The notes under the pieces are model-generated. The model was not told the DNA's origin. It did no database searches and worked only from the letters and a program-made list of their open reading frames with translations. The translations under genes and the position numbers were made by a program. A stretch of DNA of 64,000 nucleotides from contig NC_092312.1 in the NCBI RefSeq assembly GCF_036785885.1, forward strand, positions 18,494,001 to 18,558,000. Reading direction: 5' to 3'. This stretch comes from Coffea arabica. Lineage: Eukaryota > Streptophyta > Magnoliopsida > Gentianales > Rubiaceae. Numbering within the stretch: the first letter of the stretch is position 1; the number at the start of each line of letters is the position of its first letter. Shown here in pieces: positions 1 through 64,000 of the stretch.

Positions 1-112
1 CACTCTAATAAGGACATCTGGTTTTTTTTTTTTTTTTAGATTTTGTATTCTGAAAATCAGTACTTGGGATAGCACACTGATAAGGATGTCTCTTTTCTTT
101 TCTTTATGTCTT
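1..112. other. Left flank of the array
   Basis: These bases have no counterpart upstream of the other two MADS-A copies. Similarity between the A1 and A2 upstream regions begins at about 113 (matching 16469). I read this as sequence outside the left array boundary, or a variant unit junction. It contains a T-rich tract at 24-38 and no gene. Confidence 0.6.
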
Positions 113-172
113 AATCCTAATTACTACTAGCGTTTTATGGTGAAAACAGTTATACACAGCATTTTGCTCCTC

Positions 173-179
173 TATAAAT
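173..179 (+). promoter_or_regulatory. Possible TATA box upstream of MADS-A1
   Basis: TATAAAT within CTCTATAAATGC, about 450 bp before the A1 start codon. The same motif precedes A2 (16528-16534) and A3 (44788-44794). The distance is long for a core promoter of the MADS gene, so it may serve a long leader or nothing. Confidence 0.3.
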
Positions 180-524
180 GCTCTTCCATCTTTCGGCTCT
201 TTATGAAGACATAAGTAACGTGCCAAAAGCACTTTCTGTGCTCTAACAAATGCCTACAGAGTGAGTGTGAGTGCCAATTGATCATCAATTCATACCCAAA
301 ATGAGTAGAGAAACACATATATATGAGTTGACTTTGGCTTGCAATAATAACTGATACTTCACCTTGTAATGCCAACTAAGAGAAGATTTATGTCACACCA
401 TCATAGCATTAAGATCTAAGATTTTTTTAAACTCCCAAATCAAGGGTAATTATGCCTAATGATTACATATACTAGCTAGCACAAATTACAATCAATCTAT
501 CCAGATTCAAGAGTAAACTTGAGG

Positions 525-534
525 CCCTTTAAAT
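525..534 (+). promoter_or_regulatory. TATA-like CCCTTTAAAT, MADS-A1 core promoter
   Basis: CCCTTTAAAT lies 90 bp before the A1 start codon, with pyrimidine-rich leader sequence after it. The same ten bases occur before A2 (16880-16889), A3 (45140-45149), C1 (13340-13349) and C2 (41600-41609). The shared position suggests a core promoter inherited by the A and C lineages. I infer function from position only. Confidence 0.45.
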
Positions 535-624
535 TGTTGCTTCTCCACTTTATCCATAACTCTTCATAGAACCACCAAACCTAACCTAAAAAACCTCTCT
601 CCCTCTTGTATTCAGAAGAAGATC

Positions 625-1296
625 ATGGCAAAGAAACCTAGCATGGGTCGCCAAAAGATCAAAATTGCAAAAATTGAGACCAAGAATCATCTCCAAGTTA
701 CATTCTCAAAACGCCGTTCGGGACTCTATAAGAAGGCGCACGAACTCAGCACTCTCTGTGGCGTTGAATTAGCCATTATAGTTTTTTCCCCAGCGGGAAA
801 AGTATTTTCTTTTGGCCATCCTAGTGTCGATTACATAATCGATAAATTCATTGCGCGATGCAGAAATCCTCAGCCAAACTCGAGTGCACTCCACCTCGTT
901 GGGGCTCACAGGAATGCCAGTAGTGTCCGGGAGCTCAACTTGCAGCTCACTCAAATTCTCAGTGAATTAGAAATTGAGAAGAAAAGAGGCGAGGCATTTG
1001 ATCTCATGAGAAAAGCCAGCCAAAATCATTATTGGTGGGAATCCCCTGTTAATGAACTTGGATTACACGAACTTGAACAACTAAGAGATTCACTGGAAAA
1101 CATGAAAAACAGTGTGACGAGTCATGCTAGCAAGGTGGCGGCTGAGGCTAATTACAACAATTCTTCATTTTTTACACTAAACAATGGTGCTGCTGCGGGA
1201 TTGTATCATCAATATGAGAGCAAACCAACCGGGGTCAGCGTGGGTTCGGTCCATCCTAATATCTTCAACTTTGGATATGATAATGGAGGATTTTGA
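625..1296 (+). CDS. Type I (M-alpha) MADS-box protein, lineage A copy 1, AGL62-like
   Basis: Intronless 223-residue transcription factor. The MADS domain spans about residues 8-67: GRQKIKIAKIETKN, then VTFSKRRSGLYKKAHELSTL and the CGVELAIIVFSP core strand. The GHPSVDYIIDKF segment after it is typical of the AGL61/AGL62/AGL28 group. Residues about 100-165 form a coiled-coil-like region with the WWESPVNELGLHELEQL block found in this family. Known members act in the nucleus, pair with M-gamma partners and regulate central-cell and endosperm genes. The MADS-A2 and A3 proteins differ by T19I (in the MADS domain), I117V and G188C. The start is the first ATG and sits directly before the domain. An AGL61-like or AGL28-like role is equally possible. 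Family assignment is firm; the exact orthologue is not. Confidence 0.95.
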   Translation: MAKKPSMGRQKIKIAKIETKNHLQVTFSKRRSGLYKKAHELSTLCGVELAIIVFSPAGKVFSFGHPSVDYIIDKFIARCRNPQPNSSALHLVGAHRNASSVRELNLQLTQILSELEIEKKRGEAFDLMRKASQNHYWWESPVNELGLHELEQLRDSLENMKNSVTSHASKVAAEANYNNSSFFTLNNGAAAGLYHQYESKPTGVSVGSVHPNIFNFGYDNGGF

Positions 1297-1447
1297 AGCC
1301 TATTCGGTATAAACTTATCTCGTTTTTCCGATTTGACTTTGGTGGATCAAGCTAGTGCCTCGCTAGTCTAAACTGTCAATAATTAGGTCATTGCTCTTCT
1401 CTGATGATTCCTCCATCAATCTACTGTAAATAGTTTAATCTCATAAA
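1297..1447. other. MADS-A1 3' flank
   Basis: Short AT-rich 3' flank shared with A2 and A3. It probably contains the 3' UTR and polyadenylation site. No gene seen. Confidence 0.5.
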
Positions 1448-2041
1448 GGGTGCGTTTGGTACTATAGAATTGAAATTGAATTAGAATTCGAATTCTATAA
1501 AATTGGAATTCCAAGTCATTGCAATTCTTTCGTTTGGAAAATGCATAGAATTGGTATGGAATTTCAAATTCTTTGCGTGAGAGAAGAATTCATTAGGAAT
1601 TAGAATTATTTTCATGAAATATTTGCTTACATAAAATTTTTATTTTATTTTTATATAATAATTTTTTTCTTACATTTGGCTAATTTTTACTAAAAATTTA
1701 AAGGAAAAAATCAATATATGCCTTTAATAATTTATTTTTTCGTGCATTTAGCTAATTGTTACTAAAGCTTTAAAGAAAAAAGCTTACTTCCTTTTTTTTG
1801 GCAAAATACCAGCCAAAGCCCCAAAACCAGCTGAGACATTCAGCAAAAATTACAACCAACAATGACAATATAAATAGAAAATATTGCAACAATGACAATA
1901 TAAAGTGTCATTGAATTCAAGCCCCGTAGAATTGAAATTCAATTCTAATTATTTGGGAAAGTTAGAAGCCAAACAAAAGAATTAGAAATAAGGCTTCCAA
2001 TTCCAATTCTATGCCTCAATTCTATAGGAACCAAACCACCC
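1448..2041. mobile_element. Whole MITE between MADS-A1 and MADS-B1
   Basis: Non-autonomous DNA element of about 594 bp with imperfect terminal inverted repeats. The left end is GGGTGCGTTTGGTACTATAG and the right end, inverted, is GGGTGGTTTGGTTCCTATAG, each followed by AATTGA. The interior is AT-rich, has no ORF, and holds a short direct repeat (AACAATGACAATATAAA at about 1859 and 1889). The ends resemble Tourist/PIF-Harbinger-type MITEs, but I see no convincing target duplication, so the superfamily is uncertain. The other array units carry only separated halves of it (17803-17955 with 29855-30301; 46063-46215 with 57606-58052). Confidence 0.7.
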
Positions 2042-3085
2042 AAACAAAAGTGTCATTGCTTAAATTGTTTCAAAGCCTGCCCCATTCATTCACCCCCAAA
2101 AATAATAATAATAACAAAACGGAACGTAGAGAATAACTTCACTGTGGTTCAATTCCTGGACGTAATTAGGTGAGGCAACTTATACAATGCACAAAAAGTA
2201 GTTGAGTTGATTTTTTCCATTCAATTTGAGCGGATGAGGGGTGAAAGTGGAATTTAACAAGCTCCATTCCTAGAGTCCGAGCTACATCGCACTTGCCTGG
2301 CACGGATTAAGGAAATAATTGGAAAAATTGTTTACTAAGAGTCCTATATACTTAATACATGTAAATCATACTCGATTACCGCCCACAGATTAAGGAAATA
2401 ATCGGAAAAGTAGTTTCATTTTTATTGATCTATTTAACGAAGTTGAATTGAGAACATTTTGGAGACACTTTAGTTGTCACCAAGCTGAGGAAATAAATTT
2501 TTCTAATTTTAACCTAGGCAAGAAAATACTTAGCCAAAAAAAGAAGAAGAAATAATTAGATTTTTGGAAGTATATATGTTTCTATATGTTGATGCATGAA
2601 TTCATCCAAACAATATGTATATCGCTTTGCTAAAAGATAATAAACCATTAACTACTTAAACTAACTACACATGCCATTAAATAACAATTTGATCGTTTGT
2701 TTTTTTTTGTAATTTTGATGAAATGATTAGATCGATAGTTCTCAACAATGCCATTTTCTTGGTCAGTGTGAGAGAGTAAATTATGTTTTGCCAGGAAAAG
2801 AAGAAAATAGCTGTTAATTCTAGACAAATTGTCCATTTCTAAGTTTAATCCATCAATCAATGAGGAGTTAACACTAATTTATATTTTGTCGAAAAAAAAG
2901 AGAGAAAAAGATAGAGATGTTACTCTACATAAATCATCCATTTCTAAGTTTAATCCATCAATCAAGGGGAAATTAGGAGGGTGAAACAATGGAAACTGGA
3001 GAAAATATATCGACCGAATCACAATAAAATCTTTGACGTTTTTAGGAAACAAAATTACGGGTAAATATTAAGGAAGGTGGAACCT
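2042..3085. other. Intergenic region upstream of MADS-B1
   Basis: AT-rich spacer between the MITE and the MADS-B1 TATA box, with no supportable gene. It contains two pairs of short direct repeats: GATTAAGGAAATAAT near 2305 and 2388, and a perfect 29-bp pair at 2832-2860 and 2937-2965. The same arrangement recurs before B2 and B3. Confidence 0.6.
2832..2965. repeat. 29-bp direct repeat pair upstream of MADS-B1
   Basis: Two identical 29-bp stretches at 2832-2860 and 2937-2965, spaced 105 bp start to start, about 215-345 bp before the B1 start codon. Each contains CTAAGTTTAATCCATCAATC. The pair is kept in the B2 and B3 upstream regions. It could be a local duplication of a regulatory site, or neutral. 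Confidence 0.8.
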
Positions 3086-3093
3086 TATATAAT
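3086..3093 (+). promoter_or_regulatory. TATA box of MADS-B1
   Basis: TATATAAT within CCTTATATAATAATAGG, 92 bp before the B1 start codon. It is identical before B2 (31348-31355) and B3 (59098-59105). The motif and distance fit a plant core promoter. Confidence 0.6.
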
Positions 3094-3177
3094 AATAGGA
3101 TAGGATGCCAAAGCAATGTAGCTAGCCCTTAATTCATCAAAATCCCACCAAAAGACAAAAAAAAAAAAAAGGCGAAA

Positions 3178-3900
3178 ATGAACAACATGATGATGAAGAA
3201 GAAGACGACCCAAGGTCGAAAAAAAATCGAGATCAAGAAGATAGACAACTTGAGCAACAGGCAAGTAACCTTCTCCAAGCGAAGAGTCGGTCTCTTCAAG
3301 AAAGCAAGTGAACTTTGCGTCTTGACCGGGGCAGAAGTTGCCATCATCGTTCATTCTTTGGGCAAGCGCGTCTTTGCTTTTGGTCACCCCAACATTGACG
3401 CTGTTATTAACCGCTATACCACGGGATCGGCATCATCATCATCATCATCATCCTCCTCGTCATCCGTTGCTGATCCGAAAATCCCACTGGGTGCTCATGA
3501 GATTCAACAACACAACCGACACTATGCTAAAGTGTCCAAAGAATTAGAGGTCGAGAGAAAAAGAAAGGAATTGATTGAAGGTTCGAAGTTAGAGAACGGT
3601 GGGAGTTTTTGGTGGGATGACCCAATTGAGCATATGGGTTTGGAGGACCTTCAACAGTATAAAGCTTCATTGGAAGAGTTGAAGAAAAAGCTGTTGATGA
3701 GAGCCGATGACTTGATGTTGTTGAAAAATTCTTCTTCTTCTTCAACTAATTTGGGCTTAAATAATAGCGGTGATATCAATCCCGGCGTGACTGCAGTTGG
3801 TTGTGATGATATGTTATTCAATCAGACGACGACTGAATACTGCAACAACTCCATCGTTCCTTATGGTTCTGATGACTTCGGAAATTCTCTGCAGGTTTGA
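3178..3900 (+). CDS. Type I (M-alpha) MADS-box protein, lineage B copy 1, AGL62-like
   Basis: Intronless, 240 residues. A short Met/Lys-rich leader (MNNMMMKKK) precedes the MADS domain at about residues 10-72 (GRKKIEIKKIDN, VTFSKRRVGLFKKASELCVL, GAEVAIIVHS). The core strand ends in VHSLGK where lineages A and C have VFSP. Residues about 83-96 are an almost pure serine tract encoded partly by a TCA repeat. Coiled-coil-like sequence follows, with the family block WWDDPIEHMGLEDLQQYKASLEELKKK at about 144-170. The C-terminus is rich in Asn and Ser. A family role in endosperm or gametophyte transcription is known for relatives and is inferred here. B1 has M180 where B2 and B3 have I180. A TATA box lies 92 bp upstream. 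Confidence 0.95.
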   Translation: MNNMMMKKKTTQGRKKIEIKKIDNLSNRQVTFSKRRVGLFKKASELCVLTGAEVAIIVHSLGKRVFAFGHPNIDAVINRYTTGSASSSSSSSSSSSVADPKIPLGAHEIQQHNRHYAKVSKELEVERKRKELIEGSKLENGGSFWWDDPIEHMGLEDLQQYKASLEELKKKLLMRADDLMLLKNSSSSSTNLGLNNSGDINPGVTAVGCDDMLFNQTTTEYCNNSIVPYGSDDFGNSLQV

Positions 3901-4568
3901 AGATCTGTGGTTGGCAAAGTCCGGATAAGTTTAATATATGCATGGCTTTCAGCAGTTTTTTTTTACTGTTTAGTTTATTGACGATTTTTCACAGTGTTGT
4001 TAGCGTTCGTTCCTTATGAATTACTATAAATTAGGCTCTTGCAGTGTTTTATTTTATTGTGTTGACTGATGTCTCTTTTTTTGTTTTTGTCTTTCAGTGA
4101 TTTTTAAGTAGGGAGTATTCTTTATCTCCCCCTCTATGCGTGCATATATTTATATATATATGTGTGTGCGATCCAATCTTAAATAATTGATATTAGTGTT
4201 AAAAAGCACACTTACTTTGTGTGCAATTTAGAAATCATTATTATTTTTTATGAATTTGTAAATTTTATTGTTTCATTAATAAATTTTATAAGAACTTTTC
4301 ATTAACAAACTTCAATTTATAATTAATTTTTTCTTCAATTAAAAATAGATAATTTGGTAATTGCAATATTTAGAGTGATTATGTTGGTAAATGTGATCAC
4401 GTGACTTAGGGTAAAAAATTAATTTTCTAAGAATAAAATTGAAAGTTCGAAAAAAAATTGTAGAAAATATTTACACTGGCTGTCAATGCCCTCTTCTTAT
4501 ATATTGTATAAGATTGAGGGCCTGGACTAAATGACACCAAATAGACAAAGTGAGATGTGTAAAAATAA
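3901..4568. other. Spacer between MADS-B1 and the truncated AspRS gene
   Basis: AT-rich, with no exon recognisable on either strand. The missing AspRS exons (the FPMFEW-type region and the motif 3 region) are not here. The ancient breakpoint that removed the AspRS 3' part must lie in this interval or just inside it. Differences between units 1 and 2 stop at a TA-repeat length change near 4155. Confidence 0.6.
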
Positions 4569-4649
4569 TTAATCCAAGTTTCCTTTCCTTTTTCTTTTAA
4601 ATCCAATAGTATATTGCATGAAATTAAAAGCTTTAAGCAGTAAACTTAC

Positions 4650-7600
4650 AGGATCAATCAAGCCCAAATCATGGGCTACATACAACCTCAGCCTATCTAA
4701 AGTTTTATTTACTGATGCAGGCTGACCCACTGCAAACAAGATGAGATCACCTGATCCCGCAGATAAGTGTTTGAGTAACTTGTCTTTCTTTGTGTGGTCC
4801 AAGCATGATACCAGTGGGGAAATCCCTTCAATTGCCCCTAAAAGATATACATCAAGCACTAAGAACAATATAATCTGCAAAATGCGATGAAATGTGCAAA
4901 CAATCACAAACATCACTCTCACCATCTTCTAACACCTTTAAGAAAGGCAAACCCTTTGCTCCAGATTTAATAGCTTCATTGTAAATATCACCTTTCTTCA
5001 AAGCAGTATTTGAGTATGTCTTTCCTCCTGAAGGGACACACAAGGCTTTAACAATTCCCCCACTCTTCAAGGTATCTGCAAATGCCTTGAAGGAGGAATC
5101 TGAAAATATCTCAGATACCTGCAAGCCAAGACCATTAGGTAATCACTCCAAAAAACAAAAAATAGATTTAAGATTTCATAATATAGTATCATCTATGGTA
5201 CCAAAAGAATGACAACCTGTCTCCCCCCCCCCCCCCCCCCCCTCTCCCAAAAAAAAAAAAGAAAAAGGGAAAAGAAACTATTTTTCTTGGGACAAACTGA
5301 AGAAGGGGCTATAGACTGCATTGGCAGCTCTCAGTTGAGAAAATTGAAAGAGATAAAGAATAAAAACAAATAATGCATGAAAACCAACAAGCTTTACATC
5401 TTTCAATCCAAGATCAAAACGAGTATCTGGCCTATCTGAACCGTATTGGCTCATGGCTTCAGCATAAGTGAGCCTTGGGAAAGGGTCAGGTAGCTGGACA
5501 CCTTTGATCTCAAGGAAAACCTGCAGGAAAATATTTATCATGCCCCGTCAACTTACCAGTTGAATATCAGAAGTAACAGCAAAAGTAATATCAATACAGA
5601 ATTAAGAGTTGTATTAAACATCTAAATTGGGCCATCAGAGCCCTCATCTACCCATGTAACCCATGCCTCGCTAGACCCTAACTCCATGCTACAAAAGGAA
5701 AAATTGGACAGCATCCAGCTTTAAACTTCAGGGGAAAAAATCAAGCTTATTAGAACAAACAACTATTTCGGAACAAACCTACATATATATATATATATAT
5801 TATTTGCTGATACCAAAAGGAATCATATGATAGACTACAAGCATGACGAGGTAAAATTTACACTAAAACATACGTATAATTTGTTTCAATCTTCTAAAAG
5901 ATATTTAGTCAGATAATGCAAAAGATTGTCATGTTTACTCAGAAGTAATAATTATTTTCGGCACCACATATAGGCCAAGCATGTGCACAGCTGATGATGT
6001 TTAGCTTCTATACAGCAAAATGTTATACAAGTTTTAACAAGATTAATGCTATTACAGTTCAATTCCCACACCCAGCCCATAACACAGGAGAATGTTACTA
6101 AAATTGGAAAGTAAAAGATCATACAAAAATCTACCAGGAGGTGCGAAACCTAGGTCATCAAATTCAAATACTAACCAATCAGTTGAAAAACAGGATTCAA
6201 CCATCATATAGGCTCTGGTCGAAAATAACATTCGATTCAGAATTTCTGGAAGGTATTAAAAATTCAAATCAACAGTTTAGAGCCCCACAATGTACGTAAA
6301 TTTAGTTATAATATTGCTATGGAAGAACAGCTTCTTTTAATGAAAATTTCAGGACATGTTTTACAGAATTTTATGTGCAGAAAATATATCTCACTTCAAT
6401 AGAGGATTTTATCAAAGGTCTGAAGGAACTCACAAATTGTGAAATCAGATTATTGCTCTACTATCTATTAGGCTATCAACTACAGCAAACTAATTGGCAG
6501 GATCAAGGAAGTGAGAGGGGTCAGCTAAATGAAACGTATCTTAACTCACTGGATCATTCTAATGCTTTTATCCCCACCTCATTTCATTTTGTGATTTGTT
6601 ACCTCATCAAACTATTTCTACCACCCAAAAAAAAAAAAAAAGACAACCTTCCTAATCAAATCTTCATTAAGTCTGAGCATGTCCTCTAAGGGAGTGAAAG
6701 CCATCTCCATATCTAGTTGCGTAAATTCAGGTTGTCTATCTGCCCTTAGATCTTCATCCCTGAAACACCTGCAAAGCAAGAGCAGATGAAGTCACATTGT
6801 GGTCTTGGTTGTATACTAATAAATGACCCAGCAATAAATGCAAAATTTCTTGATCCCCCCTCTAGAATCCTTTTTCCTCATAATAATCTGAGGGGGGAAG
6901 GGGGGAGATCCTCTTCACATAAGTTGAACAATGTGTGGCAGAATGTAAAGATGCAAGAGAAAAGGGGAATTTAAATGAAAATCAACAGTCTGATCAAATA
7001 GTCGTAAACTTAAAACTTATTACCTTGCAATTTGATAGTATTTATCAAAACCAGAGACCATCAACATTTGTTTGAACAGCTGCGGACTTTGGGGCAAGGC
7101 ATAAAATGTTCCTGGCTTTAAATGATGGAATTAAGCAATCAGATTTTTATTTGATGACTGATATATCTCTGGAAAACATAAACTTGAAACGTAGAGAATT
7201 AGATGTTAAAAAGCCAATAAAACAAGTAAATATTTTTCATCCTTGATGTTTCGATGTATCAAATGCTGTATGGAAATTGTTCAGCCTCCATCACTTCCAA
7301 AAGATCTACACGAGTTGTATTAAATGGCGTTCTCCTTTTCTTATCTTACAAGTTGCCTTGAGCGGGTTCTCAACAACAAAGGTAAAAAGTTTGGGGAATA
7401 ACAGCTCAAATGCAATGAAATTTTAACTCTGAGTATAAATTTGAGAAGCTAAAAACATAGGTAGCCATAAAAGGCTGGAGATTAAGCGTAGCTTAGAAAA
7501 CACAATTTGGCTTGAATTCGAGATTGAAGCCTGATGGGATGGGAATTCTTTCAAAATCACTAAGTCATCACCAGGACAAACGACAACATCAATACCAAGA

Positions 7601-10481
7601 TTACATTTTGTTTTTCAATTCACTTCAACAGAAAACAAGGGAAAACACCAAAAGAGTGAAGAGGAGAAATTAGAGATAATCCCGAGATAGGTACATTTAA
7701 CAGGGCAAATACTGTACCTGAATTCTTGAAGGGACAAGATAATCCCGAGCACCTTCTGGGGTAGATCTAGATAGAATTGGAGTCTCAATCTGCCTTACAA
7801 ACATGAAGGCAAGGATCAGAGAGTGGAAGAGACAGACTCCAGTAGAATCTTCTGATTGCACTAAGATGTTAAAATGCAAACATTACCTCCACAAAATCAT
7901 GTACATCCTCAAGGTACCTTCGGATGAGTTTTACCACTTGATGCCGCAATATAATGTTGGAAGTCATTTGTGGCCGGCGCAAATCAAGGCATCGATATCT
8001 AGTAACAGGTATGGGGACCATTTAATCCGTACAGTTTAAGAGACATGCATCGAAGATCTTACAAGCAGTAAACAATCAATATATTTTAGGCTATGGAAAA
8101 AACTATGGCCTCTGAAGCATTGCATGCTTTAAAGCCACAAACTACATTGAATAGAAAACACACATCATAGGGTATGGAACATGCAAAATGTGAGAATTGA
8201 TGGTAAATAACCCATGCTACCTCTTCAACTATGTGGTTCAAAGATCAACATCACCAAAATCCCTTATCATCATATAGTGATATTACTTACTAATTTTATT
8301 TCTTCTCTTGTAAATGAGGCAAGCACTAGTATTCTTTTACTTAAGCAGTTAAGTGTCTCAGAAACAACTAGAACAACAAACCATGACCCAAGCAAACTCC
8401 AGTTTACCCACTCCAGTCACAATACCACAAATTAGCGAGAGGAAGCAGAAACAAAAGTAGACCTTCAATCATTAAGAAATGCCCAACTCGACCAGAAAAG
8501 TAAAAATATCAATTATCAAGAGAACTAACAGCAATCTGCAGAGAGAAGCAAAACATAAGCCCATGGTCAAAAAACTTCAGAAAGTTTTCACCTCAAGCGA
8601 ATTTCCTCCTTTACAGATTCTTTGGCATCATCTGCAGTAGTAACTAAGAAAGGCAGCTTAGATCTCACAGTATTCAGAACATGGACACGCTCAGCAGCCA
8701 CCTGCAAACTTAAGCAATTGTACTAAAACCACCAAAAAGAATAATCATCCAGGAGCAAATCCAAGTTAAGGAAATAATAAAACAGCGGTCATCAGTTATT
8801 AGAATTCGTCTTCCACAATCAACTACACATCATAATTCCACAACCAACTTTGCAGAAACTAAGTAAATTGTGGAGCACTGAGATAAAGAACTCATCCATG
8901 AACATATGATTATAACATCAGCAACAATTCATTACCTTTCCTTCTCTCCTAGTCAATCACCAGCATCAGACTTCGATTTTCTCTTTCTCTGATGCACCTA
9001 AGCTGTGATCTTCTTCTAATAACACTTATAGAATAGCAATTCAAACAAGGTCGTATTTTAACCATATTAATCATTACACTTGGAAGGTTTTTGCGGGGGA
9101 AAACATAAAACATTGCCCTTGGATTGTTCTTGTTACACCTGTTAATTTTAACACTTGAACACTTCAAAAATTGGGCCAGGGGGACTGCTTGAACAAAAGC
9201 CTAAAAAGGTTTTCCTTCAAATCACAATGCAAAACACCCTTGACACAATAGATCTGGTTGAATTCATAACAACTAGCACCACGCCTTGTTTTCAGCCATA
9301 GGCATGTTATTCTCAGTTTCTTAAAGAGTTCATGGAGACTAAACAGACAGGTGAACTGCCAAAGGAGACCTCAAATTCAAATTTTCTAGACTTACTATAG
9401 TGAGAATGTCATCAGTGACTTCCTTCAGCTGCTTTTTCTGTAATTATTGCAGAATGCATCCATCTATGCATAAAGATTTAAAGCTAAAGCAGAACACACC
9501 TCTACTGCACCAGTCCTCATCTTCTTGTTGACAGACTCAATTGGGCGAGGCCGAACAACACCTTCTACGGCCACCACATACTCAACTCTTAAGTCATTCA
9601 CTGTTGAATGAGCATCAGGAAATTCGTTGGGAAGGGTCGTAATCTGAAATTCCCAAAGCACAAAAGGTAAAGACCAGTTCAACAACTCGCCCCAAAGATA
9701 CTCTTTGTCGCAATTTCATCAAATAGCATATTCATAGCTACTCTTTCCCATGCAGCATTTATCGCAAATCAACAAGCATTCTCAACAAAGAAAACAAACC
9801 AAAACACGGATTGTAGACTGTAAGTACTGGTAACTTCAGACAGATTACTTCAAATAAAATTCCATCAATGTTCAAAATTTTCCACGTTTCCTAGGCAGAA
9901 TGCCTTAAATTTCTGACTTAAGTAAACAAACTAATGGTCATCATGTTCAAAAATATTTATTACAATGGAAAAATAAAAGCAATAGCCAGTCAAGAACTAT
10001 TACATGCTCAAGAAATGAAAGATTGAGAATTCATTATTTTTTTTTAAAAAAAAAAAGGAGAGAGAGAGAGAAGAAAATGAAAAATAAGTACCTGTACAAC
10101 ACCGGTATGGTCACGGAGATTAACGAAAGTGAGGCCACCATGAACACGATGAAGGGCAACCCAGCCGCAGAGCCTGACCCGTTTATTCACATCAGCTTCT
10201 GACAATTCACCGCAGAAAGCGGTCCGGCTCACCCATTCAAGAGAAGGGATGGAGCGAGATACTTTAGGGGAAGCGGCAACAAGTGGTGTTTCAGTTGAAG
10301 AAGGAGAAGGAGACGAAGCAGAAACAGAAGGAGTTGAAATGCAGCGTTTAGGAGGTTGCGTGGGTTTGAAGCTGGGGCTGTGCGAGTTTAGGAATAGAAG
10401 AGGCAATGGAGGTGGTTTGAGTGAGAAGTGTTTATAGCGGAAGGCTATACTGGGCAGAGCGCGGAGGAGTTGTGCGGCCAT
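4650..10481 (-). pseudogene. 3'-truncated organellar aspartyl-tRNA synthetase gene, copy 1
   Basis: Ten exons join in one open frame of 516 codons: 10481-10092, 9643-9500, 8701-8592, 7998-7887, 7789-7718, 7115-7024, 6768-6648, 5520-5398, 5118-4923, 4837-4650. Every junction has GT-AG sites and matching phase. The first ATG opens a Ser/Pro-rich organelle transit peptide (MAAQLLRALPSIAFRYKHFS). An OB-fold anticodon-binding domain, class II motif 1 (FVEIETPIL), motif 2 ([20 protein letters not shown]) and the bacterial-type GAD insert (exons 8-10) follow. The protein stops at about AHDLGLIDP. Motif 3 and the rest of the catalytic core, roughly the last third of the family length, are absent. The last donor site is intact but no acceptor exon follows. 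Reading through would add 26 residues, to a stop at 4569-4571. The product cannot charge tRNA. The intact N-terminal part could still be expressed and imported, which is inference. Confidence 0.88.
5223..5242. repeat. C20 homopolymer in AspRS intron 8
   Basis: Run of twenty C residues followed by TCTCCC and an A-tract. It has the same length in unit 2 (33483-33502) but about 23 in unit 3 (61236-61258). Such runs change length quickly, so equal length supports very recent common origin of units 1 and 2. Confidence 0.9.
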
Positions 10482-10963
10482 CTCGCGGCAGCCGCTTCAA
10501 TTTTTCAATTGAGACTCTGAGCAGATAAGTCCATGGCCGGGGGACGAAGCCGAATTGAATTGAGAGTCCAAAACTATGTCGTTTTCCTGGTCCTTTTACT
10601 TCAGTGTAGATTGGGCTTGGCCTACCAAAGCTTGCTGAGCCAGCCTGCTCCATTTGATCCCAATGTTGTTGTTGACCCTAACCATAACGTGATTGGGGTT
10701 GGGCATGTACGCTCGATCTATTTTAAAATGAAACAAAGTTGGGCCAAGTTACGTAGGAAAATCAAGTGAGTTAAAATAACTTCCTTGCGTATATTTGTTT
10801 GACAAGAAAAATTTGTAGATAAAATAAGTAGTTAATTATACTTATTGAAAATATTGTGGTAATCAAATATTTTTCCTTTAAAGTCCTGTAAATTTGGATG
10901 CAATGTGCAGAAAATTAAGGTAGTATTTGTTGGTAAAGAAAAATATGGAAGAGTAAAGGAAAG
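10482..10963. other. AspRS copy 1 upstream region
   Basis: This should hold the AspRS promoter and leader (minus strand). A 78-codon open frame on the plus strand at 10533-10769 has no recognisable domain and probably is not a gene. I see no strong TATA box. Confidence 0.4.
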
Positions 10964-12214
10964 TTAGTTATATTTTCCTTTAGCTCCTTTGAGGTTTAAC
11001 CAAATTGCCAAATAAACTCTATAATTCTACAAAGTTATAGATAACCCTCTTTGTGGTAAACAAATATAATAAAGACACTTTTTGATGTGAGTTAATTATT
11101 TTACTAACATTATTGGTCCTCTCGTCATTAATGTTATCAACATCGTCTTATGCTAGAAATCCTAAAATGCCCTTGAAACCATAAATTCCTCATTTCCTTC
11201 TACCGGAATCTACGTAATTTGCAAAAGTCCACCAAGTTGGCTGCTGCCAAATTCGATAATCATGAATTCACAATCAAAATACAAACATGAATCCCATGAA
11301 CATCCATCCATACATCAGTATATCCTTTTCATTAACACAGCAAAAATTAAATCCAAATGCAACAATTACGAGCTCTTAAAGTGTTATAAAATTAAGTTGG
11401 ATGTGTACCAAATCGTCAAAAAAAAATAAAAATGTATGCTTTGTGTAGGCCCTACTATATTTGTTTGAGCCTGAATATTTGTGATTGGAATAAAAGAGAA
11501 TCAAGAAAGAAATGAAGGTAATTGTAAAAGGGAAATGGCTCATCAAATTTGGTGCACAAAAGGAGAGAGTTAATGAAGCCTGGATGGTGGTTTTGGAGAA
11601 AGAATAGAGTTTCGAATTTTTCATAAAAAGAAGATTTAGAGCTGAAGTTACAGTAATGCAGCAGTAGCAGGGATATTAATGAAGCAAGGGGAAGTCCGAT
11701 CGAATAATTGAAGAACAAAAACAAGTTAGTGGAATAGAAAAACATACTACACTCTTTTTCTTTTCCATATTTCCTCAATTTCCTTTCACCAACCTATTTA
11801 GTTACCTTTTCTCTTTCCTACCCTTTATGTTTACTTACATCATTTTCCTTTATGTTGGTTTGTTATGTCCTGTATGCATGTTATTAAGAAATTGTTTTTC
11901 GTTATTTTTGTTTCTTTACTTCTTCTAATTTATTCATTAACTTCTCTTTGGAATGCAAAAATTATTATGTTTAGATTGTATTCTCTTCCTTTCTTCCTAT
12001 CTTTTCTTCTCTCTCTCTCTCTCTCTCTTTGCTTTTTTGACAAGGATTAGTTAAAATTTGCAAATTGTAGGAATAAGGGCATTTTTATCATTTCAGTATC
12101 TCAGTTAACAGGGGTTTAGACACCATCCATTGTAAGGGTATAATTATAATTTGGTCAAGCTATAGAGCTTATTTGGTGTTTTGGCCCGACTTCAGGGGAG
12201 GTAAATGTAATTAA
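10964..12214. mobile_element. Long-inverted-repeat, MULE-like non-autonomous element
   Basis: The ends are imperfect inverted repeats more than 60 bp long. The left end begins TTAGTTATATTTTCCT and continues to CCAAATAAACTCTATA. The right end, inverted, begins TTAATTACATTTACCT and continues to CCAAATAAGCTCTATA. Further in, AAAATGCCCTT (11164) pairs with AAGGGCATTTTT (12075). The interior has no coding frame of note and includes a CT microsatellite near 12009-12028. Long degenerate inverted repeats suggest a Mutator-like fossil. I could not find a convincing 9-bp target duplication, so the class is tentative. Confidence 0.5.
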
Positions 12215-13339
12215 GCCTAAAATGAATTGGAATTTACGAGCATATTCATACAATTCTTTGGTCTCAAGTCACAGCAGCTGTTTTTTTCCTTTTTTTTTTT
12301 TTTTTTTTGTCTAACGAACACAGCTGTTGCTATCAGTAAAGTGGAGCGATTTCATTGGTCGGGCGCACAGGCCATCATTTGACGTGGTCTGCAACGTGCA
12401 TGCAAACGCTTAGAAACTAATTATGGCATATGATTAAACAAGGCTACATAAGCGGGCAAGAGTTGTATTAGCTCAGGATATATAAGTACACATTGGAAAC
12501 GAGTTGAAAACATTGAAATCTGTAACATTATTAATGGCTTCTTAACCTTTAATATTTCGCAATGACTAATAATAAGAATAGTAATTATCAATGCATATTT
12601 CCATAAATAATTGATGATATTTACTACGTCTCTGATATAAGCTGCTACTAAATACTAAGCTAAGGTAAGTATATTAAGAAGAAATCAAAATCTTCAAAAA
12701 TCTTGTAAGCAGTCTTAATTATTATTATTATTAGTAATAAATTTGTATCATAACTGAGAAGATAATAACATTAATTATAAACTATGGCATGCTTTTATTT
12801 TATTTCATTTGGAAAAAGTTACATGTGCATGGTGTTTGCCCGCTCAATATTACGTCGAAACGAGTGTTCTTTTTTCAAATAACGGTCCGATCGCTTATTA
12901 CCTTAATTGACATGAGTACTTGACAAAGTAACAAAAAATTATTTTACATTCTTGTGATTACAATGTAGTGGCATGTCGTATTACTTTTTTTTTTTTTTTG
13001 GGGTTTTGGAAATTTACATATCATTCCTTTTATGTATCCAGTATTTTCACATTGAGATTAGAATCGCCCAAAAAAAAAATCTTATGCAATAATAATTACT
13101 ACTATTTTGTAAGTTCTTATCTATATATCAGCATTTACCATTCAAGTGTTACATGCCTTTTAATTGCTTACTCTTTTTTTTCTTTTTTGTCTATTCTGGA
13201 TTAGGCTGTGAATGTGACCAAAAGGTAAGAACAAGTTAACAGTCTTGGCTTAAAAGGTAACAAGAAGTTAATAGTCATATCCTAAATGGTAGCAAAAATC
13301 TACAACGATGTGGCAGAAACTTCTAGGAAAATGAACACA
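12215..13339. other. Intergenic region upstream of MADS-C1
   Basis: AT-rich spacer with T-tracts (about 12290-12308 and 12986-12999) and an ATT repeat near 12718. No supportable gene. The last few hundred bases probably carry MADS-C1 regulation. Confidence 0.5.
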
Positions 13340-13349
13340 CCCTTTAAAT
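13340..13349 (+). promoter_or_regulatory. TATA-like CCCTTTAAAT, MADS-C1 core promoter
   Basis: Same ten bases as at MADS-A, here 55 bp before the start codon. CCATTGG, a CCAAT-box sequence on the opposite strand, lies between the motif and the gene. The copy in unit 2 is at 41600-41609. Function is inferred from position. Confidence 0.45.
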
Positions 13350-13394
13350 CCCCAGCCACATTCCTCCCATTGGAACATAATTCCTGCTTAAACA

Positions 13395-14060
13395 ATGGCA
13401 AGAAAGAGCAAGGGTAGGCAAAAGATTGAAATGACAAGAATGTCAAAAGAAAGCAACTTACTTGTTACTTTCTCAAAGCGCCGCTCTGGCCTTTTCAAGA
13501 AGGCTTATGAACTCCACACACTTTGTGGTGCTGAAATTGCAATAATCGTTTTCTCCCCAGGGAAAAAGGTTTTCTCCTATGGCCATCCTTGCCTTTACTC
13601 CATCATCGATCGTTTCGTAACCGGAAAAGCTGGCCCGAGTTCGAGCAGTTCGCAAATTGTTGAGGCACACAGGGCAGCGAGCATTCGCGAACTCAACATG
13701 CAATTGACTGAAATGCTTAATCAGTTAGACGCTGAGAGAAAGCGTGGTGAGGAGCTGATCAAACTGAGGACAGCGAGTCAAGGAAGATGCTGGTGGGAGG
13801 CTCCGGTTAATGATCTTGGACTTCAAGAACTGAAGCAACTAAAGGCGGCCATGGAGGAGCTGAAGAAGAATGTGGCCAATCAGGCAGAGAAGTTGATGGT
13901 GGAGGCTTCCAACGCGACTGCGTTTCTTGGGTCATCGAGTTCCAAGGGAGGAGGCCATGTTGGTCCAATTAACATTGACGCTAAGGTTCCTCCTCCTGGT
14001 CTGGGACTTTCTATGACTCCTCATGGGTTTGCACTTGGATATGGTCGTGGATTTTTCTAA
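13395..14060 (+). CDS. Type I (M-alpha) MADS-box protein, lineage C copy 1, AGL61/AGL62-like
   Basis: Intronless, 221 residues. The MADS domain occupies about residues 5-64 (KGRQKIEMTRMSKESN, VTFSKRRSGLFKKAYELHTL, CGAEIAIIVFSPGKK), followed by GHPCLYSIIDRF. A short Ser-rich linker (GPSSSSSQ) leads into a coiled-coil-like part with the family block WWEAPVNDLGLQELKQLKAA at about 134-153. The C-terminus is Gly/Pro-rich and ends in GYGRGFF. It is closer to lineage A than to B across the MADS domain and at the protein end (A ends GYDNGGF). Like its relatives it probably acts in a nuclear heterodimer. Orthology to one Arabidopsis gene cannot be settled by eye. Confidence 0.95.
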   Translation: MARKSKGRQKIEMTRMSKESNLLVTFSKRRSGLFKKAYELHTLCGAEIAIIVFSPGKKVFSYGHPCLYSIIDRFVTGKAGPSSSSSQIVEAHRAASIRELNMQLTEMLNQLDAERKRGEELIKLRTASQGRCWWEAPVNDLGLQELKQLKAAMEELKKNVANQAEKLMVEASNATAFLGSSSSKGGGHVGPINIDAKVPPPGLGLSMTPHGFALGYGRGFF

Positions 14061-14722
14061 ATCATATATCCAGAAATTGGTCTGATCTATTGTAGTAGTA
14101 TTTTGTTCTGTTGAATCATATTTGGGTGTCTGTATTGTACCGTATAAGTAAGTCTGGGTATTAATCTTATCTACTTTATTCCTGTGTATTTTTGTTGATG
14201 TTGTACAAGAAGCCTTTTATGCCAAAACAGTAAAAATGGGATAAAGTTTTCTTTTTCGATGTATTACCAATCTATCCCGTATTTGGAATCAAGGAAAGAA
14301 ACCAATAGGAGATGATTGTAAAGTAAAAAGAAAAAACATAAGAAACTTTTTTTCTGGCTTTAATCTTCTAGACTGCCGCATGCGATGAAACTGTCAAACA
14401 AAGATGTGAAATAATAATAATAATAGCGTTAAAGAATTGCATGACTTAGTTTGGACTTTTTTTCCCCTAATATCTCTTCACACCAGTATAATAGGGTTTT
14501 TCAGTAGGTATACTAGGTAAATATCGAGAGGCTAAAATTAAAAATTAAAAATCTATCCAAACTAATGCTTTTCGATACCGAAGGCAGAACGGCTTTGTAA
14601 TTCTTAGCTTCCTTCGTCCATTTCGGTGAAACATCAAACAACCTATACATGTGAAAATTTTCCCCAAAAAAATGTTTAAAAATAGTTTCCAGAAAGAATT
14701 CTTAAACAACGCATTCAATTTG
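14061..14722. other. MADS-C1 3' flank
   Basis: AT-rich. It likely includes the C1 3' UTR, with AATAA-like runs near 14410. No gene or clear repeat structure seen. Confidence 0.45.
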
Positions 14723-14738
14723 TTAATGTACTCATCTT

Positions 14739-14853
14739 TTTTTTTTTTTGGACTTTTTTTTTTATAAGTGGAATGTCTTGAACTTTGGATCTCTCACAAC
14801 TCCTTTCTGCCTTATCATCTATCACATCCCTTCCCCCTCCCTCCTCTCTCGGA
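14739..14853 (-). mobile_element. SINE-like insert with 16-bp target duplication
   Basis: A 115-bp segment is bounded by perfect copies of TTAATGTACTCATCTT (14723-14738 and 14854-14869). Read on the minus strand it ends in two A-tracts, as a retroposon tail would. It contains AGTTCAAGACATTCC, which fits a polymerase III B box (GTTCRANNC). No clear A box is left, so it looks 5'-truncated. The target duplication and tail are seen directly; the SINE family is not recognised. Confidence 0.65.
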
Positions 14854-14869
14854 TTAATGTACTCATCTT

Positions 14870-16468
14870 GATGCTAGGTATTCACATTTATAACAATTTT
14901 TATAAAGTTTAGTACTTGTTTTGAGGATCTAAATTCTTCGCGATTGCTAGGGCTATTAGTCGAGTTTTTTGAATAGGGTTTTGATAAGTCCAAACTTTAC
15001 TCACAAATTAAATGGTGCTTTTAGGTTTGGATTTCGTTAAAAGATTCAAATTCAACTCACACTTGTATAAACGTTTCAAAGTCAGAGGTTTAACCTAGTA
15101 AGATCCTAAATTAGCTCATATTTAATTCGAGTTTAATATTCAGGGTCAAAATCTGTCAAGTCCGATTAAAGATAAAATCGAACGGTATTTTTTTTTTAAC
15201 CGAATGGGTCAGACTCAGACTAATTCGACTCCATTAACAATTCTAATAGTTGCAGGAACACTTGCATAATACATTTAACAGTTGGTTCGACCGAGTTGGT
15301 TCGAACTAATCTCAGCTATTAATTTGAAATTTAAATAAATTTTAAATCAACAATCAAGATAAGCTCTAGCCTTGCCTGGTCGATCCCCACAATTAAAACC
15401 TTTAAAAGTCTTCTGCCAACATCACAGAATCCCAATTCGTGGTTTTGATGCCTGATTGACACTATACTAAGTTGTTTAGGATCACGGTTCGAAAGTGCAT
15501 CGCTACAAATGAAAAGCATTTAGGTTTCATTTTGATTGGACGAAACGTCCTTTACAATAAAATTCACCATTCTTGTGCAAAATGTTTGATCATAATGAGT
15601 AAATTTTCGTCCAATATTTGAATGAATTACTGAAAAAAAAATGAATAGCATGTTGTTCCTGTTTCTTATGTTGGTTTTCTCATACTTGCACGTGTACACG
15701 TTAGTTCCTTTTACAATACCGATAGACAAACGATGTTTCCCCTTGTAGTACAAAAGAAGAAGAAGAGTAAAAACAAAAGGAATAGACGATGATTGTATAG
15801 TGTTTTGAACCATGGAGAGTTCACAATGATAATCAATAGGATATTAGCTAAATAGGTAGAGAAAAGTTGGGCGGATTTAATCCATGGGCCTTGAGATCAA
15901 AGTTCAGCGAATAAGGTTTACTGGGGTTTTTAGCTTGTCATAACTGTATGATACTGACCTACAACAAAAACCTTAGAAAGTACTATTGATCCAGATATGA
16001 CGATAGAATTCTTGCTTTGATGACCCTTTGTTACTTTAAAGACAATGATGATAACTAGTTGAAGGTTGTCAGATTATTGTATGGCTTTCCGTTAATAGCT
16101 GGCATATATCATACTATATTTGAATCTTTGGAAGATTTCTTACCAAGTGTTTTCTAATCACTTTCAAGTAAGAACGTGTGACTAATTATCAATTTGGCAT
16201 CTTCTTAAATTTTTTGATTCGTGGTAGCTTTTGCATCTTAGCTTTATTTCCTAAATTTTAAGGTTTTACTTTTTTTCACCGATTTCTTCACTTGTTAACA
16301 AAATCCCTGTAATTATTAATTAATAGCAGGAGGTAAATAGCTACAATTCCTTTTTGACAAAAAAAAAAGCCACAATTCCTATTTACCCATTTGCCCTCTT
16401 AGTTCTTAGCATATAGGGCATGTGAAGTGAAGCTGCTGCCAATTCACTTACGTTATGATTCACTTCTT
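14870..16468. other. Intergenic region between MADS-C1 and MADS-A2
   Basis: No supportable gene. The stretch at about 14940-15310 has the look of a degraded repeat (GGTTCGACCGAGTTGGTTCG and similar), but I could not define ends. The junction with the MADS-A upstream module is at about 16468/16469. Confidence 0.45.
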
Positions 16469-16979
16469 ATCCTAATTACTACTAGCGTTTTATGGTAAAA
16501 ACAGTTATACACAGCATTTTGCTCCTCTATAAATGCTCTTCCATCTTTCGGCTCTTTATGAAGACATAAGTAACGTGCCAAAAGCACTTTCTGTGCTCTA
16601 ACAAATGCCTACAGAGTGAGTGTGAGTGCCAATTGATCATCAATTCATACCCAAAATGAGTAGAGAAACACATATATATGAGTTGACTTTGGCTTGCAAT
16701 AATAACTGATACTTCACCTTGTAATGCCAACTAAGAGAAGATTTATGTCACACCATCATAGCATTAAGATCTAAGATTTTTTTAAACTCCCAAATCAAGG
16801 GTAATTATGCCTAATGATTACATATACTAGCTAGCACAAATTACAATCAATCTATCCAGATTCAAGAGTAAACTTGAGGCCCTTTAAATTGTTGCTTCTC
16901 CACTTTATCCATAACTCTTCATAGAACCACCAAACCTAACCTAAAAAACCTCTCTCCCTCTTGTATTCAGAAGAAGATC

Positions 16980-17651
16980 ATGGCAAAGAAACCTAGCATG
17001 GGTCGCCAAAAGATCAAAATTGCAAAAATTGAGATCAAGAATCATCTCCAAGTTACATTTTCAAAACGCCGTTCGGGACTCTATAAGAAGGCGCACGAAC
17101 TCAGCACTCTCTGTGGCGTTGAATTAGCCATTATAGTTTTTTCCCCAGCGGGAAAAGTATTTTCTTTTGGCCATCCTAGTGTCGATTACATAATCGATAA
17201 ATTCATTGCGCGATGCAGAAATCCTCAGCCAAACTCGAGTGCACTCCACCTCGTTGGGGCTCACAGGAATGCCAGTAGTGTCCGGGAGCTCAACTTGCAG
17301 CTCACTCAAATTCTCAGTGAATTAGAAGTTGAGAAGAAAAGAGGCGAGGCATTTGATCTCATGAGAAAAGCCAGCCAAAATCATTATTGGTGGGAATCCC
17401 CTGTTAATGAACTTGGATTACACGAACTTGAACAACTAAGAGATTCACTGGAAAACATGAAAAACAGTGTGACGAGTCATGCTAGCAAGGTGGCGGCTGA
17501 GGCTAATTACAACAATTCTTCATTTTTTACACTAAACAATTGTGCTGCTGCGGGATTGTATCATCAATATGAGAGCAAACCAACCGGGGTCAGCGTGGGT
17601 TCGGTCCATCCTAATATCTTCAACTTTGGATATGATAATGGAGGATTTTGA
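16980..17651 (+). CDS. Type I (M-alpha) MADS-box protein, lineage A copy 2
   Basis: Intact 223-codon intronless gene, with the domain plan described for the copy at 625. The protein is identical to A3 and differs from A1 at three residues: I19 in the MADS domain, V117, and C188 in the C-terminal part. About 500 bp of upstream sequence is shared with A1, including CCCTTTAAAT at 16880-16889. Downstream it is followed by only the left part of the MITE and then by the EG45-AFG1 block. Confidence 0.95.
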   Translation: MAKKPSMGRQKIKIAKIEIKNHLQVTFSKRRSGLYKKAHELSTLCGVELAIIVFSPAGKVFSFGHPSVDYIIDKFIARCRNPQPNSSALHLVGAHRNASSVRELNLQLTQILSELEVEKKRGEAFDLMRKASQNHYWWESPVNELGLHELEQLRDSLENMKNSVTSHASKVAAEANYNNSSFFTLNNCAAAGLYHQYESKPTGVSVGSVHPNIFNFGYDNGGF

Positions 17652-17802
17652 AGCCTATTCGGTATAAACTTATCTCGTTTTTCCGATTTGACTTTGGTGC
17701 ATCAAGCTAGTGCCTCGCTAGTCTAAACTGTCAATAATTATGTCATTGCTCTTCTCTGATGATTCCTCCATCAATCTACTATAAATAGTTTAATCTCATA
17801 AA

Positions 17803-17955
17803 GGGTGCGTTTGGTACTATAGAATTGAAATTGAATTAGAATTCGAATTCTATAAAATTGGAATTCCAAGTCATTGCAATTCTTTCGTTTGGAAAATGCA
17901 TAGAATTGGTATGGAATTTCAAATTCTTTATTTGCGTGAGAGAAGAATTCATTAG
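17803..17955. mobile_element. Left part of the split MITE
   Basis: This matches 1448-1596, with the GGGTGCGTTTGGTACTATAG end, and stops at ATTAG (17951-17955). Unrelated sequence (the 11.9-kb block) follows. The matching right part begins at 29855. Confidence 0.85.
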
Positions 17956-18515
17956 ATATTCATGAGATAAAAAAAGTAGCTCAAAAAATAATAAAGGTGG
18001 TGAGAAAAAATTGTGTTAAAAATCCCCAATAAAGTTTTTCCCAAACAACTACTATTCAAACAAACAATTTGGCTTCTAATTAGGATTAAAAGCAGTGAAA
18101 CATCTCCAACAATCAACCGAGCTGCATGATACCCCTAGCGATTCTTGCACCTACTTTGGACCTTTGATCTGAACTGAATTAATGAAAAAGATAACTTCAT
18201 CAATTTCATTAGATAAATGACCTTTGCAGCTTCACCCTCACCTTCAGTGGGATCCTTAATTGACGAGGCTAACTAAACAAAGGGAATTTGTCTTTTGATT
18301 TCCAGGGCAGGCTAGTCGTCCATTAGTGGCGGTCCGTGGACTTTTACTTTGGACATCTTACATGTTATGTTAGTTGAATTCCGTAGCACAGCCTTCACAT
18401 CACTTAGAGCTATCAGCTATAATATTTGACAGTTGAGTTATTTTTCATGTTGTAAACATGTAACCGAGAGAAAACATGAACATTGTACTCTTCCTAACAG
18501 AGACCTTAGTTAGTG
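17956..18515. other. Left end of the EG45-AFG1 block
   Basis: No gene or clear repeat seen. Ordinary AT-rich intergenic sequence. Confidence 0.4.
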
Positions 18516-18523
18516 TACCAACA

Positions 18524-18891
18524 ATGGTTCAAAGACTTGGCTGAGTCGTCACCAGAAATGGGCTTTCCGATCCGATACCAGGATGAGATGGTTCCGAGAT
18601 AATGAATTGTCGAGAACTTGGCCGAATCACCGAAAACTCAACCAAGACGTCTTCGAAATGGATAGAAACGGTCGAATCGTCCCGAGTCACTCCGAATCAT
18701 CCCAAATCAATTTGAATTTTTATTATTTTTACTAATTTTTAATTATTTTTGTTTATCATATTTTTTACAATTTTTAAAATATTAAATATTTTAAAAATTT
18801 GCGTTTCGCTGAGACCGCGGTCGATGCGTCGAGACAGATGTGGAACAGTTTGGGCCGCGACCGCAACTGCGACGGCGACTTTGAACCATGT
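18524..18891. mobile_element. hAT-type MITE with 8-bp target duplication, copy 1
   Basis: The 368-bp element lies between perfect TACCAACA repeats (18516-18523 and 18892-18899), the target length typical of hAT. The ends are inverted: ATGGTTCAAAG on the left, CTTTGAACCATGT on the right. The right interior is GC-rich (GGCCGCGACCGCAACTGCGA) and the middle is AT-rich. No transposase is encoded. It is duplicated with the array at 46784-47151. Confidence 0.85.
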
Positions 18892-18899
18892 TACCAACA

Positions 18900-19368
18900 C
18901 GATTGTGATTCCTTTGATGACATGTTTTATAAGAGTGGGTAGAGGATTTATATATATATATATATGAAGTTTCTTGAAACCTACTAATGTATTTCTTTAG
19001 TGACATGTGCTAAATTTCCAAAACCCTATTTGATTATGAACAATGTGATTGATGGTAGTTTGATAGCGTACCATGTTTGTAAAAAACAAAACATTTCTAG
19101 GGGAAAGTGGAAAGATTGTGCATGACGCAGGAAACCATATGCTCAACCCCTCCTCTCATCGTCAACAAGCTGAATTCATTTCACCATCCATTGTCAACGT
19201 GGACTGCAATTGCCATTGATTCCCAACCAAAAGTACTCGTGCTGCTTGCAGCTTAGATATTGGCAACTTTTCTTAGTAGCTATCCACATTCAAATACCTT
19301 AATAAAAAAATAAAGGGGACGGTTTAGAGATCAGTTTGAAACCTCGGGCTGATTTTATCTACAGCTAG
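18900..19368. other. EG45 copy 1 upstream region
   Basis: Contains a TA microsatellite near 18949-18965. Otherwise ordinary AT-rich sequence likely holding EG45 promoter elements. Confidence 0.4.
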
Positions 19369-19375
19369 TATAAAT
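19369..19375 (+). promoter_or_regulatory. TATA box of EG45 gene copy 1
   Basis: TATAAAT, 96 bp before the EG45 start codon. Identical at 47629-47635 in unit 2. Confidence 0.6.
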
Positions 19376-19464
19376 TTGAGGTAAATTAGGCACATTTCCC
19401 CCACATCCGAAGTCGAGAATCAAGCTACCCTACCTAGGCAGAAGTAAAGTCCACAGCCATAATC

Positions 19465-20101
19465 ATGGATCTCCTACGCTTCAAATTTGTCTTAATCAGC
19501 ATATTCAGTCTGGCTAAAATAAACTTAGTCCTTGGACACATTGGCACTGCCACTTCTTACAATCCTCCATATACCCGTGAGCAACATTTGATTTCTCAGA
19601 AGTTTCTATATCATTATTTAGCAGCAGCTTTTTTGTTTTTTCAGTTGTTTGAGAATCGTATTAGGAAGGATATGGAATTTGATTATAAAATTTACTCTAA
19701 ATTTAACTCGTGCAGCCACCAAGTGCGGGGGAAACAGAAATGATCAGTTTCCAGCAGGAAATCTGTTCGTTGCTGTGAGTGAAGGGCTGTGGGATAACGG
19801 GGCTGCATGCGGCAGACGCTACAGATTAAGATGCTTGAGCGGCAGCAACAAGCCATGCAGAGATATTGGCACCACCATCGACGTTAGGGTGGTGGATTTC
19901 TGCCCAAGACGCCCATGCCCTTCCACCATTGTTTTGTCTAGTGATGCTTTTGCAGCTATCTCCCGCAACCCTGATGCCAAAATCAACATTGAATACATCC
20001 AGTACTTACACTTCTTCCTTGTCTCCAGCTTATTATCTTCACTATGTTCTTCGGTTGCTCCATTGCTTAATATTTTACGTCACACCTTTTGCAGGATATG
20101 A
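19465..20101 (+). CDS. EG45-domain secreted protein (citrus p12 / plant natriuretic peptide-like), copy 1
   Basis: Three exons, 19465-19576, 19716-20001 and 20095-20101, give a 134-residue protein. The last exon supplies only the end of a Gln codon, an Ile codon and the stop, a layout that fits family proteins ending in Gln-Ile. All introns are GT-AG. Residues 1 to about 25 are a secretion signal (FVLISIFSLAKINLVLG core). The rest is a single double-psi beta-barrel, expansin-like EG45 domain without the expansin C-terminal domain. It includes TATSYNPPYTPTKCGGN, the paired cysteines of NGAACGRRYRLRC, and VVDFCPRRPCPSTIVLS. Relatives are apoplastic proteins induced by stress, disease or wounding, and some act as natriuretic peptides in ion and water balance. 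From memory it is very close to citrus blight-associated p12. It converges on AFG1 with 209 bp between their ends. Intact. Confidence 0.92.
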
Positions 20102-20310
20102 AGAGGGATTTGACTTCCATATATATATATATATACGTGTAATTTTACGGGCTGAAGATCAAGAGGAAAAGGGCATCCTTGGAAATAGGAACAGAACTAG
20201 ATAGCAAAATGTTGTTTAAAAATTCATTTCCCTTTGTTATCGGTATATCCTATTAAATGATGGCAAACGAGCACAAAAAATGTACTAAAAGTTTCGACGT
20301 GATGTACACA

Positions 20311-23300
20311 TCAAATGATTTCAAGAGATGGTTCCCGAAATTGAGTTGCTTTTGCATTAAGAGTACCAAAGCTTTCCTTTTGATTCTGGAAATACGGATG
20401 AAGATGGCGGACACCTTCCAGGTATAAAGGTGTTTGCATCTCAATCAAGCGGGAAACCTGCATGTACCAGCCTTTTAGTTCATGCCCTAATGTACAGTAT
20501 ATAGAGGCCACAATCACAACCACAACTTACCAGATAACAAAGATAGAACAAAAGATATTAACAGATTATTCCTGATAGCAAATCTTAGGCCATGGCGAAT
20601 ACACCAGTCAAGAACTGAGTTAATGAATCCACCAGATTCATCTTATTATGGCAGCATGACAATTTCTTCTGCTAGTCTAATGAAGCAGGTATTATTGGGT
20701 GCAGCATGGGACACTATCTGAATGTTGCTAGGGGTACAAGTCTTAGTTGTTTTGACGACAAACTTGTTTTCATCAATGGCAATAGTGGGTTAAGTGTTAC
20801 AAAACCAACTCAAGGAGTAAAGTGGGAGAAAGTAACTTTAAGACTAACATGCAAAGCATGCTAAACCTGATGGGGTTTTACTGCGATTAACCCTTCAGGG
20901 AAATTGCAATAACCTTCTATGAGAAGGTTTAACATGCTAAACTATGGACTTAGAAACAGCATTTCCTATGACTTGACAGAAAAAATGTAGAACATTCATG
21001 ATAAAAGACGGCAAAAATTGACAATCACGCAAAAAATGACTTACAGCTCGGCGAAATGCAAACATCTCCTCTTGACCAGATAGCATGGAAGTAATTCCAG
21101 TTGGTGTACCACCAGAACTAACTGTGCCCTCTGCTAGAACATCTCGTCGCAGTTTGGCACCTTCAGTCTCTGTTTCAAATTGGAAGCTGGAAAAGGAGAG
21201 CAGAAATGAACCAATGTAGTCTTTATAACCAAAGACAGAAGTTGAAGCTAAAAGACAGGTGATGTAGATGGCATATTGCTTAAACTTTAAAGTTTTCCAG
21301 CAACTCTAGACGGGTCAAAGACTGGCCTTACGAATGTTATCCATTCATATTTGATTCGATTTTCTCACTGAGAATGTACTTGACCAGAAACTTGATCATC
21401 AGTCACCAGACATAAAAGAGAAGTAATGTCTATGCCAAAAGTCACTTCCATACTCTTTTAAAACAGTAAATTCACTATATCCATTTTACTGCCAATCCTG
21501 ATATCATGCTACCAACCTAGTGCATACCCTTAGATTTCTTAATAGCAGGTTTAGATGACATTGCCATTTGGGAAGCAATGTGTAATATAAAACTATGTCT
21601 TTTGCATTAAAAAGAGACAATTATTTGTGCCTAAATTTGAATTGATCAATTTATCACATCACTCTGTTAATGAAAATGTTATGATTCATTTTCTGGAGGG
21701 AAATATCACGTCTGCATACAAGGACGACATATTTGGTCTTTTAATCCTCGAATCCTTTCATAAGTATTACTAACATAACAATCTATTCTACTAAAATCAA
21801 TTATTCATTGAAATCGCAGCAAGTAAATCATCTCTCTCTCTCTCTCTCTCTCTCTAATGTATATTAATGCTTTAGGATTGTCCTTGACGAATCATAGTTA
21901 ATTTACATTATGAGATATTAGGCCAAAAGCACACTAAGTCATAAAAAGAAAAAATAAAGACGTACAGGGCAACATAAAACTGAACTGTCAGAATATAGGA
22001 AAAACAAAAATGAAAATAGGGCACACCGTAAGCAGAGGTAAAGCACAGCGCACATTTTTCACTGAAAATTGACACATAAAACTTGCATCATGAGAAACAA
22101 TGTCAAAATGGTACAATAAAACCCTAGCTAATGAAAGAACTTGGCTCTGCTCAGGAGAAAAGAAGCAGAAAACAGATATAATTAAAAAAAATGAAAAAAA
22201 AACCTCCATGGCTCTAGGAAACTTCTCATAATAGAATTTTGATACTTTTAGGGAATACTTTGTTATATAACATTGATCTATAATGAATTGATGACATGTT
22301 GCAAGTATGCTAGGTAGTGTAAAATAATTTCTGATGAAACTCATGCGTGTCAATAGATGAAAGAGCTAACTAAGCAAAGCCAAAGGGTGTGGGGGTCATC
22401 CATGGACCAATGTGTCAAGAAACTCACAAAAGAAGAATGATCAAATGATTTCCTCACCTCTCCAAGTCAAAAAGTGTACCCTCTTCAGTTCCTTGAAATA
22501 GGTCATCTATTGAAGAAGCAGCAGAACAGTATAGGCAGCAATGGTGATTGTAAAGTTCATCAATGAGAGTTATAAATCTCCGAGCCTGGAAGCGAGAAAC
22601 CCAGTATCGGTAATTGTAGCTGGTAATCATACAGAAGCAATATCAATCTGTTTATTAGACTGTCAGTCTATCAGTTTGTCTTAGCTTTCCAAAGATAAGA
22701 TAATCATTGGAAGCTTTAGAATGCTCACACATTGGTCAGTCTTATCCAAGAAAAACAGGATAACCTGATAAACTGCACAAGCACCTTGCAAGCATATAGA
22801 GCAATCTATTAGGTAGCTTGTAAACTGTTGTCCTTAAAAGGTGCCTTAAATTGTTTCACTAAAATGGCACCATATTTTAGTATGCTGAAAACTATGATCC
22901 CTAAATACACTGAGGGCGACTATACTTCAGAAACCCATCCATGAGACTGAATAAGCCACCATGATCCATGGAACATGTTCAAACTCAAGCTAAGCGCATA
23001 GCAATCAGGAATCTAGAAGCTGTATCTTATTGTATACTACTAATGGTGGCTGGTAAGTTTCGAAGTAAGTTTATCATAAACCTTGAGACAAGTATGATTT
23101 TCCCTTGAGATGACATTTTAAGGGAACCTGTTCGACCTTCAAAAGCTCCCTTCCCCCTTGATGTAATAGGTAAAATAAGAAAAGAAAGACTAAAGTGAAA
23201 AATAGGCAATTTCTCCTTACATTAAACTGAAAGAAGGAAAAAGAAGAATGTCAAGTGAACAGCATGGGCGATAAGAAGCATATCTATTCATTTAAAGCCT

Positions 23301-26300
23301 GATGTAAATCACAAAAACTTGCATGCACAAAAATGCTGTAGGAATTGATACTGATGTACTGAAGGAAATAGCATTCACTTAAGCAGCCTTGGTACCTTAT
23401 CACGAATTCGCATGCTCATAGTAGGGATGTCTGAGATAAAGATCATGTGGTAATTTTTAGCTACAGAAATATAATCTGCGGCTCCAACCTGCAATAATTG
23501 CTAATGGGATCAAACAGGAAAAAGAAGGTAAAGGGGGACGTGCAACAAGGTCAAGCATCAAAAAATTAAATTAAAATGCAGTGCAGATGTCACTGAGTGG
23601 TTGGTTCATCTATCAGGGACAGGAATTGATAGCTTTAGTATACACTCACAAACAGTAAGAATCATCTGAGACTTGGAAGATATTTTTTAGGAAGGAATAC
23701 TCATATTTTTCCACCAAAGTACTTTTCTTTGTAGTAATATCCAATAATATGACAGTATGAACTCTTTGAATATTGATCTAGACATGGACCTAGCTATTTT
23801 CATTTGTTTCATCAAGTTTCCTTCCTTTTGTTTGCAAAAGTACATTACAAGATGGAAGGAAGGATTTCAATTTAAAGATGTGCAAAAATATACGAGGCAC
23901 AAATCTTAGAAAGAGTCAAAGCAAGTTTAACAGTCTTTAGTCGTAAAATCGACCAGATATTGCTTCTGTTTTCGAATGTTTTCAGATAATGAATGATACT
24001 AAATATGCATCAGCATACACACAATAGAAATTGTTCCAGCATGAACAGAGCGCCAAAAGAGAGAGAAAAAAGATAGACTAGCTTTGAATTAGTGATACTA
24101 TAAAAAAACACTAAACCACAATCTAAATATTTCGAGCTTTTCTATTTACAGTACCATCATTTAAACAATCCTAAATCATTATAGGCAGGTTTCAGCTTAT
24201 AAATTATTTTGAAGAAAGAATGATTTAGATGGTATTAATTTAAATAGCACAACAATATAAAAGATACTTTTACCCAAAATGAAGCAATTTACCGGTCGAC
24301 CGCATAGGTACTCAAATGTGAAACGTGCCAAACCGTTACAGCTTAGGCGAACCTCCAATGTTCTGATTGCGAAAAAAATGTAATATCAAAAGCTGAGTGA
24401 GATATATCAGTAAAATGGACGCAGATAGATTGAAGAGTACCTCCCAAACATCACTCGAATTGCCTTTGAAGTGATTATTCCCCCAGATAGTCTTGTAAGC
24501 TTGTCCCACATAATCTCAAATTCCTCTGTTTTGATACTATTCAGTGGCCAAAAATAATGAACCTGAATAGACATAGGAAAATGGAGATGCACTTAACCCC
24601 AAAAACAACATCTAAGTACAGGTTGGACTTATTCTATGACTAACAGATAACCAATATATTGGAGCAACGAAGACGATGAGACTGAAGTAGAATATAGAAA
24701 ATTCAATTAAGTTCAGAAAGAAACAAAAATATATATCTCAACCACACCAACTAAGACTCAAGTTCATCTTTTTGCCAGGAGAATCTTTAGAAATGTTACG
24801 AGTGTGAATATTCCTACAGCTGAATGGACCAATTAAAGAATTTAGACAAAAAGAAACTGAATCTTATTGCAATGTAATACCACATTCTTGTTTAGCAAAC
24901 CATTCATTATTCAGAGCTATCTCCAGGATACACCTTCAAATGTGCTTAAATTTTCAAGCTTGTTCTTTTTATTGCTCTCTTTGTCAATCATTAAGGTTCT
25001 GTACAATACTCGTACATCTGCATGTATGGTAATTAAGGATGTGGCCATCACATCTTTCACAACTAAAAGTCATAAAAACAGAAACACATGGAAAAGATAA
25101 TTGATTTGCCTTCATGCTCACCTGATCAATAGATCTTTTTGCTATAAGACGGCGATAGTCAATTTCACTTCCTATTAGACAGTTATCACATTGTTCATCC
25201 AATTTTGCTACAAGCTTTTGGAAGATTTCCTTTTGCATACCATCCTGAAAGGAAGGAGAGAAGTTGCAGGAACATTTTATATGGGGTGCAATATATGTTC
25301 AAAGTCCCATGCATAGCATGTCACAGAGTCCTGGATAGAACACCAAAGGAAGCATAAAAACATAAATTTATTTAGTATAAAGACACCTGATTCAGGTCTC
25401 TCGGTGCACGATTACTGGTGGCAACAAGAATTGTTCCATTGCTTAACAATCTACTTAGAATTCCAGATAATGCTACGATTGCAAAAACATCAACTGTCTG
25501 CAAGAGCAAGTAAGATATTAAATTTAAAGATTCCGTCTCCAAAATTTCAATCCGACTCAGAAATTTGCACGAAATAAAGAATATAACTTAATCATTCAAA
25601 GAAAAATTATGCCCCACTCATTTGCAGAAAATAATATAAGGTAAAACAAAACCCGCTTCATAATATAATTCCAATATCCAGTTCAAGTAGCAGTAAACTG
25701 ATCTACAAAATGAATCACGTTAGATGTAGTAGTACAATAACATAACACTTAGTCATGTTGCAAATTAGATTTCTTTAACAGGGTCTGTTATTCATGTTTG
25801 TACTTAGGAATTCTACAAGGGTAGAACTCAAACATTTTATTACAGTAGATGACTAACTTGAATATTCTGTCTTCCCACTTATAGTAACAAACATCAGTTG
25901 AACCTAATATTCTTGCTCAGATAACTAACAAAAAAAAGGATTTATAAAGAAGACAGTAACAGATATCTGTAGGTAAGGATGTAGATAATTCTTGAAGAAC
26001 CACTAAAGTAAATCTATGAAACATTACATCATCAGACCTGTATTTCATCAAAGCACAGAAGGCTAGCTCCTGCATGATTTCCATGGGCTTCAGTGAGAAA
26101 CTTATCAGCTACAGCAGGAAGGATGTTTTTCATCTGCACCTCTTGCTTATATCTTTCTTCTGCAGCTAACCACTCTTTAATTTTTGTATCAAAGGGAAGA
26201 TTAGTAATCCAACTAGAAATACTTGACTGCAAACTTTTATTCTTAACTTGATCCTTCCATATCTTATGCATGTGCTCATTTATTAACAGCATAGCCTGTC

Positions 26301-28390
26301 GAGAAAAGACATTTTTAAAGAGCAATAAAAAAATAATTATGGAAACAAAAATGAAAATCCGCAAAAATTAAGGTTTGAAGCAAGTTAAGCCCAAACCAAC
26401 TTATATTGTGTGTGTGTGTGTGTGTCTTTATTTGTGTTCTGCATGCTTCCTGTTGGTCAACATTCCTCAAGCCAGATGAGGAGTGAGTACTTTTGATTTG
26501 CCAAAGCATTAGTTGGTACAGAGTGGTCTTAATATAAAACCTACTCCTCCATCTGTTAATGTTGATATCTACACATGATGGGTTTGTAGAGAAACATTAT
26601 AGGTAAAGCAAATGTGGTGTCACTGACTACTGTGGCACGTTAAATATTTCCCTATTAGTTCTGTGATTCTATCCTCCTGTACCAACTTCATGATGTGCTA
26701 ATTCTGAAAGTTTGATTCATTCTTCTTCTGCTTTTACAGAAGTAGTTATCAACTTTTTAACTGCTGCCTTCTTGCACTACCTACCCAGAAAGTCTTGTTT
26801 ACGTCCATCAATCAGTTTTAAGCTTCTTACCAAGAAAAACAAGGATAGAGCAACGACTAGACCTACTACAGAACTTTCAATATGGAATCCATGAGAGTTT
26901 GTTATACCTTTGATAGGAAGCATCAAGCAAAAAGAAGCTATAATTAGAATAAATGCAATATATGCTCCATTTTAATCTCATTTGCCTTAAACTCTACAAG
27001 TCTTTTGTTTGTGGTTTATCATCTTATGGAATGCCTAGGGTTCTCTCACCAAATGCCTTACAGTCAAGAGAAAGACATGCCAGAAGTCAAAGAAGATATA
27101 GCAGGGCTTACATATGCCCATCCAACATTGACAAGGAGAAACCAAGAAGAAACAAGATATGATGAACCAAATAAAAGCTAGCAAAGTGGAGACTGGCAAA
27201 TGAACAGAAAGTAATAAGAACTTGTAACTTAATTTTTTCCAAGTAGAATTGCATAACAGCTGCTTAGGAAAATAATTCACATAATAAAATTCAGAAGATG
27301 GCATAGTGAAATTACACCACACTCTGTACCAGTATGCAGTCACCTCATGAAAGTGAAATCTTCTTTGGTGTTTTACAACTCCTTCAGTCGCACCATAAAA
27401 CATATCCATAAGCATTGTCTTACCTAAATGATGCAAAAATTTCTTCAAATTGGTATGTGAAAAAGTAAAACCACAACCAGAATAATATTAATAGAGAGAG
27501 ATGCTGTGTATTAACATGCTATTCATGTTAGATTGCATGTCTACTTTATAAAAGATAAGTGAAATCATTGAATCCTTTTAGTGCCTTAATGTAGTAACAT
27601 ACTAGAAATCTTAAGTGCAGAAATGTGCATTGGCAAGGAAGTGCAGATAATCAAGATGCAGGAACGAACCACTTCCAACGTTCCCATAAAGATACAATCC
27701 TCTGGGGGCTGGAGGAGCAGTGGGACGACGACCAACCAGTGAATCTAATTTCTTCTCTCGATTAAGATATGAGACCCATTTCCCTACTCCTGGCTCTACA
27801 ATTTCATGTTTCTTCCTGAATGAAGACAAATATCACTAGCAGGGAAAAAATATATTTCTTTTGACTGATGAAGGGAGCAAAATACAGGAATTGGACCTCA
27901 TGCTGAACTTTACAGAATTCGCAACTGGTTCAATGACAGGAAATCCTATTCAGATTTTTGTGAACCAACGTATAATTCATTGAAATATCCAGTTTCAGTA
28001 TTGCTACAAAATCAAGGGAAAATTGATAGCCTTACCGGGACATCCATCTTTGGAAAAGATTTCGCTGCTTGCTTATTGATGTCATACCACCCCCCTCTTG
28101 TTTGGTCTCAGCTTCCTGCATCAAAAGCCTGCGCCGTTCGTTTTCCCTCTTCTGCTCCCATTTGGTAAGCTTTTCCTATGAATATGAGGAATAACATAAG
28201 GCCAGGAACAGCGTTTCAGTATTATTTAACCACTATAAACTGTTGTGGCCTACATGGTACTCCTCCATATCTTTCTCATATTGCTCCATTCTCCCAAGCA
28301 GATTTTCCAGTTTAAAAGCAACCTCTTCCTGGTAAGGATCATGCTGCAGCTTCCCTTGCTTAACAAGACTCCTATACTGTGCAAGTGGCC
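20311..28390 (-). CDS. AFG1-like mitochondrial AAA+ ATPase, copy 1 (5' end not found)
   Basis: Thirteen exons join in one frame of 564 residues: 28390-28254, 28175-28036, 27815-27670, 27423-27344, 26295-26038, 25497-25387, 25244-25122, 24562-24441, 24362-24293, 23488-23396, 22585-22458, 21186-21045, 20457-20311. AFG1/LACE1 proteins are single-domain ATPases of the mitochondrial inner membrane that help degrade respiratory subunits. Landmarks in order: GPLAQYRSLVKQGKLQHDPY near the N-terminal side; Walker A GNVGSGKT split across the exon pair 27670/27423; FHFHE; Walker B LLCFDEIQ at the end of 26295-26038; the sensor segment ATSNRAP; FEYLCGRPVGAADY; and a C-terminus with RLIEMQTPLYLEGVRHLHPY. 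All splice sites look usable. The initiator codon and transit-peptide exon are not visible. A possible extra exon lies at 28840-28963. The gene may therefore be promoterless and 5'-truncated by the block end. Confidence 0.88.
21831..21855. repeat. CT microsatellite in an AFG1 intron
   Basis: (CT)n run of about 24 bp, of apparently the same length in unit 2 near 50091-50115. Confidence 0.8.
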
Positions 28391-29854
28391 CTGCAGGAGA
28401 TCCATTGAAAAGATAATTTGAGTTCACAGCTAAACAACTTGGAAAATAAATGCAAAGGCACAGATAATCTAGTATAACCAATGTCTTGCACCTAACAAAA
28501 TTATGCTCCAAAGGGATAAAAAATATACTGTATCACTGCATTCAGTATCTCTAAGCATTCTTGTAAGAAAAGATGGAAGCAACACTAAATATATACTTTT
28601 TGTCGGTAAATATATTCTGAAGTTTTGAGCATTGTGCAGACACAAGTACACAACAAGATAATGCACAATCTCTCAGCATTTAATCAGAGCAAGAGGCAGG
28701 GGAAAAAATAATTGATCCGGTAGCTTTCTGGGTACCAACTTTGAGTATGAACTCTATGTTACTTTCTCCTCTTATGATATATTAGGTAAATCACCTAAGA
28801 AACAGACAATTTTACAGTTTAGAAAATCTAGTAAAGAACCTGAATGCTGCCAAAAATGGGGAGCAATTTGTCCAGTGATTTTAGTGTTCTCTATTGCAGA
28901 ATCAAGTTGTAACACATCTAGATCTTCATAACCAACAATCCATTGGAGAACCACCAGCAAAAGCTGAACATGTGAGTAGAGGAATTAAATAATACTCTCC
29001 CTCCTCATGCGTGGAAGGTATATCATTGTAATAGGCCAAACATGTGGGACAAAAAATTAATAGGATATACAGATAAAGCCCTCAGTAGGTTGACGTAATT
29101 TTCCATTACAAAGTACAATATCCATTTATTAATGCATCATAGACCCTAACCCATGTAAAATGTAGTCCCCAGCAAAACAAGATACATTGTGTGATTGAGA
29201 GCTTGGACTCCCTAGAGAAGCACTAATCAACTAAAGCAGTCTTCACTCAATAATCAACCAAAGCTAAACGGTCTCCATTCAGAATATTAAACTGTTTGTC
29301 AAGCATCAGAAAGAACAATATAAAAGCTTCATAGAAGCATTCTCCGAGATCACAGATTAACAAGTTAAGATTGGAGCATTTCTCTGTCCAGGGAATCAAG
29401 CATATAAAAGGAAATCTTCGCAGAATGGTTTAACTAGTAAGACCACATGGTAGATCTCTAGCTAGCCATCCTTTGAGCAGCCATATCCATGAGAGAAAAA
29501 CCTCACATGACCTGCTTTTTGTCCAGTTTTCAGTTGCTCTTATTTCTCACTCACACAGTATGACATTGGCTTTTATTCGTGAATGGGATATATCTAACAA
29601 AGAGAGGGCAATAAAGTGAAAAGGAAGGAAGAATGATAGAGAAGAAAACTTGCAATTTTTCTCAATGAAGCCACGAGGTTAGGCTTTCTGTATAATGGTT
29701 TAGTGCTCATGAAATTGCGACTCATTATATAATTTTCAGACTTTTTAAACTATAATCAAATTTTGACATGCGAAATATGAAGAGAACTGAGCAGTGGCTT
29801 AAGTTAGTGTGTCAATAAGTTTGGACATTTCTGTAGTGAAAAAGACAAATCAAT
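28391..29854. other. Upstream part of AFG1 copy 1 to the block edge
   Basis: About 1.46 kb in which the AFG1 5' exons would be expected. One candidate exon is listed separately. I see no ATG-led transit peptide on the minus strand. The block ends at 29854 against the right MITE part, so the true 5' end was probably left behind at the donor locus. Confidence 0.5.
28840..28963 (-). other. Candidate upstream exon of AFG1 copy 1
   Basis: A 124-bp open stretch on the minus strand has an acceptor-like TTCAG before 28963 and a donor after 28840 (CATTCAG then GTTCTT). Its end phase (one extra G) fits the first certain AFG1 exon, giving HFWQHSG followed by GPLAQY after joining. The predicted peptide includes GYEDLDVLQLDSAIENTKIT, which I do not recognise from AFG1 proteins. 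It may be a real lineage-specific exon, an exon of another gene, or chance. Unit 2 has lost the whole stretch. Confidence 0.35.
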
Positions 29855-30301
29855 AATTAGAATTATTTTCATGAAACATTTGCTTACATAAAAATTTTAT
29901 TTTATTTTTATATAATAATTTTTTTCTTACATTTAGCTAATTTTTACTAAAAATTTAAAGGAAAAAATCAATTTATGCCTTTAATAATTTATTTTTTCGT
30001 GCATTTAGCTAATTGTTACTAAAGCTTTAAAGAAAAAAGCAAATTACTTCCTTTTTTTTGGCAAAATACCAGCCAAAGCCCCAAAACCAGCTGAGACATT
30101 CAGCAAAAATTACAACCAACAATGACAATATAAATAGAAAATATTGCAACAATGACAATATAAAGTGTCATTGAATTCAAGCCCCGTAGAATTGAAATTC
30201 AATTCTAATTATTTGGGAAAGTTAGAAGCCAAACAAAAGAATTAGAATTGAGGCTTCCAATTCCAATTCTATGCCTCAATTCTATAGGAACCAAACCACC
30301 C
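29855..30301. mobile_element. Right part of the split MITE, unit 2
   Basis: Matches 1598-2041 and ends with the inverted GGGTGGTTTGGTTCCTATAG terminus. Joined on the left to the EG45-AFG1 block instead of the left MITE part. Confidence 0.85.
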
Positions 30302-31347
30302 AAACAAAAGTGTCATTGCTTAAATTGTTTCAAAGCCTGCCCCATTCATTCACCCCCAAAAAAAATAATAATAACAAAACGGAACGTAGAGAATAACTTC
30401 ACTGTGGTTCAATTCCTGGACGTAATTAGGTGAGGCAACTTATACAATGCACAAAAAGTAGTTGAGTTGATTTTTTCCATTCAATTTGAGCGGATGAGGG
30501 GTGAAAGTGGAATTTAACAAGCTCCATTCCTAGAGTCCGAGCTACATCGCACTTGCCTGGCACGGATTAAGGAAATAATTGGAAAAATTGTTTACTAAGA
30601 GTCCTATATACTTAATACATGTAAATCATACTCGATTACCGCCCACGGATTAAGGAAATAATTGGAAAAGTAGTTTCATTTTTATTGATCTATTTAACGA
30701 AGTTGAATTGAGAACATTTTGGAGACACTTTAGTTGTCACCAAGCTGAGGAAATAAATTTTTCTAATTTTAACCTAGGCAAGAAAATACTTAGCCAAAAA
30801 AAGAAGAAGAAATAATTAGATTTTTGGAAGTATATATGTTTCTATATGTTGATGCATGAATTCATCCAAACAATATGTATATCGCTTTGCTAAAAGATAA
30901 TAAACCATTAACTACTTAAACTAACTACACATGCCATTAAATAACAATTTGATCGTTTGTTTTTTTTTTTGTAATTTTGATGAAATGATTAGATCGATAG
31001 TTCTCAACAATGCCATTTTCTTGGTCAGTGTGAGAGAGTAAATTATGTTTTGCCAGGAAAAGAAGAAAATAGCTGTTAATTCTAGACAAATTGTCCATTT
31101 CTAAGTTTAATCCATCAATCAATGAGGAGTTAACACTAATTTATATTTTGTCGAAAAAAAAGAGAGAAAAAGATAGAGATGTTACTCTACATAAATCATC
31201 CATTTCTAAGTTTAATCCATCAATCAAGGGGAAATTAGGAGGGTGAAACAATGGAAACTGGAGAAAATATATCGACCGAATCACAATAAAATCTTTGACG
31301 TTTTTAGGAAACAAAATTACGGGTAAATATTAAGGAAGGTGGAACCT
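30302..31347. other. Intergenic region upstream of MADS-B2
   Basis: Counterpart of 2042-3085, with the same direct-repeat pairs and small differences, including a T-tract about two bases longer near 30960. No gene. Confidence 0.6.
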
Positions 31348-31439
31348 TATATAATAATAGGATGGGATGCCAAAGCAATGTAGCTAGCCCTTAATTCATC
31401 AAAATCCCACCAAAAGACAAAAAAAAAAAAAAGGCGAAA

Positions 31440-32162
31440 ATGAACAACATGATGATGAAGAAGAAGACGACCCAAGGTCGAAAAAAAATCGAGATCAAGA
31501 AGATAGACAACTTGAGCAACAGGCAAGTAACCTTCTCCAAGCGAAGAGTCGGTCTCTTCAAGAAAGCAAGTGAACTTTGCGTCTTGACCGGGGCAGAAGT
31601 TGCCATCATCGTTCATTCTTTGGGCAAGCGCGTCTTTGCTTTTGGTCACCCCAACATTGACGCTGTTATTAACCGCTATACCACGGGATCGGCATCATCA
31701 TCATCATCATCATCCTCCTCGTCATCCGTTGCTGATCCGAAAATCCCATTGGGTGCTCATGAGATTCAACAACACAACCGACACTATGCTAAAGTGTCCA
31801 AAGAATTAGAGGTCGAGAGAAAAAGAAAGGAATTGATTGAAGGTTCGAAGTTAGAGAACGGTGGGAGTTTTTGGTGGGATGACCCAATTGAGCATATGGG
31901 TTTGGAGGAGCTTCAACAGTATAAAGCTTCATTGGAAGAGTTGAAGAAAAAGCTGTTGATGAGAGCCGATGACTTGATATTGTTGAAAAATTCTTCTTCT
32001 TCTTCAACTAATTTGGGCTTAAATAATAGCGGTGATATCAATCCCGGCGTGACTGCAGTTGGTTGTGATGATATGTTATTCAATCAGACGACGACTGAAT
32101 ACTGCAACAACTCCATCGTTCCTTATGGTTCTGATGACTTCGGAAATTCTCTGCAGGTTTGA
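31440..32162 (+). CDS. Type I (M-alpha) MADS-box protein, lineage B copy 2
   Basis: Intact 240-codon intronless gene with the architecture given for the copy at 3178. Compared with B1 it has E157 in place of D in the family block (GLEELQQ) and I180 in place of M. The serine tract has the same length. A TATA box lies at 31348-31355. It is flanked upstream by the right MITE part and downstream by a second truncated AspRS. Confidence 0.95.
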   Translation: MNNMMMKKKTTQGRKKIEIKKIDNLSNRQVTFSKRRVGLFKKASELCVLTGAEVAIIVHSLGKRVFAFGHPNIDAVINRYTTGSASSSSSSSSSSSVADPKIPLGAHEIQQHNRHYAKVSKELEVERKRKELIEGSKLENGGSFWWDDPIEHMGLEELQQYKASLEELKKKLLMRADDLILLKNSSSSSTNLGLNNSGDINPGVTAVGCDDMLFNQTTTEYCNNSIVPYGSDDFGNSLQV

Positions 32163-32909
32163 AGATCTGTGGTTGGCAAAGTCCGGATAAGTTTAATATA
32201 TGCATGGCTTTCAGCAGTTTTTTTTTACTGTTTAGTTTATTGACGATTTTTCACAGTGTTGTTAGCGTTCGTTCCTTATGAATTACTATAAATTAGGCTC
32301 TTGCAGTGTTTTATTTTATTGTGTTGACTGATGTCTCTTTTTTTGTTTTTGTCTTTCAGTGATTTTTAAGTAGGGAGTATTCTTTATCTCCCCCTCTATG
32401 CGTGCATATATTTATATATATGTGTGTGCGATCCAATCTTAAATAATTGATATTAGTGTTAAAAAGCACACTTACTTTGTGTGCAATTTAGAAATCATTA
32501 TTATTTTTTATGAATTTGTAAATTTTATTGTTTCATTAATAAATTTTATAAGAACTTTTCATTAACAAACTTCAATTTATAATTAATTTTTTCTTCAATT
32601 AAAAATAGATAATTTGGTAATTGCAATATTTAGAGTGATTATGTTGGTAAATGTGATCACGTGACTTAGGGTAAAAAATTAATTTTCTAAGAATAAAATT
32701 GAAAGTTCGAAAAAAAATTGTAGAAAATATTTACACTGGCTGTCAATGCCCTCTTCTTATATATTGTATAAGATTGAGGGCCTGGACTAAATGACACCAA
32801 ATAGACAAAGTGAGATGTGTAAAAATAATTAATCCAAGTTTCCTTTCCTTTTTCTTTTAAATCCAATAGTATATTGCATGAAATTAAAAGCTTTAAGCAG
32901 TAAACTTAC

Positions 32910-35900
32910 AGGATCAATCAAGCCCAAATCATGGGCTACATACAACCTCAGCCTATCTAAAGTTTTATTTACTGATGCAGGCTGACCCACTGCAAACAAG
33001 ATGAGATCACCTGATCCCGCAGATAAGTGTTTGAGTAACTTGTCTTTCTTTGTGTGGTCCAAGCATGATACCAGTGGGGAAATCCCTTCAATTGCCCCTA
33101 AAAGATATACATCAAGCACTAAGAACAATATAATCTGCAAAATGCGATGAAATGTGCAAACAATCACAAACATCACTCTCACCATCTTCTAACACCTTTA
33201 AGAAAGGCAAACCCTTTGCTCCAGATTTAATAGCTTCATTGTAAATATCACCTTTCTTCAAAGCAGTATTTGAGTATGTCTTTCCTCCTGAAGGGACACA
33301 CAAGGCTTTAACAATTCCCCCACTCTTCAAGGTATCTGCAAATGCCTTGAAGGAGGAATCTGAAAATATCTCAGATACCTGCAAGCCAAGACCATTAGGT
33401 AATCACTCCAAAAAACAAAAAATAGATTTAAGATTTCATAATATAGTATCATCTATGGTACCAAAAGAATGACAACCTGTCTCCCCCCCCCCCCCCCCCC
33501 CCTCTCCCAAAAAAAAAAAAGAAAAAGGGAAAAGAAACTATTTTTCTTGGGACAAACTGAAGAAGGGGCTATAGACTGCATTGGCAGCTCTCAGTTGAGA
33601 AAATTGAAAGAGATAAAGAATAAAAACAAATAATGCATGAAAACCAACAAGCTTTACATCTTTCAATCCAAGATCAAAACGAGTATCTGGCCTATCTGAA
33701 CCGTATTGGCTCATGGCTTCAGCATAAGTGAGCCTTGGGAAAGGGTCAGGTAGCTGGACACCTTTGATCTCAAGGAAAACCTGCAGGAAAATATTTATCA
33801 TGCCCCGTCAACTTACCAGTTGAATATCAGAAGTAACAGCAAAAGTAATATCAATACAGAATTAAGAGTTGTATTAAACATCTAAATTGGGCCATCAGAG
33901 CCCTCATCTACCCATGTAACCCATGCCTCGCTAGACCCTAACTCCATGCTACAAAAGGAAAAATTGGACAGCATCCAGCTTTAAACTTCAGGGGAAAAAA
34001 TCAAGCTTATTAGAACAAACAACTATTTCGGAACAAACCTACATATATATATATATATATTATTTGCTGATACCAAAAGGAATCATATGATAGACTACAA
34101 GCATGACGAGGTAAAATTTACACTAAAACATACGTATAATTTGTTTCAATCTTCTAAAAGATATTTAGTCAGATAATGCAAAAGATTGTCATGTTTACTC
34201 AGAAGTAATAATTATTTTCGGCACCACATATAGGCCAAGCATGTGCACAGCTGATGATGTTTAGCTTCTATACAGCAAAATGTTATACAAGTTTTAACAA
34301 GATTAATGCTATTACAGTTCAATTCCCACACCCAGCCCATAACACAGGAGAATGTTACTAAAATTGGAAAGTAAAAGATCATACAAAAATCTACCAGGAG
34401 GTGCGAAACCTAGGTCATCAAATTCAATTACTAACCAATCAGTTGAAAAACAGGATTCAACCATCATATAGGCTCTGGTCGAAAATAACATTCGATTCAG
34501 AATTTCTGGAAGGTATTAAAAATTCAAATCAACAGTTTAGAGCCCCACAATGTACGTAAATTTAGTTATAATATTGCTATGGAAGAACAGCTTCTTTTAA
34601 TGAAAATTTCAGGACATGTTTTACAGAATTTTATGTGCAGAAAATATATCTCACTTCAATAGAGGATTTTATCAAAGGTCTGAAGGAACTCACAAATTGT
34701 GAAATCAGATTATTGCTCTACTATCTATTAGGCTATCAACTACAGCAAACTAATTGGCAGGATCAAGGAAGTGAGAGGGGTCAGCTAAATGAAACGTATC
34801 TTAACTCACTGGATCATTCTAATGCTTTTATCCCCACCTCATTTCATTTTGTGATTTGTTACCTCATCAAACTATTTCTACCACCCAAAAAAAAAAAAAA
34901 AGACAACCTTCCTAATCAAATCTTCATTAAGTCTGAGCATGTCCTCTAAGGGAGTGAAAGCCATCTCCATATCTAGTTGCGTAAATTCAGGTTGTCTATC
35001 TGCCCTTAGATCTTCATCCCTGAAACACCTGCAAAGCAAGAGCAGATGAAGTCACATTGTGGTCTTGGTTGTATACTAATAAATGACCCAGCAATAAATG
35101 CAAAATTTCTTGATCCCCCCTCTAGAATCCTTTTTCCTCATAATAATCTGAGGGGGGAAGGGGGGAGATCCTCTTCACATAAGTTGAACAATGTGTGGCA
35201 GAATGTAAAGATGCAAGAGAAAAGGGGAATTTAAATGAAAATCAACAGTCTGATCAAATAGTCGTAAACTTAAAACTTATTACCTTGCAATTTGATAGTA
35301 TTTATCAAAACCAGAGACCATCAACATTTGTTTGAACAGCTGCGGACTTTGGGGCAAGGCATAAAATGTTCCTGGCTTTAAATGATGGAATTAAGCAATC
35401 AGATTTTTATTTGATGACTGATATATCTCTGGAAAACATAAACTTGAAACGTAGAGAATTAGATGTTAAAAAGCCAATAAAACAAGTAAATATTTTTCAT
35501 CCTTGATGTTTCGATGTATCAAATGCTGTATGGAAATTGTTCAGCCTCCATCACTTCCAAAAGATCTACACGAGTTGTATTAAATGGCGTTCTCCTTTTC
35601 TTATCTTACAAGTTGCCTTGAGCGGGTTCTCAACAACAAAGGTAAAAAGTTTGGGGAATAACAGCTCAAATGCAATGAAATTTTAACTCTGAGTATAAAT
35701 TTGAGAAGCTAAAAACATAGGTAGCCATAAAAGGCTGGAGATTAAGCGTAGCTTAGAAAACACAATTTGGCTTGAATTCGAGATTGAAGCCTGATGGGAT
35801 GGGAATTCTTTCAAAATCACTAAGTCATCACCAGGACAAACGACAACATCAATACCAAGATTACATTTTGTTTTTCAATTCACTTCAACAGAAAACAAGG

Positions 35901-38741
35901 GAAAACACCAAAAGAGTGAAGAGGAGAAATTAGAGATAATCCCGAGATAGGTACATTTAACAGGGCAAATACTGTACCTGAATTCTTGAAGGGACAAGAT
36001 AATCCCGAGCACCTTCTGGGGTAGATCTAGATAGAATTGGAGTCTCAATCTGCCTTACAAACATGAAGGCAAGGATCAGAGAGTGGAAGAGACAGACTCC
36101 AGTAGAATCTTCTGATTGCACTAAGATGTTAAAATGCAAACATTACCTCCACAAAATCATGTACATCCTCAAGGTACCTTCGGATGAGTTTTACCACTTG
36201 ATGCCGCAATATAATGTTGGAAGTCATTTGTGGCCGGCGCAAATCAAGGCATCGATATCTAGTAACAGGTATGGGGACCATTTAATCCGTACAGTTTAAG
36301 AGACATGCATCGAAGATCTTACAAGCAGTAAACAATCAATATATTTTAGGCTATGGAAAAAACTATGGCCTCTGAAGCATTGCATGCTTTAAAGCCACAA
36401 ACTACATTGAATAGAAAACACACATCATAGGGTATGGAACATGCAAAATGTGAGAATTGATGGTAAATAACCCATGCTACCTCTTCAACTATGTGGTTCA
36501 AAGATCAACATCACCAAAATCCCTTATCATCATATAGTGATATTACTTACTAATTTTATTTCTTCTCTTGTAAATGAGGCAAGCACTAGTATTCTTTTAC
36601 TTAAGCAGTTAAGTGTCTCAGAAACAACTAGAACAACAAACCATGACCCAAGCAAACTCCAGTTTACCCACTCCAGTCACAATACCACAAATTAGCGAGA
36701 GGAAGCAGAAACAAAAGTAGACCTTCAATCATTAAGAAATGCCCAACTCGACCAGAAAAGTAAAAATATCAATTATCAAGAGAACTAACAGCAATCTGCA
36801 GAGAGAAGCAAAACATAAGCCCATGGTCAAAAAACTTCAGAAAGTTTTCACCTCAAGCGAATTTCCTCCTTTACAGATTCTTTGGCATCATCTGCAGTAG
36901 TAACTAAGAAAGGCAGCTTAGATCTCACAGTATTCAGAACATGGACACGCTCAGCAGCCACCTGCAAACTTAAGCAATTGTACTAAAACCACCAAAAAGA
37001 ATAATCATCCAGGAGCAAATCCAAGTTAAGGAAATAATAAAACAGCGGTCATCAGTTATTAGAATTCGTCTTCCACAATCAACTACACATCATAATTCCA
37101 CAACCAACTTTGCAGAAACTAAGTAAATTGTGGAGCACTGAGATAAAGAACTCATCCATGAACATATGATTATAACATCAGCAACAATTCATTACCTTTC
37201 CTTCTCTCCTAGTCAATCACCAGCATCAGACTTCGATTTTCTCTTTCTCTGATGCACCTAAGCTGTGATCTTCTTCTAATAACACTTATAGAATAGCAAT
37301 TCAAACAAGGTCGTATTTTAACCATATTAATCATTACACTTGGAAGGTTTTTGCGGGGGAAAACATAAAACATTGCCCTTGGATTGTTCTTGTTACACCT
37401 GTTAATTTTAACACTTGAACACTTCAAAAATTGGGCCAGGGGGACTGCTTGAACAAAAGCCTAAAAAGGTTTTCCTTCAAATCACAATGCAAAACACCCT
37501 TGACACAATAGATCTGGTTGAATTCATAACAACTAGCACCACGCCTTGTTTTCAGCCATAGGCATGTTATTCTCAGTTTCTTAAAGAGTTCATGGAGACT
37601 AAACAGACAGGTGAACTGCCAAAGGAGACCTCAAATTCAAATTTTCTAGACTTACTATAGTGAGAATGTCATCAGTGACTTCCTTCAGCTGCTTTTTCTG
37701 TAATTATTGCAGAATGCATCCATCTATGCATAAAGATTTAAAGCTAAAGCAGAACACACCTCTACTGCACCAGTCCTCATCTTCTTGTTGACAGACTCAA
37801 TTGGGCGAGGCCGAACAACACCTTCTACGGCCACCACATACTCAACTCTTAAGTCATTCACTGTTGAATGAGCATCAGGAAATTCGTTGGGAAGGGTCGT
37901 AATCTGAAATTCCCAAAGCACAAAAGGTAAAGACCAGTTCAACAACTCGCCCCAAAGATACTCTTTGTCGCAATTTCATCAAATAGCATATTCATAGCTA
38001 CTCTTTCCCATGCAGCATTTATCGCAAATCAACAAGCATTCTCAACAAAGAAAACAAACCAAAACACGGATTGTAGACTGTAAGTACTGGTAACTTCAGA
38101 CAGATTACTTCAAATAAAATTCCATCAATGTTCAAAATTTTCCACGTTTCCTAGGCAGAATGCCTTAAATTTCTGACTTAAGTAAACAAACTAATGGTCA
38201 TCATGTTCAAAAATATTTATTACAATGGAAAAATAAAAGCAATAGCCAGTCAAGAACTATTACATGCTCAAGAAATGAAAGATTGAGAATTCATTATTTT
38301 TTTTTAAAAAAAAAAAGGAGAGAGAGAGAGAAGAAAATGAAAAATAAGTACCTGTACAACACCGGTATGGTCACGGAGATTAACGAAAGTGAGGCCACCA
38401 TGAACACGATGAAGGGCAACCCAGCCGCAGAGCCTGACCCGTTTATTCACATCAGCTTCTGACAATTCACCGCAGAAAGCGGTCCGGCTCACCCATTCAA
38501 GAGAAGGGATGGAGCGAGATACTTTAGGGGAAGCGGCAACAAGTGGTGTTTCAGTTGAAGAAGGAGAAGGAGACGAAGCAGAAACAGAAGGAGTTGAAAT
38601 GCAGCGTTTAGGAGGTTGCGTGGGTTTGAAGCTGGGGCTGTGCGAGTTTAGGAATAGAAGAGGCAATGGAGGTGGTTTGAGTGAGAAGTGTTTATAGCGG
38701 AAGGCTATACTGGGCAGAGCGCGGAGGAGTTGTGCGGCCAT
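32910..38741 (-). pseudogene. 3'-truncated organellar aspartyl-tRNA synthetase gene, copy 2
   Basis: Each exon of copy 1 is found 28260 bp further on, from 38741-38352 (transit peptide and OB fold) to 33097-32910 (end of the GAD insert). The ten-exon frame is again open, and the gene again ends at the same donor without the motif 3 region. I noticed one base difference in the whole locus (34428, intronic). The shared endpoint shows the truncation came before the array duplication. Confidence 0.88.
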
Positions 38742-39223
38742 CTCGCGGCAGCCGCTTCAATTTTTCAATTGAGACTCTGAGCAGATAAGTCCATGGCCGG
38801 GGGACGAAGCCGAATTGAATTGAGAGTCCAAAACTATGTCGTTTTCCTGGTCCTTTTACTTCAGTGTAGATTGGGCTTGGCCTACCAAAGCTTGCTGAGC
38901 CAGCCTGCTCCATTTGATCCCAATGTTGTTGTTGACCCTAACCATAACGTGATTGGGGTTGGGCATGTACGCTCGATCTATTTTAAAATGAAACAAAGTT
39001 GGGCCAAGTTACGTAGGAAAATCAAGTGAGTTAAAATAACTTCCTTGCGTATATTTGTTTGACAAGAAAAATTTGTAGATAAAATAAGTAGTTAATTATA
39101 CTTATTGAAAATATTGTGGTAATCAAATATTTTTCCTTTAAAGTCCTGTAAATTTGGATGCAATGTGCAGAAAATTAAGGTAGTATTTGTTGGTAAAGAA
39201 AAATATGGAAGAGTAAAGGAAAG

Positions 39224-40474
39224 TTAGTTATATTTTCCTTTAGCTCCTTTGAGGTTTAACCAAATTGCCAAATAAACTCTATAATTCTACAAAGTTATAG
39301 ATAACCCTCTTTGTGGTAAACAAATATAATAAAGACACTTTTTGATGTGAGTTAATTATTTTACTAACATTATTGGTCCTCTCGTCATTAATGTTATCAA
39401 CATCGTCTTATGCTAGAAATCCTAAAATGCCCTTGAAACCATAAATTCCTCATTTCCTTCTACCGGAATCTACGTAATTTGCAAAAGTCCACCAAGTTGG
39501 CTGCTGCCAAATTCGATAATCATGAATTCACAATCAAAATACAAACATGAATCCCATGAACATCCATCCATACATCAGTATATCCTTTTCATTAACACAG
39601 CAAAAATTAAATCCAAATGCAACAATTACGAGCTCTTAAAGTGTTATAAAATTAAGTTGGATGTGTACCAAATCGTCAAAAAAAAATAAAAATGTATGCT
39701 TTGTGTAGGCCCTACTATATTTGTTTGAGCCTGAATATTTGTGATTGGAATAAAAGAGAATCAAGAAAGAAATGAAGGTAATTGTAAAAGGGAAATGGCT
39801 CATCAAATTTGGTGCACAAAAGGAGAGAGTTAATGAAGCCTGGATGGTGGTTTTGGAGAAAGAATAGAGTTTCGAATTTTTCATAAAAAGAAGATTTAGA
39901 GCTGAAGTTACAGTAATGCAGCAGTAGCAGGGATATTAATGAAGCAAGGGGAAGTCCGATCGAATAATTGAAGAACAAAAACAAGTTAGTGGAATAGAAA
40001 AACATACTACACTCTTTTTCTTTTCCATATTTCCTCAATTTCCTTTCACCAACCTATTTAGTTACCTTTTCTCTTTCCTACCCTTTATGTTTACTTACAT
40101 CATTTTCCTTTATGTTGGTTTGTTATGTCCTGTATGCATGTTATTAAGAAATTGTTTTTCGTTATTTTTGTTTCTTTACTTCTTCTAATTTATTCATTAA
40201 CTTCTCTTTGGAATGCAAAAATTATTATGTTTAGATTGTATTCTCTTCCTTTCTTCCTATCTTTTCTTCTCTCTCTCTCTCTCTCTCTTTGCTTTTTTGA
40301 CAAGGATTAGTTAAAATTTGCAAATTGTAGGAATAAGGGCATTTTTATCATTTCAGTATCTCAGTTAACAGGGGTTTAGACACCATCCATTGTAAGGGTA
40401 TAATTATAATTTGGTCAAGCTATAGAGCTTATTTGGTGTTTTGGCCCGACTTCAGGGGAGGTAAATGTAATTAA
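39224..40474. mobile_element. Long-inverted-repeat, MULE-like element, copy 2
   Basis: Same as 10964-12214, carried along by the segmental duplication and not a separate insertion. Confidence 0.5.
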
Positions 40475-41599
40475 GCCTAAAATGAATTGGAATTTACGAG
40501 CATATTCATACAATTCTTTGGTCTCAAGTCACAGCAGCTGTTTTTTTCCTTTTTTTTTTTTTTTTTTTGTCTAACGAACACAGCTGTTGCTATCAGTAAA
40601 GTGGAGCGATTTCATTGGTCGGGCGCACAGGCCATCATTTGACGTGGTCTGCAACGTGCATGCAAACGCTTAGAAACTAATTATGGCATATGATTAAACA
40701 AGGCTACATAAGCGGGCAAGAGTTGTATTAGCTCAGGATATATAAGTACACATTGGAAACGAGTTGAAAACATTGAAATCTGTAACATTATTAATGGCTT
40801 CTTAACCTTTAATATTTCGCAATGACTAATAATAAGAATAGTAATTATCAATGCATATTTCCATAAATAATTGATGATATTTACTACGTCTCTGATATAA
40901 GCTGCTACTAAATACTAAGCTAAGGTAAGTATATTAAGAAGAAATCAAAATCTTCAAAAATCTTGTAAGCAGTCTTAATTATTATTATTATTAGTAATAA
41001 ATTTGTATCATAACTGAGAAGATAATAACATTAATTATAAACTATGGCATGCTTTTATTTTATTTCATTTGGAAAAAGTTACATGTGCATGGTGTTTGCC
41101 CGCTCAATATTACGTCGAAACGAGTGTTCTTTTTTCAAATAACGGTCCGATCGCTTATTACCTTAATTGACATGAGTACTTGACAAAGTAACAAAAAATT
41201 ATTTTACATTCTTGTGATTACAATGTAGTGGCATGTCGTATTACTTTTTTTTTTTTTTTGGGGTTTTGGAAATTTACATATCATTCCTTTTATGTATCCA
41301 GTATTTTCACATTGAGATTAGAATCGCCCAAAAAAAAAATCTTATGCAATAATAATTACTACTATTTTGTAAGTTCTTATCTATATATCAGCATTTACCA
41401 TTCAAGTGTTACATGCCTTTTAATTGCTTACTCTTTTTTTTCTTTTTTGTCTATTCTGGATTAGGCTGTGAATGTGACCAAAAGGTAAGAACAAGTTAAC
41501 AGTCTTGGCTTAAAAGGTAACAAGAAGTTAATAGTCATATCCTAAATGGTAGCAAAAATCTACAACGATGTGGCAGAAACTTCTAGGAAAATGAACACA
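40475..41599. other. Intergenic region upstream of MADS-C2
   Basis: Duplicate of 12215-13339. No gene seen. Confidence 0.5.
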
Positions 41600-41654
41600 C
41601 CCTTTAAATCCCCAGCCACATTCCTCCCATTGGAACATAATTCCTGCTTAAACA

Positions 41655-42320
41655 ATGGCAAGAAAGAGCAAGGGTAGGCAAAAGATTGAAATGACAAGAA
41701 TGTCAAAAGAAAGCAACTTACTTGTTACTTTCTCAAAGCGCCGCTCTGGCCTTTTCAAGAAGGCTTATGAACTCCACACACTTTGTGGTGCTGAAATTGC
41801 AATAATCGTTTTCTCCCCAGGGAAAAAGGTTTTCTCCTATGGCCATCCTTGCCTTTACTCCATCATCGATCGTTTCGTAACCGGAAAAGCTGGCCCGAGT
41901 TCGAGCAGTTCGCAAATTGTTGAGGCACACAGGGCAGCGAGCATTCGCGAACTCAACATGCAATTGACTGAAATGCTTAATCAGTTAGACGCTGAGAGAA
42001 AGCGTGGTGAGGAGCTGATCAAACTGAGGACAGCGAGTCAAGGAAGATGCTGGTGGGAGGCTCCGGTTAATGATCTTGGACTTCAAGAACTGAAGCAACT
42101 AAAGGCGGCCATGGAGGAGCTGAAGAAGAATGTGGCCAATCAGGCAGAGAAGTTGATGGTGGAGGCTTCCAACGCGACTGCGTTTCTTGGGTCATCGAGT
42201 TCCAAGGGAGGAGGCCATGTTGGTCCAATTAACATTGACGCTAAGGTTCCTCCTCCTGGTCTGGGACTTTCTATGACTCCTCATGGGTTTGCACTTGGAT
42301 ATGGTCGTGGATTTTTCTAA
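41655..42320 (+). CDS. Type I (M-alpha) MADS-box protein, lineage C copy 2
   Basis: Intact 221-codon intronless gene whose predicted protein is identical to the copy at 13395. I saw no nucleotide difference in the coding region. Its presumptive core promoter motif CCCTTTAAAT lies at 41600-41609. Reads from the two copies could not be told apart over the coding region. Confidence 0.95.
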   Translation: MARKSKGRQKIEMTRMSKESNLLVTFSKRRSGLFKKAYELHTLCGAEIAIIVFSPGKKVFSYGHPCLYSIIDRFVTGKAGPSSSSSQIVEAHRAASIRELNMQLTEMLNQLDAERKRGEELIKLRTASQGRCWWEAPVNDLGLQELKQLKAAMEELKKNVANQAEKLMVEASNATAFLGSSSSKGGGHVGPINIDAKVPPPGLGLSMTPHGFALGYGRGFF

Positions 42321-42998
42321 ATCATATATCCAGAAATTGGTCTGATCTATTGTAGTAGTATTTTGTTCTGTTGAATCATATTTGGGTGTCTGTATTGTAC
42401 CGTATAAGTAAGTCTGGGTATTAATCTTATCTACTTTATTCCTGTGTATTTTTGTTGATGTTGTACAAGAAGCCTTTTATGCCAAAACAGTAAAAATGGG
42501 ATAAAGTTTTCTTTTTCGATGTATTACCAATCTATCCCGTATTTGGAATCAAGGAAAGAAACCAATAGGAGATGATTGTAAAGTAAAAAGAAAAAACATA
42601 AGAAACTTTTTTTCTGGCTTTAATCTTCTAGACTGCCGCATGCGATGAAACTGTCAAACAAAGATGTGAAATAATAATAATAATAGCGTTAAAGAATTGC
42701 ATGACTTAGTTTGGACTTTTTTTCCCCTAATATCTCTTCACACCAGTATAATAGGGTTTTTCAGTAGGTATACTAGGTAAATATCGAGAGGCTAAAATTA
42801 AAAATTAAAAATCTATCCAAACTAATGCTTTTCGATACCGAAGGCAGAACGGCTTTGTAATTCTTAGCTTCCTTCGTCCATTTCGGTGAAACATCAAACA
42901 ACCTATACATGTGAAAATTTTCCCCAAAAAAATGTTTAAAAATAGTTTCCAGAAAGAATTCTTAAACAACGCATTCAATTTGTTAATGTACTCATCTT

Positions 42999-43113
42999 TT
43001 TTTTTTTTTGGACTTTTTTTTTTATAAGTGGAATGTCTTGAACTTTGGATCTCTCACAACTCCTTTCTGCCTTATCATCTATCACATCCCTTCCCCCTCC
43101 CTCCTCTCTCGGA
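42999..43113 (-). mobile_element. SINE-like insert, copy 2
   Basis: Duplicate of 14739-14853, with TTAATGTACTCATCTT at 42983-42998 and 43114-43129. It moved with the array, not by new retroposition. Confidence 0.65.
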
Positions 43114-43129
43114 TTAATGTACTCATCTT

Positions 43130-44728
43130 GATGCTAGGTATTCACATTTATAACAATTTTTATAAAGTTTAGTACTTGTTTTGAGGATCTAAATTCTTCG
43201 CGATTGCTAGGGCTATTAGTCGAGTTTTTTGAATAGGGTTTTGATAAGTCCAAACTTTACTCACAAATTAAATGGTGCTTTTAGGTTTGGATTTCGTTAA
43301 AAGATTCAAATTCAACTCACACTTGTATAAACGTTTCAAAGTCAGAGGTTTAACCTAGTAAGATCCTAAATTAGCTCATATTTAATTCGAGTTTAATATT
43401 CAGGGTCAAAATCTGTCAAGTCCGATTAAAGATAAAATCGAACGGTATTTTTTTTTTAACCGAATGGGTCAGACTCAGACTAATTCGACTCCATTAACAA
43501 TTCTAATAGTTGCAGGAACACTTGCATAATACATTTAACAGTTGGTTCGACCGAGTTGGTTCGAACTAATCTCAGCTATTAATTTGAAATTTAAATAAAT
43601 TTTAAATCAACAATCAAGATAAGCTCTAGCCTTGCCTGGTCGATCCCCACAATTAAAACCTTTAAAAGTCTTCTGCCAACATCACAGAATCCCAATTCGT
43701 GGTTTTGATGCCTGATTGACACTATACTAAGTTGTTTAGGATCACGGTTCGAAAGTGCATCGCTACAAATGAAAAGCATTTAGGTTTCATTTTGATTGGA
43801 CGAAACGTCCTTTACAATAAAATTCACCATTCTTGTGCAAAATGTTTGATCATAATGAGTAAATTTTCGTCCAATATTTGAATGAATTACTGAAAAAAAA
43901 ATGAATAGCATGTTGTTCCTGTTTCTTATGTTGGTTTTCTCATACTTGCACGTGTACACGTTAGTTCCTTTTACAATACCGATAGACAAACGATGTTTCC
44001 CCTTGTAGTACAAAAGAAGAAGAAGAGTAAAAACAAAAGGAATAGACGATGATTGTATAGTGTTTTGAACCATGGAGAGTTCACAATGATAATCAATAGG
44101 ATATTAGCTAAATAGGTAGAGAAAAGTTGGGCGGATTTAATCCATGGGCCTTGAGATCAAAGTTCAGCGAATAAGGTTTACTGGGGTTTTTAGCTTGTCA
44201 TAACTGTATGATACTGACCTACAACAAAAACCTTAGAAAGTACTATTGATCCAGATATGACGATAGAATTCTTGCTTTGATGACCCTTTGTTACTTTAAA
44301 GACAATGATGATAACTAGTTGAAGGTTGTCAGATTATTGTATGGCTTTCCGTTAATAGCTGGCATATATCATACTATATTTGAATCTTTGGAAGATTTCT
44401 TACCAAGTGTTTTCTAATCACTTTCAAGTAAGAACGTGTGACTAATTATCAATTTGGCATCTTCTTAAATTTTTTGATTCGTGGTAGCTTTTGCATCTTA
44501 GCTTTATTTCCTAAATTTTAAGGTTTTACTTTTTTTCACCGATTTCTTCACTTGTTAACAAAATCCCTGTAATTATTAATTAATAGCAGGAGGTAAATAG
44601 CTACAATTCCTTTTTGACAAAAAAAAAAGCCACAATTCCTATTTACCCATTTGCCCTCTTAGTTCTTAGCATATAGGGCATGTGAAGTGAAGCTGCTGCC
44701 AATTCACTTACGTTATGATTCACTTCTT
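43130..44728. other. Intergenic region between MADS-C2 and MADS-A3
   Basis: Duplicate of 14870-16468. No supportable gene. Confidence 0.45.
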
Positions 44729-45239
44729 ATCCTAATTACTACTAGCGTTTTATGGTAAAAACAGTTATACACAGCATTTTGCTCCTCTATAAATGCTCTT
44801 CCATCTTTCGGCTCTTTATGAAGACATAAGTAACGTGCCAAAAGCACTTTCTGTGCTCTAACAAATGCCTACAGAGTGAGTGTGAGTGCCAATTGATCAT
44901 CAATTCATACCCAAAATGAGTAGAGAAACACATATATATGAGTTGACTTTGGCTTGCAATAATAACTGATACTTCACCTTGTAATGCCAACTAAGAGAAG
45001 ATTTATGTCACACCATCATAGCATTAAGATCTAAGATTTTTTTAAACTCCCAAATCAAGGGTAATTATGCCTAATGATTACATATACTAGCTAGCACAAA
45101 TTACAATCAATCTATCCAGATTCAAGAGTAAACTTGAGGCCCTTTAAATTGTTGCTTCTCCACTTTATCCATAACTCTTCATAGAACCACCAAACCTAAC
45201 CTAAAAAACCTCTCTCCCTCTTGTATTCAGAAGAAGATC

Positions 45240-45911
45240 ATGGCAAAGAAACCTAGCATGGGTCGCCAAAAGATCAAAATTGCAAAAATTGAGATCAAGA
45301 ATCATCTCCAAGTTACATTTTCAAAACGCCGTTCGGGACTCTATAAGAAGGCGCACGAACTCAGCACTCTCTGTGGCGTTGAATTAGCCATTATAGTTTT
45401 TTCCCCAGCGGGAAAAGTATTTTCTTTTGGCCATCCTAGTGTCGATTACATAATCGATAAATTCATTGCGCGATGCAGAAATCCTCAGCCAAACTCGAGT
45501 GCACTCCACCTCGTTGGGGCTCACAGGAATGCCAGTAGTGTCCGGGAGCTCAACTTGCAGCTCACTCAAATTCTCAGTGAATTAGAAGTTGAGAAGAAAA
45601 GAGGCGAGGCATTTGATCTCATGAGAAAAGCCAGCCAAAATCATTATTGGTGGGAATCCCCTGTTAATGAACTTGGATTACACGAACTTGAACAACTAAG
45701 AGATTCACTGGAAAACATGAAAAACAGTGTGACGAGTCATGCTAGCAAGGTGGCGGCTGAGGCTAATTACAACAATTCTTCATTTTTTACACTAAACAAT
45801 TGTGCTGCTGCGGGATTGTATCATCAATATGAGAGCAAACCAACCGGGGTCAGCGTGGGTTCGGTCCATCCTAATATCTTCAACTTTGGATATGATAATG
45901 GAGGATTTTGA
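45240..45911 (+). CDS. Type I (M-alpha) MADS-box protein, lineage A copy 3
   Basis: Intact 223-codon gene, identical in protein to the copy at 16980 and differing from the one at 625 by I19, V117 and C188. CCCTTTAAAT lies at 45140-45149. It is followed by the left MITE part and the second EG45-AFG1 block. Confidence 0.95.
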   Translation: MAKKPSMGRQKIKIAKIEIKNHLQVTFSKRRSGLYKKAHELSTLCGVELAIIVFSPAGKVFSFGHPSVDYIIDKFIARCRNPQPNSSALHLVGAHRNASSVRELNLQLTQILSELEVEKKRGEAFDLMRKASQNHYWWESPVNELGLHELEQLRDSLENMKNSVTSHASKVAAEANYNNSSFFTLNNCAAAGLYHQYESKPTGVSVGSVHPNIFNFGYDNGGF

Positions 45912-46062
45912 AGCCTATTCGGTATAAACTTATCTCGTTTTTCCGATTTGACTTTGGTGCATCAAGCTAGTGCCTCGCTAGTCTAAACTGTCAATAATTA
46001 TGTCATTGCTCTTCTCTGATGATTCCTCCATCAATCTACTATAAATAGTTTAATCTCATAAA

Positions 46063-46215
46063 GGGTGCGTTTGGTACTATAGAATTGAAATTGAATTAGA
46101 ATTCGAATTCTATAAAATTGGAATTCCAAGTCATTGCAATTCTTTCGTTTGGAAAATGCATAGAATTGGTATGGAATTTCAAATTCTTTATTTGCGTGAG
46201 AGAAGAATTCATTAG
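46063..46215. mobile_element. Left part of the split MITE, unit 2
   Basis: Duplicate of 17803-17955. The partner right part begins at 57606. Confidence 0.85.
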
Positions 46216-46783
46216 ATATTCATGAGATAAAAAAAGTAGCTCAAAAAATAATAAAGGTGGTGAGAAAAAATTGTGTTAAAAATCCCCAATAAAGTTTTTC
46301 CCAAACAACTACTATTCAAACAAACAATTTGGCTTCTAATTAGGATTAAAAGCAGTGAAACATCTCCAACAATCAACCGAGCTGCATGATACCCCTAGCG
46401 ATTCTTGCACCTACTTTGGACCTTTGATCTGAACTGAATTAATGAAAAAGATAACTTCATCAATTTCATTAGATAAATGACCTTTGCAGCTTCACCCTCA
46501 CCTTCAGTGGGATCCTTAATTGACGAGGCTAACTAAACAAAGGGAATTTGTCTTTTGATTTCCAGGGCAGGCTAGTCGTCCATTAGTGGCGGTCCGTGGA
46601 CTTTTACTTTGGACATCTTACATGTTATGTTAGTTGAATTCCGTAGCACAGCCTTCACATCACTTAGAGCTATCAGCTATAATATTTGACAGTTGAGTTA
46701 TTTTTCATGTTGTAAACATGTAACCGAGAGAAAACATGAACATTGTACTCTTCCTAACAGAGACCTTAGTTAGTGTACCAACA

Positions 46784-47151
46784 ATGGTTCAAAGACTTGG
46801 CTGAGTCGTCACCAGAAATGGGCTTTCCGATCCGATACCAGGATGAGATGGTTCCGAGATAATGAATTGTCGAGAACTTGGCCGAATCACCGAAAACTCA
46901 ACCAAGACGTCTTCGAAATGGATAGAAACGGTCGAATCGTCCCGAGTCACTCCGAATCATCCCAAATCAATTTGAATTTTTATTATTTTTACTAATTTTT
47001 AATTATTTTTGTTTATCATATTTTTTACAATTTTTAAAATATTAAATATTTTAAAAATTTGCGTTTCGCTGAGACCGCGGTCGATGCGTCGAGACAGATG
47101 TGGAACAGTTTGGGCCGCGACCGCAACTGCGACGGCGACTTTGAACCATGT
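46784..47151. mobile_element. hAT-type MITE, copy 2
   Basis: Duplicate of 18524-18891, with TACCAACA at 46776-46783 and 47152-47159. Confidence 0.85.
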
Positions 47152-47724
47152 TACCAACACGATTGTGATTCCTTTGATGACATGTTTTATAAGAGTGGGT
47201 AGAGGATTTATATATATATATATATGAAGTTTCTTGAAACCTACTAATGTATTTCTTTAGTGACATGTGCTAAATTTCCAAAACCCTATTTGATTATGAA
47301 CAATGTGATTGATGGTAGTTTGATAGCGTACCATGTTTGTAAAAAACAAAACATTTCTAGGGGAAAGTGGAAAGATTGTGCATGACGCAGGAAACCATAT
47401 GCTCAACCCCTCCTCTCATCGTCAACAAGCTGAATTCATTTCACCATCCATTGTCAACGTGGACTGCAATTGCCATTGATTCCCAACCAAAAGTACTCGT
47501 GCTGCTTGCAGCTTAGATATTGGCAACTTTTCTTAGTAGCTATCCACATTCAAATACCTTAATAAAAAAATAAAGGGGACGGTTTAGAGATCAGTTTGAA
47601 ACCTCGGGCTGATTTTATCTACAGCTAGTATAAATTTGAGGTAAATTAGGCACATTTCCCCCACATCCGAAGTCGAGAATCAAGCTACCCTACCTAGGCA
47701 GAAGTAAAGTCCACAGCCATAATC

Positions 47725-48361
47725 ATGGATCTCCTACGCTTCAAATTTGTCTTAATCAGCATATTCAGTCTGGCTAAAATAAACTTAGTCCTTGGACACA
47801 TTGGCACTGCCACTTCTTACAATCCTCCATATACCCGTGAGCAACATTTGATTTCTCAGAAGTTTCTATATCATTATTTAGCAGCAGCTTTTTTGTTTTT
47901 TCAGTTGTTTGAGAATCGTATTAGGAAGGATATGGAATTTGATTATAAAATTTACTCTAAATTTAACTCGTGCAGCCACCAAGTGCGGGGGAAACAGAAA
48001 TGATCAGTTTCCAGCAGGAAATCTGTTCGTTGCTGTGAGTGAAGGGCTGTGGGATAACGGGGCTGCATGCGGCAGACGCTACAGATTAAGATGCTTGAGC
48101 GGCAGCAACAAGCCATGCAGAGATATTGGCACCACCATCGACGTTAGGGTGGTGGATTTCTGCCCAAGACGCCCATGCCCTTCCACCATTGTTTTGTCTA
48201 GTGATGCTTTTGCAGCTATCTCCCGCAACCCTGATGCCAAAATCAACATTGAATACATCCAGTACTTACACTTCTTCCTTGTCTCCAGCTTATTATCTTC
48301 ACTATGTTCTTCGGTTGCTCCATTGCTTAATATTTTACGTCACACCTTTTGCAGGATATGA
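47725..48361 (+). CDS. EG45-domain secreted protein, copy 2
   Basis: Exons 47725-47836, 47976-48261 and 48355-48361 encode the same 134-residue secreted protein as the copy at 19465. No coding difference was noticed. The TATA box at 47629-47635 is preserved, so both copies could be expressed and would double the gene dosage. Confidence 0.92.
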
Positions 48362-48570
48362 AGAGGGATTTGACTTCCATATATATATATATATACGTGT
48401 AATTTTACGGGCTGAAGATCAAGAGGAAAAGGGCATCCTTGGAAATAGGAACAGAACTAGATAGCAAAATGTTGTTTAAAAATTCATTTCCCTTTGTTAT
48501 CGGTATATCCTATTAAATGATGGCAAACGAGCACAAAAAATGTACTAAAAGTTTCGACGTGATGTACACA

Positions 48571-51500
48571 TCAAATGATTTCAAGAGATGGTTCCCGAAA
48601 TTGAGTTGCTTTTGCATTAAGAGTACCAAAGCTTTCCTTTTGATTCTGGAAATACGGATGAAGATGGCGGACACCTTCCAGGTATAAAGGTGTTTGCATC
48701 TCAATCAAGCGGGAAACCTGCATGTACCAGCCTTTTAGTTCATGCCCTAATGTACAGTATATAGAGGCCACAATCACAACCACAACTTACCAGATAACAA
48801 AGATAGAACAAAAGATATTAACAGATTATTCCTGATAGCAAATCTTAGGCCATGGCGAATACACCAGTCAAGAACTGAGTTAATGAATCCACCAGATTCA
48901 TCTTATTATGGCAGCATGACAATTTCTTCTGCTAGTCTAATGAAGCAGGTATTATTGGGTGCAGCATGGGACACTATCTGAATGTTGCTAGGGGTACAAG
49001 TCTTAGTTGTTTTGACGACAAACTTGTTTTCATCAATGGCAATAGTGGGTTAAGTGTTACAAAACCAACTCAAGGAGTAAAGTGGGAGAAAGTAACTTTA
49101 AGACTAACATGCAAAGCATGCTAAACCTGATGGGGTTTTACTGCGATTAACCCTTCAGGGAAATTGCAATAACCTTCTATGAGAAGGTTTAACATGCTAA
49201 ACTATGGACTTAGAAACAGCATTTCCTATGACTTGACAGAAAAAATGTAGAACATTCATGATAAAAGACGGCAAAAATTGACAATCACGCAAAAAATGAC
49301 TTACAGCTCGGCGAAATGCAAACATCTCCTCTTGACCAGATAGCATGGAAGTAATTCCAGTTGGTGTACCACCAGAACTAACTGTGCCCTCTGCTAGAAC
49401 ATCTCGTCGCAGTTTGGCACCTTCAGTCTCTGTTTCAAATTGGAAGCTGGAAAAGGAGAGCAGAAATGAACCAATGTAGTCTTTATAACCAAAGACAGAA
49501 GTTGAAGCTAAAAGACAGGTGATGTAGATGGCATATTGCTTAAACTTTAAAGTTTTCCAGCAACTCTAGACGGGTCAAAGACTGGCCTTACGAATGTTAT
49601 CCATTCATATTTGATTCGATTTTCTCACTGAGAATGTACTTGACCAGAAACTTGATCATCAGTCACCAGACATAAAAGAGAAGTAATGTCTATGCCAAAA
49701 GTCACTTCCATACTCTTTTAAAACAGTAAATTCACTATATCCATTTTACTGCCAATCCTGATATCATGCTACCAACCTAGTGCATACCCTTAGATTTCTT
49801 AATAGCAGGTTTAGATGACATTGCCATTTGGGAAGCAATGTGTAATATAAAACTATGTCTTTTGCATTAAAAAGAGACAATTATTTGTGCCTAAATTTGA
49901 ATTGATCAATTTATCACATCACTCTGTTAATGAAAATGTTATGATTCATTTTCTGGAGGGAAATATCACGTCTGCATACAAGGACGACATATTTGGTCTT
50001 TTAATCCTCGAATCCTTTCATAAGTATTACTAACATAACAATCTATTCTACTAAAATCAATTATTCATTGAAATCGCAGCAAGTAAATCATCTCTCTCTC
50101 TCTCTCTCTCTCTCTAATGTATATTAATGCTTTAGGATTGTCCTTGACGAATCATAGTTAATTTACATTATGAGATATTAGGCCAAAAGCACACTAAGTC
50201 ATAAAAAGAAAAAATAAAGACGTACAGGGCAACATAAAACTGAACTGTCAGAATATAGGAAAAACAAAAATGAAAATAGGGCACACCGTAAGCAGAGGTA
50301 AAGCACAGCGCACATTTTTCACTGAAAATTGACACATAAAACTTGCATCATGAGAAACAATGTCAAAATGGTACAATAAAACCCTAGCTAATGAAAGAAC
50401 TTGGCTCTGCTCAGGAGAAAAGAAGCAGAAAACAGATATAATTAAAAAAAATGAAAAAAAAACCTCCATGGCTCTAGGAAACTTCTCATAATAGAATTTT
50501 GATACTTTTAGGGAATACTTTGTTATATAACATTGATCTATAATGAATTGATGACATGTTGCAAGTATGCTAGGTAGTGTAAAATAATTTCTGATGAAAC
50601 TCATGCGTGTCAATAGATGAAAGAGCTAACTAAGCAAAGCCAAAGGGTGTGGGGGTCATCCATGGACCAATGTGTCAAGAAACTCACAAAAGAAGAATGA
50701 TCAAATGATTTCCTCACCTCTCCAAGTCAAAAAGTGTACCCTCTTCAGTTCCTTGAAATAGGTCATCTATTGAAGAAGCAGCAGAACAGTATAGGCAGCA
50801 ATGGTGATTGTAAAGTTCATCAATGAGAGTTATAAATCTCCGAGCCTGGAAGCGAGAAACCCAGTATCGGTAATTGTAGCTGGTAATCATACAGAAGCAA
50901 TATCAATCTGTTTATTAGACTGTCAGTCTATCAGTTTGTCTTAGCTTTCCAAAGATAAGATAATCATTGGAAGCTTTAGAATGCTCACACATTGGTCAGT
51001 CTTATCCAAGAAAAACAGGATAACCTGATAAACTGCACAAGCACCTTGCAAGCATATAGAGCAATCTATTAGGTAGCTTGTAAACTGTTGTCCTTAAAAG
51101 GTGCCTTAAATTGTTTCACTAAAATGGCACCATATTTTAGTATGCTGAAAACTATGATCCCTAAATACACTGAGGGCGACTATACTTCAGAAACCCATCC
51201 ATGAGACTGAATAAGCCACCATGATCCATGGAACATGTTCAAACTCAAGCTAAGCGCATAGCAATCAGGAATCTAGAAGCTGTATCTTATTGTATACTAC
51301 TAATGGTGGCTGGTAAGTTTCGAAGTAAGTTTATCATAAACCTTGAGACAAGTATGATTTTCCCTTGAGATGACATTTTAAGGGAACCTGTTCGACCTTC
51401 AAAAGCTCCCTTCCCCCTTGATGTAATAGGTAAAATAAGAAAAGAAAGACTAAAGTGAAAAATAGGCAATTTCTCCTTACATTAAACTGAAAGAAGGAAA

Positions 51501-54500
51501 AAGAAGAATGTCAAGTGAACAGCATGGGCGATAAGAAGCATATCTATTCATTTAAAGCCTGATGTAAATCACAAAAACTTGCATGCACAAAAATGCTGTA
51601 GGAATTGATACTGATGTACTGAAGGAAATAGCATTCACTTAAGCAGCCTTGGTACCTTATCACGAATTCGCATGCTCATAGTAGGGATGTCTGAGATAAA
51701 GATCATGTGGTAATTTTTAGCTACAGAAATATAATCTGCGGCTCCAACCTGCAATAATTGCTAATGGGATCAAACAGGAAAAAGAAGGTAAAGGGGGACG
51801 TGCAACAAGGTCAAGCATCAAAAAATTAAATTAAAATGCAGTGCAGATGTCACTGAGTGGTTGGTTCATCTATCAGGGACAGGAATTGATAGCTTTAGTA
51901 TACACTCACAAACAGTAAGAATCATCTGAGACTTGGAAGATATTTTTTAGGAAGGAATACTCATATTTTTCCACCAAAGTACTTTTCTTTGTAGTAATAT
52001 CCAATAATATGACAGTATGAACTCTTTGAATATTGATCTAGACATGGACCTAGCTATTTTCATTTGTTTCATCAAGTTTCCTTCCTTTTGTTTGCAAAAG
52101 TACATTACAAGATGGAAGGAAGGATTTCAATTTAAAGATGTGCAAAAATATACGAGGCACAAATCTTAGAAAGAGTCAAAGCAAGTTTAACAGTCTTTAG
52201 TCGTAAAATCGACCAGATATTGCTTCTGTTTTCGAATGTTTTCAGATAATGAATGATACTAAATATGCATCAGCATACACACAATAGAAATTGTTCCAGC
52301 ATGAACAGAGCGCCAAAAGAGAGAGAAAAAAGATAGACTAGCTTTGAATTAGTGATACTATAAAAAAACACTAAACCACAATCTAAATATTTCGAGCTTT
52401 TCTATTTACAGTACCATCATTTAAACAATCCTAAATCATTATAGGCAGGTTTCAGCTTATAAATTATTTTGAAGAAAGAATGATTTAGATGGTATTAATT
52501 TAAATAGCACAACAATATAAAAGATACTTTTACCCAAAATGAAGCAATTTACCGGTCGACCGCATAGGTACTCAAATGTGAAACGTGCCAAACCGTTACA
52601 GCTTAGGCGAACCTCCAATGTTCTGATTGCGAAAAAAATGTAATATCAAAAGCTGAGTGAGATATATCAGTAAAATGGACGCAGATAGATTGAAGAGTAC
52701 CTCCCAAACATCACTCGAATTGCCTTTGAAGTGATTATTCCCCCAGATAGTCTTGTAAGCTTGTCCCACATAATCTCAAATTCCTCTGTTTTGATACTAT
52801 TCAGTGGCCAAAAATAATGAACCTGAATAGACATAGGAAAATGGAGATGCACTTAACCCCAAAAACAACATCTAAGTACAGGTTGGACTTATTCTATGAC
52901 TAACAGATAACCAATATATTGGAGCAACGAAGACGATGAGACTGAAGTAGAATATAGAAAATTCAATTAAGTTCAGAAAGAAACAAAAATATATATCTCA
53001 ACCACACCAACTAAGACTCAAGTTCATCTTTTTGCCAGGAGAATCTTTAGAAATGTTACGAGTGTGAATATTCCTACAGCTGAATGGACCAATTAAAGAA
53101 TTTAGACAAAAAGAAACTGAATCTTATTGCAATGTAATACCACATTCTTGTTTAGCAAACCATTCATTATTCAGAGCTATCTCCAGGATACACCTTCAAA
53201 TGTGCTTAAATTTTCAAGCTTGTTCTTTTTATTGCTCTCTTTGTCAATCATTAAGGTTCTGTACAATACTCGTACATCTGCATGTATGGTAATTAAGGAT
53301 GTGGCCATCACATCTTTCACAACTAAAAGTCATAAAAACAGAAACACATGGAAAAGATAATTGATTTGCCTTCATGCTCACCTGATCAATAGATCTTTTT
53401 GCTATAAGACGGCGATAGTCAATTTCACTTCCTATTAGACAGTTATCACATTGTTCATCCAATTTTGCTACAAGCTTTTGGAAGATTTCCTTTTGCATAC
53501 CATCCTGAAAGGAAGGAGAGAAGTTGCAGGAACATTTTATATGGGGTGCAATATATGTTCAAAGTCCCATGCATAGCATGTCACAGAGTCCTGGATAGAA
53601 CACCAAAGGAAGCATAAAAACATAAATTTATTTAGTATAAAGACACCTGATTCAGGTCTCTCGGTGCACGATTACTGGTGGCAACAAGAATTGTTCCATT
53701 GCTTAACAATCTACTTAGAATTCCAGATAATGCTACGATTGCAAAAACATCAACTGTCTGCAAGAGCAAGTAAGATATTAAATTTAAAGATTCCGTCTCC
53801 AAAATTTCAATCCGACTCAGAAATTTGCACGAAATAAAGAATATAACTTAATCATTCAAAGAAAAATTATGCCCCACTCATTTGCAGAAAATAATATAAG
53901 GTAAAACAAAACCCGCTTCATAATATAATTCCAATATCCAGTTCAAGTAGCAGTAAACTGATCTACAAAATGAATCACGTTAGATGTAGTAGTACAATAA
54001 CATAACACTTAGTCATGTTGCAAATTAGATTTCTTTAACAGGGTCTGTTATTCATGTTTGTACTTAGGAATTCTACAAGGGTAGAACTCAAACATTTTAT
54101 TACAGTAGATGACTAACTTGAATATTCTGTCTTCCCACTTATAGTAACAAACATCAGTTGAACCTAATATTCTTGCTCAGATAACTAACAAAAAAAAGGA
54201 TTTATAAAGAAGACAGTAACAGATATCTGTAGGTAAGGATGTAGATAATTCTTGAAGAACCACTAAAGTAAATCTATGAAACATTACATCATCAGACCTG
54301 TATTTCATCAAAGCACAGAAGGCTAGCTCCTGCATGATTTCCATGGGCTTCAGTGAGAAACTTATCAGCTACAGCAGGAAGGATGTTTTTCATCTGCACC
54401 TCTTGCTTATATCTTTCTTCTGCAGCTAACCACTCTTTAATTTTTGTATCAAAGGGAAGATTAGTAATCCAACTAGAAATACTTGACTGCAAACTTTTAT

Positions 54501-56649
54501 TCTTAACTTGATCCTTCCATATCTTATGCATGTGCTCATTTATTAACAGCATAGCCTGTCGAGAAAAGACATTTTTAAAGAGCAATAAAAAAATAATTAT
54601 GGAAACAAAAATGAAAATCCGCAAAAATTAAGGTTTGAAGCAAGTTAAGCCCAAACCAACTTATATTGTGTGTGTGTGTGTGTGTCTTTATTTGTGTTCT
54701 GCATGCTTCCTGTTGGTCAACATTCCTCAAGCCAGATGAGGAGTGAGTACTTTTGATTTGCCAAAGCATTAGTTGGTACAGAGTGGTCTTAATATAAAAC
54801 CTACTCCTCCATCTGTTAATGTTGATATCTACACATGATGGGTTTGTAGAGAAACATTATAGGTAAAGCAAATGTGGTGTCACTGACTACTGTGGCACGT
54901 TAAATATTTCCCTATAGTTCTGTGATTCTATCCTCCTGTACCAACTTCATGATGTGCTAATTCTGAAAGTTTGATTCATTCTTCTTCTGCTTTTGCAGAA
55001 GTAGTTATCAACTTTTTAACTGCTGCCTTCTTGCACTACCTACCCAGAAAGTCTTGTTTACGTCCATCAATCAGTTTTAAGCTTCTTACCAAGAAAAACA
55101 AGGATAGAGCAACGACTAGACCTACTACAGAACTTTCAATATGGAATCCATGAGAGTTTGTTATACCTTTGATAGGAAGCATCAAGCAAAAAGAAGCTAT
55201 AATTAGAATAAATGCAATATATGCTCCATTTTAATCTCATTTGCCTTAAACTCTACAAGTCTTTTGTTTGTGGTTTATCATCTTATGGAATGCCTAGGGT
55301 TCTCTCACCAAATGCCTTACAGTCAAAAGAAAGACATGCCAGAAGTCAAAGAAGATATAGCAGGGCTTACATATGCCCATCCAACATTGACAAGGAGAAA
55401 CCAAGAAGAAACAAGATATGATGAACCAAATAAAAGCTAGCAAAGTGGAGACTGGCAAATGAACAGAAAGTAATAAGAACTTGTAACTTAATTTTTTCCA
55501 AGTAGAATTGCATAACAGCTGCTTAGGAAAATAATTCACATAATAAAATTCAGAAGATGGCATAGTGAAATTACACCACACTCTGTACCAGTATGCAGTC
55601 ACCTCATGAAAGTGAAATCTTCTTTGGTGTTTTACAACTCCTTCAGTCGCACCATAAAACATATCCATAAGCATTGTCTTACCTAAATGATGCAAAAATT
55701 TCTTCAAATTGGTATGTGAAAAAGTAAAACCACAACCAGAATAATATTAATAGAGAGAGATGCTGTGTATTAACATGCTATTCATGTTAGATTGCATGTC
55801 TACTTTATAAAAGATAAGTGAAATCATTGAATCCTTTTAGTGCCTTAATGTAGTAACATACTAGAAATCTTAAGTGCAGAAATGTGCATTGGCAAGGAAG
55901 TGCAGATAATCAAGATGCAGGAACGAACCACTTCCAACGTTCCCATAAAGATACAATCCTCTGGGGGCTGGAGGAGCAGTGGGACGACGACCAACCAGTG
56001 AATCTAATTTCTTCTCTCGATTAAGATATGAGACCCATTTCCCTACTCCTGGCTCTACAATTTCATGTTTCTTCCTGAATGAAGACAAATATCACTAGCA
56101 GGGAAAAAATATATTTCTTTTGACTGATGAAGGGAGCAAAATACAGGAATTGGACCTCATGCTGAACTTTACAGAATTCGCAACTGGTTCAATGACAGGA
56201 AATCCTATTCAGATTTTTATGAACCAACGTATAATTCATTGAAATATCCAGTTTCAGTATTGCTACAAAATCAAGGGAAAATTGATAGCCTTACCGGGAC
56301 ATCCATCTTTGGAAAAGATTTCGCTGCTTGCTTATTGATGTCATACCACCCCCCTCTTGTTTGGTCTCAGCTTCCTGCATCAAAAGCCTGCGCCGTTCGT
56401 TTTCCCTCTTCTGCTCCCATTTGGTAAGCTTTTCCTATGAATATGAGGAATAACATAAGGCCAGGAACAGCGTTTCAGTATTATTTAACCACTATAAACT
56501 GTTGTGGCCTACATGGTACTCCTCCATATCTTTCTCATATTGCTCCATTCTCCCAAGCAGATTTTCCAGTTTAAAAGCAACCTCTTCCTGGTAAGGATCA
56601 TGCTGCAGCTTCCCTTACTTAACAAGACTCCTATACTGTGCAAGTGGCC
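48571..56649 (-). pseudogene. AFG1-like ATPase, copy 2, broken by a nonsense codon
   Basis: All thirteen exons of copy 1 are present, from 56649-56513 to 48717-48571. In the first of them a G-to-A change on the plus strand at 56617 (copy 1: 28358) turns the Gln codon CAA of LVKQGKLQHD into TAA. A 508-bp deletion just upstream (junction 56719-56721) has also removed the candidate exon seen at 28840-28963. The rest of the frame is preserved, as expected for a very recent duplicate. Initiation downstream of the stop could still give a protein with Walker A and B, but no start context is evident. Confidence 0.85.
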
Positions 56650-57605
56650 CTGCAGGAGATCCATTGAAAAGATAATTTGAGTTCACAGCTAAACAACTTG
56701 GAAAATAAATGCAAAGGCACATGTGAGTAGAGGAATTAAATAATACTCTCCCTCCTCATGCGTGGAAGGTATATCATTGTAATAGGCCAAACATGTGGGA
56801 CAAAAAATTAATAGGATATACAGATAAAGCCCTCAGTAGGTTGACGTAATTTTCCATTACAAAGTACAATATCCATTTATTAATGCATCATAGACCCTAA
56901 CCCATGTAAAATGTAGTCCCCAGCAAAACAAGATACATTGTGTGATTGAGAGCTTGGACTCCCTAGAGAAGCACTAATCAACTAAAGCAGTCTTCACTCA
57001 ATAATCAACCAAAGCTAAACGGTCTCCATTCAGAATATTAAACTGTTTGTCAAGCATCAGAAAGAACAATATAAAAGCTTCATAGAAGCATTCTCCGAGA
57101 TCACAGATTAACAAGTTAAGATTGGAGCATTTCTCTGTCCAGGGAATCAAGCATATAAAAGGAAATCTTCGCAGAATGGTTTAACTAGTAAGACCACATG
57201 GTAGATCTCTAGCTAGCCATCCTTTGAGCAGCCATATCCATGAGAGAAAAACCTCACATGACCTGCTTTTTGTCCAGTTTTCAGTTGCTCTTATTTCTCA
57301 CTCACACAGTATGACATTGGCTTTTATTCGTGAATGGGATATATCTAACAAAGAGAGGGCAATAAAGTGAAAAGGAAGGAAGAATGATAGAGAAGAAAAC
57401 TTGCAATTTTTCTCAATGAAGCCACGAGGTTAGGCTTTCTGTATAATGGTTTAGTGCTCATGAAATTGCGACTCATTATATAATTTTCAGACTTTTTAAA
57501 CTATAATCAAATTTTGACATGCGAAATATGAAGAGAACTGAGCAGTGGCTTAAGTTAGTGTGTCAATAAGTTTGGACATTTCTGTAGTGAAAAAGACAAA
57601 TCAAT
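56650..57605. other. Upstream remnant of AFG1 copy 2
   Basis: About 950 bp between the first recognisable AFG1 exon and the block edge, shortened by the 508-bp deletion. No gene. Confidence 0.5.
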
Positions 57606-58052
57606 AATTAGAATTATTTTCATGAAACATTTGCTTACATAAAATTTTTATTTTATTTTTACATAATAATTTTTTTCTTACATCTAGCTAATTTTTACTA
57701 AAAATTTAAAGGAAAAAATCAATTTATGCCTTTAATAATTTATTTTTTCGTGCATTTAGCTAATTGTTACTAAAGTTTTAAAGAAAAAAGCAAATTACTT
57801 CCTTTTTTTTGGCAAAATACCAGCCAAAGCCCCAAAACCAGCTGAGACATTCAGCAAAAATTACAACCAACAATGACAATATAAATAGAAAATATTGCAA
57901 CAATGACAATATAAAGTGTCATTGAATTCAAGCCCCGTAGAATTGAAATTTAATTCTAATTATTTGGGAAAGTTAGAAGCCAAACAAAAGAATTAGAATT
58001 GAGGCTTCCAATTCCAATTCTATGCCTCAATTCTATAGGAACCAAACCTCCC
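57606..58052. mobile_element. Right part of the split MITE, unit 3
   Basis: Matches 1598-2041 and 29855-30301 with private changes. Its terminus reads CCTCCC where the others read CCACCC. Confidence 0.82.
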
Positions 58053-59097
58053 AAACAAAAGTGTCATTGCTTAAATTGTTTCAAAGCCTGCCCCATTCAT
58101 TTCACCCCCAAAAAAAATAATAATAACAAAACGGAACGTAGAGAATAACTTCACTGTGGTTCAATTCCTGGACGTAATTAGGTGAGGCAACTTATACAAT
58201 GCACAAAAAGTAGTTGAGTTGATTTTTTCCATTCAATTTGAGCGGATGAGGGGTGAAAGTGGAATTTAACAAGCTCCATTCCTAGAGTCCGAGCTACATC
58301 GCACTTGCCTGGCACGGATTAAGGAAATAATTGGAAAAATTGTTTACTAAGAGTCCTATATACTAAATACATGTAAATCATACTCGATTACCGCCCACGG
58401 ATTAAGGAAATAATTGGAAAAGTAGTTTCCTTTTTATTGATCTATTTAACGAAGTTGAATTGAGAACATTTTGGAGACACTTTAGTTGTCACCAAGCTGA
58501 GGAAATAAATTTTTCTAATTTTAACCTAGGCAAGAAAATACTTAGCCAAAAAAAGAAGAAGAAATAATTAGATTTTTGGAAGTATATATGTTTCTATATG
58601 TTGATGCATGAATTCATCCAAACAATATGTATATCGCTTTGCTAAAAGATAATAAACCATTAACTACTTAAACTAACTACACATGCCATTAAATAACAAT
58701 TTGATCGTTTGTTTTTTTTTGTAATTTTGATGAAATGATTAGATCGATAGTTCTCAACAATGCCATTTTCTTGGTCAGTGTGAGAGAGTAAATTATGTTT
58801 TGCCAGGAAAAGAAGAAAATAGCTGTTAATTCTAGACAAATTGTCCATTTCTAAGTTTAATCCATCAATCAATGAGGAGTTAACACTAATTTATATTTTG
58901 TCGAAAAAAAAGAGAGAAAAAGATAGAGATGTTACTCTACATAAATCATCCATTTCTAAGTTTAATCCATCAATCAAGGGGAAATTAGGAGGGTGAAACA
59001 ATGGAAACTGGAGAAAATATATCGACCGAATCACAATAAAATCTTTGACGTTTTTAGGAAACAAAATTACGGGTAAATATTAAGGAATGTGGAACCT
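58053..59097. other. Intergenic region upstream of MADS-B3
   Basis: Counterpart of 2042-3085, with the direct-repeat pairs preserved. No gene. Confidence 0.6.
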
Positions 59098-59190
59098 TAT
59101 ATAATAATAGGATGGGATGCCAAAGCAATGTAGCTAGCCCTTAATTCATCAAAATCCCACCAAAAGACAAAAAAAAAAAAAAAGGCGAAA

Positions 59191-59913
59191 ATGAACAACA
59201 TAATGATGAAGAAGAAGACGACCCAAGGTCGAAAAAAAATCGAGATCAAGAAGATAGACAACTTGAGCAACAGGCAAGTAACCTTCTCCAAGCGAAGAGT
59301 CGGTCTCTTCAAGAAAGCAAGTGAACTTTGCGTCTTGACCGGGGCAGAAGTTGCCATCATCGTTCATTCTTTGGGCAAGCGCGTCTTTGCTTTTGGTCAC
59401 CCCAACATTGACGCTGTTATTAACCGCTATACCACGGGATCGGCATCATCATCATCATCATCATCCTCCTCGTCATCCGTTGCTGATCCGAAAACCCCAT
59501 TGGGTGCTCATGAGATTCAACAACACAACCGACACTATGCTAAAGTGTCCAAAGAATTAGAGGTCGAGAGAAAAAGAAAGGAATTGATTGAAGGTTCGAA
59601 GTTAGAGAACGGTGGGAGTTTTTGGTGGGATGACCCAATTGAGCATATGGGTTTGGAGGACCTTCAACAGTATAAAGCTTCATTGGAAGAGTTGAAGAAA
59701 AAGCTGTTGATGAGAGCCGATGACTTGATATTGTTGAAAAATTCTTCTTCTTCTTCAACTAATTTGGGCTTAAATAATAGCGGTGATATCAATCCCGGCG
59801 TGACTGCAGTTGGTTGTGATGATATGTTCTTCAATCAGACGACGACTGAATACTGCAACAACTCCATCGTTCCTTATGGTTCTGATGACTTCGGAAATTC
59901 TCTGCAGGTTTGA
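59191..59913 (+). CDS. Type I (M-alpha) MADS-box protein, lineage B copy 3
   Basis: Intact 240-codon gene with the plan described for the copy at 3178. Protein changes relative to B1 are M4I, I102T (just after the serine tract), M180I and L213F. It keeps D157 as in B1. It shares I180 with B2, so B2 and B3 are not simply derived one from the other after B1. The TATA box is at 59098-59105. Downstream only a small AspRS remnant remains before the array ends. Confidence 0.95.
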   Translation: MNNIMMKKKTTQGRKKIEIKKIDNLSNRQVTFSKRRVGLFKKASELCVLTGAEVAIIVHSLGKRVFAFGHPNIDAVINRYTTGSASSSSSSSSSSSVADPKTPLGAHEIQQHNRHYAKVSKELEVERKRKELIEGSKLENGGSFWWDDPIEHMGLEDLQQYKASLEELKKKLLMRADDLILLKNSSSSSTNLGLNNSGDINPGVTAVGCDDMFFNQTTTEYCNNSIVPYGSDDFGNSLQV

Positions 59914-60662
59914 AGATCTGTGGTTGGCAAAGTCAGGATAAGTTTAATATATGCATGGCTTTCAGCAGTTTTTTTTTACTGTTTAGTTTATTGATGGTTT
60001 TTCACAGTGTTGTTAGCGTTCGTTCCTTATGAATTACTATAAATTAGGCTCTTGCAGTGTTTTATTTTATTGTGTTGACTGATGTCTCTTTTTTTGTTTT
60101 TGTCTTTCAGTGATTTTTAAGTAGGGAGTATTCTTTATCTCCCCCTCTATGCGTGCATATATTTATATATATATGTGTGTGCGATCCAATCTTAAATAAT
60201 TGATATTAGTGTTAAAAAGCACACTCACTGTGTGTGCAATTTAGAAATCATTATTATTTTTTATGAATTTGTAAATTTTATTGTTTCATTAATAAATTTT
60301 ATAAGAACTTTTCATTAGCAAACTTCAATTTATAATTAATTTTTTCTTCAATTAAAAATAGATAATTTGGTAATTGCAATATTTAGAGTGATTATGTTGG
60401 TAAATGTGATCACGTGACTTAGGGTAAAAAATTAATTTTCTAAGAATAAAATTGAAAGTTCGAAAAAAAATTGTAGAAAATATTTACACGGGCTGTCAAT
60501 GCCCTCTTCTTATATATTGTATAAGATTGAGGGCCTGGACTAAATGACACCAAACAGACAAAGTGAGATGTGTAAAAATAATTAATCCAAGTTTCCTTTC
60601 CTTTTTCTTTTAAATCCAATAGTATATTGCATGAAATTAAAAGCTTTAAGCAGTAAACTTAC

Positions 60663-61131
60663 AGGATCAATCAAGCCCAAATCATGGGCTACATACAACC
60701 TCGGCCTATCTAATGTTTTATTTACTGATGCAGGCTGACCCACTGCAAACAAGGTGAGATCACCTGATCCCGCAGATAAGTGTTTGAGTAACTTGTCTTT
60801 CTTTGTGTGGTCCAAGCATGATACCAGTGGGGAAATCCCTTCAATTGCCCCTAAAAGATATACATCAAGCACTAAGAACAATATAATCTGCAAAATGCGA
60901 TGAAATGTGCAAACAATCACAAACATCACTCTCACCATCTTCTAACACCTTTAAGAAAGGCAAACCCTTTGCTCCAGATTTAATAGCTTCATTGTAAATA
61001 TCACCTTTCTTCAAAGCAGTATTTGAGTATGTCTTTCCTCCTGAAGGGACACACAAGGCTTTAACAATTCCCCCACTCTTCAAGGTATCTGCAAATGCCT
61101 TGAAGGAGGAATTTGAAAATATCTCAGATAC
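60663..61131 (-). pseudogene. AspRS fragment, copy 3 (two exons)
   Basis: Only the two GAD-insert exons survive, 61131-60936 and 60850-60663. They end at the same truncated donor as the other copies. The upstream exons, start codon, transit peptide and anticodon domain are missing because the array breaks at about 61385, inside the intron. Coding changes against copies 1 and 2 include D to N in EIFSDSS, I to T in DLILFAV and L to P in LDRLRLY. This is more divergence than copies 1 and 2 show, and fits unconstrained decay. Confidence 0.9.
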
Positions 61132-61235
61132 CTGCAAGCCAAGACCATTAGGTAATCACTCCAAAAAACAAAAAATAGATTTAAGATTTCATAATATAGT
61201 ATCATCTATGGTACCAAAAGAATGACAACCTGTCT

Positions 61236-61258
61236 CCCCCCCCCCCCCCCCCCCCCCC
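61236..61258. repeat. C homopolymer in AspRS fragment 3
   Basis: About 23 C residues at the site where units 1 and 2 have 20. Confidence 0.85.
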
Positions 61259-61385
61259 TCTCCCAAAAAAAAAAAAGAAAAAGGGAAAAGAAACTATTTT
61301 TCTTGGGACAAACTGAAGAAGGGGCTATAGACTGCATTGGCAGCTCTCAGTTGAGAAAATTGAAAGAGATAAAGAATAAAAACAA

Positions 61386-62112
61386 GTTTACATAATATAG
61401 TTAAGATAGTTTACATAATGATTCTTTTTGAGAAATAAATATCTTGGGAGAATAATTAATCTAGGATTATTTCCTTTTTCTTTGTTATAAGTTTTATTGT
61501 TTTTGCTGCTGGTACTCTCCTAATAAAGTACAAAGCAAGTGAATTTGAAACTTTATGGTCCTGTAATTTTAGGTTTAGGTCGTATTATGCGAGAATTAAA
61601 TCAAACTCAGAGCCTCAGATGCTAACTGAAGTGATAGGAGGACCAAATGATATCTAGAATAAACAAAAATGATTGTTGCTTTGCTTAGCCGTGCTTAGGC
61701 TTAGTTTGCTGCTGCCCAATTTCAGTCATTTGTTTTACAAAACATTGCACAAATAAGGTCTTCAGAATTGCTGGAATTTCATATTTAAATTGCTCAAAAG
61801 AGTCCGAGAATTCTTACGTTTCCAATAAAAAAATTTCCACCTTCATGAACATGCATTTAATATATTAACATGAGGAAATCAGAATTCTGTTCTTAGCATC
61901 TCCAAGCAGTAGTGCAGCAAGTTAACTCTTTGGTGTCGTGCTTAACTGTTTAAGCTGTTGTATAAAACTGGACTGTTCTTTCTTTATTTATATATTCCTA
62001 TGCTCGAGGAAGTGTACATTCTGTTTGATTACATTTCTTTTGTCATGTATAAGCATCATGTTAAAGTTTTGGCTGTATTTGTGATGGATTATTGCGAATC
62101 ATTTTGCCATAG
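61386..62112. other. Single-copy sequence right of the array
   Basis: Not found elsewhere in the window. It starts with two copies of GTTTACATAAT about 25 bp apart, directly at the array edge. No exon is clearly recognisable. The preceding exon of the membrane-protein gene is not seen here and may lie beyond the breakpoint or be absent. Confidence 0.5.
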
Positions 62113-63898
62113 GTTCCTTGACATTCTGCATGAGGCTCCTTTATTTGGTCACCGGAAGCCTACTAGCATTTTGGGGAGTATATTCTACTGTATTTTGCTG
62201 GCAAGTGGTAGCTATTATCTGCTTCGGAGTCAACTAAGTTAATTACTACATTTTCAGTTTGTACCAAGAACTGCTGATTTTCTTGAATTTTAGGCAGGTT
62301 ATGCTATTATTGCTGCTGGAGCTACATGGTTTTTTCACCCTCAACCGGAACTGATTTCACCTTTGCTCTGTAGTTCTGATGTCATTCTTTTGGTAATCAC
62401 AGGTACATGCTTGGTCTTCTTTACCCTTTTTTGATGTATTCTTCGATGTGATGACTTAACTGCCCTGGAAGTTGGCGGTGATTTTAACTTTGCTTTTTGC
62501 AGGCTTCATCTTTCAAGTTTCATTTGATTTAGATGTCATATAATTCATCTCAGTTTTTTTGAGTTTTCTTTTCAAATACTTCCTGATCTGTAGTTTATCA
62601 TTGTTACTGTGTTTTCCAGGTTTATTTCAGCAATACCTTGTCTATCAAGTGCAGAAAATACGGTTACAGGTTCTCTCTCTCTCTCATACACACACTCACA
62701 CACACGCACAGACACACATACACACACAGAAGCACATACATAAACATGAGTTCATATGCATTTGGGGTATGTATGTGTATAATCCTTTCTATTTATCAAT
62801 TGATTTCAAGTCCATCTTGGTACTAATTTGTTTTCTTTTGTGTATGTATGTTTCTTTTCTTCCAACTTTGGGAAGATGTAAATAATTCTTTGAACTAAAG
62901 GTAGAACTTCAGAAGGAAACCTTAACCATCATTGTCAACTGCATAAATAATTTGGAAGCCAAAGTTTTGATTGAATTTTGGGATTTGTGAAGTCTAAGCT
63001 AAGAGAGGAGCTAATAAATTGACTAAAGAATTAGGTATAAGACAACACACAAGGCGAGATGTGAGGAGATTGGTGGAATCATGGGGACATTAGGACATTC
63101 TGAGTGCACATGTGTTCGTAATAGTTATGTTCTTGAACTAATTTATGTGTGCTGTTATTTTACTTAGCAAGTTTATGAGTATTTTTCTTGATCTCTTGGT
63201 TGCTGTTATTTTATCCCAGCTTAAAATTTGTAGCTTTTGAAGCTTAGATTCAAGGCATGCATGTGTTTTGTAGGGTTACTACGTTTTCAGCCAAAAGTTG
63301 AAGCACATTATTCGCCTACCTTTTGCTGTTATAGCATGTGGTACGTTTGTATCTGCATTTTCATGCCCTATGATGTTGTAACCTGAAGAATTTCTAAATA
63401 TGAAGAAATCATAGTAAATATTTACTCCATTTTGACATCAAATTAGTTTGTCCCATTCTATATAGTCTAGTGTTTATCTCGCATTTGGACGCAGTTCTTT
63501 GCTTTTTGTTTGAAGACATTTTCAGAATTCAATCTTCACCTAGCATTTTTTAGTCCTTAAGTAGGTCATCTTTGCCTTTTGACCAGTCTTCCATCCAAAT
63601 ATTACTGGAAATCTTACTAAATTACTACTTTTTCTTTTTCATTTTAAATTATTATTCTTTTTCTTTAAGTTCCTTGTTTACTGCATGATGATCAACCTTC
63701 TTTTATTGAATGTTCCTCCATTTATCTCTTGTAATACCTTGCTCGTATTCTTCACAGAAATACTGAAATGTAGTCAGCACCTTTTTGGCTTTCAATGAGA
63801 TATCTCTATGATATATGCACTGCAGGAACTGCAGCTATGCTGCTTATCCATGTCTGGGAAATTTATATACGCTTTCTGTCCATATCAACAATACTTAG
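62113..63898 (+). CDS. Internal exons of a multi-pass membrane protein, TMEM192-like
   Basis: Five exons with matching phase: 62113-62200 (or to 62204), 62294 (or 62298)-62402, 62620-62669, 63274-63340, 63826-63898. The joined peptide has hydrophobic segments ILGSIFYCILLA, YAIIAAGATWFF, LISPLLCSSDVILLVITGLF, FAVIACGTAAMLLIHVW and a loop QKIRLQGYYVFSQKLKHIIRLP. The order of a helix, a charged loop with a GY motif and Lys/Arg-rich turn, then another helix resembles animal TMEM192, a lysosomal or late endosomal protein. That likeness is from memory and weak. The first visible exon begins in mid-codon and lacks an ATG, so upstream exons are missing from view. The gene continues past the window end. 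Confidence 0.6.
62675..62728. repeat. CT/CA microsatellite in intron of the membrane-protein gene
   Basis: (CT)n followed by an imperfect (CA)n run just after the donor at 62670. Confidence 0.8.
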
Positions 63899-64000
63899 GT
63901 ATGCTATTAGTTCTTTGAATACATACTCAAGTTCACTAGGTTCATCTGGACTAATGTAAACTCTCTTTTTTCAATCTGTCTGGAAGAAACAAACATGCAT

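Follow-up and report, generated by a model that had tools for sequence, protein, structure and literature searches.

A mosaic tandem array, probably heterozygous and of recent amplification, at a type I-like MADS-box cluster in Coffea arabica

Type I MADS-box genes undergo birth-and-death evolution (Nam et al. 2004, cited in PMC13293092). They are described as helping to control endosperm growth and hybrid seed failure, with dosage thought to be important (PMC11060687, PMC11649575), AGL62-type M-alpha* proteins are described as endosperm regulators (PMC13293092, PMC11060687), and maternal small RNAs have been tied to repression of type I MADS genes (PMC13293092, PMC11060687, PMC11649575). The locus described here is like the birth-and-death families in having a MADS domain without a K-box match, single-ORF genes, and multiple copies together with pseudogenes. 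It is unlike them in that the repeated element is a 65.6-kb mosaic super-unit, with segments that match other chromosomes, on one of two homologues. Its genes share with those of the AGL62-type M-alpha* proteins a short single-ORF form and a putatively similar MADS motif, and they are known here from sequence alone.

Templated insertions place copied distant segments in or at the join of a local duplication, with 0 to 2 bp of microhomology and local filler. Rearrangements of this kind have been reported in cancer genomes (PMC7058534, PMC9588063). The present locus resembles them in having distant segments inside the unit and at its join, 0 to 2 bp of microhomology, and short local filler, but it lies in a plant chromosome and was then tandemly amplified. 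A search of titles and the first parts of abstracts found no published case of such an array, which is not proof of absence.

We analyzed a 64,000-nucleotide stretch (the window, C3:18494001-18558000) of a 1.198-Gb assembly in 131 contigs, and extended the reading to C3:18374001-18648000 and C4:18540001-18580000. The first 264 kb read on C3 and all 40 kb read on C4 are free of N. The window holds eight full-length MADS ORFs in the order A C B A C B A C (Table 1), which confirms the eight intact genes in three lineages reported in a preliminary description of this DNA. The fixed gene order given there holds within the window and breaks down beyond it, where the C gene at 59191 is followed by an A gene with no B gene between them. 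One copy-specific SNP from the same description is correctly placed at 1186, while those given as 3646 and 3715 sit 2 bases further on.

Table 1. Positions of annotated features within the 64,000-nucleotide window
Feature	Position	Strand	Basis or remark
A gene, type without insert (A_e), 223 aa	625..1296	+	ORF, Pfam scan
C gene, alpha copy, 240 aa	3178..3900	+	ORF, Pfam scan
B gene, 221 aa	13395..14060	+	ORF, Pfam scan
A gene, type with insert (A_f), 223 aa	16980..17651	+	ORF
C gene, beta copy, 240 aa	31440..32162	+	ORF
B gene, second, 221 aa	41655..42320	+	ORF
A gene, type with insert (A_f), second, 223 aa	45240..45911	+	ORF
C gene, gamma copy, 240 aa	59191..59913	+	ORF
3'-truncated aspartyl-tRNA synthetase gene, GAD domain	4512..10481	-	starts at J1 (4511/4512); Pfam
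Second truncated aspartyl-tRNA synthetase copy	32772..38741	-	J1 at 32771/32772
R', synthetase fragment after C gene	60523..61396, approximate	-	limits from C4 alignment
323-bp piece, first part of insert, 97% to C3:63.93 Mb	17956..18278	+	
C16-like segment, 11,578 bp, 99.35% to C16:239349-250952	18279..29856	+	alignment
323-bp piece, second copy	46216..46538	+	
C16-like segment, second copy, short by about 507 bp	46539..57607	+	
C11-like segment, cut by window end	61397..64000	+	joins C gamma to next A
End of preceding C11-like segment copy	1..114	+	

One A, one B, and one C protein were scanned against Pfam, and each matched the SRF-type MADS domain (SRF-TF, PF00319; E values of 1.2e-24, 6e-23, and 7.8e-21, respectively) with no K-box at an E value of ≤0.001. 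The PDB matches of the A protein were chains of animal MEF2 and SRF, yeast MCM1, and plant SEPALLATA 3. Each intact MADS copy is a single ORF of 221 to 241 aa, which fits the mostly intronless type I genes. The A, B, and C genes thus look like type I (M-type) MADS genes, and their motifs suggest that they may be of M-alpha, AGL61/AGL62 identity. A scan found no tRNA genes in the window. Two tandem repeats with a 72-bp period also lie there and have no bearing on the array.

Self-alignment of the C3 stretch gave 118 kb at 99.95% identity with an offset of 65,647, and the copies within the window align across 26.9 kb at 99.89 to 99.90%; the longest exact repeat expected by chance is about 17 bp, by formula and without a shuffle. 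The main array, C3:18393025-18577040, consists of about 2.8 copies of a 65.64-kb super-unit and contains the whole window. Since this period exceeds the length of the window, it is not visible in the window alone. The super-unit runs A_e, C alpha, the junction J1, truncated synthetase, B, A_f, insert, and C beta, and it continues with J1, truncated synthetase, B, A_f, insert, C gamma, and the C11-like segment. It combines local DNA with stretches that match C16, C11, and a remote part of C3. The limits of 113 and 61385 previously given for the repeats lie no more than about 12 bases away from where the C11-derived segment ends.

The spacings of about 16.36 and 28.26 kb that had been noted are real (A, 16,355 and 28,260; B, 28,260; C, 28,262 and 27,751). 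They had been read as two nested levels of amplification, a structure that the analysis did not support. The difference between 28,260 and 16,355 is 11,905, close to the 11,901 bp of the insert, so the two periods are one type of unit without and with the insert. That a whole block rather than single genes has been amplified is borne out on C3. Across the C3 stretch, 27 of 36 copies are intact (A, 8 of 9; B, 7 of 7; C, 9 of 9; and C-related, 3 of 11). The left end of the array has lost an A gene by deletion, and the A gene at the right end is cut short. The 11 C-related copies form a second array that adjoins the first downstream (C3, 18577 to 18638 kb), in units of about 5.07 and 6.09 kb. The 6.09-kb units include a piece of a repeat dispersed over many contigs (C3:18582924-18584710), and the shorter units match just the first 915 bases of that interval.

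MADS matches are collinear between odd- and even-numbered contigs (for example, C3:2877230 with C4:2878297 and C3:74208278 with C4:74248139), from which we read C1 to C22 as 11 homologous pairs. On C4, A, B, and C occur once each, all three open, between matching flanks. The 23 kb of C4 18547061-18570435 corresponds to the 264 kb of C3 18384035-18648000, an excess of about 240 kb on C3, and a 10-kb query from C4 18570001 matches C3 from 18647562 onward. A genome-wide search with the C protein gave one C4 place at ≥90% identity among the 150 of 248 candidates that were scored. A single A-B-C set, the result that the preliminary description had named as speaking against its reading, was thus found on C4, and the array accordingly seems to be polymorphic and not fixed. 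Apparently, one homologue carries a recently amplified array and its partner a single set. We consider it likely that this type I MADS-box cluster is heterozygous for a mosaic tandem array that was amplified recently.

J1, at which DNA downstream of C is joined to the inside of the synthetase gene, was found six times in C3 and has identical junction letters in C4. Its presence in C4 makes the first step older than the divergence of the two haplotypes, and for the same reason C4 may be contracted rather than ancestral. The C4 set is flanked by an 809-bp direct repeat of 98.8% identity; because this repeat ends at J1, the first event may itself have produced it. The synthetase pieces carry anticodon-binding, class II synthetase, and GAD domains by Pfam, and a PDB search with one piece gave no match at an E value of ≤0.001. 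Open stretches beyond J1 in C4, read by eye, are presumably later synthetase exons, judging from their motifs, which would leave the amplified synthetase copies without their 3' part.

Over their 65.6 kb, super-units 1 and 2 are distinguished by only 3 substitutions and 2 indels. They share identical runs of 27.8 and 29.8 kb, which are longer than common accurate long reads, and this makes the exact number of super-units the weakest point. Such near-identity is what an assembly error might produce, with the C3 super-unit count inflated or C4 collapsed and the real copies fewer or more evenly shared, and on account of it a miscounted 65-kb unit or a collapsed C4 has to be reckoned with. Other features speak against this. 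Across the nine C modules, 18 columns are variable, most of them in a pattern that repeats every three copies, and the joins to other chromosomes are each present in 3 to 5 copies. The ends of the array are unlike its interior, not only in their A genes: the 13.4-kb synthetase-B-A module at the right end differs by 14 to 15 substitutions from the others, whereas the other five of six differ mutually by 0 to 1 substitutions and 0 to 2 indels. These modules are far closer to one another than to C4, from which they differ by 83 to 87 substitutions (86 to 87 for the five interior ones). We therefore think that such an error is unlikely to account for the array. Nor are the array copies likely to be misplaced copies of the other haplotype, with interior modules 0 to 1 substitutions apart against 86 to 87 to C4.

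Compared with super-unit 1, the partial first unit has 4 substitutions and 5 indels over 35.4 kb, and the partial last unit has 14 substitutions and 3 indels over 17.3 kb. The B coding sequence at the right end is identical to that of C4. A_e is separated from A_f by 15 substitutions in about 1.5 kb, and the C gamma module is separated from the remaining C modules by 12 to 14 in 1.8 kb. These differences point to older, distinct lineages that were joined before the recent amplification. If the mutation rate is taken as about 7e-9 per site per generation, 3 substitutions in 65.6 kb would correspond, roughly, to a few thousand generations.

The coding changes are few. Summed over A_f, B, and C alpha, comparison with C4 gave 4 synonymous and 11 nonsynonymous changes over about 444 and 1607 sites (ratio, about 0.76), about neutral for the sites counted, and A_e against C4 gave 0 synonymous and 5 nonsynonymous changes. 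Over 19 pairs, dN/dS ranged from 0.16 (A versus B, where dS is saturated) to 1.91 and was undefined for pairs without a synonymous change. The intact C-related copies gave values of 0.36 to 0.49 against C, which indicates some constraint and not pure neutrality. On these small numbers, constraint looks strong in the long term and relaxed recently.

The extra MADS copies might instead have been favored by selection on dosage, through endosperm growth or the balance of parental conflict. It is in keeping with this that the reading frame is open in all 24 B, C, and nontruncated A copies of the main array and its left flank, and that AGL62 is listed as a dosage-sensitive seed-size regulator in a 2026 review (PMC13293092). 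Against it, 8 of the 11 C-related copies are frame-broken yet amplified, and passengers were amplified as well, namely, the 3'-truncated aspartyl-tRNA synthetase gene and the C16-like and C11-like DNA. The amplification of broken copies and the near-neutral coding change argue against simple dosage selection, which we think improbable. On the reading that we favor, the extra genes would be under weak selection.

The array may have a role in the endosperm, where it could, as the preliminary description proposed, alter the balance of heterodimers. If the copies are expressed, gene dosage at the locus would differ greatly between the two haplotypes, and 27 versus 3 intact copies between the homologues of one plant would amount to a natural dosage experiment. 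The array could conceivably act as a haplotype-specific seed-dosage element, in which intact copies would raise endosperm type I MADS activity, or in which small RNAs arising from its many near-identical and broken copies would lower it. We regard this as quite improbable; were it true, crosses would differ according to the parent that transmits the C3 haplotype.

The 11,901-bp insert is made of 323 bp found elsewhere on C3 and 11,578 bp of C16-like DNA, which aligns as one block to a single place on C16. The first C16-like copy in the window (18279..29856) contains an ORF with a double-psi beta-barrel domain (PF03330). The C16 match came from a 2-kb query and was missed by a long DNA query, for which 33 of 1531 candidates were scored. 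Over a 2-kb part, the C16 segment shows 96% identity to its C15 counterpart, so donor identity bounds the age of the insert only loosely. The insert follows five A copies, and the site is empty in C4 and in three C3 copies; the ninth A ends before the site. The insert lies inside a dispersed repeat (window positions 17802-17955 and 29855-30164) that is present at many other sites. The insert-matching region C16:235325-242066 lies on the opposite strand in C15:658813-667467, which suggests a local inversion near the contig start.

At J3, a segment of about 4.4 kb stands between C gamma and A_e; it is 98.6% identical to C11:11.02 Mb and is present on C12 too. Counted by eye, microhomology amounts to 1 bp on the left side of the insert and 2 bp on its right side, with 0 bp where its two parts meet. 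At J3 there is 1 bp on the right side, while the left side carries an 11-bp filler copied from C11 sequence close by. With 0 to 2 bp at four joins, a local copy at the fifth, and distant matches, these junctions have the features of templated insertion or Pol-theta end joining. The joins were probably made by error-prone break repair, through Pol-theta end joining or template switching. Copying would have run from C16 and C11 to C3, since the C4 site is empty and each segment occurs on two contigs, one on C15 and C16 (for the 2 kb tested) and the other on C11 and C12. The joined units would then have been multiplied by unequal recombination between long direct repeats, in line with the 809-bp flanking repeat in C4 and with the six C3 places that hold J1. 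The locus would thus let one read how a gene array can be started by break repair that uses distant templates and then be enlarged by recombination.

Helitrons have 5' TC and 3' CTRR ends and insert between A and T. The origin of the insert as a transposable element, such as a Helitron with captured gene fragments, is hardly credible: its pieces do come from two places and it does lie within a dispersed repeat, but it starts with ATATTC and ends with CAATAA, about 2 bp are lost at a site that holds two ATTAG words and shows no clear target-site duplication, and its 11.6-kb part matches one C16 place in a single block, and we rejected Helitron capture because the ends and target site, read from the junction letters, do not fit.

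Other MADS loci were seen in the same genome. A second MADS cluster seems to differ between homologues, C11:20926501-21064193 having at least 7 matches, three of them equal scoring at a 53- to 56-kb spacing, and C12:20005677-20154105 having at least 2, among the 150 of 260 candidates that were scored. Equal-scoring MADS matches also occur in opposite orientations at C17:6914949 and C17:6967622, with one similar match at C18:5270653.
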